DNA of 64,000 bases, taken from contig NC_089279.1 of the NCBI RefSeq assembly GCF_963678975.1, positions 23,298,004 to 23,362,003 of the forward strand, read 5' to 3'. A model generated the notes under the pieces. It saw only the letters and a list, made by a program, of their open reading frames with translations, did no database searches and was not told the origin of the DNA. Of this stretch, positions 1 through 64,000 are shown one piece after another (the stretch's first letter is position 1; the number at the start of each line of letters is the position of its first letter). The translations under genes were made by a program, and so were the position numbers. The DNA comes from Dysidea avara. Its lineage: Eukaryota; Porifera; Demospongiae; Dictyoceratida; Dysideidae.

Positions 1-139
1 TTGGCTAGAACCACCAGGCAGATTGAAGTATACTAGTTTATAAAAATCTTAGCATGGTGAAATCAATAATGTCCAAAACACAAGACCATTAAAATAGCAA
101 GTTACAAGATATTAAGAATTGTAAGGCTTCCACAAAATT

Positions 140-390
140 GTTAGTACAACAGTATTTATGAAGGTGACTGACTGTGTTATTGTGGTTAGATCTAACAGAT
201 GGTATGATCTGTTGACGTGGCATATAGTGGATTGCATAAACAAGCTGCAGTGTATGGTTTTGGGATGGACAAATGTGCACACATAACTACATACTCAAGG
301 GGAATTTTTCATGGAAACACGGTTACGTACAGAAGTATTACTCAAATTGTGGCTTCAACAATTAGTGTGTTTGCTGAGTAATATGAGTAT
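140..390 (+). repeat. Dispersed upstream element, copy 1 of 5
   Basis: This stretch holds an ACAGATGGTATGATCTGTTGACGTGG-like block (about 195-222) and a TTTTTCATGGAAACACGGTTACGTA-like block (about 305-329). The same blocks recur in the same order near 3690-3960, 10195-10400, 19995-20235 and 28690-28925. In the last two copies it lies about 400 bp before the four-exon Cys/His genes, so it may be a duplicated promoter or 5' noncoding exon. That role is inference; the sequence recurrence is direct. Confidence 0.7.
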
Positions 391-420
391 ATTGAGTCAT
401 ATGTTTAATACATTTAGCCT

Positions 421-459
421 CACACACACACGCACACGCACACGCACACACACACACAC
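421..459. repeat. CA/CG-CA microsatellite
   Basis: An imperfect CA dinucleotide run with interspersed CG steps. Reading frames across it are low-complexity artefacts, not genes. Confidence 0.9.
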
Positions 460-723
460 AAAGCACAGCAAAGCCTCTGGCTGCTGCTGGCATGGTCATG
501 CCTACCCAGTGAACCAGCACTGGGACACCTGAGATGGCAGAAGTCAGTGCAGGCAAATCTTTTTGGGGCAGGACTAGTAACCCACAGGAGGCTGTACCAT
601 GTCTCACAGGTGAAGGTGTGGGTATCCGAAGTCCCACATGGACCTTCACCTGCTATATGAGACATGGACCTTCACCTGCTATATGAGACATGGACAGTTG
701 GCGTTTACTTCCACAGTTAACAC
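458..723 (-). repeat. SINE-like dispersed repeat, copy 1 (partial)
   Basis: This segment, from the AGCAAAGCCTCTGGCTGCTG block through the GGAGGCTGTACCATGTCTCACAGG block, matches 17740-18200 and 27300-27735. Those copies carry a tRNA-like A/B-box head on the minus strand; here the head is absent and the repeat runs into a CA microsatellite. A 27-bp piece around 645-690 (GGACCTTCACCTGCTATATGAGACAT-like) is tandemly doubled. Confidence 0.6.
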
Positions 724-726
724 CAG

Positions 727-870
<144 letters not shown>

Positions 871-1434
871 GTACACGCCATCTTTGTACCTCACAAATAA
901 GAAACTTATATAGTGAGAAGGAACTTGCACTTGGTGAAAAAGATACTAAAGCTGAACCAAATAGCAACCTGAGGTTTGCCTGTCAAGAAATTTTTCACCT
1001 TCTGTATGAAGGTAACTTTTTAGTGAGTTCAAGGTGAGCAACATAGTGGTGGTCTTTGCACCCTCCATACAACTAGTGTGTGCTTGATTCTTCAGTTGAT
1101 GGATGACAGCCGGGTTCGTCTGAATCAATAGCTGCTATGTATCAAAATACAATGCCACTCAACATGTTTTTTCCAAAGAGTAGAAAGGACCCTTTATATG
1201 ACATTTTAAATTACACAAATAGTAAATTAATACGAACAATGCTTGTAGTATATTGGTTGGTTATTAGCATAGGTAGGAAGTCTATATGAATTTGTATAGA
1301 TGCAAATCCAATTATCACCCGTACTTTTAAAATATATACGTACCAATGGCTTCCCACATGCACTATTTAATGGCATATGCATCGTACAAGTTATTTTAAC
1401 ATTACGCTTAGTTTAATAATACGTACATTTTGAA
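871..1434. other. Non-coding stretch before the first Cys/His gene
   Basis: I see no gene here. It is AT-rich unique-looking sequence and presumably contains the promoter of the gene starting at 1435. Confidence 0.5.
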
Positions 1435-1716
1435 ATGGATACGAATGTGAATGAGGTCAAATACTACTACTATAACACAGTGAGGAATGAATGGGTAAGA
1501 AGAGTACATGTAATATCTAATAATTTGCTTGTTGAACATATGTAGCTTTCTTGTGACATAACTGATCCAGAAGCAAATCATCAAGGGCCTATCAACAAGT
1601 ACAGCCATTTATATTACAATTGTTTGTCAGTTGGTCGGTATCATTGTTTCTGCCAATATCATTTTACATTGCAAAATTGTCCTTATCCTGGGCATTACTT
1701 TGGCTATCGCAGGTAG
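1435..1716 (+). CDS. Small Cys/His-rich protein, YYYYN-type (two exons)
   Basis: Exon 1 is 1435-1494 and exon 2 is 1546-1716, joined by a phase-0 intron with a GTAAGA donor and a TAG acceptor, giving 76 residues. Exon 1 encodes a short acidic leader with the YYYYN motif and ends in Trp. Exon 2 carries the family core: Cys23, the HQGPINKY block, Cys46 (YYNCL), His53, Cys56 (YHCFCQYH), His59 and Cys65 (QNCP), ending GYRR. The usual CPIH is altered to CPYPGH, so the last His is displaced to residue 70. There is no signal peptide or membrane segment. The Cys/His spacing suggests zinc binding (inference). The function is unknown to me. The exon structure matches paralogues at 4818 and 22042, which is the main reason for trusting the splice sites. 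Confidence 0.85.
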
Positions 1717-2113
1717 TGACAGTTGACTTGTGGAGACACAGCTATAACTGTTGACAATTTAACAGTAATATGTAAACATATTCCTATCTTGGATAACAAT
1801 TTATGAAGCAACAGCTTTGCTGTACGTATTGTAGCTTGGTTAGTATTAACATACACTGTAACAACACAGAGAGGTACATGGTTTTAACTTGAAACAATTG
1901 ACACACCTATGAGATGCGATTAATTCTTGTGATTGTTTCCTTATGTAAACATGACGGCTTCTGTGTAACAGCACATGAATTAATATTGCATGCTAGGACT
2001 TGCATACATGCAACATGCAACATTAAACTATGCATAGATGATGAATATTTCTATACGGCAGTACGCACTGGGTAAATTACAATTTACACAAATGTACTAA
2101 AAGTGGTGAGGTA

Positions 2114-2455
2114 ATGTCCTCCAAAGGGTCAGCAGGAAAGCAGGTATTATACAATAAACACAATATGTCTCATACCAGTTACTAAATTAGCAGCATAATA
2201 AGAATACAAAACGAAAGGAAAAGGAGGTAACATTACGATATGTATAACATCCCTTATATCAGTTATTGTGTCAATTAACAGCCAAGCCTGACGTGTGAAG
2301 TGTCAAATCATCTATGTAGAGGAAGCCCCAGGAGGTATAGCCGCTCCACATATACCTGCTTAGAAGTTCGCCAATATCACACCTTTTGCACATATCACTA
2401 TGAACGAAAATATTGTCCTGTTCACTCATCTGGGTACAATCGGAATATAACATAA
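2114..2455 (+). CDS. Small Cys/His-rich protein, MSSKG-type (two exons)
   Basis: Exon 1 is 2114-2143 (MSSKGSAGKQ) and exon 2 is 2282-2455, with a phase-0 intron (GTATTA donor, CAG acceptor). The 67-residue product has a basic leader in place of the YYYYN leader. Exon 2 reads LTCEVSNH, then YTCLEVRQYHTFCTYHYERKYCPVHSSGYNR, i.e. every core Cys and His is present. This is a distinct subfamily whose only close neighbour in the window is the broken copy at 5958. It lies 400 bp downstream of the gene at 1435 on the same strand, too far for an operon; independent transcription is likely. Biochemical role is not recognised. Confidence 0.82.
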
Positions 2456-3689
2456 AGGAACAGAGTGTTGGTTGTAGTACTTTTCAAGAATGCAAATCAG
2501 CAGAACTTATAGGTAGAAGATTTTTAAATCCAAAGTGTGGATATCACTTTTGGAATTTAAATGGATGATAATTATTATTGTCAAAAGTCATTATGCACTG
2601 ATAATTATGCATTGGTATCATGTCACATGACTTTTATAGCACATGTTCATACCCAACCATCACATGTATGCCCAGCATGCATGTAATAGTTGGGTGTGTA
2701 TTTAGTAGTATGCCCAGCATGCTAAATAAACTTTTAATTAGCTGCAAATGCGTATAATAACAATTTGTAAATTGTACAGTACACCACAAACTACATATGT
2801 ACAGTTTTTCATGGAAATTAGTTTGGATATTTAAGATCACAGAACAATTGAGCAATAATTGGCTGTTTTCGTAAAACATACTTTGAATAAAACATAAGTG
2901 TACTACGCACAAAAAAATTACACATGTTTTAGTTGCTTTGGTATGCTTTGAAATAAAGTTCAAATCAGTAAAAGCTATATACCAATGGATTAAAAAGGCT
3001 GAATCTTTGGCTGTCCACTACAGTTAACAGAGAAGCAATAAAATGCAATTCCAGGAGTGTGCAAAAATGGCTCAGCCGGTCACATTTTAGAAAGCATGGC
3101 GATTGGTATCAATCTAAGAGTCAGCACTATATCAAATTTACAGCATCTAGATATTTTCTAGCTTGATACAGTAGCAACATAATAGGATTGAGAAGTGCTG
3201 AATGATCTGACAATGTTGAAGGTGTGAAACTCTTTATTCTGCTTATACAAGAACAGGCTTAGCAGCTGTATCATGCTACACTTCCTGCAACAACCCTAGC
3301 CCTGGCATTGTCTCATAGCCACAGATAAAGGATAGACTTCCATGTCAACAAATTGTCACATTTTTAATACATTGACATACTATGTCAATTGCTACTCACT
3401 CCTCAAACATGTTAAATATATCAAAAAAGATGAGGTTGTGTTTAATAACTTACATACATAGAAGATGAAACCAGAGATTATCAATTCTGTAACCAAGTAC
3501 CACAGACTGGTAAAGGTGCCGACAATAGATACTTCCTTGTTTCTCCTTATTGGCATGATAATCTACATACTGTACTTGGATGGAGTCATCAGACAGAAGA
3601 AAATCTTAGTATGGTGAAGCTAATTGATGTTCAAAATATACTGTGGGCTGTCCATTTAGACTAGTATCAATTACTACACGGCTTCCAAT
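2456..3689. other. Intergenic, no gene seen
   Basis: Frames here are short and lack the family core. From about 3590 the sequence resembles the window start (AAAATCTTAG-ATGGTGAA), showing that the duplicated upstream block extends to the left of the conserved element. Confidence 0.5.
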
Positions 3690-3960
3690 AAATAGTGAGT
3701 ACAATGGAATTTATGACAGTAATTGACTGATGTGCTTTTGTGGTTAGATGGTATGACCTATTCAAATGGAATGCACAAACAAGTTGCGGTGTATGGCAAT
3801 GGGATGGATGGATGTGTACACATTACTACCTGCCTACACTGGTAGGGAAATTTTTAAGGGAAGCACGGTTACGTACAGAAGTATAGGTCGTGTACATTAC
3901 ACAATACATGGCTTCTGTAATTGTAGTGTTTGCTGAGTCATATGAAGTAATCACTCAGTT
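3690..3960 (+). repeat. Dispersed upstream element, copy 2 of 5
   Basis: It contains the TGTGGTTAGATGGTATGACCT block and the AAGCACGGTTACGTACAGAAGTAT block, in the same order and spacing as copy 1, then a shared TAGTGTTTGCTGAGT tail. The gene at 4818 follows about 850 bp downstream. A 116-codon frame starting at 3890 runs over it but shows no family feature. Confidence 0.7.
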
Positions 3961-4164
3961 ACAGAAAAAGCTGGATTTTTCATCTAATGCATTTAGTACA
4001 ATGGATAGATTACAGCGGTATTTCCCTACATATAGATTTGTAAGGGTCATATGCCATTTTAAATACATATACATATTAGACATAGCACAGTTTACCTTTG
4101 GATGTAACAACGATATGAAAGCCTACAAAGTACTCTCTATACGCAATGCACTGAATCAGAGATA

Positions 4165-4375
4165 TTACCATAAAGCAGGAAAGTTTGGTGGAACAAACGT
4201 TTGGCAAATTTGGCGAGTGAGTGGTGTTTTGCCAAACTGAGATCCACCAAATCATTCATCCAATACAAATCTGTATTAGCCACTAATGAATTTTCCAAGC
4301 CTTTTCTCATCAAAATCCTATTGTGGCAAATTCGTCAAAGCTTCCTCTCACCAAACTTTCCTGCTATACAGTAGT
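4165..4375. mobile_element. Short inverted-repeat (MITE-like) element
   Basis: GCAGGAAAGTTTGGTG at 4175-4190 is matched by its exact reverse complement at 4349-4364. The interior also contains further inverted TTGGCAAA/TTTGCCA and GATCCACCAAA pieces. The length and non-coding interior fit a non-autonomous DNA transposon; I did not identify a clear target-site duplication. Confidence 0.6.
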
Positions 4376-4817
4376 AATACTAAAACAGTATATACAAGCA
4401 AGCATAATATACAATCTATGTAAAATATACAGATTGGTATGTTACACAATAGAGGCAATATTAATTAAAACAAACAAACAATTGCCACGTATTGACACAC
4501 CAGTAGCGGGTCTTCACGTTCAAAGAAGCAATATTAATTTCAAACTACTCATCAAAAATTTCAGCTATGCAAATACCGATGAAGAGCAGTAGTACACGTG
4601 CAGTGTTGCAGTAATTGTTACAAACTTTATTCAGCTACATACATGAACATAAAGCTTTGTGATCATCTAGTATTATAGGATGTGGCTAACCACAAATTAA
4701 TTAACCTGTGGATATCTACGGATATGTACATACATAGCTGTAACATCAATATAAAAAAGCAGAAAATATTTGCTCTAACATTATACGCATAACAATATAT
4801 TATTTTTATTGTGAACA

Positions 4818-5092
4818 ATGGATGAAAACGTAACTGAGTGCAAATATTACTACTACAACAAAACATTGGGAGAATTGGTAAGGGTGCACAAATATTCATA
4901 GTAATGCCATTAACATTGTTACAGCTTTACTGTCAAGTGACTAACCCAGAAGCAGTTCATCAAGGGCCTATAAATAAGTATGGCAACTTATTCTACTCCT
5001 GTTTGATCAGTGGTCAAAGCCATATATTTTGCCAACGTCATTTTCGAGAACAAAATTGTCCTATTGACAGCTCGGGCTATCGAAGATTCTAA
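4818..5092 (+). CDS. Small Cys/His-rich protein, YYYYN-type (two exons)
   Basis: Exon 1 is 4818-4877 and exon 2 is 4925-5092; the 47-bp phase-0 intron has a GTAAGG donor and ACAG acceptor. The 75-residue product begins MDENVTECKYYYYN, then Cys23 (YCQVTNP), HQGPINKY, Cys46 (YSCL), His53, Cys56 (HIFCQRH), His59 and Cys65 (QNCPI), ending GYRRF. The position of the final conserved His (CPIH) is Asp68 here, so one putative zinc ligand is changed. It is otherwise nearly collinear with the genes at 1435 and 22042. No signal peptide. The function is not recognised. Confidence 0.86.
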
Positions 5093-5957
5093 TAATCAAC
5101 ACAAAATACATCACAATGTGAATGTAACAGCTTTTACGGTGATAAAAAGTAATTGTATGGAGTCTTATATATGTACATTTGATTATTGTTATTAATGTCA
5201 ACTTTATTTGAAAATTAATATGTGATGGATTAAATGAGAATGTGTATTATGAAGAGCAAGGGAAGAATGGATCTAATAGTGAGCAAGAGCATGGGTACAA
5301 TTTTGATAGTAACATCTTATGTCTGTATCTGCTGTGGATGCATTATTATCATTGAAGTGCATGTCTTAGTTTTATTAATGAGCTAGCCAATTAATTCAAA
5401 TTTGCGACCTGCTGCATGATTTATAACATTGGCTATGTTCATCAACTTAAACATCATATTACCAAAGACTGCATTGCTAAATTTACAAAACATCATAGTA
5501 CTGCATACGCATTGATGAGAAACATGCAGATTAAATGCAGAAAAAAAGCAAGGGTGCACACAACAGATACAACCATAGTTATTGTGCCCTGCAATAAGCA
5601 TACATATCACATGGTCTTGTACACAATAGTAGATAAAGCTGACCAAACTTTGATCATGTCTAAAACAGTAAAATACTAGAAGTAGAAACAAGATGATGCA
5701 TCACACCAACACAGCTCAGCACAAATCCAGCTCTTTAAACATGTGGTAAATGCATTACTTTGCATATATATTTCCTTGAGGGGGGTTTCCACATAAAATG
5801 TGGTATGCAACAAAATAAACTTTTGCAGGCAAATACTTACATACATGCATACAGTATAAACTGCCGCCCAAACTACGCAAATGAACATATAAATATCTGA
5901 CCAAATGCATACATTTTGCAAATTAATTTTTACTGCGATTATAAAGTGGTGGGAGTG
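5093..5957. other. Intergenic, no gene seen
   Basis: Two overlapping antisense frames at 5383-5691 are open but show no Cys/His core, no splice structure like the neighbours and no recognisable domain. I regard them as chance frames in AT-rich DNA. Confidence 0.5.
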
Positions 5958-6243
5958 ATGGCTTCCAAAGGGAAAACAAAGCAAGTAACAAAAGCAGTAA
6001 GTTTACGATAACAACTATATGTATCTTTGTTAAACCTGGTTCTCAAACTTGCAGCCTAAGCTAACATGTGAAGCTTCAGGACCACATTCTGGACCTGTCA
6101 GAAAATAAGGCAGAACTACTTATACATGCTTAAGCAGTGGTCAACACCATACCTTATGCCACCATCACCATCAACAAGCCAAATTGGTATGTCCAAAACA
6201 TACCCATTACTACAGAAAACGAAACAAAAAGATAATGGACTAA
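5958..6243 (+). pseudogene. Broken MSSKG-type Cys/His gene
   Basis: Exon 1 (5958-5996, MASKGKTKQ...) and exon 2 (from 6055, PKLTCEASG) align with the gene at 2114. Exon 2 meets an in-frame TAA at 6106-6108 just before the region encoding TYTCLSSGQHH. The frame stays open beyond the stop to 6243, but HTFC-type residues have become HTLCHHHH and the terminal GYxR is lost. I read it as a decaying copy; a truncated peptide of about 30 residues would lack the core. Confidence 0.75.
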
Positions 6244-7091
6244 AGCCTAGCTATATTATTGCTTGCATGCACAGAAGGATGTAGATTGTACGAATTCAGC
6301 CAATTTAATACGGATATATATGCATATTATTCATATTATCCACATGTATTCAAAACACCATTATACAGTAAGGTATAGCTACTGATGAGACTGATGACAG
6401 CAATATAAGTACAAGCAACTTTTTATCAAATAGTGTGCAATCGTAAATAATGCAAGATTACTACTTTCAGACATAAAAAAACAAATACCACCAAACAAAT
6501 GATCCAAAACTTGTAACCAAAATTCACAAGGACATGGCACATACTGTACATCATAGTTTGGCATGCAAACTGCTATGTAGTTCAGCTACTGCAAAAAGAA
6601 GAACCTTGGCAGCTATGTAAAGCAGTGTGTACATAGTGAATGCTTGACCATTATGTACAAAAATAGTTCTGCCCAGTTTGATGATAAGCATGAGTTAATT
6701 GGTGTAGCACAGCAGTAGATGCATATATTTTTTTGTGAGAGACCCTGCGTGTGGACCTGTGAACTTACCTTGAGCTTGTATATTGTTCAAGGATGCACCA
6801 TGTGAAACAATGAAACTAATGAATGGATGATATTTCCATGGACTAATAATAGCAGAAATAATTACTACTAAGAGAGATAATTTTGCAGTCTAATTGATTT
6901 AAAACAATCATCACTGTATGTACGTGGGATGTTAAGCACTGATAATTGAAGTCTGACATACAAGAATGTAAGCATATAGGTAAATCACCACACGTAAGGT
7001 TCACAGAATGGCTTCTGGTATTCCTTGAATAAAAAGCATTGCTGGAATTGTCCAGCTGCTCAATATATTCAATCCAGTACTACATGTAGTT
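6244..7091. other. Intergenic, no gene seen
   Basis: AT-rich sequence with no supported ORF or repeat. Confidence 0.4.
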
Positions 7092-7418
7092 ATGAGTGTT
7101 GCCGCAAAAGGTCATTCTAAGAAAAGTGCCAAGTGTGTGTATTACTACTATAACAATGATCTAGAAAAATTGGTAAGAGATTGCAATTTGTATGTATAGA
7201 CGCTTAAACAGTATACACAATGAAATAAATATAGATATATTGTGAGGTCACTGATCCAAAGCAGTATCATCAGGGGCCAATAAACCAGTATACACCCCAT
7301 CAATATCGATGCTTAAAATCAACAGAGAACCACTACTTTAATTTGTGACTATCATCACGAGAAAGCTTCGGAAGATGACAGTTGTCCAGTGCACCCTACA
7401 CTATTCCGTACATACTAG
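7092..7418 (+). pseudogene. Frameshifted YYYYN-type Cys/His gene
   Basis: Exon 1 is 7092-7172 (a longer, Lys-rich leader, then CVYYYYNNDLEKL) and exon 2 starts at 7235 after an ATAG acceptor. Exon 2 reads YCEVTD, YHQGPINQY, YRCL and NHYF. About four extra bases near 7340-7343 (AATT) then throw it out of frame and it stops at TGA 7346-7348. The sequence after the shift still encodes CDYHHEKASEDDSCPVHP and an RTY ending at 7416-7418 in the other frame, so the lesion is recent. An assembly error or a rare allele is an alternative. Confidence 0.78.
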
Positions 7419-8508
7419 ATGAAGTAGCTGGCAGTGCAAACAGTACACAAACTCATTGTATGGTTCAGTGCAATTTACTACGGTTGTGTTATGCTAGTAA
7501 AGAAACCTGTGTACATATAATAGTGCATAGGTAACTGAATTAAGTAACATGTTGCACACAACAAATTTGAACTAAAGGATCAGACGTACATACTCAAAAG
7601 TATAAATTAAACTCATATGCATAGATGACAAGCACGAATATTATTACAGGGTAATATATATTATCCACTTCTGTACACATACTGTACGTACATTCAAAGA
7701 TGAGCATAGATGCTTAAATATCGTAGGGGTCTTCATCTGGATTAAGACACATAAGAAATTTTAGTATAATAAATTTGCTTAACAAACTGTTTGTCTGGAT
7801 TCCTACCTAAAGTATATTGTTTGTATGAAAAGGAGATTTGTGCGCTACGTTCTTAATCCATGTGCACTATGACAATGGGTAGTGCTTTACAGCTTGTATC
7901 GTAACAGGTTAAAAGTGTTGTATAAATTTTGTGCTGATAGTTACATGATACATCACGCAATGTGGCAACTTAACCATGGAAGCAATAGTGTCGACGACCA
8001 AGTGAATATACATGCACATAGTGCTGAAAGCACTTGGTAGAGATTGAGTGCTATTCCTACAAAACACTAAGTATGTAGTATCAACAATGTTTTATTATTA
8101 TAATACAGGGAATTTTTAATACTGTGGTTATGTGTGATTGCATAACACACATTCAGACTAATGTCTCTCACAGTCACTTTAAAACACTTTACTGAGTAAA
8201 CAGTGAATTATAATACTCCTTGCGTTAACCCTTTTACTAATACAATATCGTTACTCTGTCATGTGTAGAAATACAAAATAATAAATCACTTACCAAGATG
8301 GATATATACATGCAAAAATTTATCGAATGCATGTCACTAGAATACTGGAATTCCCCAATAACATTTAGCTTATATATTTACAACCGTATGTACGTAGGGC
8401 AAATTATTACATCTAGTCCCCTATAAATACAACAGCTGACTAATGAGTGCACAAAATTGTATAATAGAGACTACATACAAGCTTGTATTTTTCATTACAC
8501 AAAAGCCA
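7419..8508. other. Intergenic, no gene seen
   Basis: No supported ORF. No SINE or foldback signature noticed. Confidence 0.4.
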
Positions 8509-9023
8509 ATGGCAGGGGCAGGAAAGTGAGTCACACATCTACAAGTACATAGCAATAACTACACAATGCTATAAATAGGTGTGAGCACTTTGACTGTCAA
8601 ATTTATGCTGTGACAAGGTACAACCATACCTAGTATAGCTGTCTTACAGAGGGAAATTATCACTACTATTGTGAGAAGCATGGAAATGAGCTAGGATGCA
8701 TATTACATTACAATAAAGGAGACGGTGTGAGGTGAACGGGTGTGATTGATAAGCTGGAAGATATGCACATTATTACTATGACTGTTTGGAAGAGTCAGAG
8801 CATCATTTCTTCTGTAAGAAGCATGGAAATCAATTAGAATGCTCAGTACATGAGGATATGTGAAGTACGTGGATGCTATGGCCAAGCTGGAAAGTATCCA
8901 CACTACCACTATGATTGTTTACAACAAACGGAATATCATTTCTACTGCAAAGCACACTATGGCATGCTTAATTGCCCTTCTCATCCACATGGTCGCCGTA
9001 GGCTGTACAGACCACCAAGATGA
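8509..9023 (+). pseudogene. Degraded three-unit Cys/His gene
   Basis: A 17-nt exon 1 at 8509-8525 (MAGAGK, GTGAGT donor) joins exon 2 at 8579 in the same phase as the gene at 30113. Exon 2 encodes three successive Cys/His units: CEHFDC...YSCLTEGNYHYYCEKH (8580-8700), YYDCLEESEHHFFCKKH (about 8760-8860), and CEVRGCYGQAG...YDCLQQTEYHFYCKAHYGMLNCPSHPHGRRR (8860-9023). A TAG at 8631-8633 and frame changes between units disrupt it. The third unit alone is intact. It is the only three-unit member seen; the relatives at 12744 and 30113 have two units. Confidence 0.72.
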
Positions 9024-10194
9024 ATGGCTAAACAAGCTTGTGTGATTGCGTGACTACATAAATAAGACATTTACATTCAAGTTGTATAATTTGATGCATT
9101 ATATATTATGGAGTTAATGTACATGAATATATTGCATGTAAATTTTAAGGTTAAGCATAATAGATTGGCAGCGCTAAAGCCAGATTAGCACATTTTAATA
9201 AGCACACAAATATAATCTGTGCCATAATTGAAATTTAATAGAAAGTAGCAGTTAGAAACTGGTTGGAACACTGACTACCCACATCACTGTAGACTATCAG
9301 AAATGTACAAATCTTAGAAGTTGAAAGCAGTTATTAGCCTGACATCATAAAACTTCAACAAAGCTAGTTAACTACAGCAATACAGGGCATGATCAATGTT
9401 ACTACTTCCAATGATACACACATACTTCTGTGCATGTACATGGATATACAGAAACAAGGCTGCACTATAAAGTGTGACAATAAAAAATATTTTGGTTTAG
9501 TGATTAAAATTTTTATACACAAGGAATCCTTACAATTTCACATATCACATATAGTCAGCAAACAAGTACTATCAAGAAGACAAGAACTGATTGATAAGCA
9601 CAAATGTTATATCACTAGCATATACAGGTATACTGGACCACTGATGTGATATCTATACAGTAGCATACCAATGGTTGTATATAAGACCTCAGGCAAAACA
9701 TTTCTTACCATAATCAGTCATTCATCTCCTTAGATGTATATCATATACTGCTCTTGTAACATCAACATCCAACTGATATTAACCTACATGGGCAGACACA
9801 AATCACCAAAACATTTAATCTAGACAATTTCAGTTAGCAAACTAATAGTGGTATGTCTTTGTTATGCCAACCCACCACATGAAGTCACCTCTGGTATTTA
9901 TGTAGTGTTAGTATAGGTGTGTGTCATTTGGATGGCTTAGTACAGAAAAGTGTAGACAGCTCATAGACTAGTTCTCTTAACTTGTCTAGATGTAACAGGC
10001 AGACCAAAATACTTTAGATTATAGACTAGTTAGCTACAGGAGTGTATAGGCCATATATTGATATATATTAAGAAAAGTATATCACTGAGAAAACAAAGAA
10101 CCAAGGTATGATATACATGTAAGGTGTTACAGTGAATACAGTACTTCTACTAAAATGTAGCCACAATACCACCGATATACGATAGGATCAGTTT
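9024..10194. other. Intergenic, no gene seen
   Basis: An 86-codon frame at 9389-9649 lacks any family feature and is probably spurious. Confidence 0.4.
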
Positions 10195-10400
10195 ACTATA
10201 TTTGGTATTGTGGTTACCACTAACAGATGGTATGACCTGTTGACGTGGCATGTTGATGGAATGCTATGGTAATTAGTTTAGGATATGCGGTACTAGTTAT
10301 CTGCCTATGTGTGTAGGGTAATTTTCATGGGAAACACAGTTACGTGGAGAAATAAGACATGAGTATGGAAATCAATCAAATATAGTATGTAACAAAAGAT
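10195..10400 (+). repeat. Dispersed upstream element, copy 3 of 5
   Basis: It contains TGTGGTTACCACTAACAGATGGTATGACCTGTTGACGTGGCAT-like sequence (about 10208-10250) and the ATTTTCATGGGAAACACAGTTACGTGG-like block (about 10320-10347), in the same order as the other copies. It is followed by a degraded TTTGCTGAGTAATG tail. Confidence 0.7.
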
Positions 10401-11861
10401 TTGCTGAGTAATGCAATCAAGCATACTACCAGTGAAAGAAAACAATAAAATGCTAGTAAGTGCATTACAGATATGCACTAGTAATTAGATATAGTGTAAC
10501 AAACAGATATATATATATTATATGTACAATGTAGAATTGGTAAATAACAGGCAGTAATGGTTATGAAACTTACTGTGATCACATGTAGATCAGTAAACAT
10601 CAGTTCATCACAAAATATATCCTACAATAGAGATGTATGTTATCTCATTTATTCTAATTGATTGGTCAATTATGTACAATTACATTGTCAAAAATGTCAT
10701 ATTTTTGTCACAAAATGCTATATTAAGAGAAAATGACTAACTAAAAAGAATTACTTACGTAACTATCAGGCAATACTATAAGATCTTATATCTAATATTA
10801 TGCAGAGTTTCCCTTAAAATAGGCTGATGTTTTAGAGAATGATAGTGGTAACTTACATCAAGGTATGCCCTCTTGACAGAGTGGTAGGTTTAACATGATT
10901 GTCAGTTTTGCTGTCAAATAATGGCAACTACATTGCAGGTTTTGAAATGAAGAAAAGACAGAACTTTTGGTAGATGTTTTATAGTTTTAATACCATTGTG
11001 CAGGCAGCATGGAGACTCTACTACTGTTCTGCTACATATACTACACACAAAGTAAGAAGTGTGTTGTAGAAACCATGTCTTATTTGTTGTCATTCACAGT
11101 TGAAGTGAAGTTTAACTGATGACCACAGTAATGGAGAAGTTAGAAGCACAACTACAACTTCCTGTTGGCTGAATGTGATAAATATAAGGCTACTAGACAT
11201 TTGCACCATTGTATATATACATGGCAAATGTGTCTCATGCATGACACTTTTATGATAGATTGCAAACTGATGTACATTTTTTAACATTTTAAATATATAT
11301 ATACAAGGAAAAGGAATATTAGTATACACAGCTACATTATGCCATTCACAACCTTCCCAACCACAGTACCACAAAGTCTACTTCATAAGCCACATCTAGT
11401 GCAGTACACAGCAATACATAAGATATGCACAACAAATTTAGCATGTTGACGGTCCAAGATGTAGGAGTACAAAGCCAATGTCATGCACAACCACAAATCG
11501 TGCTGACAATTTTAACCCCAAAGTCCAGCTAACTTGCAACCCTCACAATCAAGTATGTACATGCTTAGGGACCATTATACTAATGATTGCTTCAAGAGGT
11601 GTCATTATGGTCAGTATGATGGAATACACTACAATGGCTTCTTGACAAGCTGTGCAGTAAATCAATAAAAGTCCCTTATAGACAGCACGTCGAATCTTCA
11701 AATATACACAAATCAAAACTTTCCCTACTGCACTGCTATGGTACAGCAGCACAGAATACGGCAGACAAATGGTATAAATACAGCAAAATAGCAATGGTAG
11801 CCAACACTACTATACTATTTGCATTATAAGCGACCAAGTTTGAAGTAATAGAATAATAATT
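10401..11861. other. Intergenic, no gene seen
   Basis: Minus-strand frames at 11090-11374 and 11549-11794 have no recognisable domain and no splice partners. I see no repeat family in this stretch. Confidence 0.4.
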
Positions 11862-12152
11862 ATGGCATCACCGCGGGAGCAACCACCACAGCAATTCAGG
11901 GTAAGCAAACTTGCAAGTTTAACAGTGTGGATATTCAAGAATTCTACTTACATATACGTATAGCAATGTGAAGTAAACCAGAAAGGTTCTAAAATGGTGC
12001 CAGATCAACACTGCAGTGGAGAAGTCAAAAGATTTAACCACACTAAATATGCTTGCCTTAGTCACGGAGGTCCAGATAAGCACCATGACTTCTGCAAAAG
12101 GCACCATGAATTGTACTGGTGTCCTATCCATGCCTGTGGCTATAAAACGTGA
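11862..12152 (+). CDS. Small Cys/His-rich protein, divergent single-unit (two exons)
   Basis: Exon 1 is 11862-11900 (MASPREQPPQQFR) and exon 2 is 11964-12152, with a phase-0 intron (GTAAGC donor, TATAG acceptor), giving 75 residues. Exon 2 begins QCEVNQKG and then has a longer linker with an extra Cys (DQHCSGE) before YACLSHGG, HHDFCKRHH, WCPIHACGYKT. All core residues are present and one extra Cys precedes Gly-Tyr near the end (HACGY). The leader is Pro/Gln-rich instead of Tyr-rich. Divergence suggests a separate subfamily. No known domain recognised. Confidence 0.8.
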
Positions 12153-12743
12153 TGGAGAATTTTATAACAGTGTTGGACACTTAGCTACCATATTTTGCCA
12201 TAATGCACGATTGTGTATATTTTTGTATCATAATTTAAGTATTATATTTGTACTCGTAAGCATTCCTTTGAAAAACATAAAACTAGCGTGCAAAATAAAT
12301 TAAATGGGTATTGTAATTTCATAAAAAGTATCTAAAATTATCATAACTTCACAACCAGTGTACTAAACTCTAATAGTACAGACAGGCTAACAGAGTAAAA
12401 AGCACTTAGATTTCAGATGCAATAAACTTTTTTTTAAATTTATAAAAAATGTGCATAACACTGATACACTGGCAAATGACAAACACAGTACATGCAAGCT
12501 TCCAGCCATGCAGTATATCATCTGCTTCTACACATAGCACAGACAATACCAGTACATAGCAGTCCCAGTATACATATATATATAGTAACATATGTACTAG
12601 GACATTAAAAAAATATCACGTGTGTGACCAGATATGCTAGTGCTATAAAAACAAAAACACCCAAAATTAGTTTTGGTTAGATGAACAATAATTAGTATAC
12701 GTGCCATTAGTTGCACTGTCGACGTACAATATAATTGGATCAA
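12153..12743. other. Intergenic, no gene seen
   Basis: No supported gene. It presumably holds the 3' end of the gene ending at 12152 and the promoter of the gene at 12744. Confidence 0.4.
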
Positions 12744-13114
12744 ATGGCTTCTCAATATTATTGGTAAGCAAATGAAACTGATAATTCCTACATATAAGTA
12801 ATATACATCCTACTTGCAGGTGTGGTGTTAATAACTGTAACAACATTGCAAATTGGGTCTATACCAGCATACATTACAGTTGCCTTGCAATTGGAGAAAA
12901 GCATTATTTTTGCAATGAACATGCAGAGAGGGTTACTTGTCCTATGCATCCACGTTCTGGGAGACGATTATGTGAAGTATATGGGTGTACTAATGGTGCC
13001 AAAAAGTATGCCGGAAGAAATTGGAATTGTCCAGTAAATTATCATTTCTTTTGTGAGTATCACGCTGAACTTGGAAACTGCCCAATTCACACGGCTGGCT
13101 ACAGAAGGTATTGA
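12744..13114 (+). CDS. Two-unit Cys/His-rich protein (two exons)
   Basis: Exon 1 is 12744-12763 (MASQYYW, the Trp codon split by the intron) and exon 2 is 12820-13114, giving 104 residues. This is a phase-2 intron, unlike the phase-0 introns of single-unit genes. Two consecutive units are seen: unit 1 has CGVNNC, YSCLAIGEKHYFCNEH, TCPMHP; unit 2 has CEVYGC, NYHFFCEYHAELGNCPIHTAGYRRY. Each starts with a Cys pair separated by four residues. In unit 2 the usual YxCL becomes NWNCPV. The tandem units imply intragenic duplication. No signal peptide; a small cytosolic or nuclear zinc-binding protein is plausible (inference). Confidence 0.85.
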
Positions 13115-13782
13115 AGAAAGCAAACTGTGAAACTATAGCATAATATAAGTTATAGTCATGTAATGTGTAAGAAAAGTATTAATAGGCTGATATCATCTGT
13201 AGCAAGCATTAGGAACTGAACACAACATATGTAATCATCCAATAATAATTAAAATTGTGTAAAAAATTCATCACATGTAAATGCAACCAAATACTGCATG
13301 ATGGATGCACAGTAACATAGATGACACGGAAGTTAATATAAAACCACATCAGTCTACAGTATAAATGTGTACTTACGTTTAGTAAGCCAAACAAAAAGCT
13401 AACATCAATAAAGGGTGGGTGTTGCACCTGTTGTTCATCAAAAAAGTATGCTGGGATAAACCAGGTGAATACACACAATGAATAAATGTTACGCATACAA
13501 TAGCCCTAAGTACATACAGATGTACTTTGCTTGCACAAGCTACAAGAAACTAATACTCATTACAAGACCATATAATCCTGGTGTTGATTATTTGCAACTG
13601 TACTGTTATTGTTAATCACTTAATTTCAGATAGTATTTCCCTAACCTCGAAATAGTTACTTCATCAAAAACATTCCTTGGAATGAATCAGCAAATTCAAC
13701 ACACCGTAGGCCCTCTCCTCCATAGCTTATAAAGGTACACACACTGCAATGATGAATATATTACATATGTACAGTATACATT
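13115..13782. other. Intergenic, no gene seen
   Basis: A 95-codon minus-strand frame at 13209-13496 lies here without domain or splice support. Confidence 0.4.
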
Positions 13783-14030
13783 ATGGCTCTTCCAACCAAT
13801 GTATTTGTTAATGTACAAGATGGGCAGAAAGGCTATATTACCATTGATGAGGTAAGTATAGGATACCACTATCTGTGCAAAAAGTAAGGGAGAAGTTTTC
13901 TAGCTTAAGCAGGCAGTACTTCAGATTAGTGAAAGGCAGCCAAGAACTCTCCCCAGATCGCAAAGACGAAATAGTAGATTTTAGTGTAGGAGGTCAGATA
14001 CAAGTTTTATTTAGAGTGTCTGGAGGATGA
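13783..14030 (+). pseudogene. Broken ubiquitin-like protein gene ending in Gly-Gly
   Basis: The first exon (13783-13851) encodes MALPTNVFVNVQDGQKGYIT-IDE, a beta-hairpin-like start as in the intact gene at 15302. The intron appears collapsed: GTAAGTATAG (10 bases) directly abuts GATACCACTATCTGTG, the start of the second exon. Next to it about eight bases corresponding to AACTGTAT of the 15302 gene are missing, shifting the frame. Beyond the lesion the frame encodes VREKFSSLSRQYFRL, QELSPD and ends VLFRVSGG followed directly by TGA. The exposed terminal Gly-Gly would be mature without processing. Confidence 0.75.
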
Positions 14031-15301
14031 TGATGTAGATATGTAGTCATGCAGTGTAGGCAGTTAGGAAAATATTATGAACAGTGACTGAACACTTTGT
14101 TGTACAAGTTCTATGCATTTATTATGTCCATCAATCTTTTTCTAATTTTCACAATTGATATAGACTACAACAACACTTCAATTATGAATCTGAATGTATA
14201 AAACCAACCTAATGGGCACAATGTACATTCACAGATATCATGGTTTAAATGGTACAACTTTTGTAACTATCCCATTGAAATTTTTACTAAAAATGGAGCC
14301 ATTTCTGGTCCTTCAGAGCATACAGAATACAAGAATCAGCCTTTGCAAAACTGTGTTATGTGCATAAGTGAAACTGTATAAGTGCTTACATGGGTTGAAG
14401 GGTGGGCATTAGTTAGAGCTCTAAATGGACGGGCAAGTCTAAGGCCAATCGCTGGAAGCTCTGGCCAGATGAATTGAAATGGTATGAAACACACAGAATC
14501 ACATTTACATAACTTTGTAGGATAGTCCAAGCCTCAAACAACCTAGTCATTTCAACAGGACTCACAGGAGAACAAATGGGTATATATGTCAAGCCTGTAC
14601 CTATCTAGTATCTTCCACTGTAAAATGATATTTAGAATATTCTTCTTCAACTTCTTTTCAGATATATTGTAGGTAAATGTATGTTCAACTAAAATCCAAA
14701 GAATCAAAATTGTAACTTTTATGCCCTATGAAACTCCACTTTGGTTAGAGCTACTTCAAGAGACCACACATTTGATTATGACTGGCTCTCTTGTATATCC
14801 CTGAGAATGAAATAGTAGTTACCGGTGTGGCTATGTCTGTCACCAATACGTAGGTATATGAAATAGGCCAAAAAGCATTACTGCTACACAGATGCACACA
14901 GTGGAGTAGGCTTTAAAACCTAAACTAATATTCCTGTGTTATAAACATACATTAATGATACCAGTGAATTCTGATGATGTAGAAAAAGTGGAGTTTTAAC
15001 AAGTGGGAATTTGAGAAAGCTAAAAACCATGTGAGCAAAAGTTGTCGGATCTGTATGACTATATACCAGCAGCTACAAGTTACGTATATAGCGAATTTCG
15101 GTTATCTTTACTGTCTATACACTATAATATCATTGCAAAATACACCCATAAAACAACTGGACCCATGCAGGAATTACCCTAACCCGGACAATGAATTACA
15201 AAATATCCCCTACACTGAATCAGCACATTTATCACATCTGGTGTAGCATATAAAAGCATAGGTAGGTATACACAATGAATATATCAAGATTTTTATATAC
15301 A
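14031..15301. other. Intergenic, no gene seen
   Basis: Only short unsupported frames (14336-14530 minus, 15031-15246 plus). No repeat recognised. Confidence 0.4.
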
Positions 15302-15615
15302 ATGGAATTTCTGAATCAATTTAGTGTACTTGTTACCATAACTGATGGACTAAAAGCTTACATCAAAGCAACAGAGGTAAGAATATATATTAGCTCTATA
15401 TAAGCTACATACAGTAATTCCATGGTTTATCATAGGATTCTACTGTTTGTGAACTGTATCAAAAAGTAAGAGAAAAGTTTCCCAAGTTGAGTGAACACTA
15501 CTTTAGGCTTTGTGATGGAACTAAAGAATATTCTCCTGACTATGGACAACAGCAAGTACATCTCAGCAATGGTGGCCAATTATATGTGTTATTTAGGAAT
15601 CGTGGAGGAACATGA
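15302..15615 (+). CDS. Ubiquitin-like protein with C-terminal Gly-Gly (two exons)
   Basis: Exon 1 is 15302-15376 and exon 2 is 15436-15615, with a phase-0 intron (GTAAGA donor, CATAG acceptor), giving 84 residues. The fold pattern follows ubiquitin: a first strand pair (FSVLVTITDG-LKAYIKATE, residues 7-25), then DSTVCELYQKVREKFPKLS resembling the DTIENVKAKI helix, HYFRLCDGTKEYSPD resembling QRLIFAGKQLEDG, and a last strand QLYVLFRNRGG followed by one Thr. The Gly-Gly plus a one-residue tail matches precursors of conjugated ubiquitin-like modifiers, which need a C-terminal hydrolase before activation. There is no equivalent of ubiquitin Lys48 or Lys63 that I can assign with certainty. It is a single-domain protein, not a polyubiquitin or a fusion. 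Conjugation is inferred from the C terminus only. Confidence 0.85.
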
Positions 15616-16205
15616 TGTGTGTATATGACATGCACTATGCACATTTTTTGTATACACCTTTTTAGTGTAGGCAACTATACTACATGATTTTTAACTGTTC
15701 AAGTTTTATACACATTATTTGTACAGTCAACATTTTTTTGGGATTAATTAATTAATAAATCTGGCAAATAATCCACGCTTACTTCCATCAGATAGCCATG
15801 TATATTACCAGGCATGCTGGAGATGTCAGCCTATACTTTATGGATATAAAACAGGTTGATGCACAATAGAGATATCCTGTGGACTAAAAATAGGATTCAA
15901 GCCCAGTTGCCAGAGACTTTAGCATTGTTTATTTTCCCCTAGGCGTACGGATATTACAATTGATCTCATTATAACCCACGTTCAATTTCATAGCTCTGTG
16001 TTAGCTGAAGTATTCAGATCCTACATTATAAAAAAAAGTAGTGTGCTTAAAGCATGTCAGTAAAAATACTGAATGATTGAAAAAAATTGCAAATTAATTG
16101 AAACAATCATATTTATCAGTATCAGGGATAAAAAACTTAAGTTTAACAGTATCTTGAATGAGTGTAAAATATTATGTATTTGAATGTGATAACAAATATA
16201 CTAAC
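15616..16205. other. Intergenic, no gene seen
   Basis: An AATTAATTAATAAAT polyadenylation-like stretch near 15745-15760 could end the 15302 transcript. Nothing else is supported. Confidence 0.4.
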
Positions 16206-16557
16206 TAGGGCTGGGCAATAGTGGATTTTTCAGTGTCCGAACAATAGTAAGACACTGTTCACGATAGACGAAAGCACGATAGTGAAAATTCACCTATTTT
16301 CTACTTTTTACCTTCAAAGAGATTTGCAAGTATGGATGTTACTTATGGATATGTTTTCACTAAGAGTTAGTACTAAACAGCCTTTTAGGCTAATTTTTGC
16401 TCCCAAATATTATTTTAAAAATAATTTTGCAGTAATTTCTGCATATTTTTAAATGTTAATTACTGTCCAATAGTAATTTTTCAAACAATAGGCAATACTG
16501 ATAGCAATACTATCCTGATATTTCGATATGTTATGTTCATACTATCCCCCAGCCCTA
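16206..16557. mobile_element. hAT-like MITE
   Basis: The ends are TAGGGCTGGGCAATAGT (from 16206) and its imperfect reverse complement ACTATCCCCCAGCCCTA (to 16557). The flanking 8-mers ATACTAAC and AAGCTAAC agree at six of eight positions, as expected for an aged 8-bp hAT target-site duplication. The interior is non-coding, with repeated CAATA/ATAGT motifs. Confidence 0.75.
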
Positions 16558-16719
16558 AAGCTAACATGCTTATAGGAAATAGGTGTAAATTTTACATGTA
16601 CTGCCACTCTGTGATGTCATCTGGTGATGTACAGTAACATAGAATAGCTTTTGAACATGAAGTTACATACAAGACAGGTGCACACATCCACTTAGTAAAT
16701 CATAGATTAATACATTTGA

Positions 16720-17069
16720 CAGTGTCCACCTGATATATACCATATTCGTACAACTCCACAGATATCTTATGTAATGGGAGAATCTAAGGGGAAAACCTCA
16801 CAAATATGACAACAAAATGTCTTTTAGTTCCTTCCTTATGAATCCATATAATACCGACAAAAGGGAGTAACGACTATCATTCCTAAGGCTGCATACCAAA
16901 GAACAGAGGGCATTTCTAACACAACAGTGTAGCTTGTAGTTTACTCTACACAACACCTACCTGCTACTTTGCGTGACTGCCACGTTCGTTAAAGGTTAGT
17001 TCATATCGTGGCATTCTTATTGCCTATTATGGTTACTACTGCATGTTTTAGGAGGGCAAAGTCACAGGT
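16720..17069 (+). repeat. Duplicated 5' region of the CDCC-type gene (copy A)
   Basis: From the GTGTCCACCTGATATA block to the ATG at 17070 this matches 26275-26632 nearly base for base. A conserved GTTAAAG/GTTAGT donor-like site (about 16990-17003) and a TTTTAG/G acceptor-like site (about 17046-17052) are kept in both copies, so a noncoding first exon and a 5'UTR intron are likely. The ACAACACCTACCTGCTACTTTGC block just before is also conserved. Confidence 0.6.
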
Positions 17070-17302
17070 ATGGAGGAAGCTGAAGAACTAGTAATGGTGA
17101 GGATTTTATGTTAGATTTATTTGCTTAGTACCACTTAACATTACAGTGTGACTGCTGTACTACCATCTACAATCTAGTGGAATACTACAGCAACTTCTGG
17201 TGTTTGGACCCAGATGAATTACACATTTTCTGTATTGACTGCTTCATACCATATGATGGTGCAACCTGCCCTATCCATTCTAATAGTTTCTATGACAACT
17301 AG
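17070..17302 (+). CDS. Small Cys-rich protein, CDCC-type, copy A
   Basis: Exon 1 is 17070-17096 (MEEAEELVM) and exon 2 is 17147-17302, with a phase-0 intron (GTGAGG donor, TACAG acceptor), giving 60 residues. The acidic leader is followed at once by CDCCTTIYNL, then FWCLDPDELHIFCIDCFIPYDGATCPIHSN. Compared with the family core, the first Cys is part of a CxCC cluster, Y-x-C-L is W-C-L-D, and the FCxYH His is replaced by Cys (FCIDC). The CPIH signature is kept. This subfamily could coordinate metal mainly through Cys. The 26633 copy is nearly identical, with few substitutions, suggesting constraint or recent duplication. AATAAA lies about 120 bp downstream (17424). Confidence 0.83.
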
Positions 17303-17739
17303 AACTGTTTTCTACAGCGAAACTTCGACATGTACATAGTCTATCGTTTAGTTATTACTTTGTTCATGCAACCTTTGCAGTAAAACATTGTATACTCTGT
17401 ACAATGGCTTCTTATAATTTACTGAATAAAATATAATTAAACCACGATTGTCAAGTCGTAGGCAAAAAAGACTATAACAAAACTCAGTACAAGGTGAGTG
17501 TGGGGTAGTACTGTAGCAATGAACACTAGGAAAGTACTGTAATTTAGGCTATGTATAACAGTAGTTAAGAGTCTATAAGTCGCAACAAATAAACAAAGCT
17601 TGACGTTTAGTATAGGTAATCAACAAAATTGTATACTACTAAACAAATGTTTCAAATTCTTAATGGATGACTACTTGATACTTCATATACTAAGTCAAGG
17701 ATATTACATGTGTGCCTAGCAAAAATAGGAGAGTCATAT
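17303..17739. other. 3' flank of the CDCC-type gene, no gene seen
   Basis: This stretch is still alignable with 26866-27299, so it is part of the large duplication. It carries the probable polyadenylation signal but no ORF. Confidence 0.5.
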
Positions 17740-18205
17740 TCAAAGAGCAAAGCCTTTGGCTACTGTGCTAGCATGGTCACACTAACCTAGTAAACCAGCA
17801 CTGGGACATCTACTCAGGTGCTGTTAGTCAGCAAAGACAAATCCTAGCCCCCTGGGGCAGGACTAGTACTATTATATTTTATTACTGTGCAAGGAGGCTG
17901 TACCATGTTTCACAGGTGAAGGTGTGGACACTTGAAGTCCCACCTAAATGTCTTCCTACTTTGTGAGGAGATATGGACAGTCAGCATTTGTGGTTTTCAC
18001 AGGTACGTATTGATGTTGTGACTGGCTCCCTAGTTGACATCAGGCAACCATGCAGGTCCCCATTTAAACAGCTGGGTAGACCGAAGCAATGTGAGTAAAG
18101 TTTCTTGCTCAATAAAACAACAACCATGACCAAGTACTGAGCCTAGAACCTTCCAATTGTTGGGCTGGTGCTCTACCACTTGGCTATGATGTCTCACCCT
18201 TGCTA
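17740..18205 (-). mobile_element. tRNA-derived SINE-like element, copy 2
   Basis: Read on the minus strand, the head (18205-18130) has a tRNA-like A box (TAGCCAAGTGGTAGAGCA) and a B-box-like GGTTCTAGGCTC. These are followed by a body ending in the AGGAGGCTGTACCATGTTTCACAGG and AGCAAAGCCTTTGGCTACTG blocks. Partial copies are at 458-723 and 27300-27735. The last lies at the equivalent place in the duplicated block, so it was present before duplication. Confidence 0.72.
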
Positions 18206-18756
18206 GCACTTACACTCACTAATAGAATTAATATTTCAATCAAGTGGGTAGACACACTTACCATGTAGGAAGTATCGACACCATTCTGTGTACAAACTAC
18301 ATTCAGTATTAACTGGTTTATATGCATTACTAATAAGTAGTAGAAACAGAAAAAAAACCTTCGACTGCTACAAATCCATATAGTCATCACTACTTTACAC
18401 ATCAAGCAAATGAAAAGCTCATGGCTCTACAATACTATATTTACCTCACTCCAAACGAGGAAATCAGATTGGTTGACAGCACATAGTAGAAAGAATATGC
18501 ACAGTAAGCAGTGTTCATATACAGGAATTTAAAACAGTCCCTCTTTGTCAGCTGTTTTTGGCAGAATGGCTAGATGAGTAATCTTTGCATATGCTTTAAG
18601 TGGATCTAGCCAAGGTAGAGTTTTACAAGGGCACCATTTATGCTCTCCTATTATCCTTGAGACTGAATTAGCATGTTCATAAGAATTCTTAATGCATGCA
18701 TGAAATAAAGAATGCTAAAAGCCTTGCAACACTCTCAACATGTATGACTGCTAGTT

Positions 18757-18957
18757 ATACACAATAAGGCGGACACAGATGAGTTACAAACTGGAGGGAA
18801 TTTTTTTTCCCTTTCTTGGCCCTTTTCTGTTTCACCTTATTGTTAGCCAGGTTTAGTAATTGTTTAAAGTCTCCAGTTCTTGTTAGGTTAGGTAATTCAA
18901 AGGCTGCAGCACATGTTGCTATCAGACCTTCAGTGCTGGTCACTGTAAAGTGCTAAT
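18757..18957 (+). mobile_element. Second SINE-like family, partial copy
   Basis: It contains CCCTTTCTTGGCCCTTTTCTGTTTCACCTTATTGTTAGCC-like and AGACCTTCAGTGCTGGTCACTGTAAAGTGCTAATAACAATA-like blocks. It is 5' truncated. It lies directly before a fuller copy, so the two are tandem. Confidence 0.7.
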
Positions 18958-18959
18958 AA

Positions 18960-19260
18960 CAATAAATACTTAGGTTTACAGAAAGAAAATCCATTCCTCC
19001 TGGAAGAGACTGAGTGTGGCGCTCAACTAGACATTGAGTGGCCTGCAATTAGACATTGAGTGGCCTGCAGTTCCAATCCTGGGGTAGCAGGGATTTTTTT
19101 TCTGTTCTTTAGCCCTTTTCTGTTTCACCTTATTGTTAGCCAGGTTTAGTAATCATTTGAAGTCTCCAGTTCTTGTTAGGTTAGGTAATCCAAAGGCTGC
19201 AGCATATGTTGCTGTCAGACCTTCAGTGCTGGTCACTGTAAAGTGCTAATAACAATATCA
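18960..19260 (+). mobile_element. Second SINE-like family, fuller copy
   Basis: The head GACTGAGTGTGGCGCTCAACTAGACATTGAGTGGCCTGCAGTTCCAATCCTGGG has B-box character, and a 25-bp piece (AGACATTGAGTGGCCTGCA) is doubled. The body and tail match 18757-18957 and 38035-38322, ending AACAATA. Absence from the 27.7-28 kb duplicate suggests insertion after the duplication or loss from the other copy. Confidence 0.7.
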
Positions 19261-19994
19261 ATAACTTGATAATACCACTGAATCCTAATAATTTCATCTA
19301 GAGTAGTCCATCATGATAAGAATAACAATACAGATGGGACTTTTTTTGTAATTCCAACATTCAACCACATACATACACAAGTTGTTGATGTGATCCTACA
19401 AACCTTCACACATCTTTTGCTTTACTGTCATATGTGACATGGAAAAATCACACCTTCTTTCTCAACATACTCCAGCCATTTCACTTATTTTTCTGTTAAA
19501 ACAGGTACGTTAAAGTTACTAGCTGGTCCTTGTTTATGTAGTAAGGTACAGATAGTCATAACAATATTTAACCCAGACAGTTTTGCTGAGCTTGCTATTT
19601 CTAGTATGAATAGGTTTAGACTGGCTCTCTTTGTTATAGGTTGTTATGGCATGCCACAACATGTTGTCATCTGTGGTATGTATGTGAGTGTAGGTGTGTG
19701 ACAACTAGATATTTTAATAGACAGGAGATTATAATGCACACATATACTCTGTTTTGGTTAGTACAGTAGTGTTCTTTTTGGCTAGCATTTGGCTAGTAGT
19801 TCTACTAAAAGCAGGCTGGGAAAATGTTAAATTTTTGCACAGTTTACTGTGTATAAGAGTGATAGAGTGTGGGTAACAAAGACAGTCTAATCAGTACCAA
19901 GAATTAACAGACTATTTGGAACAGATTCAAGCATCATGCCAAAATTAATGTTATTATGAATTCTATGGCTGCTAATAAATTTCCGGTATAATAG

Positions 19995-20235
19995 TAAGGT
20001 CAGTGACTGATGTGGCATTGTGGTACATTCTAAACAGATGGCATCATTTGTTGATGTGACATTTAATTGTACACACAAACAACCTGCGGTACTCAATTAT
20101 TGGATTGACGGATGTGCGGTGAAGTGTTATTGCCTTCCACCCATAGGGTATTTTTCGTGGAAAACACCGTTACGTAGTCAGTTGGTTATTTGACTTCTGA
20201 AGTGAATGTAGTTGCTGAGTCACATCATGTGATCA
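19995..20235 (+). repeat. Dispersed upstream element, copy 4 of 5
   Basis: It has the ACAGATGGCATCATTTGTTGATGTGACAT block (about 20034) and the GGGTATTTTTCGTGGAAAACACCGTTACGTAG block (about 20146-20177). It is almost identical to copy 5. The four-exon gene at 20597 follows, with a GAGCAAGGAGCCAGAGAAAACAATAAACA exon-like stretch (about 20299) in between, conserved in both copies and followed by TACAG/GCAAGT. Confidence 0.72.
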
Positions 20236-20596
20236 AGTGTACACAGTCAGTATTAGAACAAGTTGTGTTTTTTACGGTAGAAGTCTTGTTGTTTTATGAG
20301 CAAGGAGCCAGAGAAAACAATAAACAATTACAGGCAAGTAATCATAAACTATATTGTATACAAGTAACAAATCATTACATTAGACTACTGTTGGAGAAGA
20401 AACTAAAGATTTTATTTCTATATACAAAAGAGTACCACATTTTATCAGTTAGAGGAGTAGTAAACAATCTTCTCTTAACACCACAATGATCTAAACTAAA
20501 AAACAAGAACTAGTTTAATTACCTCAATGTTTTGTTGATGTATTCTAATATTTTAGTGACTGTATTACAATACACAGGTAACTCCATTTAACTACA

Positions 20597-21372
20597 ATGT
20601 CTTCACAAAAACTGACTAATAGAGAGGTTAATTCATGTTACAATTTGCATTCTACTGTACTCATGTCTTTTACTAACAGCATGAAGAAATCAACAATAAC
20701 ATGTATCAGTCACAAACTACAGAATCTCCCAACAATGTAAGTTACGACACTTTAAACTAGTATACTGGCAAGACAGATGCCATGCACATGTTTTATTACT
20801 CTATACAGATGAAAACAACAAGGGTTCATTCCAGTGGTAAAAATACGATTGAAAAAGTTTGCAATGACTTCAATGAGCCAGTAAGTGTTACAAATGCATT
20901 ATGCATGCTATCACAGTACAGCTGCTCTGTGAATTACATATCGTATGCTTTGTTATTCATACAAACGTATGTGATTACTAAAAGTAGTTGAATTGAATTG
21001 CTGACTTTGACAAATTCAAAGCCCTCTACATCTATAGAAGGCATTAACAGTGTCCACTATACTACGTGTAAGTGCTGCTATGCAATAATTTGCATTGCCA
21101 TGGTAGGTATTTTCTCCATGGTGATTGCGGTACCTGTATTAGCTACTACTTCTATTGTTAATGCCATTATCTATTTGCAGGTATTCAAGACAAAAGAATG
21201 TGATGTAAACAATGACAAATGTGAAGAACCAGTAAAAACCTACAATCACCACTACTTCAACTGTTTGTCAGCGACCGAGCCTTGTCAACCATCTACTCAT
21301 AACTTCTGCAAATATCATTATGAGAATGCTACATACTGTCCTATTCATCCAACATTCAACAGAATTTTATGA
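20597..21372 (+). CDS. Four-exon Cys/His-rich protein, copy A
   Basis: Exons are 20597-20626 (MSSQKLTNRE), 20680-20736, 20809-20880 and 21181-21372; all introns are phase 0, giving 116 residues. The first 53 residues are polar, low-complexity and Asn/Gln/Thr-rich, without a fold I recognise. The last exon carries the family core: KECDVNNDKCEEP, HYFNCLSATE, THNFCKYHYENATYCPIHPTFNRIL. The 29302 paralogue keeps all four exons and their lengths except four residues in the last exon, which supports the model strongly. Its last intron is 300 bp against 89 bp in the paralogue, and the frame is open from 20998 into exon 4 through a hydrophobic stretch. AATAAA is near 21509. Function unknown. Confidence 0.82.
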
Positions 21373-22041
21373 TACACTTGCATAAGAGATTCTCCATATA
21401 CATACATGACAACAGCTCATTTGTACATGGATTTGAATGGGTAGTATATTATTTGGAATGTATTTGAATCTTATTGCATATCGGAGTTTATTTAAACAAC
21501 TACATTGCATAAATAAAATGGCTGAAGTATTCTTTCTTATGCTAAAGAACTTTACCAATATTGGTACCTTTTGGTGGATTTATCAAGAAGGTTTAAGTGC
21601 AATAACAGCCCTACTATATATCTTTAAGAAACAATAGCAATGTCCAGAAAACAAATACAAGACCATGGCAATACAAGTGTTCACAGGCACTTCTATGGAG
21701 TCAGCTAAGACTCCTTTCTACTTGCAATCAAACGTATATGTGTGCTTTTACATGTGCTATTACCTAAAGTGTATGCCTGCAATTTTGTGTATTCAGAGAC
21801 ATGTGACTAACAAACACAACCAGTATAGCATTACATGAGTCAGGCATAAATAAGACAGATATACCTATCTAGTATGAAATGTTACACATCTATCATAAGT
21901 AATGAAACTTATTGTCAACCACAGCACACACAATCAATTATGGTATACAACTACGTTATGATAGAAGCCATATTGTTACCCACGATAATTGACTGCGTAG
22001 TCCACGAACTGTATCATTAATTCGAAATATACGTACAAGCT
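21373..22041. other. Intergenic, no gene seen
   Basis: It contains the polyadenylation signal of the preceding gene and no further supported feature. AATGTCCAGAAAACAAATACAAGACCATGGCAA near 21640 resembles the sequence at 68-100. Confidence 0.4.
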
Positions 22042-22325
22042 ATGGCTGAGAGTTCAGAAGAAGTTGAATATTATTACTTTAATCAAGGATGGCAAGAATG
22101 GGTAAGAAATAATAAGCCTTTGAAGACCTTCAGTCATATCATGTATTTACAAAACAGTACTACTGTCAAGTAACTAATCCTGCAGCATTTCACCGTGGAC
22201 CAATCAAAAAGTATAGCAGCAGATATTACTCTTGTTTGCTCAGTGGTCAGTATCATTATTTTTGTCAATATCATTTTGAAAGACAAAATTGTCCTGTTCA
22301 TGCCTTTGGATATCGTAGGATATAA
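22042..22325 (+). CDS. Small Cys/His-rich protein, YYYYN-type (archetype)
   Basis: Exon 1 is 22042-22101 (MAESSEEVEYYYFNQGWQEW) and exon 2 is 22158-22325, joined by a 56-bp phase-0 intron (GTAAGA donor, AACAG acceptor), giving 75 residues. It shows every family residue in its usual place: Cys23 (YCQVTNP), HRGPIKKY, Cys46 (YSCL), His53, Cys56 and His59 (YHYFCQYH), Cys65 and His68 (NCPVH), GYRRI. I use it as the reference for scoring the others. Seven candidate ligands could hold one zinc ion with extra residues, or more than one with partners; this is inference. It lacks a signal peptide or membrane helix. Confidence 0.88.
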
Positions 22326-23242
22326 AACTGAACTGTTACAATTAACGTATCATTACTGCCATAGAGTTATAACTTACAGTCAAACATACATACTTGTGTA
22401 CATTTGTTAACTAACTTCAATCTTGTAGCTCTAAGTACTTCTATTTGCATATTGTAAGGCTACTACTACTACTGCTGAGTTCTGACTGCAATCAAAGTCA
22501 GATAATGTAGTATTACAACCTCAGTTTCATATGCATCATCATACAAAGTATGTAACTGACAGTGGAATAGATTTTATAGCCTTTTGAAAATTCTTGACAT
22601 GGAATACCAGCATAGTTGAATTATTATTATCTAAGTACTTTGAATGTATGGCGATTTCTGAGTGTCCGTGTCTACAGTAAGGATGATCTATAAAGTGTTA
22701 AATGAAAGAATTTCCGGTTACTAATAATGTTCTTTTCCCCATAAACAGGGGTAGCAAACAAATAATGCAAGCATATTATGAAAGTTTTTAATTGAACAGC
22801 CAAGCAATCAAGTAACATTATAGTGTAACCTGCATGCAGATGCCAGTACATCTTGAAACATGTGCTATTTACTGTTATCTGAATTCACTACTGTGGCTAC
22901 ATACACAGAATGCCAACCTAGTTCAAGACATTTGCCACTACCCAGGGTCCCTAAGACACAAGTGACTTAATAGTAAAACAAGTGAAAAATGCCAACCTAA
23001 GGGTAAATTGACCCTTATATCACCCAGATAATGCTCATGCAACAGGCATACTCCATGGTTACGTGTGACATAAAGTAGAAAAATACGCTGAGACATGCAA
23101 AATTCGAAATAACATGTAAATTAAGTTCAGTACTGTGATTAACGATGAGTTGAGATATATGTACATAAGTATGCAAATATAAAATATAAAAATTCAGTAG
23201 TATATATTCAGTAAATATATGGTACACTATATACAAAGTATG
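22326..23242. other. Intergenic between convergent genes, no gene seen
   Basis: The genes at 22042 (plus) and 23551 (minus) converge here. No ORF or repeat is supported. Confidence 0.4.
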
Positions 23243-23551
23243 CTAAACTCCTCCATGTGCTGGAAAAGTTACATAAATGTTGGCATTATTCTTTAGATCA
23301 TATCTCTCATCATCAAGTTGACAGTTGCTATCATCTGGAGAAATTTCTTTAAGACCATTACACAGTCTGAACCTTTTTTCGCTGAGTCTTGGAAATCGTT
23401 CTCTCACTTTTCCATATAAGTCACAAACTGTAGCATCCTGTAATGAGAATTTAAATGCAGCACAAAACATTCATGTACTTACACTTCGCAAAATCAGGGT
23501 AGCACTGCTCTTGCCTACAGCTTGAACAAAAATAGTCCACTGGGATGCCAT
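23243..23551 (-). CDS. Ubiquitin-like protein with C-terminal Gly-Gly-Val (two exons)
   Basis: On the minus strand exon 1 is 23551-23483 (MASQWTIFVQAVGKSSATLI-LRS) and exon 2 is 23437-23243, with a phase-0 intron (GTAAG donor, TACAG acceptor), giving 87 residues. Exon 2 reads DATVCDLYGKVRERFPRLSE, KRFRLCNGLKEISPDDS, a variable loop, then NIYVTFPAHGGV and stop. The layout matches the 15302 protein: a split after the first beta-hairpin, a helix with KVRExFPxLS, an RLCxGxKExSPD turn and a final strand ending in Gly-Gly plus one residue. It probably is a conjugatable modifier after removal of Val87 (inference). It is oriented against the neighbouring Cys/His genes. The orthologous position in the second duplicated block holds the broken 31597-31915 copy. 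Confidence 0.85.
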
Positions 23552-24477
23552 TGTATGTGTCTTGGTATTGATAGAGCCATGTTGAGTTTGTGTGCATTTA
23601 TATACAATAGCATGATGTAAGAATAAGCATAAGGGAATTATGCAGAAAAGTCCCTGATATTTTGATGGTGGATAATCCTAGCATTAGTCACTTTCAGGTC
23701 TTCTGGTTATCCAATTACTGAGTAATAGAGTGCTATATGATATTGCTGACCTAAGGTTGTTTGCTTACTTCAATTATAGCTTGTGCATACGTGCTATGAT
23801 TCTAAATATAGACATTGCATAACTGGTTGACCATAAGGGTGCACACCTGTATACGTATGCATGCTAGTACTAGGTGTTTTCCAAGAAAGCCCCTAATAAA
23901 ATGCTGACAACAGAGCCTACAATTTGTATGCTGTTTGTTGTTTCCACCTTTTGTAGTTGACTTTGTAAAGAGATAATGGAAAGATACCACATACTGTACA
24001 CTTGGAATGCTAAGAGTATACGAGGGTAGTCTGACACATGTTTAATACTAAAAAATGCACTATTTTCTCTTTGCATGAAGCACATACGGCAGCATGATGT
24101 CTAGTTTTCAGTAAATAAATTTTGAAAAGTGCATGAACGTTGATATACTATCAACCAATAAAGTAGCATGAGTTTAAGGAATACTGATAATCCCTGCTAG
24201 GATGCTTCGAAATATATTCATCATTTCTTAGCATATTAAGAGTAAATTTCCACAAATTCTATGCCAAGACAATTCATCATCATTAGTTCTACAAGCATTC
24301 TTGTAATACAGTGCTGCTATGGACAAGGTAATGCACCGTACACAAAAAGCAAACTCAGCAATTTTTTTCTACAAAGCAAAAATTCTGCACTATCGTAATT
24401 ATGATACAAGTATCTAATAGTGTGGAGAGCAACACATTTGTCGAGCTGACTCAAATTGATTAATTAATAGCAGCCAA
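23552..24477. other. Intergenic, no gene seen
   Basis: About 23552-23850 aligns with 31916-32230 as part of the block duplication. No ORF is supported. Confidence 0.45.
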
Positions 24478-24711
24478 ATGGACAGACACCAAAACGGGGT
24501 AAGAAATCCAAATCAAATCATGCTCTTATATTTTTCCAATACGTAGCTTCAATGCCAAGTTCCAAACTGCTCTTCATATGGGACAACTGTTTTACAATAC
24601 AGTAGAACAGTATATTCTTGCTTAAGCCAAGGATGCTATCATGTCTTCTGCCGAGAACATAATGTACTAAGGAACTGTCCAGTTCATTATGATGGATATC
24701 AAAGAAACTAG
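24478..24711 (+). CDS. Small Cys/His-rich protein, short leader (two exons)
   Basis: Exon 1 is only 21 nt (24478-24498, MDRHQNG) and exon 2 is 24547-24711, phase-0 intron (GTAAGA donor, CGTAG acceptor), giving 61 residues. Exon 2 reads LQCQVPNCSSYG, YSRTVYSCLSQGCYHVFCREHN, LRNCPVHYDGYQRN. The CQVPNC pair and the ending YDGYQRN match the gene at 33732 (CQVQNC, YYGYRRN), its probable counterpart in the second block. The leader has lost the Tyr-rich motif. An extra Cys lies in the QGCYH turn. The acceptor assignment rests on that paralogue; an upstream alternative exon is possible. Confidence 0.75.
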
Positions 24712-25011
24712 CCAGAAGACAGAGATTATTTTGTATCATTCATACAAACCCACAAACCTTATTTATCATGGATAGAAACTGTCAATAATGTCTACTGCAC
24801 CTTTCTATAATAGCTCTATATAGCGACTGTTGTATGCTACTATTATTAATAGGAATGGCCACTGAGTACAGGTGTTCGTAATCAAGCAATTTTATACGAT
24901 ACCACAAATATGCTATCGCTCACATGATATCACACCATCAGAAAAATCAATATAAATTAATACACCAAACAATTGCATATATACGTATGTCAAGCGTTAT
25001 CAAAAGATATT

Positions 25012-25198
25012 ATGGGAAAGCATAGATACTATTACTATAACAAAGTATGGAACAAATGGGAATAAAAATACCAGTTGTCCTATTAATTTTACTAGCAGAT
25101 ACTACTCTTGTGGTGGTTGTTACCATTGTTTCCGTCAGTATCATTTTGAGCAGCAACGTTGTCATATTCACTTAAGTGGCTACCATAGACTTGATTAG
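25012..25198 (+). pseudogene. Deleted YYYYN-type Cys/His gene
   Basis: Exon 1 (25012-25059, MGKHRYYYYNKVWNKW) is intact but the donor is GAATAA instead of GTAAGN. The intron and the 5' part of exon 2, including the first Cys, are absent. The remainder encodes RYYSCGGCYHCFRQYHFEQQRCHIHLSGYHRLD, where FCQYH has become FRQYH and CPIH has become CHIH. Multiple changes at conserved sites indicate a dead copy. AATAAA is near 25332. Confidence 0.82.
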
Positions 25199-25725
25199 TC
25201 TACTGCATGCATACACATACAAGTATACACTCATGCAATTTTGCAAAAACATTACGTCTGCACACATGAAGCATGTAGTAGCATTTGCAGTAATACAGAT
25301 CCTATTATCATGATGTACAGCTTGTACCCTAAATAAAGTTCAAGCTGTTTTTGTTGTCAGTGTATTAAATGCACGTACATGCACTGATTAATGAACATAA
25401 ACCACATTACATGTATAATGCACTCGTGTAAATCCCAACAATACGTCAGATCAAATAACATTAAACAGGTTGGTAGCCAAAATGTATTTTAAACTCATAA
25501 GCTTCTACTGTGAAAGCTACAATACAAAGAAGCTGTAAACAAAATAATCTTACCAAAAACTGTAATGGTTTGCATGAACACACTTAAAACAAATTTTATA
25601 AACCGCAGTTATCATCATTATGACACATAACTACAGGAACAGGTAATGAAAGTACAATTCAGAAAATTGATGTAGCTTTGTTGTGAAGTAACATGTATAC
25701 GTTACTTCATCTTGACTGGATTAAT
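25199..25725. other. Intergenic, no gene seen
   Basis: No supported ORF. It leads into a repeat shared with 50460-50900. Confidence 0.4.
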
Positions 25726-26135
25726 TGCAGAGGCATTTCTTGTACTGTTCTTCATTTGTAACACTGTATAACGGGGTGGTACAGAGCCAAAAAAGAAGCG
25801 GAATTGTGACTACGTGTTTTAGTCATTAATAATAGGAGCGCACAACAACTGATGTGTCTGGCACCATTCTTTCATTTGATGTAACAATAATGAATTGTTA
25901 CTCCAAAAAAGTAAACAAACAAGTGTAAGGAAAAGTATAATTTGAGAAGGGACAATAGACATAAAAAAACAATGAAACAAGGGAGGTCAACTACACCTGC
26001 AGCTATACTAGTTGACATTTAATCCCTACTACAGTCATAGCCATACTATTGACAAGCTGAAATAGGAATCTAATGTCCACTACTATGCAGTAACTGCACC
26101 CTGCAGGTGTAGACGTCAAATTTTCCTCGTACTTG
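25725..26135. repeat. Dispersed foldback-type repeat (copy related to 50460-50935)
   Basis: GACTGGATTAATTGCAGAGGCATTTCTTGTACTGTTCTTCATTTGTAACACTGT-like sequence matches 50472-50524. Further on, ACAAGGGAGGTCAACTACACCTGCAG is mirrored by CTGCAGGTGTAGACGTC near 26102-26118, as in the foldback at 50727-50935. It is eroded and was probably a larger transposon. Confidence 0.6.
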
Positions 26136-26274
26136 TACAATAGAAAGCAAATGTATTTGAATTAATGACAAATATTTTCGTACATACTACCAATCAGTAA
26201 CATAAAAATGCAAAGCTGTAAAGCATGGGCATATGTCCACATACAACATCACACACCAACTTTTTTAGATGGTG

Positions 26275-26632
26275 TCCACCTGATATACCATACGTATATG
26301 TACAAGTCTAGAGAGGTATTACATAAAGGGACAATCTAAGGGAAACTCCACAATTATGACAAGCTGCTTTCGACCACAACCACCTCCAGCATCCATACAA
26401 TGTTGATGACAACGGGAGTAACAACTATATCATTCCTAAGGTTACATACCACAGAACAGAGGGCATTTCTAACACAGCAGTGTGCATACACCTGTTTGTA
26501 GTTTACTCTACACAACACCTACCTGCTACTTTGCATGACTGTCACATTTGTTAAAGGTTAGTTCATATCGCAGCATTCAAATTGCCTATTACGATTATTA
26601 TTACATCTTTTAGGGGGGCAAAAATCACAGGT
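26275..26632 (+). repeat. Duplicated 5' region of the CDCC-type gene (copy B)
   Basis: This is the counterpart of 16720-17069, with the same donor-like GTTAAAG/GTTAGT and acceptor-like TTTTAG/G sites around a probable 5'UTR intron. Confidence 0.6.
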
Positions 26633-26865
26633 ATGGAAGAAGTTGAAGAACTAGTAGTGGTAAGAATTTTATGATATACTCGCTTGTTTTATAGCACCTA
26701 ACACTACAGTGTGACTACTGTGCCACCATCTACAATCTAGTGGAATACTACAGCAACTTCTGGTGTTTGGACCCAGACGAATTCCACATTTTCTGTATTG
26801 ACTGCTTCATACCATATGATGGTGCAACTTGCCCTATCCATTCTAACAATTTCTATGACAACTAG
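26633..26865 (+). CDS. Small Cys-rich protein, CDCC-type, copy B
   Basis: Exon 1 is 26633-26659 (MEEVEELVV) and exon 2 is 26710-26865, phase-0 intron (GTAAGA donor, TACAG acceptor), giving 60 residues. It differs from the 17070 product at only a few residues: CDCC becomes CDYC, T to A, L to F in DEFH, and S to N near the end. The loss of one Cys in the N-terminal cluster shows that this third Cys is not essential to the fold, if both are functional. WCLDPDE, FCIDCF and TCPIHSN are kept. Confidence 0.83.
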
Positions 26866-27299
26866 AACTGTTTTCGACAGCGGAACTTTTGACGTGTACA
26901 AATACTGTAGTTTATCATTTAATCACTACCTTGTTCATGTAATCTTTACAGTAAAACATTGTATACCCTGTACAATGGCTTCGTATAACCCACTGAATAC
27001 AATATAATTAAACCACGGTTTTCTAGTTGTGAGCAAACAGATTATAACGAAACTTAGTATAAGGTGAGTATGGCACACTATCTCTAGCAAGTAACACACA
27101 TAAAATGCATGAGACAGTTATCTCCTAATAAAGAAATTTTGGTTATGTACTTATGTAGTTAAAAGTCTATACACAGAACTTGAAGTTGAGTTTATAGTAG
27201 GTAACTGACAAATATGTATGGTACTACCTATCAAAGCAGATGTATCAAATTCTTAATGGATGGAATTAACAACTACATGATGCAACAAATACCATGTAT

Positions 27300-27735
27300 A
27301 CTAAAGTCATATTCTTTAGTTACTGTGCTAGCATGGTCACACCTACCAAGTGAATGGCAGCTACTCAGGTGCTGTGAGTCAGTGCAGGCAAACTTCCTGA
27401 GGAGGACTAGTAACCCATAGGAGGTTGTATCATGTCTCACAGGTAAAGGTTTGGATGCCCAAAGTCTCATCTAATTTTACACCTGCAATGTGAGACATGC
27501 ACGGACAGTTAGCATTTGCTTTCCCAGTTTACACCAGGTACCCATTGATGTTATAGCTGGGTGGGCCACTTTCCTAGTTGACATCAGGTCATCATGTCCC
27601 CATTAACAGCTGGGTAGACCAAAGCAATATGAATAAAGTTTCTTGCTCAACGAAACCAGCAACTTACCATAACAGAGCATTTAATCCCGAACCTTCCAAT
27701 TATTAGGTCAGTACTACATGTACCTTGGCTAGATC
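27300..27735 (-). mobile_element. tRNA-derived SINE-like element, copy 3 (degenerate)
   Basis: It matches 17740-18205 throughout, with small deletions. The B-box side (ACCTTCCAATTATTAGG) is recognisable but the A box is eroded (ACCTTGGCTAGATCC). Confidence 0.68.
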
Positions 27736-28685
27736 CACTTAAAAATCACTCACCTAGTCATTACAAGTTCTCCTATAACATATAATTACGTACTGAAATA
27801 GTTTGAAATAGTTGCTAGTGAAGCTGTAGGAAATTCTTACCAGGATCACATACATTTGATTGCATGCATATGATAAAAGAGGTACATGCCTTGCAACACT
27901 CTCAACATGCATGCTAGTTACACACAATAAGGTGGACATTGAACCTTTTAGAGATGACTATTCTTGTGTTACAAACACAAGTTCAGTGAATCCTGACAAT
28001 TTCATGTAGAATAGTCCATCATGATAAAAATAAAAATGGGACTTCATGTAATTACAGCATTCAACCACATGCATACACTACTTGTTGACAAACCTTCCCA
28101 CAACTTTGCAGTATTGCTTGCAATTTCATGTATGAGATGGCTTTCTTTTTCAATATACCTTTTCATATATATATATATATATATAATTTATATATGTTTT
28201 GTTTAAACAGGTATGTTAAAGGTACAAGCTTGTGCTTGTTTATGTGGTAGGATACAGATGGTCATAATAATATTTAACTTGAACAGTTTTACTGAACTTG
28301 TTATTTCTAGTATGAATAATTTTAGACTGGCTCTCTTTGTTAGGTTGCTATGGCAAGCCACAACATGTTGTCATCTGTGGTATGTACATAGTGTTAGTGT
28401 AGGTGTATATTGTAACAGACAGGATACTATAATACACACATATGCTCTTTCTTTGACTATAGTACAGTGTTTTGTTTGGCTAGTATTTGGCTAGTAGTTA
28501 TACTATAGGCAAGTTGGGAAAATATTAAAAATATTACAACTTATTGTATACTGAAGATTGTTAGTAACAAAGAGTTCCTATTCAATACTAAGAAATAATA
28601 CATTTTTGAGAACAGATGATCAGATTCAAGCATCATGTCAACTGCTATCACGAATCCTATGGTTTCTAATAAATTGTCGGCACAA
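27736..28685. other. Duplicated intergenic DNA, no gene seen
   Basis: Parts correspond to 18205-18440 and 19260-19990, including TTTAGACTGGCTCTCTTTGTTAGG and CCACAACATGTTGTCATCTGTGGTATG blocks. A TA run lies at 28167-28187. Neither copy has a supported ORF. Confidence 0.5.
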
Positions 28686-28689
28686 ACAG

Positions 28690-28925
28690 TATTTGTGAAG
28701 GTCAGTGACTGACTGATGTGGCATTGTGGTACATTCTAAACAGATGGCATCATTTGTTGACGTGACATTTAGTTGTACACACAAACAACCTGCGGTACTT
28801 AGTTATTGGATAGACGGATGTGCGGTCTACATCCACCAATAGGGTATTTTTCGTGGAAAACACCGTTACGTAGTAAGTTAGTTATCTGGCTTCTGAAAGG
28901 AATGCAGTTGCTGAGTCATGTGATC
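28690..28925 (+). repeat. Dispersed upstream element, copy 5 of 5
   Basis: It is nearly identical to copy 4 (19995-20235), including GATGGCATCATTTGTTGACGTGACATTTAG and GGGTATTTTTCGTGGAAAACACCGTTACG blocks. It lies about 430 bp before the start codon of the four-exon gene at 29302, the same distance as for copy 4. Confidence 0.72.
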
Positions 28926-29301
28926 AAGTGTACACAGTCAGTATTAGAACAAGTTGTAATTTACAGTATATAGAAGTGCATTGTTTATGAGCAAAGAGCC
29001 AGAGAAAACAATAAACAGTTACAGGCAAGTATTTAATGTATAAAAACAAGTAACACATTACTCTAGATTATTGTTAAAGAGAAGAAACTAGTTTTATATA
29101 TTCTATATACAAAACTAACCTTTTTACTGCATTGAACATGTGTCATCACTTAGTGAAGTAGAAAACAATCTTCCTCTTAACACCACAATGATCTAAACTA
29201 AAGACAAAAACTATAGTTTAATTACCTCAATGTTTTGTTGATGTATTCTAATATTTTTGTAACTCTCTATTACAACACACAGGAAATTCCAGTCAACTAC
29301 A

Positions 29302-29859
29302 ATGTCTTCACAAAAACTGACAAATCATCAGGTTAGATGACTCATTACCAAACATGTTATAACAGGTAATTCATTGTGTAGTATTTCTTTAATCTCTGTG
29401 TTATTTTACAATAGCAAGAAGTCACTAACAATAATGTATACCAACTACAACCTACAGATCTTCCTAATAATGTAAGTATGACACAAAACTTTAAAGTAAT
29501 TCAGTAAAATTTCTACAGGCAAAAGTGACCAACCACACTATCAGTCACAGAAATGTAGTTGAAATTGTTCACAATGATCTTGACAAACCAGTAAGTGTTA
29601 CTGTAACATGCACACTGTTTGCTACATCTCTAAAATTAGACTTTGTGTGTCATTCACTGTACATTCTTCTTGTTCACAGCGTAAGAAGTGTGATGTAAAT
29701 GATGGGAACTGTGATGCAGATGTTAAGACGTATGGTTTCGCACACTTCAACTGTTTATCAACTGAGCCTGGCCAACAAAGAACTCATAACTTTTGTAACT
29801 ATCATTTTAAAAATGCATCATATTGTCCAATTCATCCAACATTTAACAGAATTTTATGA
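29302..29859 (+). CDS. Four-exon Cys/His-rich protein, copy B
   Basis: Exons are 29302-29331 (MSSQKLTNHQ), 29415-29471, 29519-29590 and 29680-29859, all phase 0, giving 112 residues. The Asn/Gln-rich N-terminal 53 residues have diverged from the 20597 copy while keeping exon lengths of 30, 57 and 72 nt exactly. That indicates selection on frame. The last exon is KKCDVNDGNCDADV, HFNCLSTEPGQQRTHNFCNYHFKNASYCPIHPTFNRIL, almost identical in its last 25 residues to the other copy. The core has two early Cys eight residues apart. AATAAA follows at about 29896. Function not recognised. Confidence 0.85.
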
Positions 29860-30112
29860 CATGGTTTTAACAGCTTACAAATAATCAGTGCAAAATAAAT
29901 CTGTCGGACCAATTACGTCTACATTTCTACATTATGCTGATTGCATACGTCATTACTACTGAAGATGTAATATAATAGTGTAACCAAAATGCATTGTCAC
30001 AGAATGACCACAAGCCTTTAAAAACGAGCAGCACATGTATCTGAGTATTAATTGTGTAAACATTCAATTATACCTGCTGCGTGTAGCTAGCGTTTACACT
30101 GTAATTATTAAC

Positions 30113-30487
30113 ATGAGCGAAAGGAGACCGCCAAGGTAAGTGTACACATGTGCTACATAGTATACATGAAACAATATGTACAGAAAGAAGTGCCAAGTTC
30201 CTGAATGTGACCGATATGATATAATTCCTTATGATCACATGTACTACACTTGTCTTGATGATGAAAGAGATTATCATTATTTCTGTGAATATCATGCAAA
30301 AGAGCTGAATTGTCCTATACATCAAAAAGGCCAAAAGAATTGTGAGGCAATGCATTGTGAAAGTATGGCTAAAAAGTACACCAGGACTACATACACCTGT
30401 CTAGAGATATCTGAGTATCATTTCTTTTGTGATGAACACCACAGCACTGTAAACTGTCAAATTCATCACACTGAATATAAACGATGA
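30113..30487 (+). CDS. Two-unit Cys/His-rich protein (two exons)
   Basis: Exon 1 is 30113-30135 (MSERRPP plus a split Arg codon) and exon 2 is 30184-30487; the phase-2 intron has a GTAAGT donor and ACAG acceptor, giving 108 residues. Unit 1 is CQVPECDRYD, YYTCLDDERDYHYFCEYHAKELNCPIHQKG; unit 2 is CEAMHCES, YTCLEISEYHFFCDEHHSTVNCQIHHTEYKR. Both units retain all ligands, each with an early C-x(4)-C pair. The same phase-2 intron in the 12744 gene and in the broken 8509 gene marks the multi-unit genes as one lineage. The leader is Arg/Pro-rich and basic. No signal peptide. Confidence 0.87.
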
Positions 30488-30699
30488 TAGGGACTCAAAA
30501 ATGTACGTATATAAGTTTAGCCATAAGTTGGTAATTATTGTGTAGTATGAATATGGTTACAGTTTTGGCGGCATTATAATTTATGCATACGTAGCTCATA
30601 ACCAGAACTCTATGGTTTCCTGTAATATTTAAACAAATGCATGGTGCAGTGCTATAGTAATTGGTCAAAAGAAATCAATCTCCGTTACTAAAAACAACC

Positions 30700-30974
30700 A
30701 TGAGCACCAGGTATTACTTCTATTATGAGAAAGGATAAACAAATTGGTAAGATGACATAACCAAAGTGTTATGATATATGCATGGTTTTGATAGCTATGG
30801 TGTGAAGTAACCAGTGCCGCTCAATATCACCTCCATGATGGACCAGTTAGAAGACACACTAGTCCCCAATACCAATGTTTAGAGCAAGGTCATTATCACA
30901 TGTTTTGTGATTACCATCATGAAATAGCACGGCAATATTGTCCAGTTCACCTTTTCTCTTACCGTACATATTAG
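30700..30974 (+). pseudogene. Cys/His gene with single-base frameshift in exon 1
   Basis: Exon 1 (30700-30746) starts MSTRYYFYYEKG and then hits TAA at 30736-30738; one missing base explains this, since the other frame gives INKL just before the GTAAGA donor, as in relatives. Exon 2 (30795-30974) is fully intact: LWCEVTSAAQYH, HTSPQYQCLEQGHYHMFCDYHHEIARQYCPVHLFSYRTY. It is the nearest relative of the gene at 38642. The perfect exon 2 makes a very recent lesion, a rare allele or an assembly error likely. Confidence 0.75.
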
Positions 30975-31596
30975 GCACCTATAGTAACAATATAGCAAAG
31001 CATATTTCACGGGGCATAACCACTAATATAGGTGACACTAAGATAATAATTTTCATGTATACTGTACGCATGCATAGTGAGATGCTCATTAAGTATATAC
31101 TTTGCAATAAATGGATTTTGCAAACACACTCTGGTGTACAATACAGGGAATGTATGTACTACAATGTCACCATATGTCTCCACCTCACAAAGTCAAGAAA
31201 AGACACGGACATGCACAATACCAACCTGATATTCACAAAGTAGTAAAACTGTAACATGCACATATATAACCACTACACTTGTGAACACCAAATTTTATAT
31301 ATAAACAGGTAAGAGCAAAGCAGGGTAAATTATTCTTGATCTAATTATGCAAGTGTATAAGTTCTATGATCAACAATTACATGCTACAAAATAATGACAC
31401 GTTAATCTTGTTCTGATTTCTTGGGATTGATAAAAGACAAATGTAGTCATCGTCATGTATTGTAACATGATAAAAATCAAATATTCATATGCAAAATCTT
31501 CATAACTGCTATTACAAAGTACATGCATTTAAAAAAGCTGCATAGCCAATTCTGCCAACCAGTTTGAAACTATAAGGTACAGTGTGATTATTTGCA
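30975..31596. other. Intergenic between convergent genes, no gene seen
   Basis: Nothing supported on either strand. Confidence 0.4.
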
Positions 31597-31915
31597 TTAT
31601 ATCCCTCCAAGCATTGGAAAAGTCACAAAGATACTAGCACCATTGTTCAGACTGTGTCTCCCTTCATCAAGGCGTTGATTACTATCATCTGGTGAAAAAT
31701 CTTTTGTTCCACTGCAGAGCCTGAAATTGTACTTACTGAGTTCTGGAAGTCATTCCCTCATTTTTCCATATAAGTCACAAACTGTTGCATCCTACATGAT
31801 ACAAAAAAAATTTACACTGCACAAAATATTAACATAGCTTACTTACACTTTGCATAATCAGTATAACAGTCTGCTTTCCTGGAACTTGAACAAATATATT
31901 CCACATAGATGCCAT
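31597..31915 (-). pseudogene. Ubiquitin-like protein gene with one nonsense codon
   Basis: On the minus strand exon 1 is 31915-31847 (MASMWNIFVQVPGKQTVILI-MQS) and exon 2 is 31791-31597, exactly the same exon lengths as the gene at 23551 (69 and 195 nt). The sequence DATVCDLYGKMRE is followed by TGA (forward 31752-31750) where the paralogue has an Arg codon. The frame continues LPELSKYNFRLCSGTKDFSPDDS and ends FVTFPMLGGI and stop. A single CGA-to-TGA change would account for the stop. All else is intact, including Gly-Gly plus one residue. Confidence 0.8.
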
Positions 31916-32498
31916 TGTATTTTCAGTGTTGATAGTGTCATGTAGAGTTGTGTGCTTATATGCATAAGAACTGTACATTTTGCAAGAATAGGCATATTCA
32001 GTATAAGGGAATTTGAAAAATATTTACGTATAAAAAGTCCCTTGGAGAAGCCTTTCAACAGTATCGTCCACTTGAATTTTGACAGCACTGATTACCAAAC
32101 AATAGGCTATAGCTATCAAAATTTTACCAAGACCACAGATTACATGCTTACTCAATAACTTGTGCCTACTTGTTATTCTAAATATAGATATTACGTGACT
32201 GGTAACCACAAGAGTGCATGCATAATACAGTATGCTTGTAAATTAATGTTAAGACACAATTAGTTTGGAATAGATTAATGTACGGCAAACAAAAAGCCTG
32301 CTCAACAAAAGTTACCTATTAAAACTAGAGAGACTGTAAGAATATATAAAGTACGTAAACGTCACAATTCTTTGGAGTAATAATTATTTGGTTGAAACAC
32401 CTCTCAACTTGAATCAACACGAGTAACCACAATTAGAAACTACTTGGTATCGTACGGTTTCCAAGTAAGCATATACTGAACTTGAAAGAGTTAACATT
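31916..32498. other. Duplicated intergenic DNA, no gene seen
   Basis: About 31916-32230 aligns with 23552-23850. The remainder presumably holds the promoter for 32499. Confidence 0.45.
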
Positions 32499-32761
32499 AT
32501 GGCAGAACAAAGATACATTACTTACAATGAATGGGAAAAAACGGTAAGAGAACATAAATGACAATCAAACTGTTCTAATATTTGTGTGATAAACAGTTGT
32601 TCTGTCAAGCACCTGACAACTGTCATTACGGACCTGTTAAACAGTACAGTAGCAGATTCTACTCTTGTATGACGAGTGGATATTACCACTTCTACTGCAC
32701 ACATCATTTTAGACAGCGAAATTGCCCATGTCATTATTGGGGCTACCGTAGGTTTGATTAA
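32499..32761 (+). CDS. Small Cys/His-rich protein (two exons)
   Basis: Exon 1 is 32499-32543 (MAEQRYITYNEWEKT) and exon 2 is 32597-32761, phase-0 intron (GTAAGA donor, AACAG acceptor), giving 69 residues. Candidate ligands are Cys18 and Cys24 (CQAPDNC), Cys39 (YSCM), His46, Cys49 (YHFYC), His52, Cys58 and His61 (NCPCH), ending GYRRFD. The extra Cys in CPCH (residue 60) is unusual. The leader keeps a YxxYNxW echo of the YYYYN motif. AATAAA lies at about 32861. Function not recognised. Confidence 0.86.
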
Positions 32762-33128
32762 TTGACTGTGTTTTTAAGTAGCAATTTAATACAATAATCT
32801 GCAATGTTTATTAAAATTTAACTAATGTTGAATGCACAATATGTTAAGTCTTGTATACAATAAATTTATATCATGTACTGTACAACAAGAACGTAGCAGA
32901 GCAATGGCAGTAGTAGCACTGAAGATGTCTTGTTTACAACAATGCAGAGTATTGGATACAGAGGCTACCTCCTTGTTGTTTACTATCTGATTAATTCACA
33001 CACAAACATTATAGTTGCACTAGTCATGCAAATGATATTGATATAACGCATGCATGTACATTGGCACACGTAAATACATTATATTGAATATCAAGCCGTA
33101 AGTATGAAACCAGCACAATTAAACACAG

Positions 33129-33286
33129 TGGGGAGCTGTAAAAAAACATACAAGTCCGCAATATCATGCACTGTTTAGAGAAAGGCCAGTATCACCAATT
33201 GTGTTTACCACCAATTGTGTTTACCACCATGAAAAAGCACTAAAAACACATGTCCTATCCATTCTTCTTTCTCCAATACATACTAG
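33129..33286 (+). pseudogene. Fragment of a 38642-like Cys/His exon
   Basis: ACAAGTCCGCAATATCATGC, TTAGAGAAAGGCCAGTATCACC, TACCACCATGAAAAAGC and CATGTCCTATCCATTC pieces align with exon 2 of the gene at 38642. The frame is lost at several places and a 17-bp piece (ACCAATTGTGTTTACCA) is doubled. It ends with an AATACATACTAG like the 30700 copy. No 5' part is recognisable. Confidence 0.68.
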
Positions 33287-33731
33287 CATCATCAGTACTT
33301 GGACTGATGTGTAAATATACCATTGTACAAGTGTTGGCCAAAACATTGGTAAGGACTATTGTACTAGAGCAATACACAGAGAACCAAGTACAGTCTGGCT
33401 GAATGCTATGCATGAGTAAGTAATTTAGACACAGGTGGGTGGTGTGACATACAAGTACAAATGGTGAGGTGCACAAGTACTATGATAGTGATTCCATATA
33501 AGTATTGTCAAAGTAAACAATTCTGCTCGCTGATTTCTATGTTAGAATAAAAGCCACACAAACAATATCTGCAAGGGAATGTACCACACACGCGGTACAG
33601 AAAATGCCATCTCATCATTAATCAGCAAATATAAGCCAATACCCTGTGATACGAGGAATAGATATTAGCATTGAACGGCAGAGCAGTGGTATACGCTTAA
33701 GATCTTAGAAGCTAAAAAAATCAGTTATCAA

Positions 33732-33993
33732 ATGGAGAACTGGATTTATCAGTACAATGCACCGCAGCAACAGTGGGTAAGCACAGCGTGAAATAAATTA
33801 ATATCAATGTTAAGTGGTATGCATTTATTTAAAATAGTTTATCTGCCAAGTTCAAAACTGCAATATTGGAGGAAATGCTTATAGTGGGATGATATACTCA
33901 TGCTTGGAACGAGGACAGTATCATTACTTTTGCCAGTATCACTATAGGCAAAGGAACTGTCCAATACACTACTATGGATATAGAAGAAACTAG
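33732..33993 (+). CDS. Small Cys/His-rich protein (two exons)
   Basis: Exon 1 is 33732-33776 (MENWIYQYNAPQQQW) and exon 2 is 33838-33993, phase-0 intron (GTAAGC donor, AATAG acceptor), giving 66 residues. It reads ICQVQNCNIGG, YSCLERGQYHYFCQYHYRQRNCPIHYYGYRRN with all core ligands and an early Cys pair. It is the counterpart of the gene at 24478. The duplicated block that reappears at 39475 begins at the very end of this gene: the TAGCCAGCAGACA sequence at its stop codon is repeated there without the coding part. Confidence 0.87.
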
Positions 33994-36744
33994 CCAGCAG
34001 ACAAAAGTATAAAGTATACTCTATGCAACTACATTCTTACCTTTTTGTACATATAAAGTTGTAAATAATGCTTCATGATTGTATACTACACTACTACTTA
34101 AAGTAATAAGACTATTTCATTCACTAAAATCTTGTCACAAAACACACTACCACTCCTAGCAGTAACAATCACTGACTAGTTGCACAAAGGAAGTAAGGTA
34201 CCACAAAAATGCAGTTAGTCACACAATAAGGCAATCATAAAAGTACAGTATTTAACTGCCACTTGAAATTTAATGAGCAGATGCACTGCATAAAGTTAGT
34301 CAGAGAGAAAGTAAATATAAAATGACCTGACCTGGTCTATGTACATACAAAGGTATTGTACTTCACCAACATGCACAAACACATACTGAATCTGATATAC
34401 TGTAGGTATTACACTTTCTGTATTTACTGCACATACAACAACAAAATATTAAAGTGATGGAATATAACCATCAAGTATAAGTACCTTATGTCAGTGATGA
34501 ACAAACAGCATTTGAAGAAAAGTTGACAAACTGCGAAGGCATTATCTATGCCATGTATCTCAAGTTTAAAGTTGTCTTGGCTCCAAATGATAGACAATTC
34601 CTACACAATAACAACCATATAAAGAACAAACTGTAATAGCTAAACTATGTAGATTCTAAAATGGTAATACAAATGCAACAGAACAGTTAAGCACACTTAA
34701 GCCTTTTAGATATGTAACAATTTGATAATAAAATGATAGCAAATTACTGCAATTATACTTAGGAAGAAAGGACTATTCTGATATGAGTTCACTAGTTATG
34801 TGTAATGTATAAGCCGGTAAGCACACAGATATCAAAAGCACAAATTACAAACCAAAGGCGTGTACTATTACGCATTAAAGGTGTGGTTTACAGATTACTT
34901 CATATCATGTGCAGACAAGAATCAACCACAATAATTAATTCCCCACACAATTGTACAAAACACATTTTTGTCTAACTGTACGGCACAACTAACTGTATGA
35001 TACAGCTATCAGTCCGATAAAAGCATGGGTAATAGACTCCAGGTATTATACAAACAATGTGTAGTCATGTGCATTGTAATTAGTTTGGTTTAAAATTTTT
35101 ATTGCAAGTATGATCATTTTTAGTGTGAGGTATGTGGCACAGAAGATGAGACAGTCCAGGAGTACAATGCTGCTATTTATAGTTGCCTAGTGTAGGTGAT
35201 ACTAATGCACCATTTGACCAAGGTATCATGTTTTCTGCAGTGTTCGCTTCAACCTAGATAACTGTCCAGTACATGCTACTGGTTATAAGTTAGAATAAGT
35301 CTAATAGAACACACTTTAGAGCTTATAATTGTATTTCATATGTCATTATAATCACTATAGCTTGCAAACCTATGAATGTATGATATAAAAATACAAAGTA
35401 TGGTTGGTTGATACATATGTATACACAATAAAAAGGAATGTGACAACTAGAAAGGCTTATTTTCTATTCTACATAGTATCTAGGAATTAGAAAACTTTAC
35501 CTATTAGCTGAGATTACACATACATTCTAATACAACATACAGGCAAGATCGATGTCAAATCACATGCATGAAGCATCCTCCATTTGGAGTGATTATTACT
35601 ATTATATATGTAGATGGTAAAGACTAGTTGTAGTCTTATACATGCATATGATTATAGTAATGAAACAGTAATGTGTACAAAACATTAGATACCAACAAGT
35701 ACATATGTAGCAAGTAAGAAGACATTGAAGCAACAACTACAGCATAATACAGTTCAGTTACCAATGAGTATTTGTGCGCTGTTCCAGTAACACTTACAGA
35801 AGACAACACAGTATATATGTCCAACTTGCTTGCACTTGCCAAGAAATACTACTACCATACCTTAACACTGCAAACAAGGGATAAATTACAGCACATGTCT
35901 CTGTACTGTCAAACAAGAGGTACACACGGACCTCCTTTGACATTTCACTGAAAAATTCCAGAATAGCAAGTACTACCACTATGCTATATAATGTGGAACC
36001 GTTATACACACATGCTAAATTTTACACAAGTGTTACGCTATACGTATATTCCGTGCTTACTAAACATAATAAAAATGCTCAAGAGATCAATTATCTTGTA
36101 CAACACACAGTTTGTCATCAAGTAATTACATACAAGTAGCATACGAAGGAAATTTGAGGCATTCTGCAATGATGTATATGCCATCACATCAAGTTCAATG
36201 TTATCTTGGCTCCACACAATAGAATATTTGCAATACTAACCAAAAACGTTTCTACAAAGAATGACCTATTATAGTGTAGTTCTACAAAGAATGATTTGTT
36301 GTAAGCAGCTAAATCAGATAATGACAACAAGCACAAGTCGACCCGTGTGGTGATGTAACAATTCAATGACAGCAAAGTACAGCAATTATAGAAGAAAGGC
36401 CTACACAGATCTCAACAACAATCACAAATCATAGGCATATGCTACAGTATCAGTTAAAGGTGTAGTTTACAGATTAGTTCACATCATGTGACAGACAACA
36501 ATTAACCACAACAATTAAGTGCACATGCAGTTGTATAAAATGCTTTCAGCTGACAGTATCGGCACAATTATCAATACGGTAAAATCATGGGAAGTTGATG
36601 GTCCGCTGTAAAACTTACAATCAACCAGGTACATAATGTGTAGATTGATGTTTGGGCTTAGACATTCTATTGCAAATGTGAATAGCTAATCCAACTTTAG
36701 TGTGAGGTATGCAACACAGAAGATGGGACAGTCAGGGTGTACAA
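33985..36744 (+). repeat. Segmental duplication, left copy
   Basis: The block from the 33732 stop codon to the middle of the second MGN-type gene recurs at 39475-42036. Shared blocks include TACATATAAAGTTGTAAATAATG, GGAAGTAAGGTACCACAAAAATGCAGTT, AAGGTGTGGTTTACAGATT and the two gene pairs. Inside it, the MGN-type gene plus about 500 bp upstream is itself doubled (34380-35300 and 36060-36870). Confidence 0.75.
35025..35298 (+). pseudogene. Broken MGN-type Cys/His gene
   Basis: Exon 1 is 35025-35042 (MGNRLQ) and exon 2 starts at 35124 with CEVCGTEDETVQEYNAAIYSCLV, then TAG at 35193-35195. Compared with GTGTGGGATACT of the intact gene at 40374, this copy has GTGTAGGTGATACT, a two-base insertion creating the stop. 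Downstream the Cys/His stretch is also altered (TGCAGTGTTCGC where TGCAATGATCAC is expected). AATAAA is at about 35428. Confidence 0.8.
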
Positions 36745-36871
36745 TGCTGCTACTTATAGTTACCTAGTGTGGGATACTAGTCAGCCACTTACAAGAAGAT
36801 ATCATGTTTTCTGCAATGATCACTATAGCAAACAGAACTGTCCTGTACACAGTACTGGTTATAAAAAATAG
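36587..36871 (+). pseudogene. MGN-type Cys/His gene with stop in exon 1
   Basis: Exon 1 (36587-36628) reads MGS then TGA at 36596-36598, where the sister copy at 41907 has TGG (MGSWWSAVKLTINQ). Exon 2 (36701-36871) is open: CEVCNTEDGTVRVYNAATYSYLVWDTSQ, RYHVFCNDHYSKQNCPVHSTGYKK. One core Cys is lost (YSYLV for YSCLV). Two independent defects suggest loss of function. AATAAA is near 37008. Confidence 0.8.
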
Positions 36872-37019
36872 AACATGCAAACTTAACAGATGAATTATAT
36901 GTTGATATCATAATCACTGTACGTATCTTGTAATGCATGCATGGTGTACATACCAATGCAGATGGCAATCAAGTTTTGTTGACATCATATACACTCTAAT
37001 AAAACACACAATAAATTGT

Positions 37020-38034
37020 AAAAAATAAGCTTGTTCCTTGCGTAATCACCATGTTTATGAATGGACAGTATTAAGGCAGTACAGAAACAGAAATAATTTC
37101 TTTACAGCATGCGATGCATGTAACCTAGACGTATAGACAAAATTGTTATAAACACTGATTTGATGTTGCCATGTAGCAAAAAGTGAAGCAACAGTAACAG
37201 TGCAGTCATGTAAAACTACTAGGTTTGCATAATACATACATACACTACAAAAATTCTATAAAACTACCACAGAAACAGTACTACAGCACCTATACAATCA
37301 CAGCAGACTATATTGATGGCTGTATGTGGTATGTGATATCACAGCGACATATGACTGCAGAATTGTAAAGTACAATTATTCAAAAACTTCCATCCAAGTG
37401 TCTTTTTGCCATATGATCTGACAGTAAACCAGATCACTTGATTATTGCATGCTCAGGTTACAAAAACCATATCAGTACAATTAACTTGCAACAGTCTTTC
37501 TCCTTTAATTGTATCTCTAAAATCAAAGCTCCAAGTATACATATAAGTCAGAACATGCAATGTTGAATGCACGCAATTATAGTAGATGTGGTCTGCATAA
37601 ATAGTATGGTTTGACACAGGAAGCTGTTTGTATTTACAATAATATGTCTTTGTGCCATATTGCACAGTTTAATTAACAAAGTAAAACTGAACTGATAAAA
37701 AAAAATTATGCAGACTATTGGAAAGTATTTCTATCCACGTGTTTAGGTTACAGTCGGACTAAGCACATGGAAATGTTCTGTATGCAAAATGCATACTCAG
37801 CTATCTTTATCTTGACATTCACAAAACCTATTCCAAATAAGTGGAAATAATTCTAAATGCTACATATCTTTCTGCATTATATTAATGCTGTTGATCCTGT
37901 GATAAAATTGCATCAGAGCAATCAATAGAGTATAGACTAAACTGTACAACTGATGCACTATCGAAGCATATAAACTGTGGAAAGGATTGCGACTCAATTT
38001 TTTATTTTGTAAATTTTCTGCATTGATAAAACAC
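37020..38034. other. Intergenic; left arm of a long inverted duplication
   Basis: About 36745-37670 is found as the reverse complement at 43615-44557, for example AAACATGGTGATTAC (44207) against GTAATCACCATGTTT (37042). I see no gene in it. Confidence 0.6.
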
Positions 38035-38322
38035 TAATAACAATAAATACTTAGGTTTAAAGGAAGAAAATCCGTCCCTCCTGGAGGAGACTGAGTGTGG
38101 TGTTCGACTAGACATTGAGTGACCTGCAGTTCAAATCCTGGGATAGGAGGGATTTTTTTCCTTTCTTTGGCCCTTTTCTGTTTCACCTTATTGTTAGCTA
38201 CTGTAGTTTAAGTAATCATTTAGAGTCTCTAGTTCTTGTTAGGTTAGGTAATCCAAAGGCTGCAGCACATGTTGCTGTCAGACCTTCAGTGCTGGTCACT
38301 GTAAAGTGCTAATAACAATAAC
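38035..38322 (+). mobile_element. Second SINE-like family, third copy
   Basis: The head GAGACTGAGTGTGGTGTTCGACTAGACATTGAGTGACCTGCAGTTCAAATCCTGGG has an RNA polymerase III B-box-like GTTCAAATCC. The body and the AACAATA tail match 18960-19260. Confidence 0.72.
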
Positions 38323-38641
38323 AGTTGTACTGTCATATAGCTAACACAGCAGCCTTTCACTATAAGTGTGTCACAAAAAATACGGCTGAATATACCTTTC
38401 TGGATTTCACCACAATAAAATTTTAGCAACACCTACAGTACATATGTACCAGTGGTGTTGGCTATAGTCCATTAGAAAACGTGTCCTATATTGCAGCCAG
38501 TGCAGTTCATGCATGTGCATGCATGCAGAATTAAAATTAAAAGACAGCATGCAGAGTAATCTAAACCACATATAATACATTTGCGTAAACTCCACAGACA
38601 TATTAAATCGAATGTCGCTGAATAAAACGATAGCTTAAACC

Positions 38642-38939
38642 ATGACTTACCCATTTTATGAAACCTACAATGTAACGCTACGCCGAATGGTAAGGTAATT
38701 AATCATAGATAAGATTTATCATATTTGTTGCCATCTACATACATGCACATATGCAGCTTCGCTGTGAAGTAACTAGTGCAGCAGAATACTATAATCATGA
38801 AGGGGAAGTAAGGAGACACACAAGTCCACAATACCGATGTTTAGAGAGAGGCCACTATCACTACTTTTGTGAATACCACCATGAACAAGCACTACTAACA
38901 TCTTGTCCTATTCATAGATCGTATGCCCGTGTATTCTAG
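38642..38939 (+). CDS. Small Cys/His-rich protein, TSPQY-type (two exons)
   Basis: Exon 1 is 38642-38689 (MTYPFYETYNVTLRRM) and exon 2 is 38757-38939, phase-0 intron (GTAAGG donor, TGCAG acceptor), giving 76 residues. Exon 2 reads LRCEVTSAAEYYNHEGEV, RRHTSPQYRCLERGHYHYFCEYHHEQALLTSCPIHRSYARVF. The spacing between FCEYH and SCPIH is longer than in the YYYYN type, and the ending is SYARVF, not GYRR. The same features appear in the broken 30700 copy and the 33129 fragment, so these form a subfamily with only one intact member here. Confidence 0.86.
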
Positions 38940-39474
38940 CAACATTGATACCAAAACTGACAAAATCACATTTATGCGGTGTACACAAAACATTTGAACA
39001 GGACTTTTAAGGATAACTAATGCTATAGGTAATCTAGAACCTTTTGGGTTGTAAAGGAGCTATTTATTTTATTTTGTGAAATAAATTACAGTTTATGTTT
39101 ACAAGAATATGCAATTGAAAAATAGTACATACATCATAGCTACAATCATAGCTACAATCATACAGCTACATTTTGAATTTTTCTACAGACTAAAGTAGGT
39201 TACTTTCGTTAATAGTAGCTACATTGGGTTTAAACTTGTTAGCTGATACCAGGCACAACAAATGAAACGCTAAAGATTATAAAACATATGTGGTTACAAT
39301 GCTGAGTAAAAGTTATCATCTAATGCAGTGTACTACTCTATGTGGTGCCATTGTATACATAAGAAGAGTGTCCACCTCCCTGCTATATACATATGTAGCT
39401 AATTGTAGCTGATTGCATATTTATGCATGCACTGGAATTCTATATTTATTGGACAATAGAGCTGTTAGTGGGTA
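38940..39474. other. Intergenic, no gene seen
   Basis: No ORF or repeat is supported up to the start of the duplicated block. Confidence 0.4.
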
Positions 39475-42036
39475 GCCAGCAGACAGAACTCTAAGAGTCA
39501 AATTTTATAACTGTATTCTTACCTCGTGTACATATAAAGTTGTAAATAATGGTTCAAGTTCCATACTACACTGTACACTAACATTATTTAAAGTAAGAAA
39601 CTTACACTACCACTTGTAAGAACAATAATTACCGACTAGTTATACAAAGGAAGTAAGGTACCACAAAAATGCAGTTGGTCGCACAATATGGCAATAATAA
39701 AAAGTACAGTATTCAATTATTATATACTACAAACTTTGAATCTACTTAGTAGAATGTACTACAGAGCAAGTGATTAAAAATGACTACATTTAGGAATATT
39801 TACATAGGAGTTGTACTTACTATACATATATTAAACACGCTGAATCTGACAAAGGTGTTACACTACAGGGGGCTACTACAAAATGATATATAAACATACA
39901 TATATACACACAGAGCGTTTATCAAGTAAGTACCTTATGTCAGTCATGAACAAGAAGTATATGAAGGAGGAAGTTGAGGAACTGTGAAGCACTGTCCATG
40001 CCATATCACATCAAGACTTGGCTTCACATAATCAGCCAAAAATGTTTCTACAAAGAATGAACTGCTGTTAGCTAAACTAGATTCTGAAATAATCATACAA
40101 ATAAGCACAAGTCCATGGGATGTAATAATCTTACGACAAAATGATAGCAAAATACTGTAAAGCTGAGGAAGAACTACTTTGTACATAAGTACACATAGGC
40201 CTCAAGCACAAACCAAACAAAGGCATGTGCCAGTACACACCAAAGGTGTGGTTTACAGATAGTTTTATATCATGTGACAGACAATAACTAACCACAATAA
40301 TAAATTCCGCACACAATTGTACAAAACACATTCTTAACTGATTGCACGGCACAACTATCAGTAAAATAACATCATGGGTAATTGTGGATCAACTCGACAA
40401 CTCCAGGTACAAGCAATGTGTAGTTATGTAGAATTAGGATTAAAATTTATTACAATTGTGAATAAATGATCAATTTTTAGTGTGAGGTATGTGGCACAGA
40501 AGATGAGACAGTGAAGGTGTACAATGCTTCTACTTATACATGCTTAGTGTGGGATACTAACGAACCATTTAGAAATAGATATCACATTTTCTGCAATGAT
40601 CACTACAACCTAGATAACTGTCCAGTACATTCTACTGGTTATAAACGTTAGAGCAAATCTAATAGAACACACTTCAGAGCTTATATGTTTCTTATGTCAT
40701 TATAATCACTATAGCTTGCAAACCTATGTATGTATGATATAGAAAGTATGGTTGGTTGATATGTATACACAATAAAAGGACATGTGATATCTAGACAGGC
40801 TTATTTTCTACATAGTAATTAGCTAGCAATTAGACAACTTCACCTATTTGCTGAGATTACACATATATTCTAATACAACATACAGGCAAGATTGATAACC
40901 ACAAGATTTTCAAATCACATTCATGAAGCATCCTCGATTATTACTATCATAATTATGTAGATGTTTAAGTAGTCTCACATATATATGTTCTACAACAGTT
41001 ATAGTGCTGGAACAGTAATGTGTACAGATTCCAACAAGTACATACGTACTACGTAGCAAGAAGACAACAAAGAAACAAATCCAGTGTAACACTATTCAGT
41101 CATCAATAAGTATATGAGCACCATTTCTGTAACATTTACAGAAGAAAACACAGCATAAATATCCAATTTGCTTGAACTAGCCAAGAAATACTACCACTAA
41201 CTTAATACTGCAATCAAATACAGTACACTGTCAAATGAGAGGTGCACATGTACCACCTACCTTAGACCTTCCACTGAAAATTTCAGAATAGCAAGTGTGT
41301 ACACTATGTTATATAATGTAGAAACTTACATACTTTACCAGTATATACACATGCCAAATCTGATACAGCTGTCATGTATACATTCTGCATTTACTATACA
41401 TAAGAGATCGATTATCCTTGTATAACACCCAGTTTGCCATCAAATAATTACATACAAGCAGCATATGAAGGAAATTTGTGGTATTCTGCAATTGATGTAT
41501 ATGCCATTACATCAAGTTCAATGTTGTCTTGGCTCCACACAACAGAATATTTGCAACACTAATCAAAACCATTTCTACAAAGAATGACCTGTTATAGTGT
41601 AGTTCTACAATGATCTGTTGTTAGTAGCTAAACCAGATTCTAAAATGGTAACGGCAACAAGCACAAGCCTACCCATGTGGTGAAGCAACAATTCAATGAC
41701 AGCAAACTACTGCAATTATAGAAGAAAGGTCTCAACAACAATCACAAATCATAGACATATGCTACAGTATCAATTAAAGGTGTAGTTTACAGATTACTTC
41801 ACATCATGTGACAGACAATAATTAACCACAACAATTAAGTGCACATGTAGTTTTATGAAATGCTCTCAGCTGACAGTATCAGCACAATTATCACTACGGT
41901 AAAATCATGGGTAGTTGGTGGTCAGCTGTAAAGCTTACAATCAACCAGGTACATAATGTGTAGATTGATGCTTGGGCTTAGACATTCTATTGCAAATGTG
42001 AATAGCTAATCCAATTTTAGTGCGAGGTATGCGGCA
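39475..42036 (+). repeat. Segmental duplication, right copy (truncated)
   Basis: It is the counterpart of 33985-36744. Its left end is TAGCCAGCAGACAG at the former stop codon of a 33732-like gene. Its right end is inside exon 2 of the MGN-type gene at 41907, where a rearrangement breakpoint falls. Confidence 0.75.
40374..40651 (+). CDS. Small Cys/His-rich protein, MGN/CxxC-type (only intact member)
   Basis: Exon 1 is 40374-40406 (MGNCGSTRQLQ) and exon 2 is 40481-40651, phase-0 intron (GTACAA donor, TTTAG acceptor), giving 67 residues. Exon 2 starts directly with CEVCGTEDETVKVYNA, then YTCLVWDTN, NRYHIFCNDHYNLDNCPVHSTGYKR. The early CxxC plus the downstream C, H, C, H, C, H set is a richer zinc-ligand set than in the other subfamilies. 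The start is MGNC; an N-terminal Gly after Met removal resembles a myristoylation context, which is only a suggestion. Three sister copies (35025, 36587, 41907) are broken. AATAAA at about 40771. Confidence 0.87.
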
Positions 42037-42083
42037 CTAAAATTGGATTAGCTTCTATGCTACTAGTAGTATGCACAGTATAG
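41907..42083 (+). pseudogene. MGN-type Cys/His gene cut by an inversion (5' part)
   Basis: Exon 1 is 41907-41948 (MGSWWSAVKLTINQ, intact) and exon 2 begins at 42021 with CEVCGT. Homology to the family stops at 42036-42038, and the frame runs into unrelated sequence until TAG 42081-42083. The missing 3' part of such an exon is found in reverse orientation at 44424-44557. Directly after the break, 42037-42053 is the exact reverse complement of the intron end at 42004-42020. Confidence 0.83.
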
Positions 42084-42600
42084 CCGGTTAATTTTGCAGT
42101 GCGGAAGTTCATGAGGATTAAATTTACATAGCTCACTTTTGTACTGCTCTACTTAGAGTAATTACATACGTATAAAAACCAATCATAGACTTTTCTGTGA
42201 TTAGTGCTAAATGTTATGCATGTATGTGTTCTGGATATTGTATTAATCTCCTGCTGATTACTTATATAGAGCACCAAGTCTTGCTTATTAGCTTTCACCA
42301 TGCTAGACCGTTGCAAGTAACAATGCTTGAGATGCAAGCAGTTGCATGCATCTAAATATTTTGCCACATTTCTGCATTGTATTAAATTCTCATATCAAAT
42401 ACCGTACTGTTTAAGTAGGAATCCCCCCGAAACAATGTGCGTCGATAAAAACATCGCCTTTTAAAAACCAGCTTAGAAATTTCTTACGTGACGAAAATCA
42501 CTTTTACGGAATAATATTAGTCCATCTAGCATCAAACGTAGCGTTGAAAACAAGAAAATGTTTACTGGCGGCCGGATATAGAATTTTTTAAAAATCGTCA
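42084..42600. other. Stretch between breakpoint and repeats, no gene seen
   Basis: Unique-looking AT-rich DNA, with no supported ORF. Confidence 0.4.
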
Positions 42601-43240
42601 AAACTCAAAATTTCGTCTCACTGCCTCACTCACTCACTCACTGACCACAGTCGCAAGCCTAGAGTCCAAACGAAGCAGCGCACAGTCACCATTTTATGCC
42701 ACAACAACAAACTCACCGGTGGGATGTGCTTTTTGGGGTTCCAACAAGTGTACGCCCTGTGCGCCTTGTCTTTTCTTTTATCTTCAATCAGGCTGCTTGT
42801 CTTCTTCATCCAACGAAACCATACCGAGGCATTAATTTTCATATCATCACTTTCTTTAAGCAGCATGATAGACTCCACAAAATTATTTAAGGCGCTTAGA
42901 CTACGCTACTGTACGGAGGTACGGGTACTCCACGATACATAGGTCGCAACATCACGCCCATTCTTTATTCTGCGTATTATCAAATCTATCGATCGAGACC
43001 ACGATGACCACACCCTTTTTACGTTAGCTGTAATTGTGACCACACATCTTCAAGTTGGTAGGCTGATTTGAGCTAGGATTCGAGATTCTCTAGTCTAATA
43101 CTATGAATCGATTGAAACCATGATGACCACACCCCTTTTTGGGGCATGCACACATCTTTTTCAGGCTGACCCGAGATACTCTAATACAGCAGTCACCCTA
43201 ATAGAACAGTCACATGTTTATAGCTAGCTGTATGCTTTAT
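42600..43240. repeat. Dispersed repeat with CACTCACT run
   Basis: Sequence around 42775-42870 (TATCTTCAATCAGGCTGCTT, GAAACCATACCGAGGCATTAATTTTC) recurs in diverged form at 45180-45300 and, reverse-complemented, near 54010-54095. The end at 43185-43215 (CTCTAATACAGCAGTCACCCTAATAGAACAGTCACA) recurs at 45530-45560, which fixes both ends of one repeat family. Open frames across it have no known domain. Confidence 0.6.
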
Positions 43241-43260
43241 CAAAAACTAAACAATCTAGT

Positions 43261-43498
43261 AAATTTAAAAATGAAGTAGGAATCCAAGCAATAAAAAGTA
43301 GTGAAACAAGAGATGAACAATGGTAGCTATTACAGTATAGCTCAGTGGGAAATCCCTACTTTGGCATGGTATAACAATTATTTTGTGTTCAGTGCCAAAG
43401 TAGGGATCTCCCACTGAGCTATACTGTAATAGCTACCATTGTTCATCTCTTGTTTCACTACTTTTTATCGCTTGGATTCCTACTTCATTTTTAAATTT
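43261..43498. mobile_element. Foldback element with 106-bp arms
   Basis: The left arm 43261-43366 and the right arm 43393-43498 are near-perfect reverse complements around a 26-base loop. The ends read AAATTTAAAAATGAAGTAGG. A single diverged arm lies at about 49747-49840 (AATTTAAAAATGAAGTAGTGATCCAAGCAATAAAAAGTAGTG). No coding capacity. Confidence 0.85.
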
Positions 43499-43614
43499 AT
43501 ACGTTTTAATATACTATTGTTTCCATATGCACTCTTATAGTACGCCTGATTGACTGTAAAAGATTTTTGATGATCTACCAACGATGTAATCTGCTTGCTG
43601 CTCAACAAGTGTAA

Positions 43615-44557
43615 CTGTACAATGTGGCATGAAGACATATGACAGGCAGAATTAACTTCCTGCGTCAAACCATACTGTTTATGCAGACTACAACTACTAT
43701 AATTGCATGCTTGCATGTTCAGACTTACATATGCACACTTGGAGCTTTGATTTAGAAATACAATTAACGGGAAAAAACTGTTGCAAGTTATCGTACTGAT
43801 ATGGTTTTGTAACCTGAGCACGCAATAATCAAGTGATCTGGTTTACTGTCAGATTGTATAGCAGAACTTATAACTTTGGAAGTTTTAGAATAATTGTACT
43901 TAGCATTAAAATTGAATTCTGCAGTCATCTGTTGCTGTGATATCATATGCCGCATTCAGCCATCAGTATAGCCTGCTGTGATCTATATTTTTATGGTAGT
44001 TTTATAAAAAAAATTTGTAGTACGTATATGTATGTTATATTATGCAAACCCTGTAGTCTTGCATGACTGCACTGTTATTTTTGCTTCATGTTTGCTACAT
44101 GGCAACATGTTTCTTCAACATTTATAATAATTTTGTTATATGTCTAGATCATCATGATGTAAATTAATTATTTCTGTTTCTGTACTGCCTTGATACTATC
44201 CATTCATAAACATGGTGATTACCCAAGGGGCAAGCTTATTCTTCCAATGTACAATCCTTTCCCTGTGTGTTTTATTAGAGTGTATATGCATCTCAGCAAA
44301 ACTTGATTCTATGTTACTGCAAGCCCCATAGGACAAGGTTACATATAGTAAGAAAATTTGCCAAACTAGTGTATATATACCATTATCTACATATGGTAGA
44401 TATTTATGTTATATTTGCAAGCTCTATTTTTTATAACCAGTACTGTGTACAGGACAGTTCTGTTTTTTGTAGTGATCATTGCAGAAAACATGATATCTTC
44501 TTGTAAGTGGCTGACTAGTATCCCACACTAGGCAACTATAGGTAAAAGCATTCAATG
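43615..44557 (-). repeat. Inverted segmental duplication of 36745-37670
   Basis: Reverse-complement matches run along the whole stretch, for example CAATAATCAAGTGATCTGGTTTACTGTCAGAT (43824) against ATCTGACAGTAAACCAGATCACTTGATTATTG (37414). It ends at 44557 within a Cys/His exon fragment. With 39475-42036 it makes a complete second copy of the block 33985-37670, with its last third flipped. Confidence 0.8.
44424..44557 (-). pseudogene. 3' part of an MGN-type Cys/His exon (inverted fragment)
   Basis: On the minus strand this encodes YSCLVWDTSQPLTRRYHVFC, NDHYKKQNCPVHSTGYKK and a TAG stop (forward 44424-44426). It closely matches exon 2 of the 36587 copy but keeps the core Cys that copy has lost. 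It is probably the detached end of the gene at 41907; the 25-30 nt joining them are missing. Confidence 0.78.
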
Positions 44558-44725
44558 GTTTGATTATACATCATAAACTGGAATTTCCCGACAAAAAAGC
44601 TAAAATGTTATCAAATCAATGGTCAGGGAAAGATAACAAAATATAAAATCAGAGATATAGCACACCTATACTATATAGGACATATACGTTAAGAACACAA
44701 CAAAAACCACTGTTTAGAATAACCA

Positions 44726-44999
44726 ATGGCTGAGGCTAATTATCGCTACCACAGTTCCGCTGGTGATGAATGGGTAAGCATACACGTGTACACTTGTGAT
44801 ACATGGATATACATCTGTTGTATTTAACACACAAACTCTCCTGTGAAGTAACCAATTCAAATGAGTATCACTCTGGAACAGTCAATTGGTACAGCAGAAC
44901 GAACTACCAGTGTTTGAGCTATGGCCAATACCACAGATTCTGTCAGTATCATTCTTAACAAAACAACTGCCACATTCATTCTGTTGGATACCAATACTA
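44726..44999 (+). pseudogene. Broken YYYYN-type Cys/His gene
   Basis: Exon 1 is 44726-44773 (MAEANYRYHSSAGDEW, good GTAAGC donor). The expected acceptor before LSCEVTNSNEYHSG is ACACAAA where relatives have ACAG, so the AG is lost. Exon 2 (from 44836) then reads YSRTNYQCLSYGQYHRFCQYHS and stops at TAA 44956-44958, one codon before QNNCHIHSVGYQY. Two independent lesions and an altered CHIH mark it as dead. It is the last member of the cluster. Confidence 0.8.
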
Positions 45000-45179
45000 A
45001 CAGCTACTGTATATGACGGTGGAACAGACTATAACTTGACTCTTATATTAATATAATGCCCATGTGTAAAATCCTAGTTTTTATTTTTTAACAGCACTTG
45101 TATACAAAGGATAGCTATATGCATATACTGTATAAACTTTCATTAACATACATCCAGTAAAAAGTAGAGGCAGCATTAT

Positions 45180-45600
45180 ATCTTTTATCTCAATCAGGCT
45201 AGTTTTCTTGCTTCTCCATGAAATGAAACCATATCGAGGTGTTAATTTTCCCTATAGACATTTTCCTTGAGCAGCATATTTTGACACTGGAAACTTATCG
45301 CAAATTTATTGAAGCGCTTATACTCGGTAGATACCTGCAACTTTACGATAGGTTCAATACCACGCCTATCAATGCAATATTGGTTGATCACTAGCGATCA
45401 AGCACTGAGATCACACCTCATAACAATTTATCATGATGACACACACCATTATTATTGACTCAGCTGTATTCATAATGCTAGCACAATGAAATAGTAACAC
45501 ACACTCTTGGATGACTTGAGATACTCTAATACAACAGTCACCCTAATAGAACAGTCACACGTGTATAAATGTATGTATAACAAAAACCAAACAAACTAGT
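45180..45600. repeat. Dispersed repeat (copy related to 42775-43240)
   Basis: It shares TCTTTTATCTCAATCAGGCTAG, GAAACCATATCGAGGTGTTAATTTTC and, at its end, ACTCTAATACAACAGTCACCCTAATAGAACAGTCACACG with 42775-43215. It is non-coding here. Confidence 0.6.
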
Positions 45601-45662
45601 ACATTAAAAGTTATTTTGGCTATTCCATCAACTTGCTCTTCTGCAGGACATACTTCAACTTA

Positions 45663-46240
45663 TCAAGTCATTGTTTCCTCATTCATACAATCCATTCTAA
45701 TGTTGGCTATAGGATCACCTTTTCGCAACGTCAGGTGACTCAGCCTTTGCATAAACCTGTAATACCAGTCATTTGATACTCTTCTACATGGTTGCTTGTC
45801 ATGAACTACATTTGTTGCAATGGTCTGTAACTGCTTTCTGCTTTTGCCATACCCTGCCTTAGCAGTATCTACTAAAAACTCTGCCAGTTCAGTCTCTTCA
45901 ACACGTGATAAATACAGCTTAGGCCCAGGATTAGTACGGTGAATGATGCAACCATTTATTCTCTCTTGCAGCATTTGTCTTGGAACATTGTACTGCTTTG
46001 CTGCTCTCCAGATCTTTCGCATGGCATCAATTGCCGCTCTCCAGATCTTTCACATGGCATCAGTAGTGGAGCGCATGCTTTCATCTGTCCACTGCTTTCG
46101 CTTCTTTGGGGTGTTGCTTGATGATGAAATTTCCACTGCTGGAGCTGAGCGTGAACATGGTATTCCCCTTCACCATCCTTTTCTAGATACAATTTCACTT
46201 CATGGCATCTATGAACCACACTCACCAGTGTTGCCAACAC
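45663..46240 (-). pseudogene. CENP-B/pogo-like transposase N-terminal fragment
   Basis: On the minus strand an SSSSNTPKKRKQWTDESM stretch is followed by DAMRKIWRAA, present twice because of a 30-bp tandem duplication, with a TGA in the upstream repeat. It then reads KQYNVPRQMLQERI, ETELAEFLVDTAKAGYGKSRKQLQTIA and WYYRFMQRLSHLTLRKGDP. This is the layout of a psq/CENP-B type helix-turn-helix pair that binds DNA in pogo/Tigger-like transposases. The frame stops at 45663 and no DDE catalytic domain is seen, so it is a relic. Identification is from motif memory. Confidence 0.72.
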
Positions 46241-47137
46241 CGGTACAGGCCTATATTGGATGCTTTTTACCTTGATTTCAGTTCACCACCTGTTCAAGAG
46301 ATGCCATAAATTATTGAAGCACAATACCGTAATCTTGTGTCAATAATAAAAAATGCCTGTGCTGATAATTGAGTGCTGCCAATAATTGGGAAAAATGTGT
46401 TTCACTGTTATGTGAATACTGTAACCAAAAGATGCACTTGAATGCTAAAATTGATCAAACACATCACATACATACCAACAAAGACATGATTTCCACACTG
46501 GTGTGTTGCACGTTAACATCTATGTCACATGTTAGTGACCTGGAACATCAACAAAGAGTGACATGTCACAAGTTTGATATAATGTTGGTTGAACTTGTGA
46601 GTCACTTTAGATGTAGTCAGTGGATTTTATACATGCAATCATCATCAGGCAGTACACCAATTGGGTACAGTAGTATTGAATCTACTTGTGTTGTATAAAC
46701 TGCATGTATTTGTATCTTGAGTGTGAGAGACACATTGTGTGTTGCAGGTTGTATATCTTAAAAAGCAGATGGTGTACTACTATCAAAGTCAGCTAGCCTC
46801 ACCGTATTGTAAGTAAGACCAGTTTCAAGTGAGACATTTTGTGTCTACATCGACTAAGTAAGCCACGTTGTGCTTGCATAGCACATTGCTGAGGTGATAT
46901 ATAGTTTACTTTCTGGGTAGAAGTATGGATTAAGGTAAATACAACAAATCTTCCACTAAATTTTTAGTAATTAAACAGAAATTCCCTAATAGAACACACA
47001 ACCAAATAATCTAATTGAAGAATCATGATAATTGAGGTACTTGCAAGTAGAATTGTAATGGCCATTTGTGGTGATGTACAAAGAGTGTTGGTTGTGATGC
47101 GTTACATAAGTAACATGTTATGTAATATCTAATCCAA
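46240..47137. other. Probable transposon flank, no gene seen
   Basis: A 109-codon plus frame at 46369-46698 has no recognisable domain. CCTAATAGAACACACAACC near 46985 echoes the TAATAGAACAGTCA motif seen at other repeat ends. Confidence 0.4.
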
Positions 47138-47405
47138 AACAGCAAAGCTGTAAAAAAAAGAGTGCGGCCCTCAGAAGAAATGGCTGTGATGATAGGTTAT
47201 TGGTAAAAATTTTAATAACAACAATTCAGGTGAATTTGGTGCCGCTTGGTCTTGGCACAAAATTCACCTGAATTGTCGTTATTAAAATTTTTACCATTAA
47301 CCTACCATCACAGCCATTTCTTGGCTACCACCTTGGATTTCACATTTTTTTCATCATAGCCTTTCTGAGGGCCGCACTCCTTTTTACAGCTTTGCTGTTT
47401 TGCAT
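47138..47405. mobile_element. Foldback element
   Basis: AACAGCAAAGCTGTAAAAA at the left end pairs with TTTTTACAGCTTTGCTGTT at the right end (to about 47400). Inner arms include TGCGGCCCTCAG/CTGAGGGCCGCA, AGAAATGGCTGTGATG/CATCACAGCCATTTCT and AATTCAGGTGAATTT/AAATTCACCTGAATT. A related foldback is at 54130-54365. A lone arm-like AAACAGCCAAGCTGTGAAAAAA is at 56395. Confidence 0.85.
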
Positions 47406-47529
47406 TAGATTTCACTTCTTTTTGTATTTGTATTGGGGCTTTTTCAACCTATCTTTTTTTTCTTTACCACAGGAAGAAGAAAAAGATGAAGCAGATTTTA
47501 AATACTTTAGCTAATTATTTTATATGTAC

Positions 47530-47534
<5 letters not shown>

Positions 47535-47573
<39 letters not shown>
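47535..47573. repeat. TA microsatellite
   Basis: A run of about 18 TA dinucleotides. Confidence 0.95.
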
Positions 47574-47576
<3 letters not shown>

Positions 47577-47604
47577 CATACAGTTATTACATGTCAATTA
47601 TTCC

Positions 47605-48345
47605 CTACGGATAACTTGTTTGCAGTTGATCTCTCTACTGGGTAACTTGAAATGTAGCTGAACTCTATACAGGGCGATTAGCTTGTAGATGTACTCTCTA
47701 CAGGATTCTCTCTACAAGGTGACTTCTTCTAGCTGAACTCTCTACAGGGTAATATTTTCGTAGCTGAACTCTCTACAGGGTGATTGATTTTTTGTGCAGT
47801 CGAACTCTCTGCATGATTGTTTCTTTGTAGCTGAACTCTCTACCAGGTGACTTCTTCTAGCTGATCTCTCTACAGGGTGACTTGTTTGCAGCTGAACTCT
47901 CTACATGGTGGTTTCTTTGCAACTGAACTCTCTACAGAATGACTTATTTCTAGCTGAACTCTCTACAGGGTGATCTGTTCATAGCTGAACTCTGTACAGG
48001 GTGATTTGTTTGCAGCTGAATTCTTTACATGGTAGTTTCTTTGTAGCTGAACTATCTCTACAAGGTAACTTCTTCTAGCTGATCTCTCTACAGAGTGATT
48101 TGTTTGTAGCTGAACTCTCTACAGGGTGATTTGTTTGTAGCTGAACTCTCTACAGGGTGATTTGTTTGCAGCTGAACTCTCTACATGATGGTTTCTTTGT
48201 AGCTGAACTCTCTACAAGGTGACTTCTTCTAGCTGATCTCTCTACAGGGTGATTTGTTTCAAGATGAACTCTCTACAGGGTGACTTGCCTGTAGCTGAAT
48301 TGTCTATCAGATTAACTGTTTGTAGCTGAATTCCCCACAGAATAA
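47605..48345. repeat. Minisatellite with 31-bp unit
   Basis: The unit TTTGTAGCTGAACTCTCTACAGGGTGATT-like, 31 bases (variants about 30-36), repeats about 20 times with substitutions. The best-preserved tandem copies are near 48090-48165. There are no conserved spacers, so it is not a CRISPR array, and no long frame crosses it. Confidence 0.9.
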
Positions 48346-48389
48346 CTTGCAATGTAATATAATTCTATAATGGAGTAAGTTATAAACGT

Positions 48390-49215
48390 AGCTGAATGCT
48401 TTATTAGGGTGACTGTTCTATTAGAGTATCTTGATCTTGCATTTGCTACATGTAGTTGTGTTTCGTATCATAACTCAGTGGTTTGTAATCCGGTTCTTCT
48501 GTACTACTGCAAGGACTTTCTATGATGATTATTCCAGCTACATACTGATTTTCAGCTCATTGCTCTAAGACGTTTGCCTGGTAGACGCGAAAACTAATAG
48601 TTTTTTATTAATAAAAATCGATCAAGTAATTTTGACACAGGTTGGGGTTTTTGTCATATCTACATGGTCTTTATCTCGATTCCTTTCAAACCACAAAAAG
48701 GCACTCCTACAATGGTTACTCCATCTACATATCAATTGTCAACTCATTCCTCCAAGGGGTTTACCCTGTAGGCGTGACAGACCTTCGACCATATTTTACA
48801 CAAATAATCGGTCATAACTCCGTGAATGTTTATCGAATTCCTACCACAGTTGATATGGTAATCTGCCTTAATAAGCCCTTTAAGTGTGCCAAATTTCAGC
48901 CCGACCCGAGTACACATTTGTGTTTTATGGCGGATTTTGCGAAGTGTGCGAAATGAAGAAAAAACGAAGAAATTAAAACGAAACTTCATTCGCTCGTATC
49001 TCGGAAATGGCTGGAGCGATTTTCTTCTAATTTGGCATGTACACTCCCCGAACTTGCCAGTACTTCTGTAGCAAATTTGGTTCCATTAGATTAGGGATCA
49101 CAGAGTTACATAGGCGTGAAAATTGCGTTTTCTTTCTTCCTGTTAATATACTCACGGTGTGGCACGCTGGCTTCTTGGGCCGCACAACACACTACCATGG
49201 GTCTTGATTATTACC
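48390..49215 (+). repeat. Dispersed repeat family (three copies)
   Basis: TTTATTAGGGTGACTGTTCTATTAGAGTATCTTG (about 48400) opens it, and AATATACTCACGGTGTGGCACGCTGGCTTCTTGGGCCGCACAACACACTACC (about 49145) closes it. Both blocks recur at 55255-55665 and the closing block is reverse-complemented at 57662-57720. The recurring opening and closing blocks suggest a transposon family whose class I cannot assign. Confidence 0.65.
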
Positions 49216-50029
49216 TGTACTTTTGCAGCAAAAAGTATTACTTTTCATGGACTAGTAATATGTAACAGGCTATTACAGAACTTGCCTATGGCTTTCAGCG
49301 TTTCTTTGTACTGTAAAACATTTAATCTAATCACATGACCTAATATTTCATTCCGACTGAAGTGTTGACAGGCTAAATAAACATGGCTAGCAAGAAGGCC
49401 AACAAGTTAAACACATGTTAATGTGTAACTAGAAACAAGTTCTTGAGCAAGATATGGCTGGAAGAAGACAAGGCAGCTGGATTTCTAGCAATTATTCACA
49501 AAGCAATCTGTAACTTAGTATATAACTACTGTAGATTGGGAAATTTCTATGTCGAAATATTTTCGAATGTAGTGATGTTATACGAAATTAAATCACACGA
49601 AAAATTTTCTACTGTGAAATTTTCTAACACTGTAGTGACCTAGTGTAATAGCTTACAAGTTAGCAATCGTAATTGGTTAGCAACCGTAATTGCTCATAAC
49701 TGAGTGCAATTAACTATATTTGTAATATGCTGATACATTAAAGAATTTAAAAATGAAGTAGTGATCCAAGCAATAAAAAGTAGTGATGAATGATGGTATT
49801 ACAGCAAAGCTCTCCCTACATTGGTATGTTATAACAATCATACAGCATAGCAGTACTGTATATTAGGGATCATGAATGTTTGGGCTTTTCTAGCCTATAG
49901 TATCACCCTAACACCAGCCTCACAATACCTTCATGGCACATTGAGCTAGGTATAACCAAGCCTAAAAGTGCCTTCAGTACAACCTGAAAAGCTTCCAAAA
50001 AGTTGCTACAAAATTTAAAAAAAAATGTT
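49216..50029. other. Intergenic with a solo foldback arm, no gene seen
   Basis: About 49747-49840 resembles one arm of the foldback element at 43261-43498. A 66-codon frame at 49443-49643 is unsupported. Confidence 0.45.
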
Positions 50030-50585
50030 TAATGGAATTTTTTACTGACTGACTGACTGACTGACTGACTGACTGACTAATGCCTTCAGACAAGCATACT
50101 CAGTAACGGCTAAGATTACGGGCTTGATTCTTTCACTGTTCGACTTTGCTTTGTCCAGAGACATACTTTTAGGCATACTACAGTATGTGCAATGCACACA
50201 TTATGGACTTACCTAAGTTACCTTTGTCCTCCTTTGTGCCTCATTTCTTTTAGCTGACAGCTCAAGATGTTGATTTACAGTCGCTAGTGCAATGGCTTCC
50301 CTATGGGAATTGTTCATATTTTCCATGGTGACGGCAGAGATGCTTCTCCTACTGTTTTTCATTTGTAACGTTGTGAAACAGGCTGAAAATAGCTTAAAGC
50401 GAAGCGTAATGGCCACTTACGAGTCAATAATTGTAGTTTGGCATACAAATCATAAGTATTTTTCATGGTGGCTGGATTGATTACAGAGGTGCTTCTCCTA
50501 TTGTTCTTCATTTGTAGCACTGTCTGATGGGCTGAACATAGCTGAAAGTGAAGCATAATGGCCATTCACTTTTGAGTCAGTAATT
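50030..50585 (-). repeat. Dispersed repeat (copy 1; inverted match at 62640-63000)
   Basis: The stretch includes a GACT run (50050-50083), GCCTTCAGACAAGCATACTCAGTAA, and two tandem partial repeats of a GTTCATATTTTCCATGGTGACGG...CTTCTCCTACTGTTTTTCATTTGTAACG...GGCTGAAAATAGC block (50310-50410 and 50455-50560). The reverse complement of these parts is found at 62640-63000. Minus-strand frames across both repeats share QMKN-RRS residues, suggesting that the source was once coding. Confidence 0.6.
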
Positions 50586-50726
50586 GGTAGCTGGGGCAAG
50601 CGTTCAGATGAAAACATTAACTCTGGTGCTCTAATTTCTTTTGATGCAGTATGTGCAGGTTCACCAGTAATAATAATGCTACAAAAAAAAGTAAACAAGC
50701 AAGTATAAGGAAAAATTAGGAATTTT

Positions 50727-50935
50727 AAGCTTGCTTAGGGATCATAGAAACAAGGGAGGTACTGTAGCATACACCTACAGATATACTTGCGAACATTTAA
50801 TCCCTAATTCAGTCTAGCTATATTTATTTATACTCATGACTGAATTAGGAATTAAATGTTCACTAGTATATCTGCAGGTGTAGGCGACCTCTCTTGTTTC
50901 CATACTTTTTTCTTATGATCCCTAAACGAGCTTAC
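50727..50935. mobile_element. Foldback element
   Basis: ACAAGGGAGGTACTGTAGCATACACCTACAGATATACT (50750 on) and its reverse-complement-like AGTATATCTGCAGGTGTAGGCGACCTCTCTTG pair, around a core AATTCAGTC/GACTGAATT. The outer pieces TTAGGGATCATA and TATGATCCCTAA also pair. A degraded relative is at 25920-26135. Confidence 0.8.
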
Positions 50936-50999
50936 AATTCCCTATACTTGTTATATTTTGTTCAATGCCAAATTTTTCCACAGAGTTATGTTGTTGATA

Positions 51000-52475
51000 C
51001 CATCACTCATCCTTTGTTCCACTACATATTATACTGCAGCAACTATAGACCGGTATCATTAACATGCATATACCCAAGATTTTAGAACATATATTATATT
51101 CGCACATTTTCTCCCACCTTTCCCAACACAACATCTTGTGTGATGAGCAACATGGCTATTGCCATGGTCGATCTTGTGAGACACAACTTCTACTTACTAT
51201 CAATGGCTTTGCTGAATCCTTAAACAACAATGGACAAATTGATGCAATTCTTTTAGTTTTCTCTAAGGCCTTCGATAAGGTACCACACCAACATCTCTAC
51301 CATAAATTACATCATTATGTTATCCGGGGCAACACTTTGGAATGGTTGAAAGATTTTCTTACTGGAAGACGACAACAGGTATTAGTTAATGGTGAGCAAA
51401 GTGACGTATCTCAAGTAACATCAGGAGTTCCACAAGGAACTGTTCTTGCTCCGTTATTGTTCTTATGCTTCATAAATGATTTACCAAAAAACATATTATC
51501 GACTGTAAGTTTATATGCAGATGACGTCATCCTGTACACCCCTATTAACTCAAAAGAAGACTGTTACCAACTTCAGAAAGATCTAACTATTTTGGAAAGA
51601 TGGGCAAATAAATGGAAAATGACATTTAACGTTCAGAAATGTGAATTCATCAGAATAACACACAAGAAAAAGCCTATATTTTACCATTACACTTTGTATG
51701 ACACTGTTGTGCAGGAGGTGACACACACCAAGTACCTAGGTCTTACTATTGACTCAAAGCTATCCTGGTCTGAACACATTAGACAAATAACTAACAAAGC
51801 TAACAGTATCAAAGGATTTTTACAACGTAACCTTCATAGCTACCCAATCTCGGTCAAAGTGAGTTGTTACAAGTCACTTATTAAACCAATTCTAGAGTAC
51901 GCCTGTGTGGTCTGGGACCCTTATGCACAAAAGGACATCTTAGCTATTGAATCAGTTCAAAGACGGTGTGCGAGGTTTGTGTACAATAATTATTCTTCAT
52001 ATGCAAGTGTCACAAATATGTTGCAAAATTTGAATTGGCCTCACTGTAGAAACCAGCTGAAAGCGATCACAATGTTTAAGATCATGCACCAATTAATAGA
52101 TATACCGACTGATACCATACTCATACCAGCTCCATCTAGCTACTCTCTACGAGGTTATTCAATGAAGCTGTTACAGCCAAACACAAGAGTAAACTCATAC
52201 CTTAACTCATTATTTCCTTCAAGTATAAAGATCTGGAATAATTTACCCAACGACCTCATCACCTGTTCAAGTTTAGACCAATTTAAAGCAAGGCTAGTTG
52301 AACATCAATTAGTCACATACTTAATTTTGTTGATTCATTATCTGTGCTTGTACATACTCTTTGTAAGAGGTTTTGCACAGTAAACAATAATAATTATACA
52401 ACCAAGTACTAAGAATAATGAGAAACGCTGTCAAAATTACGTCATAAATAAATAATAAATGAATTAGTAATTAAT
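51000..52475 (+). mobile_element. Non-LTR retrotransposon reverse transcriptase relic
   Basis: A 439-codon frame (51064-52383) encodes most of a LINE-type reverse transcriptase. In order it shows KILEHILYSHIFSHL with HGYCHGRSCETQL (finger region), FSKAFDKVPH (motif A), SGVPQGTVLAPLLFLCFIND (motif B), LYADDVILY (motif C), KYLGLTID and KPILEYACVVWDP followed by RRCARFV (thumb side). The preceding NYRPVSLT lies in another frame (51041-51064), so there is a frameshift. Motif A has Val where the first catalytic Asp is expected (LVFSKAF instead of LDFSKAF), so it should be inactive. No endonuclease domain is seen upstream: it is 5' truncated, which is usual for LINEs. An A/T-rich AATAAATAATAAATG tail follows. 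Confidence 0.9.
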
Positions 52476-53399
52476 GTTCTCGAAAACTACGAGGCCTAGA
52501 GACATGAACTAACCGGAGTTAGATTCGCCTGTGAATGAAGGAACAGATGTATAATTGTTGCATCTGTTCGTGCTGACGACTTCACCATATGTATAATTCT
52601 ATATAACGCCCAATACCACACCTTTGCTTAATTACAGATTGCTCAAAAGAGAAGATTAGCAAATGTTAGTGGAGGAGAGCCAGAGGCCACTTTACATGTA
52701 AACAAGTTTTTATGTTTGTAACCTTTTAAGTCTCCATGCCAGCTGCTAGTGGATTCATTCACATAAAATATGAAATCAAACAATACAAGAAAACATTAAA
52801 ACATATGCCACGCTCTTTACAATACAGTTACATATAAAATACAAGTAAACAATTTTGTCTTGTGCAGCTGGCATGGCAAACTTCCTTTGTGTTGATGTCA
52901 GGCAATTCAATACGTGCTTAATCTTTTTTGCCTGCACCTGGCAAGTTAGCTACTAGGCTCTGGCTGGCTTGGCTGTCTTCCTATATCTAGTACATCTGGC
53001 TTGCATACTCTTACAGTATTGTGTAGCTATCTTCTGCAAGTTGTGCATGCATAACTATAGTGTGTCACCCATCACTGCGCCATTGCTACACAACTGATGA
53101 ACCTTATTTAGCTCTAGTTGATGTTGATACTGTGCTGTATATTGGCTAATAATTTTTATCTGGTGGTGTTGCCTATAATGTATTGCTGCATACAATACTG
53201 CAATAATGTATAGTTCTCTCCTGTATGTAATGTATACATATACTTTGTACACATCACTGTGCCATTACCACACCAATGATGTACTGGCACTTAGCTACTG
53301 GTGGCCTTTAGTTATGATGCCACTATTGTGTTGTATCTGTCACTACTGTGACATATTGAGATGATTTGGGGATCGTGCCTTTTTATTATTATTTTATTA
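52476..53399. other. No gene seen
   Basis: No supported ORF. Two short related stretches containing CACTGTGCCATTACCACACCAATGATG-like and CACTGCGCCATTGCTACACAACTGATG-like sequence (53078 and 53250) suggest a local duplication. Confidence 0.45.
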
Positions 53400-53480
53400 T
53401 TATTAAAGCTTTACAGTGGCCTGCACTGAAGGTCTGACAGCAACTTTACCACCTAATAGCCTCACCAGGGGGCTGTCACG
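53385..53480 (-). repeat. Fragment of the second SINE-like family
   Basis: TTTACAGTGGCCTGCACTGAAGGTCTGACAGCAAC is the reverse complement of the conserved tail of the elements at 18757, 18960 and 38035. It follows an ATT trinucleotide run. Confidence 0.65.
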
Positions 53481-54000
53481 TTGGTGTATGTACTTGGTTG
53501 TATGTGATACGGTCCTAGTAATAATAATAATATTATCATTTGGATACCTACTCCATTAATAGCTTTTAATGTACTAGTTCATTTAGTTTTTGTTCTAGCT
53601 GCTATACAGCTATACATGTATGATATGATATGATATGCACATGTGACTGTTTTATTAGAATATCAAACATGGTTGTTGTATTAGGGTGACTGCTTTATTA
53701 GAGTATCTTGAGTGGGAACTAGGCTATATGCAATATTTAAGAGGCATGGTCATGCCTTGTTTTTCACTGTGCTACTAATAAAGAAATGTGTATTTAATTG
53801 CTAATTGCTATAAGTACAGATAGATCATTAACAGGCATGTCCCTCAATCATTATTGATCCATCATAAAGGGAGTGTCGCTCTGTAGTTAGTCCAGCTAGT
53901 TCGTAAAAAGGTCCTAATGTGCCAGTACAGTGTCTACCAATTGTCCACTGGTAATGTATCAGCACGATTACTTTAAATAAATTTGTGGCATCTAAATGTT
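53481..54000. other. No gene seen
   Basis: TATTAGGGTGACTGCTTTATTAGAGTATCTTGAG (about 53677) matches the opening motif of the repeat at 48400. A TGATATGATATGA run is at 53612-53635. Confidence 0.45.
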
Positions 54001-54129
54001 GGTACAGAAAGTTAATGCCTCAATATGGTTTCCTGGCATGAAGAAGAGATTGAAGATAAAAGGAAACGCAAGGTGCAGGGGGCAAGTACTCATCCAAAAG
54101 GCACGTGCCACTGGTGAGTTTGTTATTGT

Positions 54130-54365
54130 TGCAAAAAATGGTGTAGTCTTAAAAAACCTGGGTGAAAAAGTTGTGAAATCAAAGGTAGCTCCCAAGAAAT
54201 GGCTGCAATGATGTTAATACTAATAAATTTTAACAATACACACAGCCATTATTAAAATTTATTAGCATCAACAGCATTGCAGCCATTTCTTCAGTGCTAC
54301 CTTTGATTTCCAAACTTTTTTCACCCAGGCTTTTTAAGGCTGCACCATTTTTTCACAACTTGGCT
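54130..54365. mobile_element. Foldback element (related to 47138-47405)
   Basis: AAAACCTGGGTGAAAAAGTT pairs with AACTTTTTTCACCCAGGCTTTTT, AATCAAAGGTAGC with GCTACCTTTGATT, and AAGAAATGGCTGCAATG with CATTGCAGCCATTTCTT. It shares the AGAAATGGCTG core with the element at 47138. Confidence 0.82.
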
Positions 54366-54747
54366 TTTTTATGTGGATTTCACTTCTTTTTGTACTTGAG
54401 ACTCCAAAACCAGTCTATGGCTGACTTGGGGGTTTGTTTTTACACACGTTCTTCTTTTCTGTACGGACATAATGATGATAACTGCATTATATTTGTGTTT
54501 TGTACTCTTCTTCTTTGCTCACAGGGGTCCACTGAAAATCAGTATTTGGTTACTGAGTGGACCCCCTGTTTAAAAGTTACAATTACAATAAATATTTATT
54601 GTATTGCATGATTTACTTCAATATTTGGTAATACTCTAATAGAGTACACATTTTTGAGGACTTTTAAAAGAACATACATAGAATGTTCTAGAACAATTTA
54701 GTACTTTTATTGGTAGATCTATGAAATTACAAATGTCTATGTAATAG

Positions 54748-54840
54748 TTAGACTTCAGACCACAGGGGTCTAAGTAATTTAGTAACCCGATGGCCCTGAG
54801 GGTTACTAAATTACTTAGACCCCTGTGGTCTGAAGTCTAA
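54748..54840. repeat. Perfect 41-bp inverted repeat
   Basis: The arms 54748-54788 and 54800-54840 are exact reverse complements around an 11-base loop. The arm ends in TTAGAC and contains CTTCAGACCACAGGGGTCTAA. GGTCTAAGTAA also recurs nearby (55028), suggesting a repeat boundary. Confidence 0.9.
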
Positions 54841-55149
54841 GTTATTTAGACCCTTTATGTAGTTGTTGTACCTTAACATTGTTGACAGCTGCTTGTAACA
54901 GAGAAATGTAGCATTCATTAGTAGAAACAAGCCATTACTCCACCTGTAACTGGGGTTTAAAATTAATTTTCAGGTGGCGATATGTTGCCAACACTACCAG
55001 GGCAGGTGGGCGTAATAAACATGAAAAGGGTCTAAGTAAACATGAAAAGGGTCAAAGTAACTTAGACACCTCCAAAATCCACCAAATCCACCACAAAAAT
55101 GATCTAAATTTAAACTAGAATTTTCATTTATAAAACAGAAATTACAAGG

Positions 55150-55235
55150 TGAACAGCAGTGGCTCAGTGGTTAAGGATGCAGGTTTTAGGTATGGAGGTC
55201 CCTGGTTCGAACTCTGGTAAGTTTTATTGACATTT
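55150..55235 (+). repeat. tRNA-like A/B-box segment (probable SINE head)
   Basis: TGGCTCAGTGGTTAAGGATG fits an A box and GGTTCGAACTC a B box at tRNA-like spacing, with an anticodon-arm-sized stretch between. The T stem does not pair well and no matching 3' acceptor strand is seen, so a functional tRNA is unlikely. It is better read as a tRNA-derived SINE start or tRNA pseudogene. Confidence 0.6.
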
Positions 55236-55239
55236 TATT

Positions 55240-55680
55240 GTGCAGCTTTTATCCTGCAGTGACTGCTCTATTAGAGTATCATAATCATGCAATTTTACAC
55301 TTGTTTGGTTTTTGCTTTATAACTTTGTAGCTGTAACTCTTTGTATTCAAACTATCAAAAGGCACTGCTACGATGATCAGCCTATGTACAAACCATTTTC
55401 CAAGTTATTCCCATGCTCGGTTTACCCTGTAGCCATGACATATTTTCACATGAATAAACACTCATAACTCCTTGGATATTCATCAGATTCACTCTTCATG
55501 TGTGCCAAAGATCGAGACAATCGAATTAGACATTATACAAAAATGGTGTGCTTTGGAGAAGGGGCCACGGAGCTATGCATGCGTGAAACAGCTATTTTCT
55601 TTCTTCCTGCCAATATACTCATGGTATGGTACACCAGCTTTCTTGGCTGCACAACACACTACCGTGTGTTTTGAATATTC
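55240..55680 (+). repeat. Dispersed repeat family, copy 2
   Basis: Shared with 48390-49215: TGACTGCTCTATTAGAGTATC, AAAGGCACT-CTACGATG, GGTTTACCCTGTAG, TTTTCTTTCTTCCTGCCAATATACTCATGG and CTGCACAACACACTACCG. A 111-codon frame (55472-55807) runs across it without domain support. Confidence 0.62.
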
Positions 55681-57659
55681 AACTTCAGATACACTAAGAC
55701 TCTTCTGTAAAGGTATGTACTTTTTGCAGCTTAAGATGTTTCTAGAGTGGTTTTACAAGGTGGTATTTTGGCAGGCACCGCTCAATATTGGGGCAATCCC
55801 TACTTGAACAGTACTACTATACTGTTGATTGTATTATATATTCCCCCAGTGTGTTTTTATTATTTTTAAATTATTTTCAAATCACAATACTAACTAGTTT
55901 CGCACACCTGCACCACTAGTTATTATTTTTGGAAGCAGTGAAGACTACTGTGTATACCTATGTGCATGTCTGCAAATAGTGATTGACAGTGAGGTAGACA
56001 AAGAATTGTTCTGGTAGTTTGCTCATGGCTCGGTACCCTATAATTTGCATGAGCTATGGAGGATTGCTATACACCAACGTAGCTATAACTTGAGACTCGC
56101 CCAGGAACTTTTCATAATATGCTTGTGTGTATGTGACAGCACGATACCATTCATATTCTCAATAATCGTGTGTATAGGCTAGCTATGTAGCGAGGCATGT
56201 AAGTAGCTAATGTGCAAAAGTTGTAGCTGGTAGCATTAATCTTTTGGGTAACTTGTAATACGATCCAGGCTATACCGCTGATCTTAGCTGGTGGTCACCA
56301 GTTTACCTAAGAAGATAAGGAGAAAGCAGTATGAAATACAAGTCACCGTACATACATGTTATATACTTCTGTAGGTGTATATAGCTACCACACAAAAACA
56401 GCCAAGCTGTGAAAAAAATGACATGCAGGCCCTAGCCAAGCTCACATGAGTAATATGTAACTGTGTAACACGTTATGTTGTTGTAGTAATGAGTAATAAG
56501 TAATATATTACTTTTTAAAAGTAATTTTCCAACACTGAATACACTATCAGATTAGTGGAAGCATATCTCAAAAACAAAAATCTATTAGAGAACATGGTTG
56601 TTCAATTAGATTCACAGCTGTGTGTTCTATTAGAGTAGATGTGCTTTCTGTTCTATTGGAGTACTTATGGAGTTTCATTTCTTCTAGTACAACTGCTTGA
56701 TCTATTTTATGAAAAAGGTGAGTCATGCTATTTGTACCTCTCAGCCAGTTAATCTGTGTACGAATCACCATTGTAGATAGTGTGCATTCTATTAAAATAC
56801 TTGAACAAATCTTAAAAGCGCACAGAATGTGCTGTGGTTGCAGAAAGCATTTTGCTCGCAGACACAATCTTGCTTGATTGGTAATGCAGTGGGAGGTGTG
56901 GATCGGCAATTACTGAACAATTCATTACAGGTACAGTATTCCTGGACTCTCCATTTATACTGCAGTGTGCAACTGCTGAATGATATTGTACACACCAAGT
57001 AATTCTCTAACCTGATATTGGTTAAATAATGAAAGTCAGTGATCTGTTTTATCACAACTTTTAGATAGACATACCGACATCATGAGATTTCCTATTAGCA
57101 ATGCATGGATAGCAGAATGCCGTATTATTCTGTGAATGTTTAATGGCAATTTGAAGTGAAAATCCTATGTAAGCAAGCATGTACATTTAGCAACAAAAAC
57201 CACCTTAGTTATGACACATTGCTTTGGCTGGCAAGTGTACCTAGAGAATTTGAGGCAATTCAAGTGAAAACTGTAGGAGGAATTTGTGTTTGAAAAGTTT
57301 TAAATCCTCGATTTGCCAGTATGGCTACCACACAATGAAACAAAGACATGTGGAGAAGGCTGGCACCATAATTAGAGCCTATAGTAAGTTTCAGGCCAGT
57401 CCATTGCTTTATTTGGGGGACAAATCTGAGAGGAGTGAATCATCACCAAATCTCCACCAAAGGATGCCCATTACAAAGTAGACCAAAGGCATATCTGTCC
57501 ACAGTGCATCCAACCAAAAACTCAGAAACCATGCTCGAAAAATGTGTGTGTGGGGCATTCAATAATTAAAGTCATTCTCATGCCTGTAGCCACACAAAAG
57601 AGCTGCTTTCAGGGGTTGTACAAAATAACTACTTCATTACAATAATGTACTAATCAAGA
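55681..57659. other. No gene seen
   Basis: It has a solo arm of the 47138-type foldback near 56395 and TTCTATTAGAGTA motifs near 56625 and 56650. Minus-strand frames 56568-56909 and 56792-57055 overlap without domain support. Confidence 0.45.
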
Positions 57660-57960
57660 CACCCGGTAGTGTGTTGTGTGGCCAAGAAAGCCGGCGTGCA
57701 ACACTGTGAGTATCTTTACAGGAAGAAACAAAATGCGGTTTTCACTCAGACGTAGCTCCGTGATCCCTTCTCGAATTAGAATCATTTATATATTGCAAAC
57801 ATCCTCCACCTTCAGGACCCCACATACCAAGATTGCTTAAAGTAATCGTGAAATATAAGCCTTCAAAATTCAGCTTAATTTTTTTTCTTTGTTTAGGGGC
57901 TCAGGGGGCTTAGATTCTTCTTTTCACATACTTTACAAAAACCATTATAAAACGCAGGTA
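57660..57960 (-). repeat. Dispersed repeat family, copy 3 (inverted)
   Basis: GGTAGTGTGTTGTGTGGCCAAGAAAGCCGGCGTGCAACACTGTGAGTAT is the reverse complement of the closing block at 49145-49200 and 55605-55660. GTAGCTCCGTGATCCCTTCTCGAATTAGAAT also matches the inner part of the other copies. Confidence 0.62.
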
Positions 57961-60380
57961 CTGAATATGAAAACTAGTATCTGCAGCACTATCAAAGAAA
58001 ATAGTTTCTGATGATAGCACATTTCCTACCTTATCCTCAGAGTGGCCATGAATGGAAATAGACAATCAAGCATCAATCCAGCAAGATTTTTTAGAGTTGA
58101 TCAAACAATAGGCTATAAGCTTCTTTACAGTGGAGAGTCAATTATCTAAACCTTGATTATCAAAGTGACTGTTTAATTAGAGTATTTTGTTTGCTCTATT
58201 ATCGAACAAAGCTCTGCGTAACACTCTCTTCCCCAAATTAGTTTGGATAATCTACTTCCTCAATTCCTGAATTCAACAACAATTAATGTGGTAGATGATT
58301 CTGGAGTATAGACAATTCCTCCATCCCCAAATTTCAATTTCGCAATTGCAGAGGTAAATTCAAGACAATACAGCTATTGTTTTTACAGTGTGGAGTGCAC
58401 TTGTTGAGTGCAAGTATCATAGCTTGAAAACATATCACCATAAACTTGTAAGTTTACAAATAAATCCACTTGTTAGTGGACAGATGATAGCGCCAATCTG
58501 GCATTTTCTAACATTATTAGGTGGCTTATTAATTGATTCTTGAAGGTGAAATTTTCAAATTTTGGAGCCTAGCTAAGGAGTACCAAAGTATCAGAAATCG
58601 TGATCCAAAGCTTCGCTGTGTATGTTGAGGCTAACTTTCAAACCCTTGCACTAATCAGCATAAAACGCTTAGTCTTACAAGCTGCTGCTCTATTGATGGA
58701 AACAGACACATCAAGTGTCACACATTGCACGTGGGTCTCTCTCACATTGATCTAGTCTCATGCTCACTGTAAATATTAGCTGGTAGCAACAATCTTCAAC
58801 AAATACTCAATTGAGTACAGCATGTGATATTTATGTTTCAAGGAACTCGTCATAACTTAGAAATTAACTAGAAATATGCTTTTGGAAAGCTAAAGCGCTG
58901 AAGTACCCATTACGTATATCAAAATTGGTAGGCCATTACAGGTTAGTGAAGGATGAAGCAGTGGTCCATCCATTTGGTCTTGACCGAAGGCACTAAAACT
59001 GTGAGTTTACATTGGCCTAGACTACGTACATATTAATATACATGTAGTTACAACTGAAGAAAAGTAATTGAAGCCTGTTTTCTGGAATAAGTAGGCAAAA
59101 GATGTAACATGCTGTTTATACATGATAGGAAACAAGTTAGTTAATATGCAGTACACACAATTTGTAACGACATTCACCCTTCAACCAGCTTCATAGCTCT
59201 GTTGCTGGGCATGCATGATTCTCCCTGTTAAGGCCACTCCAAATAAATTCTCTACATATCAAAACATGCTATTGGGATTTGTAAAGTCAAAATGGCAAAA
59301 AAGGTAAAATCAAATTTACAGCCAGTAATCATTTTATCAGCAATATTGTACATTACCAGTGTCCTTTGTTTGTTTTCTGCCCTAGATCATGAAATGGACT
59401 GATTAAACACTGATTTTTTCAAAGGTCTCAGGATGGATGGATCACTTTTTCAATTTCTCCAATACAAACTCCATACATTTTACATTTAATTGCAAGCACT
59501 AGACACGATCAAATACCATAAAACTTGATATCATTCAACTCCTTATGAATTGCTCTATCTGATTCCGGCTGAACAAAATTCGTAATCGCCATGGTGACAG
59601 CATGATTCCGCTATTTAATTAGAACGTGAAATTTGTGATTTGTTCTCCAATGGATTTTGTATTGCATAAGTTGCTACTTGCCATTGTTTGTTGTAAATTT
59701 GCACACTGTAAACACTTTAGCTTTGAATAAATTTTGTTACCATCGGATAGAGGAGTGTTATGCGTGTGTAATGGCGGCCAAACAATTTTGATACCGCCTT
59801 CAGAACCAGAGTTATGATGAATAATGTAACTTAAAACTAACTTACCTCCATAGGCTACTGTACATTGATTTTGCGCATAATATTTTACGGAAAATTGTAA
59901 TGTATGGGTTAATTTGACATGAGTTTTGATATGGTTTCCCGTCCAACGCCCGCATCTACATAGTTACTGTCAGCTCTAAATATTCCATTATTCCGCCATT
60001 ATTTTCTGGTTATTCTTGCATACTGACAGGCTCAGTAAAAGCCATCTTGAAACAGTGTCAGCTCACATGTCAACAGTGCTATCACATGCTATTTTTGCAA
60101 TTTAAAAAGGAAGGAACAAGCTTAAGCATGCTTTTATGCAGCTTTTTATGGTTGTGCCAGGTAAATAATGGCTTGAAAAACTGCTAATCTTATAATGAAA
60201 AAATGGAAATGGACTTCCCGCCCGCATGCAAACATGCTTGAGTCCAGGACGGGAAACAGAGAATTTATTTGGAGTGGCCTAACAATGAGGACTCTGCGGC
60301 GCATACGATGACATGAAACAATAAATGTGTACATAGTTAGGCAGTCTGTTCACTTCAGACTGCACCCTGGAATTTCTGAC
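57961..60380. other. No gene seen
   Basis: No supported ORF. TGACTGTTTAATTAGAGTATTTTG at about 58165 echoes the repeat-end motif. There is nothing else I can name. Confidence 0.4.
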
Positions 60381-60428
60381 GGATCGAGGGTCGATCGTTC
60401 CGGGGTCGATCGTTCCGAGGTCGATTCA
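60381..60428. repeat. Short tandem GGTCGATCGTTCCG repeat
   Basis: GGTCGATCGTTCCG occurs twice in tandem with a third partial GGTCGATTC, followed by an AAAT run. Confidence 0.8.
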
Positions 60429-61439
60429 AAAAAAACAAATAAATAAATAAATAAAAGGCACGATTTCAAAATAAAAAAAAATCAATTGACACAGTAATTT
60501 TACTGTTACACTTGTCCATACCTGGTAGTTGGCGGTGCTCAAAATTTAAACTTTGATGGAAACTTAGTACGTAGTCTTCGAGACAGTCTCTCACCATCAC
60601 TGGTGCGCATGTTCTAGATAATGCGCATTAATAAAGAGGTGTGGCAAGCTAATTACCAAGATTTTGGTATAACCAGCTTTGAAATCCACAGTGGAGGTTA
60701 CCAAGATATCTGGAAAACAGGCGAAATAACACGGGAGCTTTGAGCTGAACAAAAACTCTTCTATAGGCCAGACTGGCAGATAGTTAGCATAGTTTCCGGT
60801 ATCCACTTCCTGTAGTAGCTAGCTAGCAGCTAGCTAGATTTTATTATTATATTTTTTCCTTGCCATGCCACATGTTGCCCGAGGACTAGCTATAGCTACT
60901 TTTGTTTGTTGTACATGATTGTTTCTTTTTATACTTTTTAGCAAGTTCACTGAAAAATGAAAATGATCATAGTGCACAGGCAGGTTAGTAGCTACAAGGT
61001 TTCCGTTCCCACAGTGTGGCTCTCTACAAGGGTCCAGCATACACAGTCACTTCGTGGTGACATAGCTATGCATGCTGCCCAAGAACTCATATGCCTTTTG
61101 TTTTGTTTTTACTTCAGTGTTTTGTAGCTACAGCATCTTTTTGCTATTAATGATGGTTCTCTCTCTCTCATTTAGGATTGGGGAGAGAGTGTGTGTTCCA
61201 AAATCTAACAACTACTGAGGGGACTAAACTGAGGAAATTGATTTGTAAGAGTCAATCATAGTTTGTAGCTGAGTGGTATAGTATCCTTCTCTCGATAGGC
61301 AGTGGTGGTGATTAAGCAAAAATCATTTGTAGGCCGTACACCATTCATTATCTTAAACATGTTTGCTTTTGTTTATGCAAGACTAGGTAGCTAAACTTAA
61401 GATGACATCATTTTTGTAGCTAATGCTACTCAGTGTATT
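60429..61439. other. No gene seen
   Basis: Short minus-strand frames only (60597-60806, 60834-61040). No domain recognised. Confidence 0.4.
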
Positions 61440-62680
61440 AAGAAATAGCATTAAAATGAAACCCAGTTGTTCTTCTTTGGATAGCGGATTCTAGTTGGTT
61501 TTTATGTTATAGTGAGAGCGTGTGGTGCCCATACAGAAGAAGCATGGTCGGACCATCAACTTGTAACAGTTATTCTTAACTGACAATAACAGTACATTGG
61601 TATAGATTATGATCATTAACTTGGTTTGCCTTGTTGGTGATTCTTTGTATGTGTTCATTCCAAATTATAGTTTCTGGTCAATGGTGGATACTTTGTATGG
61701 CACCTCGAATAATAGAATTCTCCCCTATGAATGATAGTAGTTTGTTTGTTAGTAATTCTTAGGTGTTCATATTTCTTCAGGTTAAATTCCATTAGTCATG
61801 TATGATCCCATTCAGTAAGTTTACCTAGGTCCTCTTGTAGGGCTATAGCTAGCTATACAGTCAGATTCAGAAGATATGTAAAAATATTGTGTAAAACATC
61901 ATCTACGTACAATTTTACCTTATTGTTGACACAAGCAGGGAAATTGTTAATGTATAATAAAGGTGCAAGTACAGTATCTTGGGGGACACCTTCATTGAAA
62001 CACTGTTTTTCCTTCTAGCATTACATACTAGGATCTGCAAGTTGGACTTGATCCACATTAAGATAGTACCATAGTGTTGAAGCTTGAAGTAGAGCCAGGA
62101 GTGTGGGACCTTATCGAAAGCCTAACTAAAGTCAAGCAAGAGTACATCACAGTGGCCTCTCTAGGTGAGATATTTAGCAAAGTCATTTATACGTTGTAGT
62201 AATTAATGGCATTTCACAGCTCTTTTTATGGTGGAAACCATGCACATAAAATGTTTAAATGATTTGATATGCATGATTATACTGTATACTCTGATAATTA
62301 TTTTACAACAAATACATGTAAGGGACACGGGTTTGTAGTTGCTTGGATATGATTTTTTACCCTTCTTGTATAATAGGGACCGCTTTAACAGTTTTCCATA
62401 TATTTAGCAGTGTGCCTTGATGTAAAGTTGCCTGAAACTGAGATCATTGCCATGTATTACTGGTGATATTTTGTGCCATTTCTGTAAGAAATCTGGCAGG
62501 AAGATTGTCAGGTCTGGATGCATTATACTGTTGGATGTTGGATAGCATATGATTTACACCATCCATGTGAATTGGTGACATGTTAGGAGTTGGATCAGTG
62601 GTCAGTGTAGGAATGTACGCAAGTGTCATCTTCATTAATAAAAACAGATGGTCATTATTCTTTGTTTTCATCTATGTTCA
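61440..62680 (-). mobile_element. Decayed non-LTR reverse transcriptase relic
   Basis: On the minus strand, from right to left: SPIHMDGVNHMLSNIQQYNA and RPDNLPARFLTEMAQNI (62600-62450, the N-terminal region of such enzymes), an eroded NYKPVSLTCI region, LLDFS-stop-AFDKVPH (near 62110-62145, motif A with one stop), LYVDDVL (near 61895-61915, motif C) and QLESAIQRRTTGF (near 61460-61500, thumb side). Frameshifts and stops occur throughout. It is a different and older element than that at 51000, with Tyr-Val-Asp-Asp in place of Tyr-Ala-Asp-Asp. Confidence 0.82.
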
Positions 62681-63000
62681 GCCCATAGCATTACAAATGA
62701 AGAACACTATGAGTGGGACCTCTGCAGTTACAACAGAAAGTTCCTAAACCTCTCATTAGATACAAATTTAGGTAAGCCATCACGAGGTGCTACCACGAAT
62801 CAACTCCTGGCACTGTCTGGAAAGATAACAGGGAGACAAAAGAGGACACAGGTACATCCATGAAGCCTAAAGTATGCCAAAAGGCTGAAATATTGTTGAA
62901 CAGTGCAAAAAAACAAGCCTGTGACCTTTAAGTTATGCTTGTCTGAAGGAATTAGTCAGGTAGTCAGGCAGGCAGGGAAAATTCCACTGAATAGTTTTAA
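62640..63000 (+). repeat. Dispersed repeat (inverted copy of 50030-50585)
   Basis: CTATGTTCAGCCCATAGCATTACAAATGAAGAACA matches the reverse complement of 50505-50560. AAAGAGGACACAGGTA, CCTAAAGTATGCC and TATGCTTGTCTGAAGG match the reverse complement of 50090-50240. Confidence 0.6.
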
Positions 63001-64000
63001 AAGAATTACAGTAGTCTAGCTATAGCTACGTATATACTGCTTTAGCATATTGCTGCAGCTGTTATAGCAAAAACCATGCAAATACTACTACTATACTATA
63101 TTTAGTAGTATGCATGCAAATGCATTTAACTAACACTCAAACCCTCAGCAACACTTAGCTAACTACTTTCATTCTCCATTCCAATTGAGGTACTTTAACA
63201 GAGCAATCACATAACTACTGTAGTAAATTGGATAGCTGCAGGATTGAGCCAGCTTATGTATTTTTCTCCTTTTCAGACATGCTCAATATAACATCCTTAA
63301 ACCTGGTCCTACAGACCTTCAGCACTTGTGCTGTAAACTCATAAAAAATAAATAACAATAGGACAATCAAAGCTATACACTTTAGTCACACCACTTTCCT
63401 TTGTTTATTCACAATTCAAATCATTGTGATTTCTAATTAAAGGTAGTCCACAATCCAATCCTGGGAGAACTTTAAAAACTCAGAGGTACAGTCTCACATG
63501 CCTTACTATTAAAACATTCTTTTTTTTTACTTTCAGAAACCTTTTTAAATATCCCACTGTCCCAGATCTGCCACTGTAAAGCATAGAAGGTAGCTATAGT
63601 ACAGTATCAAATATCTCAAAGCTGACAAAGTCACCATGGCATGCACTTGATAAACAACCTATAGCATTTGGCTCAGGTCTAAAAAAGTTGATTACGATGT
63701 TAGAAACACTCCGACCCTTGCTTTGCATCAAGCCCAATAGCTACATTTGTGGTCCTTCGCTAAAAATATATAAAAGACAATATCCTGATAGAGTAGGTAC
63801 CCTCAAACATCAGAGTGATACCATGGACAAAGCAAACCTTTTAGCAGTTAAATAAAAAAAAGGCTTAGGGTTCCTGTCCCACCTAAATCCACCACTGCTT
63901 TTTGTTCACTTGCACATTTCATGTTTGACCATTACAACCCAACTGGCATTTTCAATGTCAAGATATACATTTCTTTCAAAAATCTACCAACTTAATTAAG
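63001..64000. other. No gene seen
   Basis: CAGACCTTCAGCACTTGTGCTGTAAACTC followed by AATAACAATA (63310-63360) is a diverged tail of the second SINE-like family. Otherwise nothing is supported. Confidence 0.45.

Follow-up and report, generated by a model that had tools for sequence, protein, structure and literature searches.

The window analysed here, a 64,000-nucleotide stretch of chromosome C8 of Dysidea avara, contains a tandem cluster of genes for a small Cys/His-rich domain (the zinc family), interleaved on both strands with genes for ubiquitin-like proteins (Table 1). By hand count from profile and frame searches, 26 zinc-motif loci can be recognized, of which 25 lie on the plus strand; the remaining one, at 44427-44570, is on the minus strand. 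An open domain frame with the full ligand set is retained in 17 of the 26 (16 by a strict seven-ligand pattern, plus the copy at 4838, in which Asp replaces the last His), while nine are broken, fragmentary or short of a ligand (6034, 7235, the 8509-9020 array, 24956, 33142, 35124, 36701, the minus-strand copy at 44427, and 44800). A preliminary description of the same DNA had given 25 loci plus two fragments, 16 of them intact, in a mostly plus-strand tandem array with many broken copies, and our recount agrees with it within the counting rules. The position at which it starts, 1435, coincides with the ATG that opens exon 1 of the first zinc gene, but the cluster is larger than the 1435..44999 interval to which it had been confined: 11 further zinc loci lie to the left, and the cluster begins approximately 13.5 kb before the window. 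In total, 37 zinc loci, broken ones counted, occupy 58 kb, and 36 of the 39 zinc matches in the genome fall inside these 58 kb. The cluster, with both gene families, accounts for 0.0106% of the genome.

Table 1. Loci of the zinc family and of the ubiquitin-like family in the window.
Feature	Position	Strand	Details
Zinc gene	1435..1716	+	exon 1 1435-1494 (MDTNVNEVKYYYYNTVRNEW), 51-bp intron, domain exon 1546-1716
Zinc gene	2114..2455	+	domain exon starting near 2282, exon 1 uncertain
Zinc gene	4818..5092	+	exon 1 4818-4877; Asp for His at last ligand
Broken zinc copy	5958..6240	+	in-frame stop
Broken zinc copy	7092..7415	+	frame shift
Three-domain zinc array	8509..9023	+	domains 1-2 disrupted, third open
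Zinc gene	11862..12152	+	exon junction MASPREQPPQQFR/QCEV...
Two-domain zinc gene	12744..13114	+	relative P0008 in another source
Broken ubiquitin-like copy	13783..14030	+	ends ...FRVSGG
Intact ubiquitin-like gene	15302..15615	+	exon 1 15302-15376, exon 2 15436-15615, ends ...RNRGGT
Zinc gene, CDCC/FCIDC subfamily	17070..17302	+	second-ranked splice model, common to its duplicate
Zinc gene, NCBI uncharacterized protein (P0003)	20597..21372	+	pieces 20597-20626, 20683-20736, 20809-20883, about 21181 to 21372
Zinc gene	22042..22325	+	exon junction MAESSEEVEYYYFNQGWQEW/YYCQ...; domain modelled with AlphaFold
Intact ubiquitin-like gene	23246..23551	-	exon 1 23551-23483, exon 2 23437-23246, ends ...PAHGGV
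Zinc gene	24478..24711	+	splice model
Degenerate zinc copy	24956..25198	+	profile/frame search
Zinc gene	26633..26865	+	duplicate of 17070
Zinc gene	29302..29859	+	duplicate of 20597; exon 1 choice uncertain
Two-domain zinc gene	30113..30487	+	exon junction MSERRPP/RKKCQV...
Zinc domain exon	30795..30974	+	no confident exon 1
Broken ubiquitin-like copy	31600..31915	-	in-frame TGA, ends ...PMLGGI
Zinc gene	32499..32761	+	splice model
Broken zinc copy	33142..33286	+	profile/frame search
Zinc gene	33732..33993	+	splice model
Broken zinc copy	35025..35298	+	frame shift
Zinc copy, third ligand lost (Cys to Tyr)	36701..36871	+	exon 1 uncertain
Zinc gene	38642..38939	+	splice model
Zinc gene	40374..40651	+	exon junction MGNCGSTRQLQ/CEVCG..., second-ranked splice model
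Zinc copy, 5'-truncated	44427..44570	-	profile/frame search
Zinc copy, stop-interrupted	44800..44997	+	last plus-strand locus

On the open frames of the window the zinc profile identifies 31 domain pieces at E<=0.01, and at the same threshold it identifies none in the reversed window and none in each of five dinucleotide shuffles; because the profile was trained largely on the window's own copies, these zeros are the informative part of the test. A further candidate scrap at 38322 scored at chance level (E 2.7) and was dropped.

The usual zinc gene consists of a short first exon and a single domain exon, with introns mostly of 47-67 bp. Splice models were built by consensus scoring and comparison of paralogues, and for 17070 and 40374 the second-ranked model was preferred because it is common to the paralogues. 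One gene (P0003) agrees with its NCBI model. Pairwise dN/dS values in the family lie between 0.17 and 0.56, and pairwise constraint acts on its protein sequence; the genes are presumably expressed. Related sequences from other sources fall into some of the subfamilies, so the family is not purely a species-specific burst. All pairwise dN/dS values are below 1, and a cluster of this kind may represent genes in conflict, as the preliminary description proposed. In the protein encoded at 40374, Gly2 could be a site of myristoylation.

The domain carries eight candidate zinc ligands (C, C/H, C, H, C, H/C, C, H/D). Two residues after the first Cys, 17 of 20 rows have Val or Ile, and in at least 90% of rows the seventh ligand is followed by Pro; both positions contact the E2 in RINGs. 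The copy at 4838 and three left-flank copies end in C-P-[IV]-D, an ending shared with TRAF6. The preliminary description could not place the domain in a known family, and no significant match was obtained in Pfam, NCBIfam or PDB sequences. In Pfam the lowest E-values (0.022 to 0.025) belong to zf-FPG_IleRS and PHDvar_NSD, neither of which is a RING; matches to a ChiA1 chitin-binding domain (E 1) and a thioesterase (E 0.36) were judged to be chance. Matches to CxC6 (PF18721) are sub-threshold only, at best 14.2 bits against a cut-off of 27.5 (E 0.053); they occur in 3 of 20 members (best E 0.12) and, in another scan, in two of five (E 0.053 and 0.13). In structure prediction, which the preliminary description had proposed together with a search for a shared metal site, AlphaFold gives a confident fold for one member (the domain of gene 22042, pLDDT 93.6), but this fold has no PDB neighbour; Foldseek returns a single PDB match at E 7.5. 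Among the chains listed for this model (Foldseek, VIA) there is no RING, B-box or PHD domain, an absence that is compatible with any of the three. A second model, with pLDDT 73.6, gives weak ZZ/FYVE and other matches in Foldseek, and a viral structure library yielded six matches, the best at E 4.7.

Of the two distant likenesses that had been suggested for the domain, to RING and to B-box, the former is partly supported, and this only in the domain's second half. Here the H-x-F-C-x2-H...C-P-[IV]-H block lies in register with RING H4/C5/C6/C7/C8 at a score of 17.9, over 22 columns, and none of 100 column-shuffled RING profiles reaches this value (maximum 15.1). The domain resembles C3HC4 RINGs in its H-x-F-C-x2-[HC] and C-P-x-[H/D] blocks, and also in the hydrophobic residue after C1-x. 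The likeness does not extend to the RING spacing rule, which is C-x2-C ... C-x(1-3)-H-x(2-3)-C-x2-C ... C-x2-C with eight ligands, as both the C1-C2 and the C3-H4 gaps fall outside it. The former varies between 2 and about 10 or more residues, 2-13 as the pattern scores it; the latter measures 4-11 in the 17 domains that match the eight-ligand pattern and 13 by eye in 40481, against 1-3 in RINGs. In addition, the domain differs from RINGs in having His at ligands 6 and 8 and a short gap between ligands 6 and 7, and among curated RING profiles in Pfam the best match over 20 members is to zf-RING_6, below the cut-off, with E 0.2 in one member. The end spacing of the domain is like that of B-boxes, whose rule is C-x2-[CH]-x5-[CH]-x2-H. 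B-box membership was nevertheless rejected: the profile score, from three B-box rows, is 10.1, while 100 shuffles reach 15.8, and no B-box family is among the Pfam matches of the 20 members.

The four ubiquitin-like loci, two intact and two broken, are absent from the preliminary description and are new here. All four copies end in Gly-Gly, with no more than one residue after it; a one-residue tail after Gly-Gly is a feature of the last units of polyubiquitin, which the cluster proteins resemble in this respect. Against four ubiquitin-family sequences, hhalign gives a collinear match over the full length (75 columns, E 2.5e-5, probability 75), in which Gly-Gly falls over Gly-Gly. A four-row version of this comparison also scored above 100 of 100 shuffles. 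The closest known counterparts are ubiquitin and the ubiquitin-like modifiers NEDD8, ISG15 and FUBI; the cluster proteins differ from such modifiers in that they are about 17% identical to them, are encoded by a two-exon sponge gene and lie under every Pfam cut-off. For the two intact copies, once spliced, Pfam gives three matches, UN_NPL4 (0.077), Dsc3_N (0.14) and Sde2_N_Ubi (0.22), each well short of the cut-off, and all three are ubiquitin-like families; exon 2 alone has no match in Pfam. When homologues of the ubiquitin-like protein were sought, the only protein recovered was that of the window's own exon, and none with a name. Genome-wide, the ubiquitin-like exon has four significant matches, all within the zinc cluster. 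Two remote relatives, both with Gly-Gly, lie on C8 at 33.2 and 33.4 Mb, about 10 Mb away, and neither the genome-wide zinc matches nor further searches place a zinc domain near them.

That Gly-Gly ubiquitin-like genes lie within the zinc cluster points to a protein-tagging system of the sponge's own, but does not prove one. Our preferred explanation, to which we assign a probability of roughly 0.35, is that the zinc proteins are RING-like E3s or adaptors that work with the modifiers encoded in the cluster, perhaps in defence. The zinc proteins would be very small and probably intracellular, with little beyond one, sometimes two, zinc-binding-type domains, each of which would probably bind two zinc ions, arranged in a cross-brace like that of RINGs. 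Acting as adaptors or as minimal E3-like proteins, they would recruit an E2 to a range of targets; the E2 would carry either ubiquitin or the ubiquitin-like protein that the cluster itself encodes. Their diversification would mirror shifting targets, for example proteins of microbes or viruses. A more ambitious version, in which a self-contained, gene-clustered tagging module evolved in a sponge, with its own Gly-Gly modifiers and dozens of one-domain zinc proteins as specificity factors as a tandem-diversified repertoire of intracellular defence, appears doubtful to us.

Local duplication alone could explain why the two families lie together. Collinear duplicated stretches (16722-20620/26272-29325, 21194/29683, 23250-23631/31604-31996 and 24611/33893) hold both families, and the four ubiquitin-like copies may descend from one founder, so that the co-location is possibly a single event. 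It is a serious possibility, though short of an even chance, that one old insertion was followed by local duplication and that the two families are functionally unrelated, the more so as none of the 11 left-flank zinc loci is accompanied by a ubiquitin-like copy and the remote relatives are 10 Mb off. What argues against this is that two ubiquitin-like copies, with a dN/dS of 0.31 between them, keep open frames and splice sites amid many broken copies, on both strands.

Other explanations concern the zinc proteins themselves. They may, although we consider it somewhat unlikely, be adaptors or decoys without enzymatic function (modules that bind proteins or read ubiquitin), expanded for intracellular defence and lacking E3 activity. 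Consistent with this are the tiny size of the proteins, which have a single domain behind a short N terminus that varies between members and carry no effector domain, the many broken copies, and the weak resemblance of one model to the ZZ reader domain of p62. Binding of DNA or RNA, by small regulators or by relics of transposase DNA-binding domains, is improbable. Nucleic-acid binding is common among small Cys/His domains, and CxC6, to which there are sub-threshold matches, is tied to KDZ transposases, but these matches are far under the Pfam cut-off, Pfam recognizes a reverse transcriptase and a Tc5-type fragment and no KDZ transposase in eight window frames, and the family is essentially one cluster rather than dispersed. 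Least probable is the secretion of some members as Cys/His-rich proteins. It is suggested by open frames with a hydrophobic N terminus that, in the 20992 subfamily, immediately precede the domain (in P0004 and in one of the models scored for 29584), but the duplicates 20992 and 29584 have only the domain in common and not these stretches, which are therefore taken to be translated T-rich intron, and by eye the first exons of the other models have no hydrophobic leader.

If the E3-like reading is correct, early-branching animals hold a modular ubiquitin-like system in which the specificity factors are a 55-residue zinc domain multiplied in tandem, a design far simpler than that of TRIM or cullin ligases. 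Innate immunity in sponges could then be sought in a new place. Even without a mechanism, an undescribed animal domain family beside ubiquitin-like genes is a concrete and testable annotation gap. A study of immune receptor expansions (NLR) in Dysidea avara describes large immune gene families in its genome; its main text contains "zinc", "RING", "TRIM" and "tandem" 0 times (PMC12909245). The zinc cluster is like these NLRs in being a large family in the same genome; unlike them, its Pfam-scanned members have no NACHT, LRR, CARD, Death or TIR domain.

Searches of the window for tRNAs and Rfam families came back empty. A shared promoter was sought by 8-mer enrichment in the 450 bp upstream of the 26 domain exons, which gave no common motif and only one AT-rich word present in at least six. 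We also considered a fusion of a protein kinase with the C7 zinc exon (L027), which nothing shows; the protein-kinase frame lies about 1 kb upstream of that exon.

Zinc-domain genes are named here by the start of the gene or of its domain exon or frame, so that 12744/12785, 17070/17129, 20597/20992, 22042/22116, 26633/26695, 29302/29584, 30113/30170 and 40374/40481 are each one gene. The motif positions given in the preliminary description were recovered by six-frame scanning and by an iterated profile. With the final version of this profile, 31 pieces were recovered from the window, none from the reversed window and none from any of five shuffles. We count 26 loci. In 17 the domain frame is open and all ligands are present (Asp replacing the last His in one), and nine are broken, fragmentary or ligand-deficient, close to the earlier tally of 25 loci and two fragments with 16 intact. 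A chromosome-level genome of the demosponge Dysidea avara (Dictyoceratida) is published in PMC12909245. The genome searched here comprises 550.8 Mb; its chromosome C8 measures 37,586,944 bases, and the window occupies C8:23298004-23362003.

In our splice models the typical gene has 6-20 codons in exon 1, followed by a short intron and a single domain exon. Most of the modelled introns span 47-67 bp, and their phase is usually 0 (1 in 8509, 12744 and 30113). A KYYYYN-like motif, placed six residues ahead of the splice site or close to that position, is common to exon 1 of 1435, 4818, 7092 and 22042; exon 1 is uncertain in 2114, 29302, 30795 and 36701, and for 17070 and 40374 the second-ranked model was adopted. 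The type represented by P0003, a database protein that NCBI names 'uncharacterized protein [Dysidea avara]' and whose coding pieces lie between 20597 and 21372, is divided into about four coding pieces. Some of its first pieces also occur in the 29302 copy, and a zinc copy 280 kb away (L028) has similar ones upstream. Exon 1 of 40374 reads MGNCGSTRQLQ, which we take to be a possible N-myristoylation and palmitoylation signal, and which suggests a membrane-tethered subfamily.

Within the putative zinc-binding domain four positions are invariant and another six almost invariant, with the consensus C-x-[VI]...[C/H]...Y-x-C-L...[YT]-H-x-F-C-x2-[H/C]...C-P-[IV]-[H/D]. Seven ligands are present by pattern in 19 of the 21 window domains tested. 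An eighth candidate is matched in all of these except 24547 and 40481 (17 of 19), where a Cys stands beyond the permitted gap. Neither Pfam nor NCBIfam holds a family that matches the domain significantly; the preliminary description could not place it in a known family either. The RING-like or B-box chemistry then suggested was examined by comparing profiles with those of six RING domains and three B-boxes, with 100 column-shuffled controls. The B-box likeness is not supported (score 10.1 versus a maximum of 15.8 in shuffled controls). The RING likeness holds for the second half, which is in register from H4 to C8 and scores 17.9 against a shuffle maximum of 15.1, but the spacing departs from the RING rule. 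We conclude from these profiles that the domain is RING-like in its second half and not a RING by the spacing rule. AlphaFold (25 rows) predicts the 22116 domain with a pLDDT of 93.6 and a pTM of 0.73, and Foldseek returned no PDB match of note for this model; the most diverged subfamily reaches a pLDDT of only 73.6, with two strands at a similar place and weak Foldseek matches to ZZ, FYVE and other domains.

Pairwise dN/dS is 0.17-0.56 in ten zinc-domain pairs, lowest in 20992/29584 (0.17), 17129/26695 (0.19) and 30795/38709 (0.21) and near 0.5 in pairs that include 40481 or one of the damaged copies 36701 and 44427; three further pairs, with saturated dS, have no value. Eleven further loci lie directly left of the window, with no more at E<=0.01 elsewhere in the 324 kb around and including it (140 kb left and 120 kb right). 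Whole-genome searches, whose counts are lower bounds, gave at least 39 matches at E<=1 for query 22116 (36 within C8:23284551-23342997, two at C8:23.638-23.641 Mb and one on C7), at least 10 for 20992 (eight in the cluster and the same two on C8), and at least three for 17129 and 18 for 40481, all in the cluster. The two outlying C8 matches mark a small second group of 20992-subfamily copies with similar upstream exons, about 280-300 kb rightward. On C7 a protein-kinase reading frame precedes the lone zinc copy at a distance of about 1 kb, and nothing shows a fusion of the two.

At E<=1, two profile searches of 5.8 billion proteins gave eight different proteins. Of these, P0001 and P0003 come from the window itself and P0005 from its left flank, and P0002 is identical to 20992 at 55/57 positions; P0004, P0007, P0008 and P0009 are diverged relatives, for which we infer a sponge source. 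A tree was built from 38 domain sequences and 55 columns; of its 35 inner branches, 14 have good support and 14 are drawn open. In this tree the two P0008 domains are paired, at high support, with those of the 12785 gene, and P0004 belongs to the 20992 subfamily. P0007 and P0009 group by their first domains with the first domains of 30170 and a left-flank gene; the second P0007 domain has no firm place. Because these diverged domains fall inside window subfamilies, the subfamilies are probably older than at least one species split.

Comparing all reading frames with one another revealed a second small family within the zinc cluster, the ubiquitin-like genes, all four of which end in Gly-Gly and at most one more residue. 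Aligned with four members of the ubiquitin family, their profile matches over the span between the first strand and the Gly-Gly, both included, at E 5.2e-4 for a four-row alignment and 2.5e-5 for eight rows; the four-row match scores 24.0 versus at most 15.2 in shuffles, none of 100 coming near. In Pfam, the two spliced intact proteins match only UN_NPL4, Dsc3_N and Sde2_N_Ubi, all below the cut-off. A genome-wide search with the exon gave four significant matches, each of them inside the zinc cluster, and two weak ones (E 0.17 and 0.58) 10 Mb away that end in Gly-Gly and two residues. These remote relatives, also on C8, end in ...TTKGGTI (L029) and ...TTKGGTA (L030). Pairwise dN/dS was computable in two of three pairs (0.25 and 0.31).

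Features in and around the zinc cluster (window positions unless stated; L numbers are fetched genome stretches outside the window)
Feature	Position	Strand
Ubiquitin-like, broken	13783-14030	+
Ubiquitin-like, intact	15302-15615	+
Ubiquitin-like, intact	23246-23551	-
Ubiquitin-like, broken	31600-31915	-
Gene 40374, exon 1	40374-40406	
Tc5-type transposase DNA-binding fragment	45663-46046	-
Minisatellite	47708-48306	
LINE-type reverse transcriptase ORF	51049-52383	+
Separate tandem family	L012-L016, about 96-137 kb left of window start	
Second group of zinc copies	L028 2589-5143	
Protein-kinase reading frame, C7	L027 538-1521	
Lone zinc-domain copy, C7	L027 2535-2693	
Remote ubiquitin-like relative	L029, C8:33426630	
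Remote ubiquitin-like relative	L030, C8:33215196	

Since a RING-like half that would face an E2 occurs beside ubiquitin-like proteins with Gly-Gly ends, the two families may form a conjugation module. The zinc proteins would then be E3s or E2-adaptors, a tentative reading from sequence to which we give a probability of about 0.35. The RING match is partial, however, and collinear duplicated stretches contain both families, so that their co-location may reflect one founder and subsequent local duplication. An accidental linkage, which those stretches favor, carries similar weight; these weights belong to overlapping readings and need not add up to one. Neither family is described in the literature covered on the Dysidea avara genome, on sponge zinc or B-box families, and on clusters of ubiquitin-like and RING genes in Porifera and invertebrates, subscription journals being mostly outside its scope.

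In the 20992 subfamily hydrophobic frames upstream of the domain, in P0004 as predicted and in one scored 29584 model, count against an intracellular product and may point to a secreted protein. Since the duplicates 20992 and 29584 agree poorly in these frames but well in the domain exon, we provisionally read the frames as translated intron.

To the right of the cluster lie the transposase fragment and the reverse transcriptase frame, the latter typed by eye. The minisatellite consists of about 19 copies of a 31-bp unit, CTCTCTACAGGGTGATTTCTTTGTAGCTGAA. The separate tandem family to the left comprises six frames of 173-296 aa that share the sequence SLVPGKLVELEYSQRVV...ISTFDGKTLIDTGPF.
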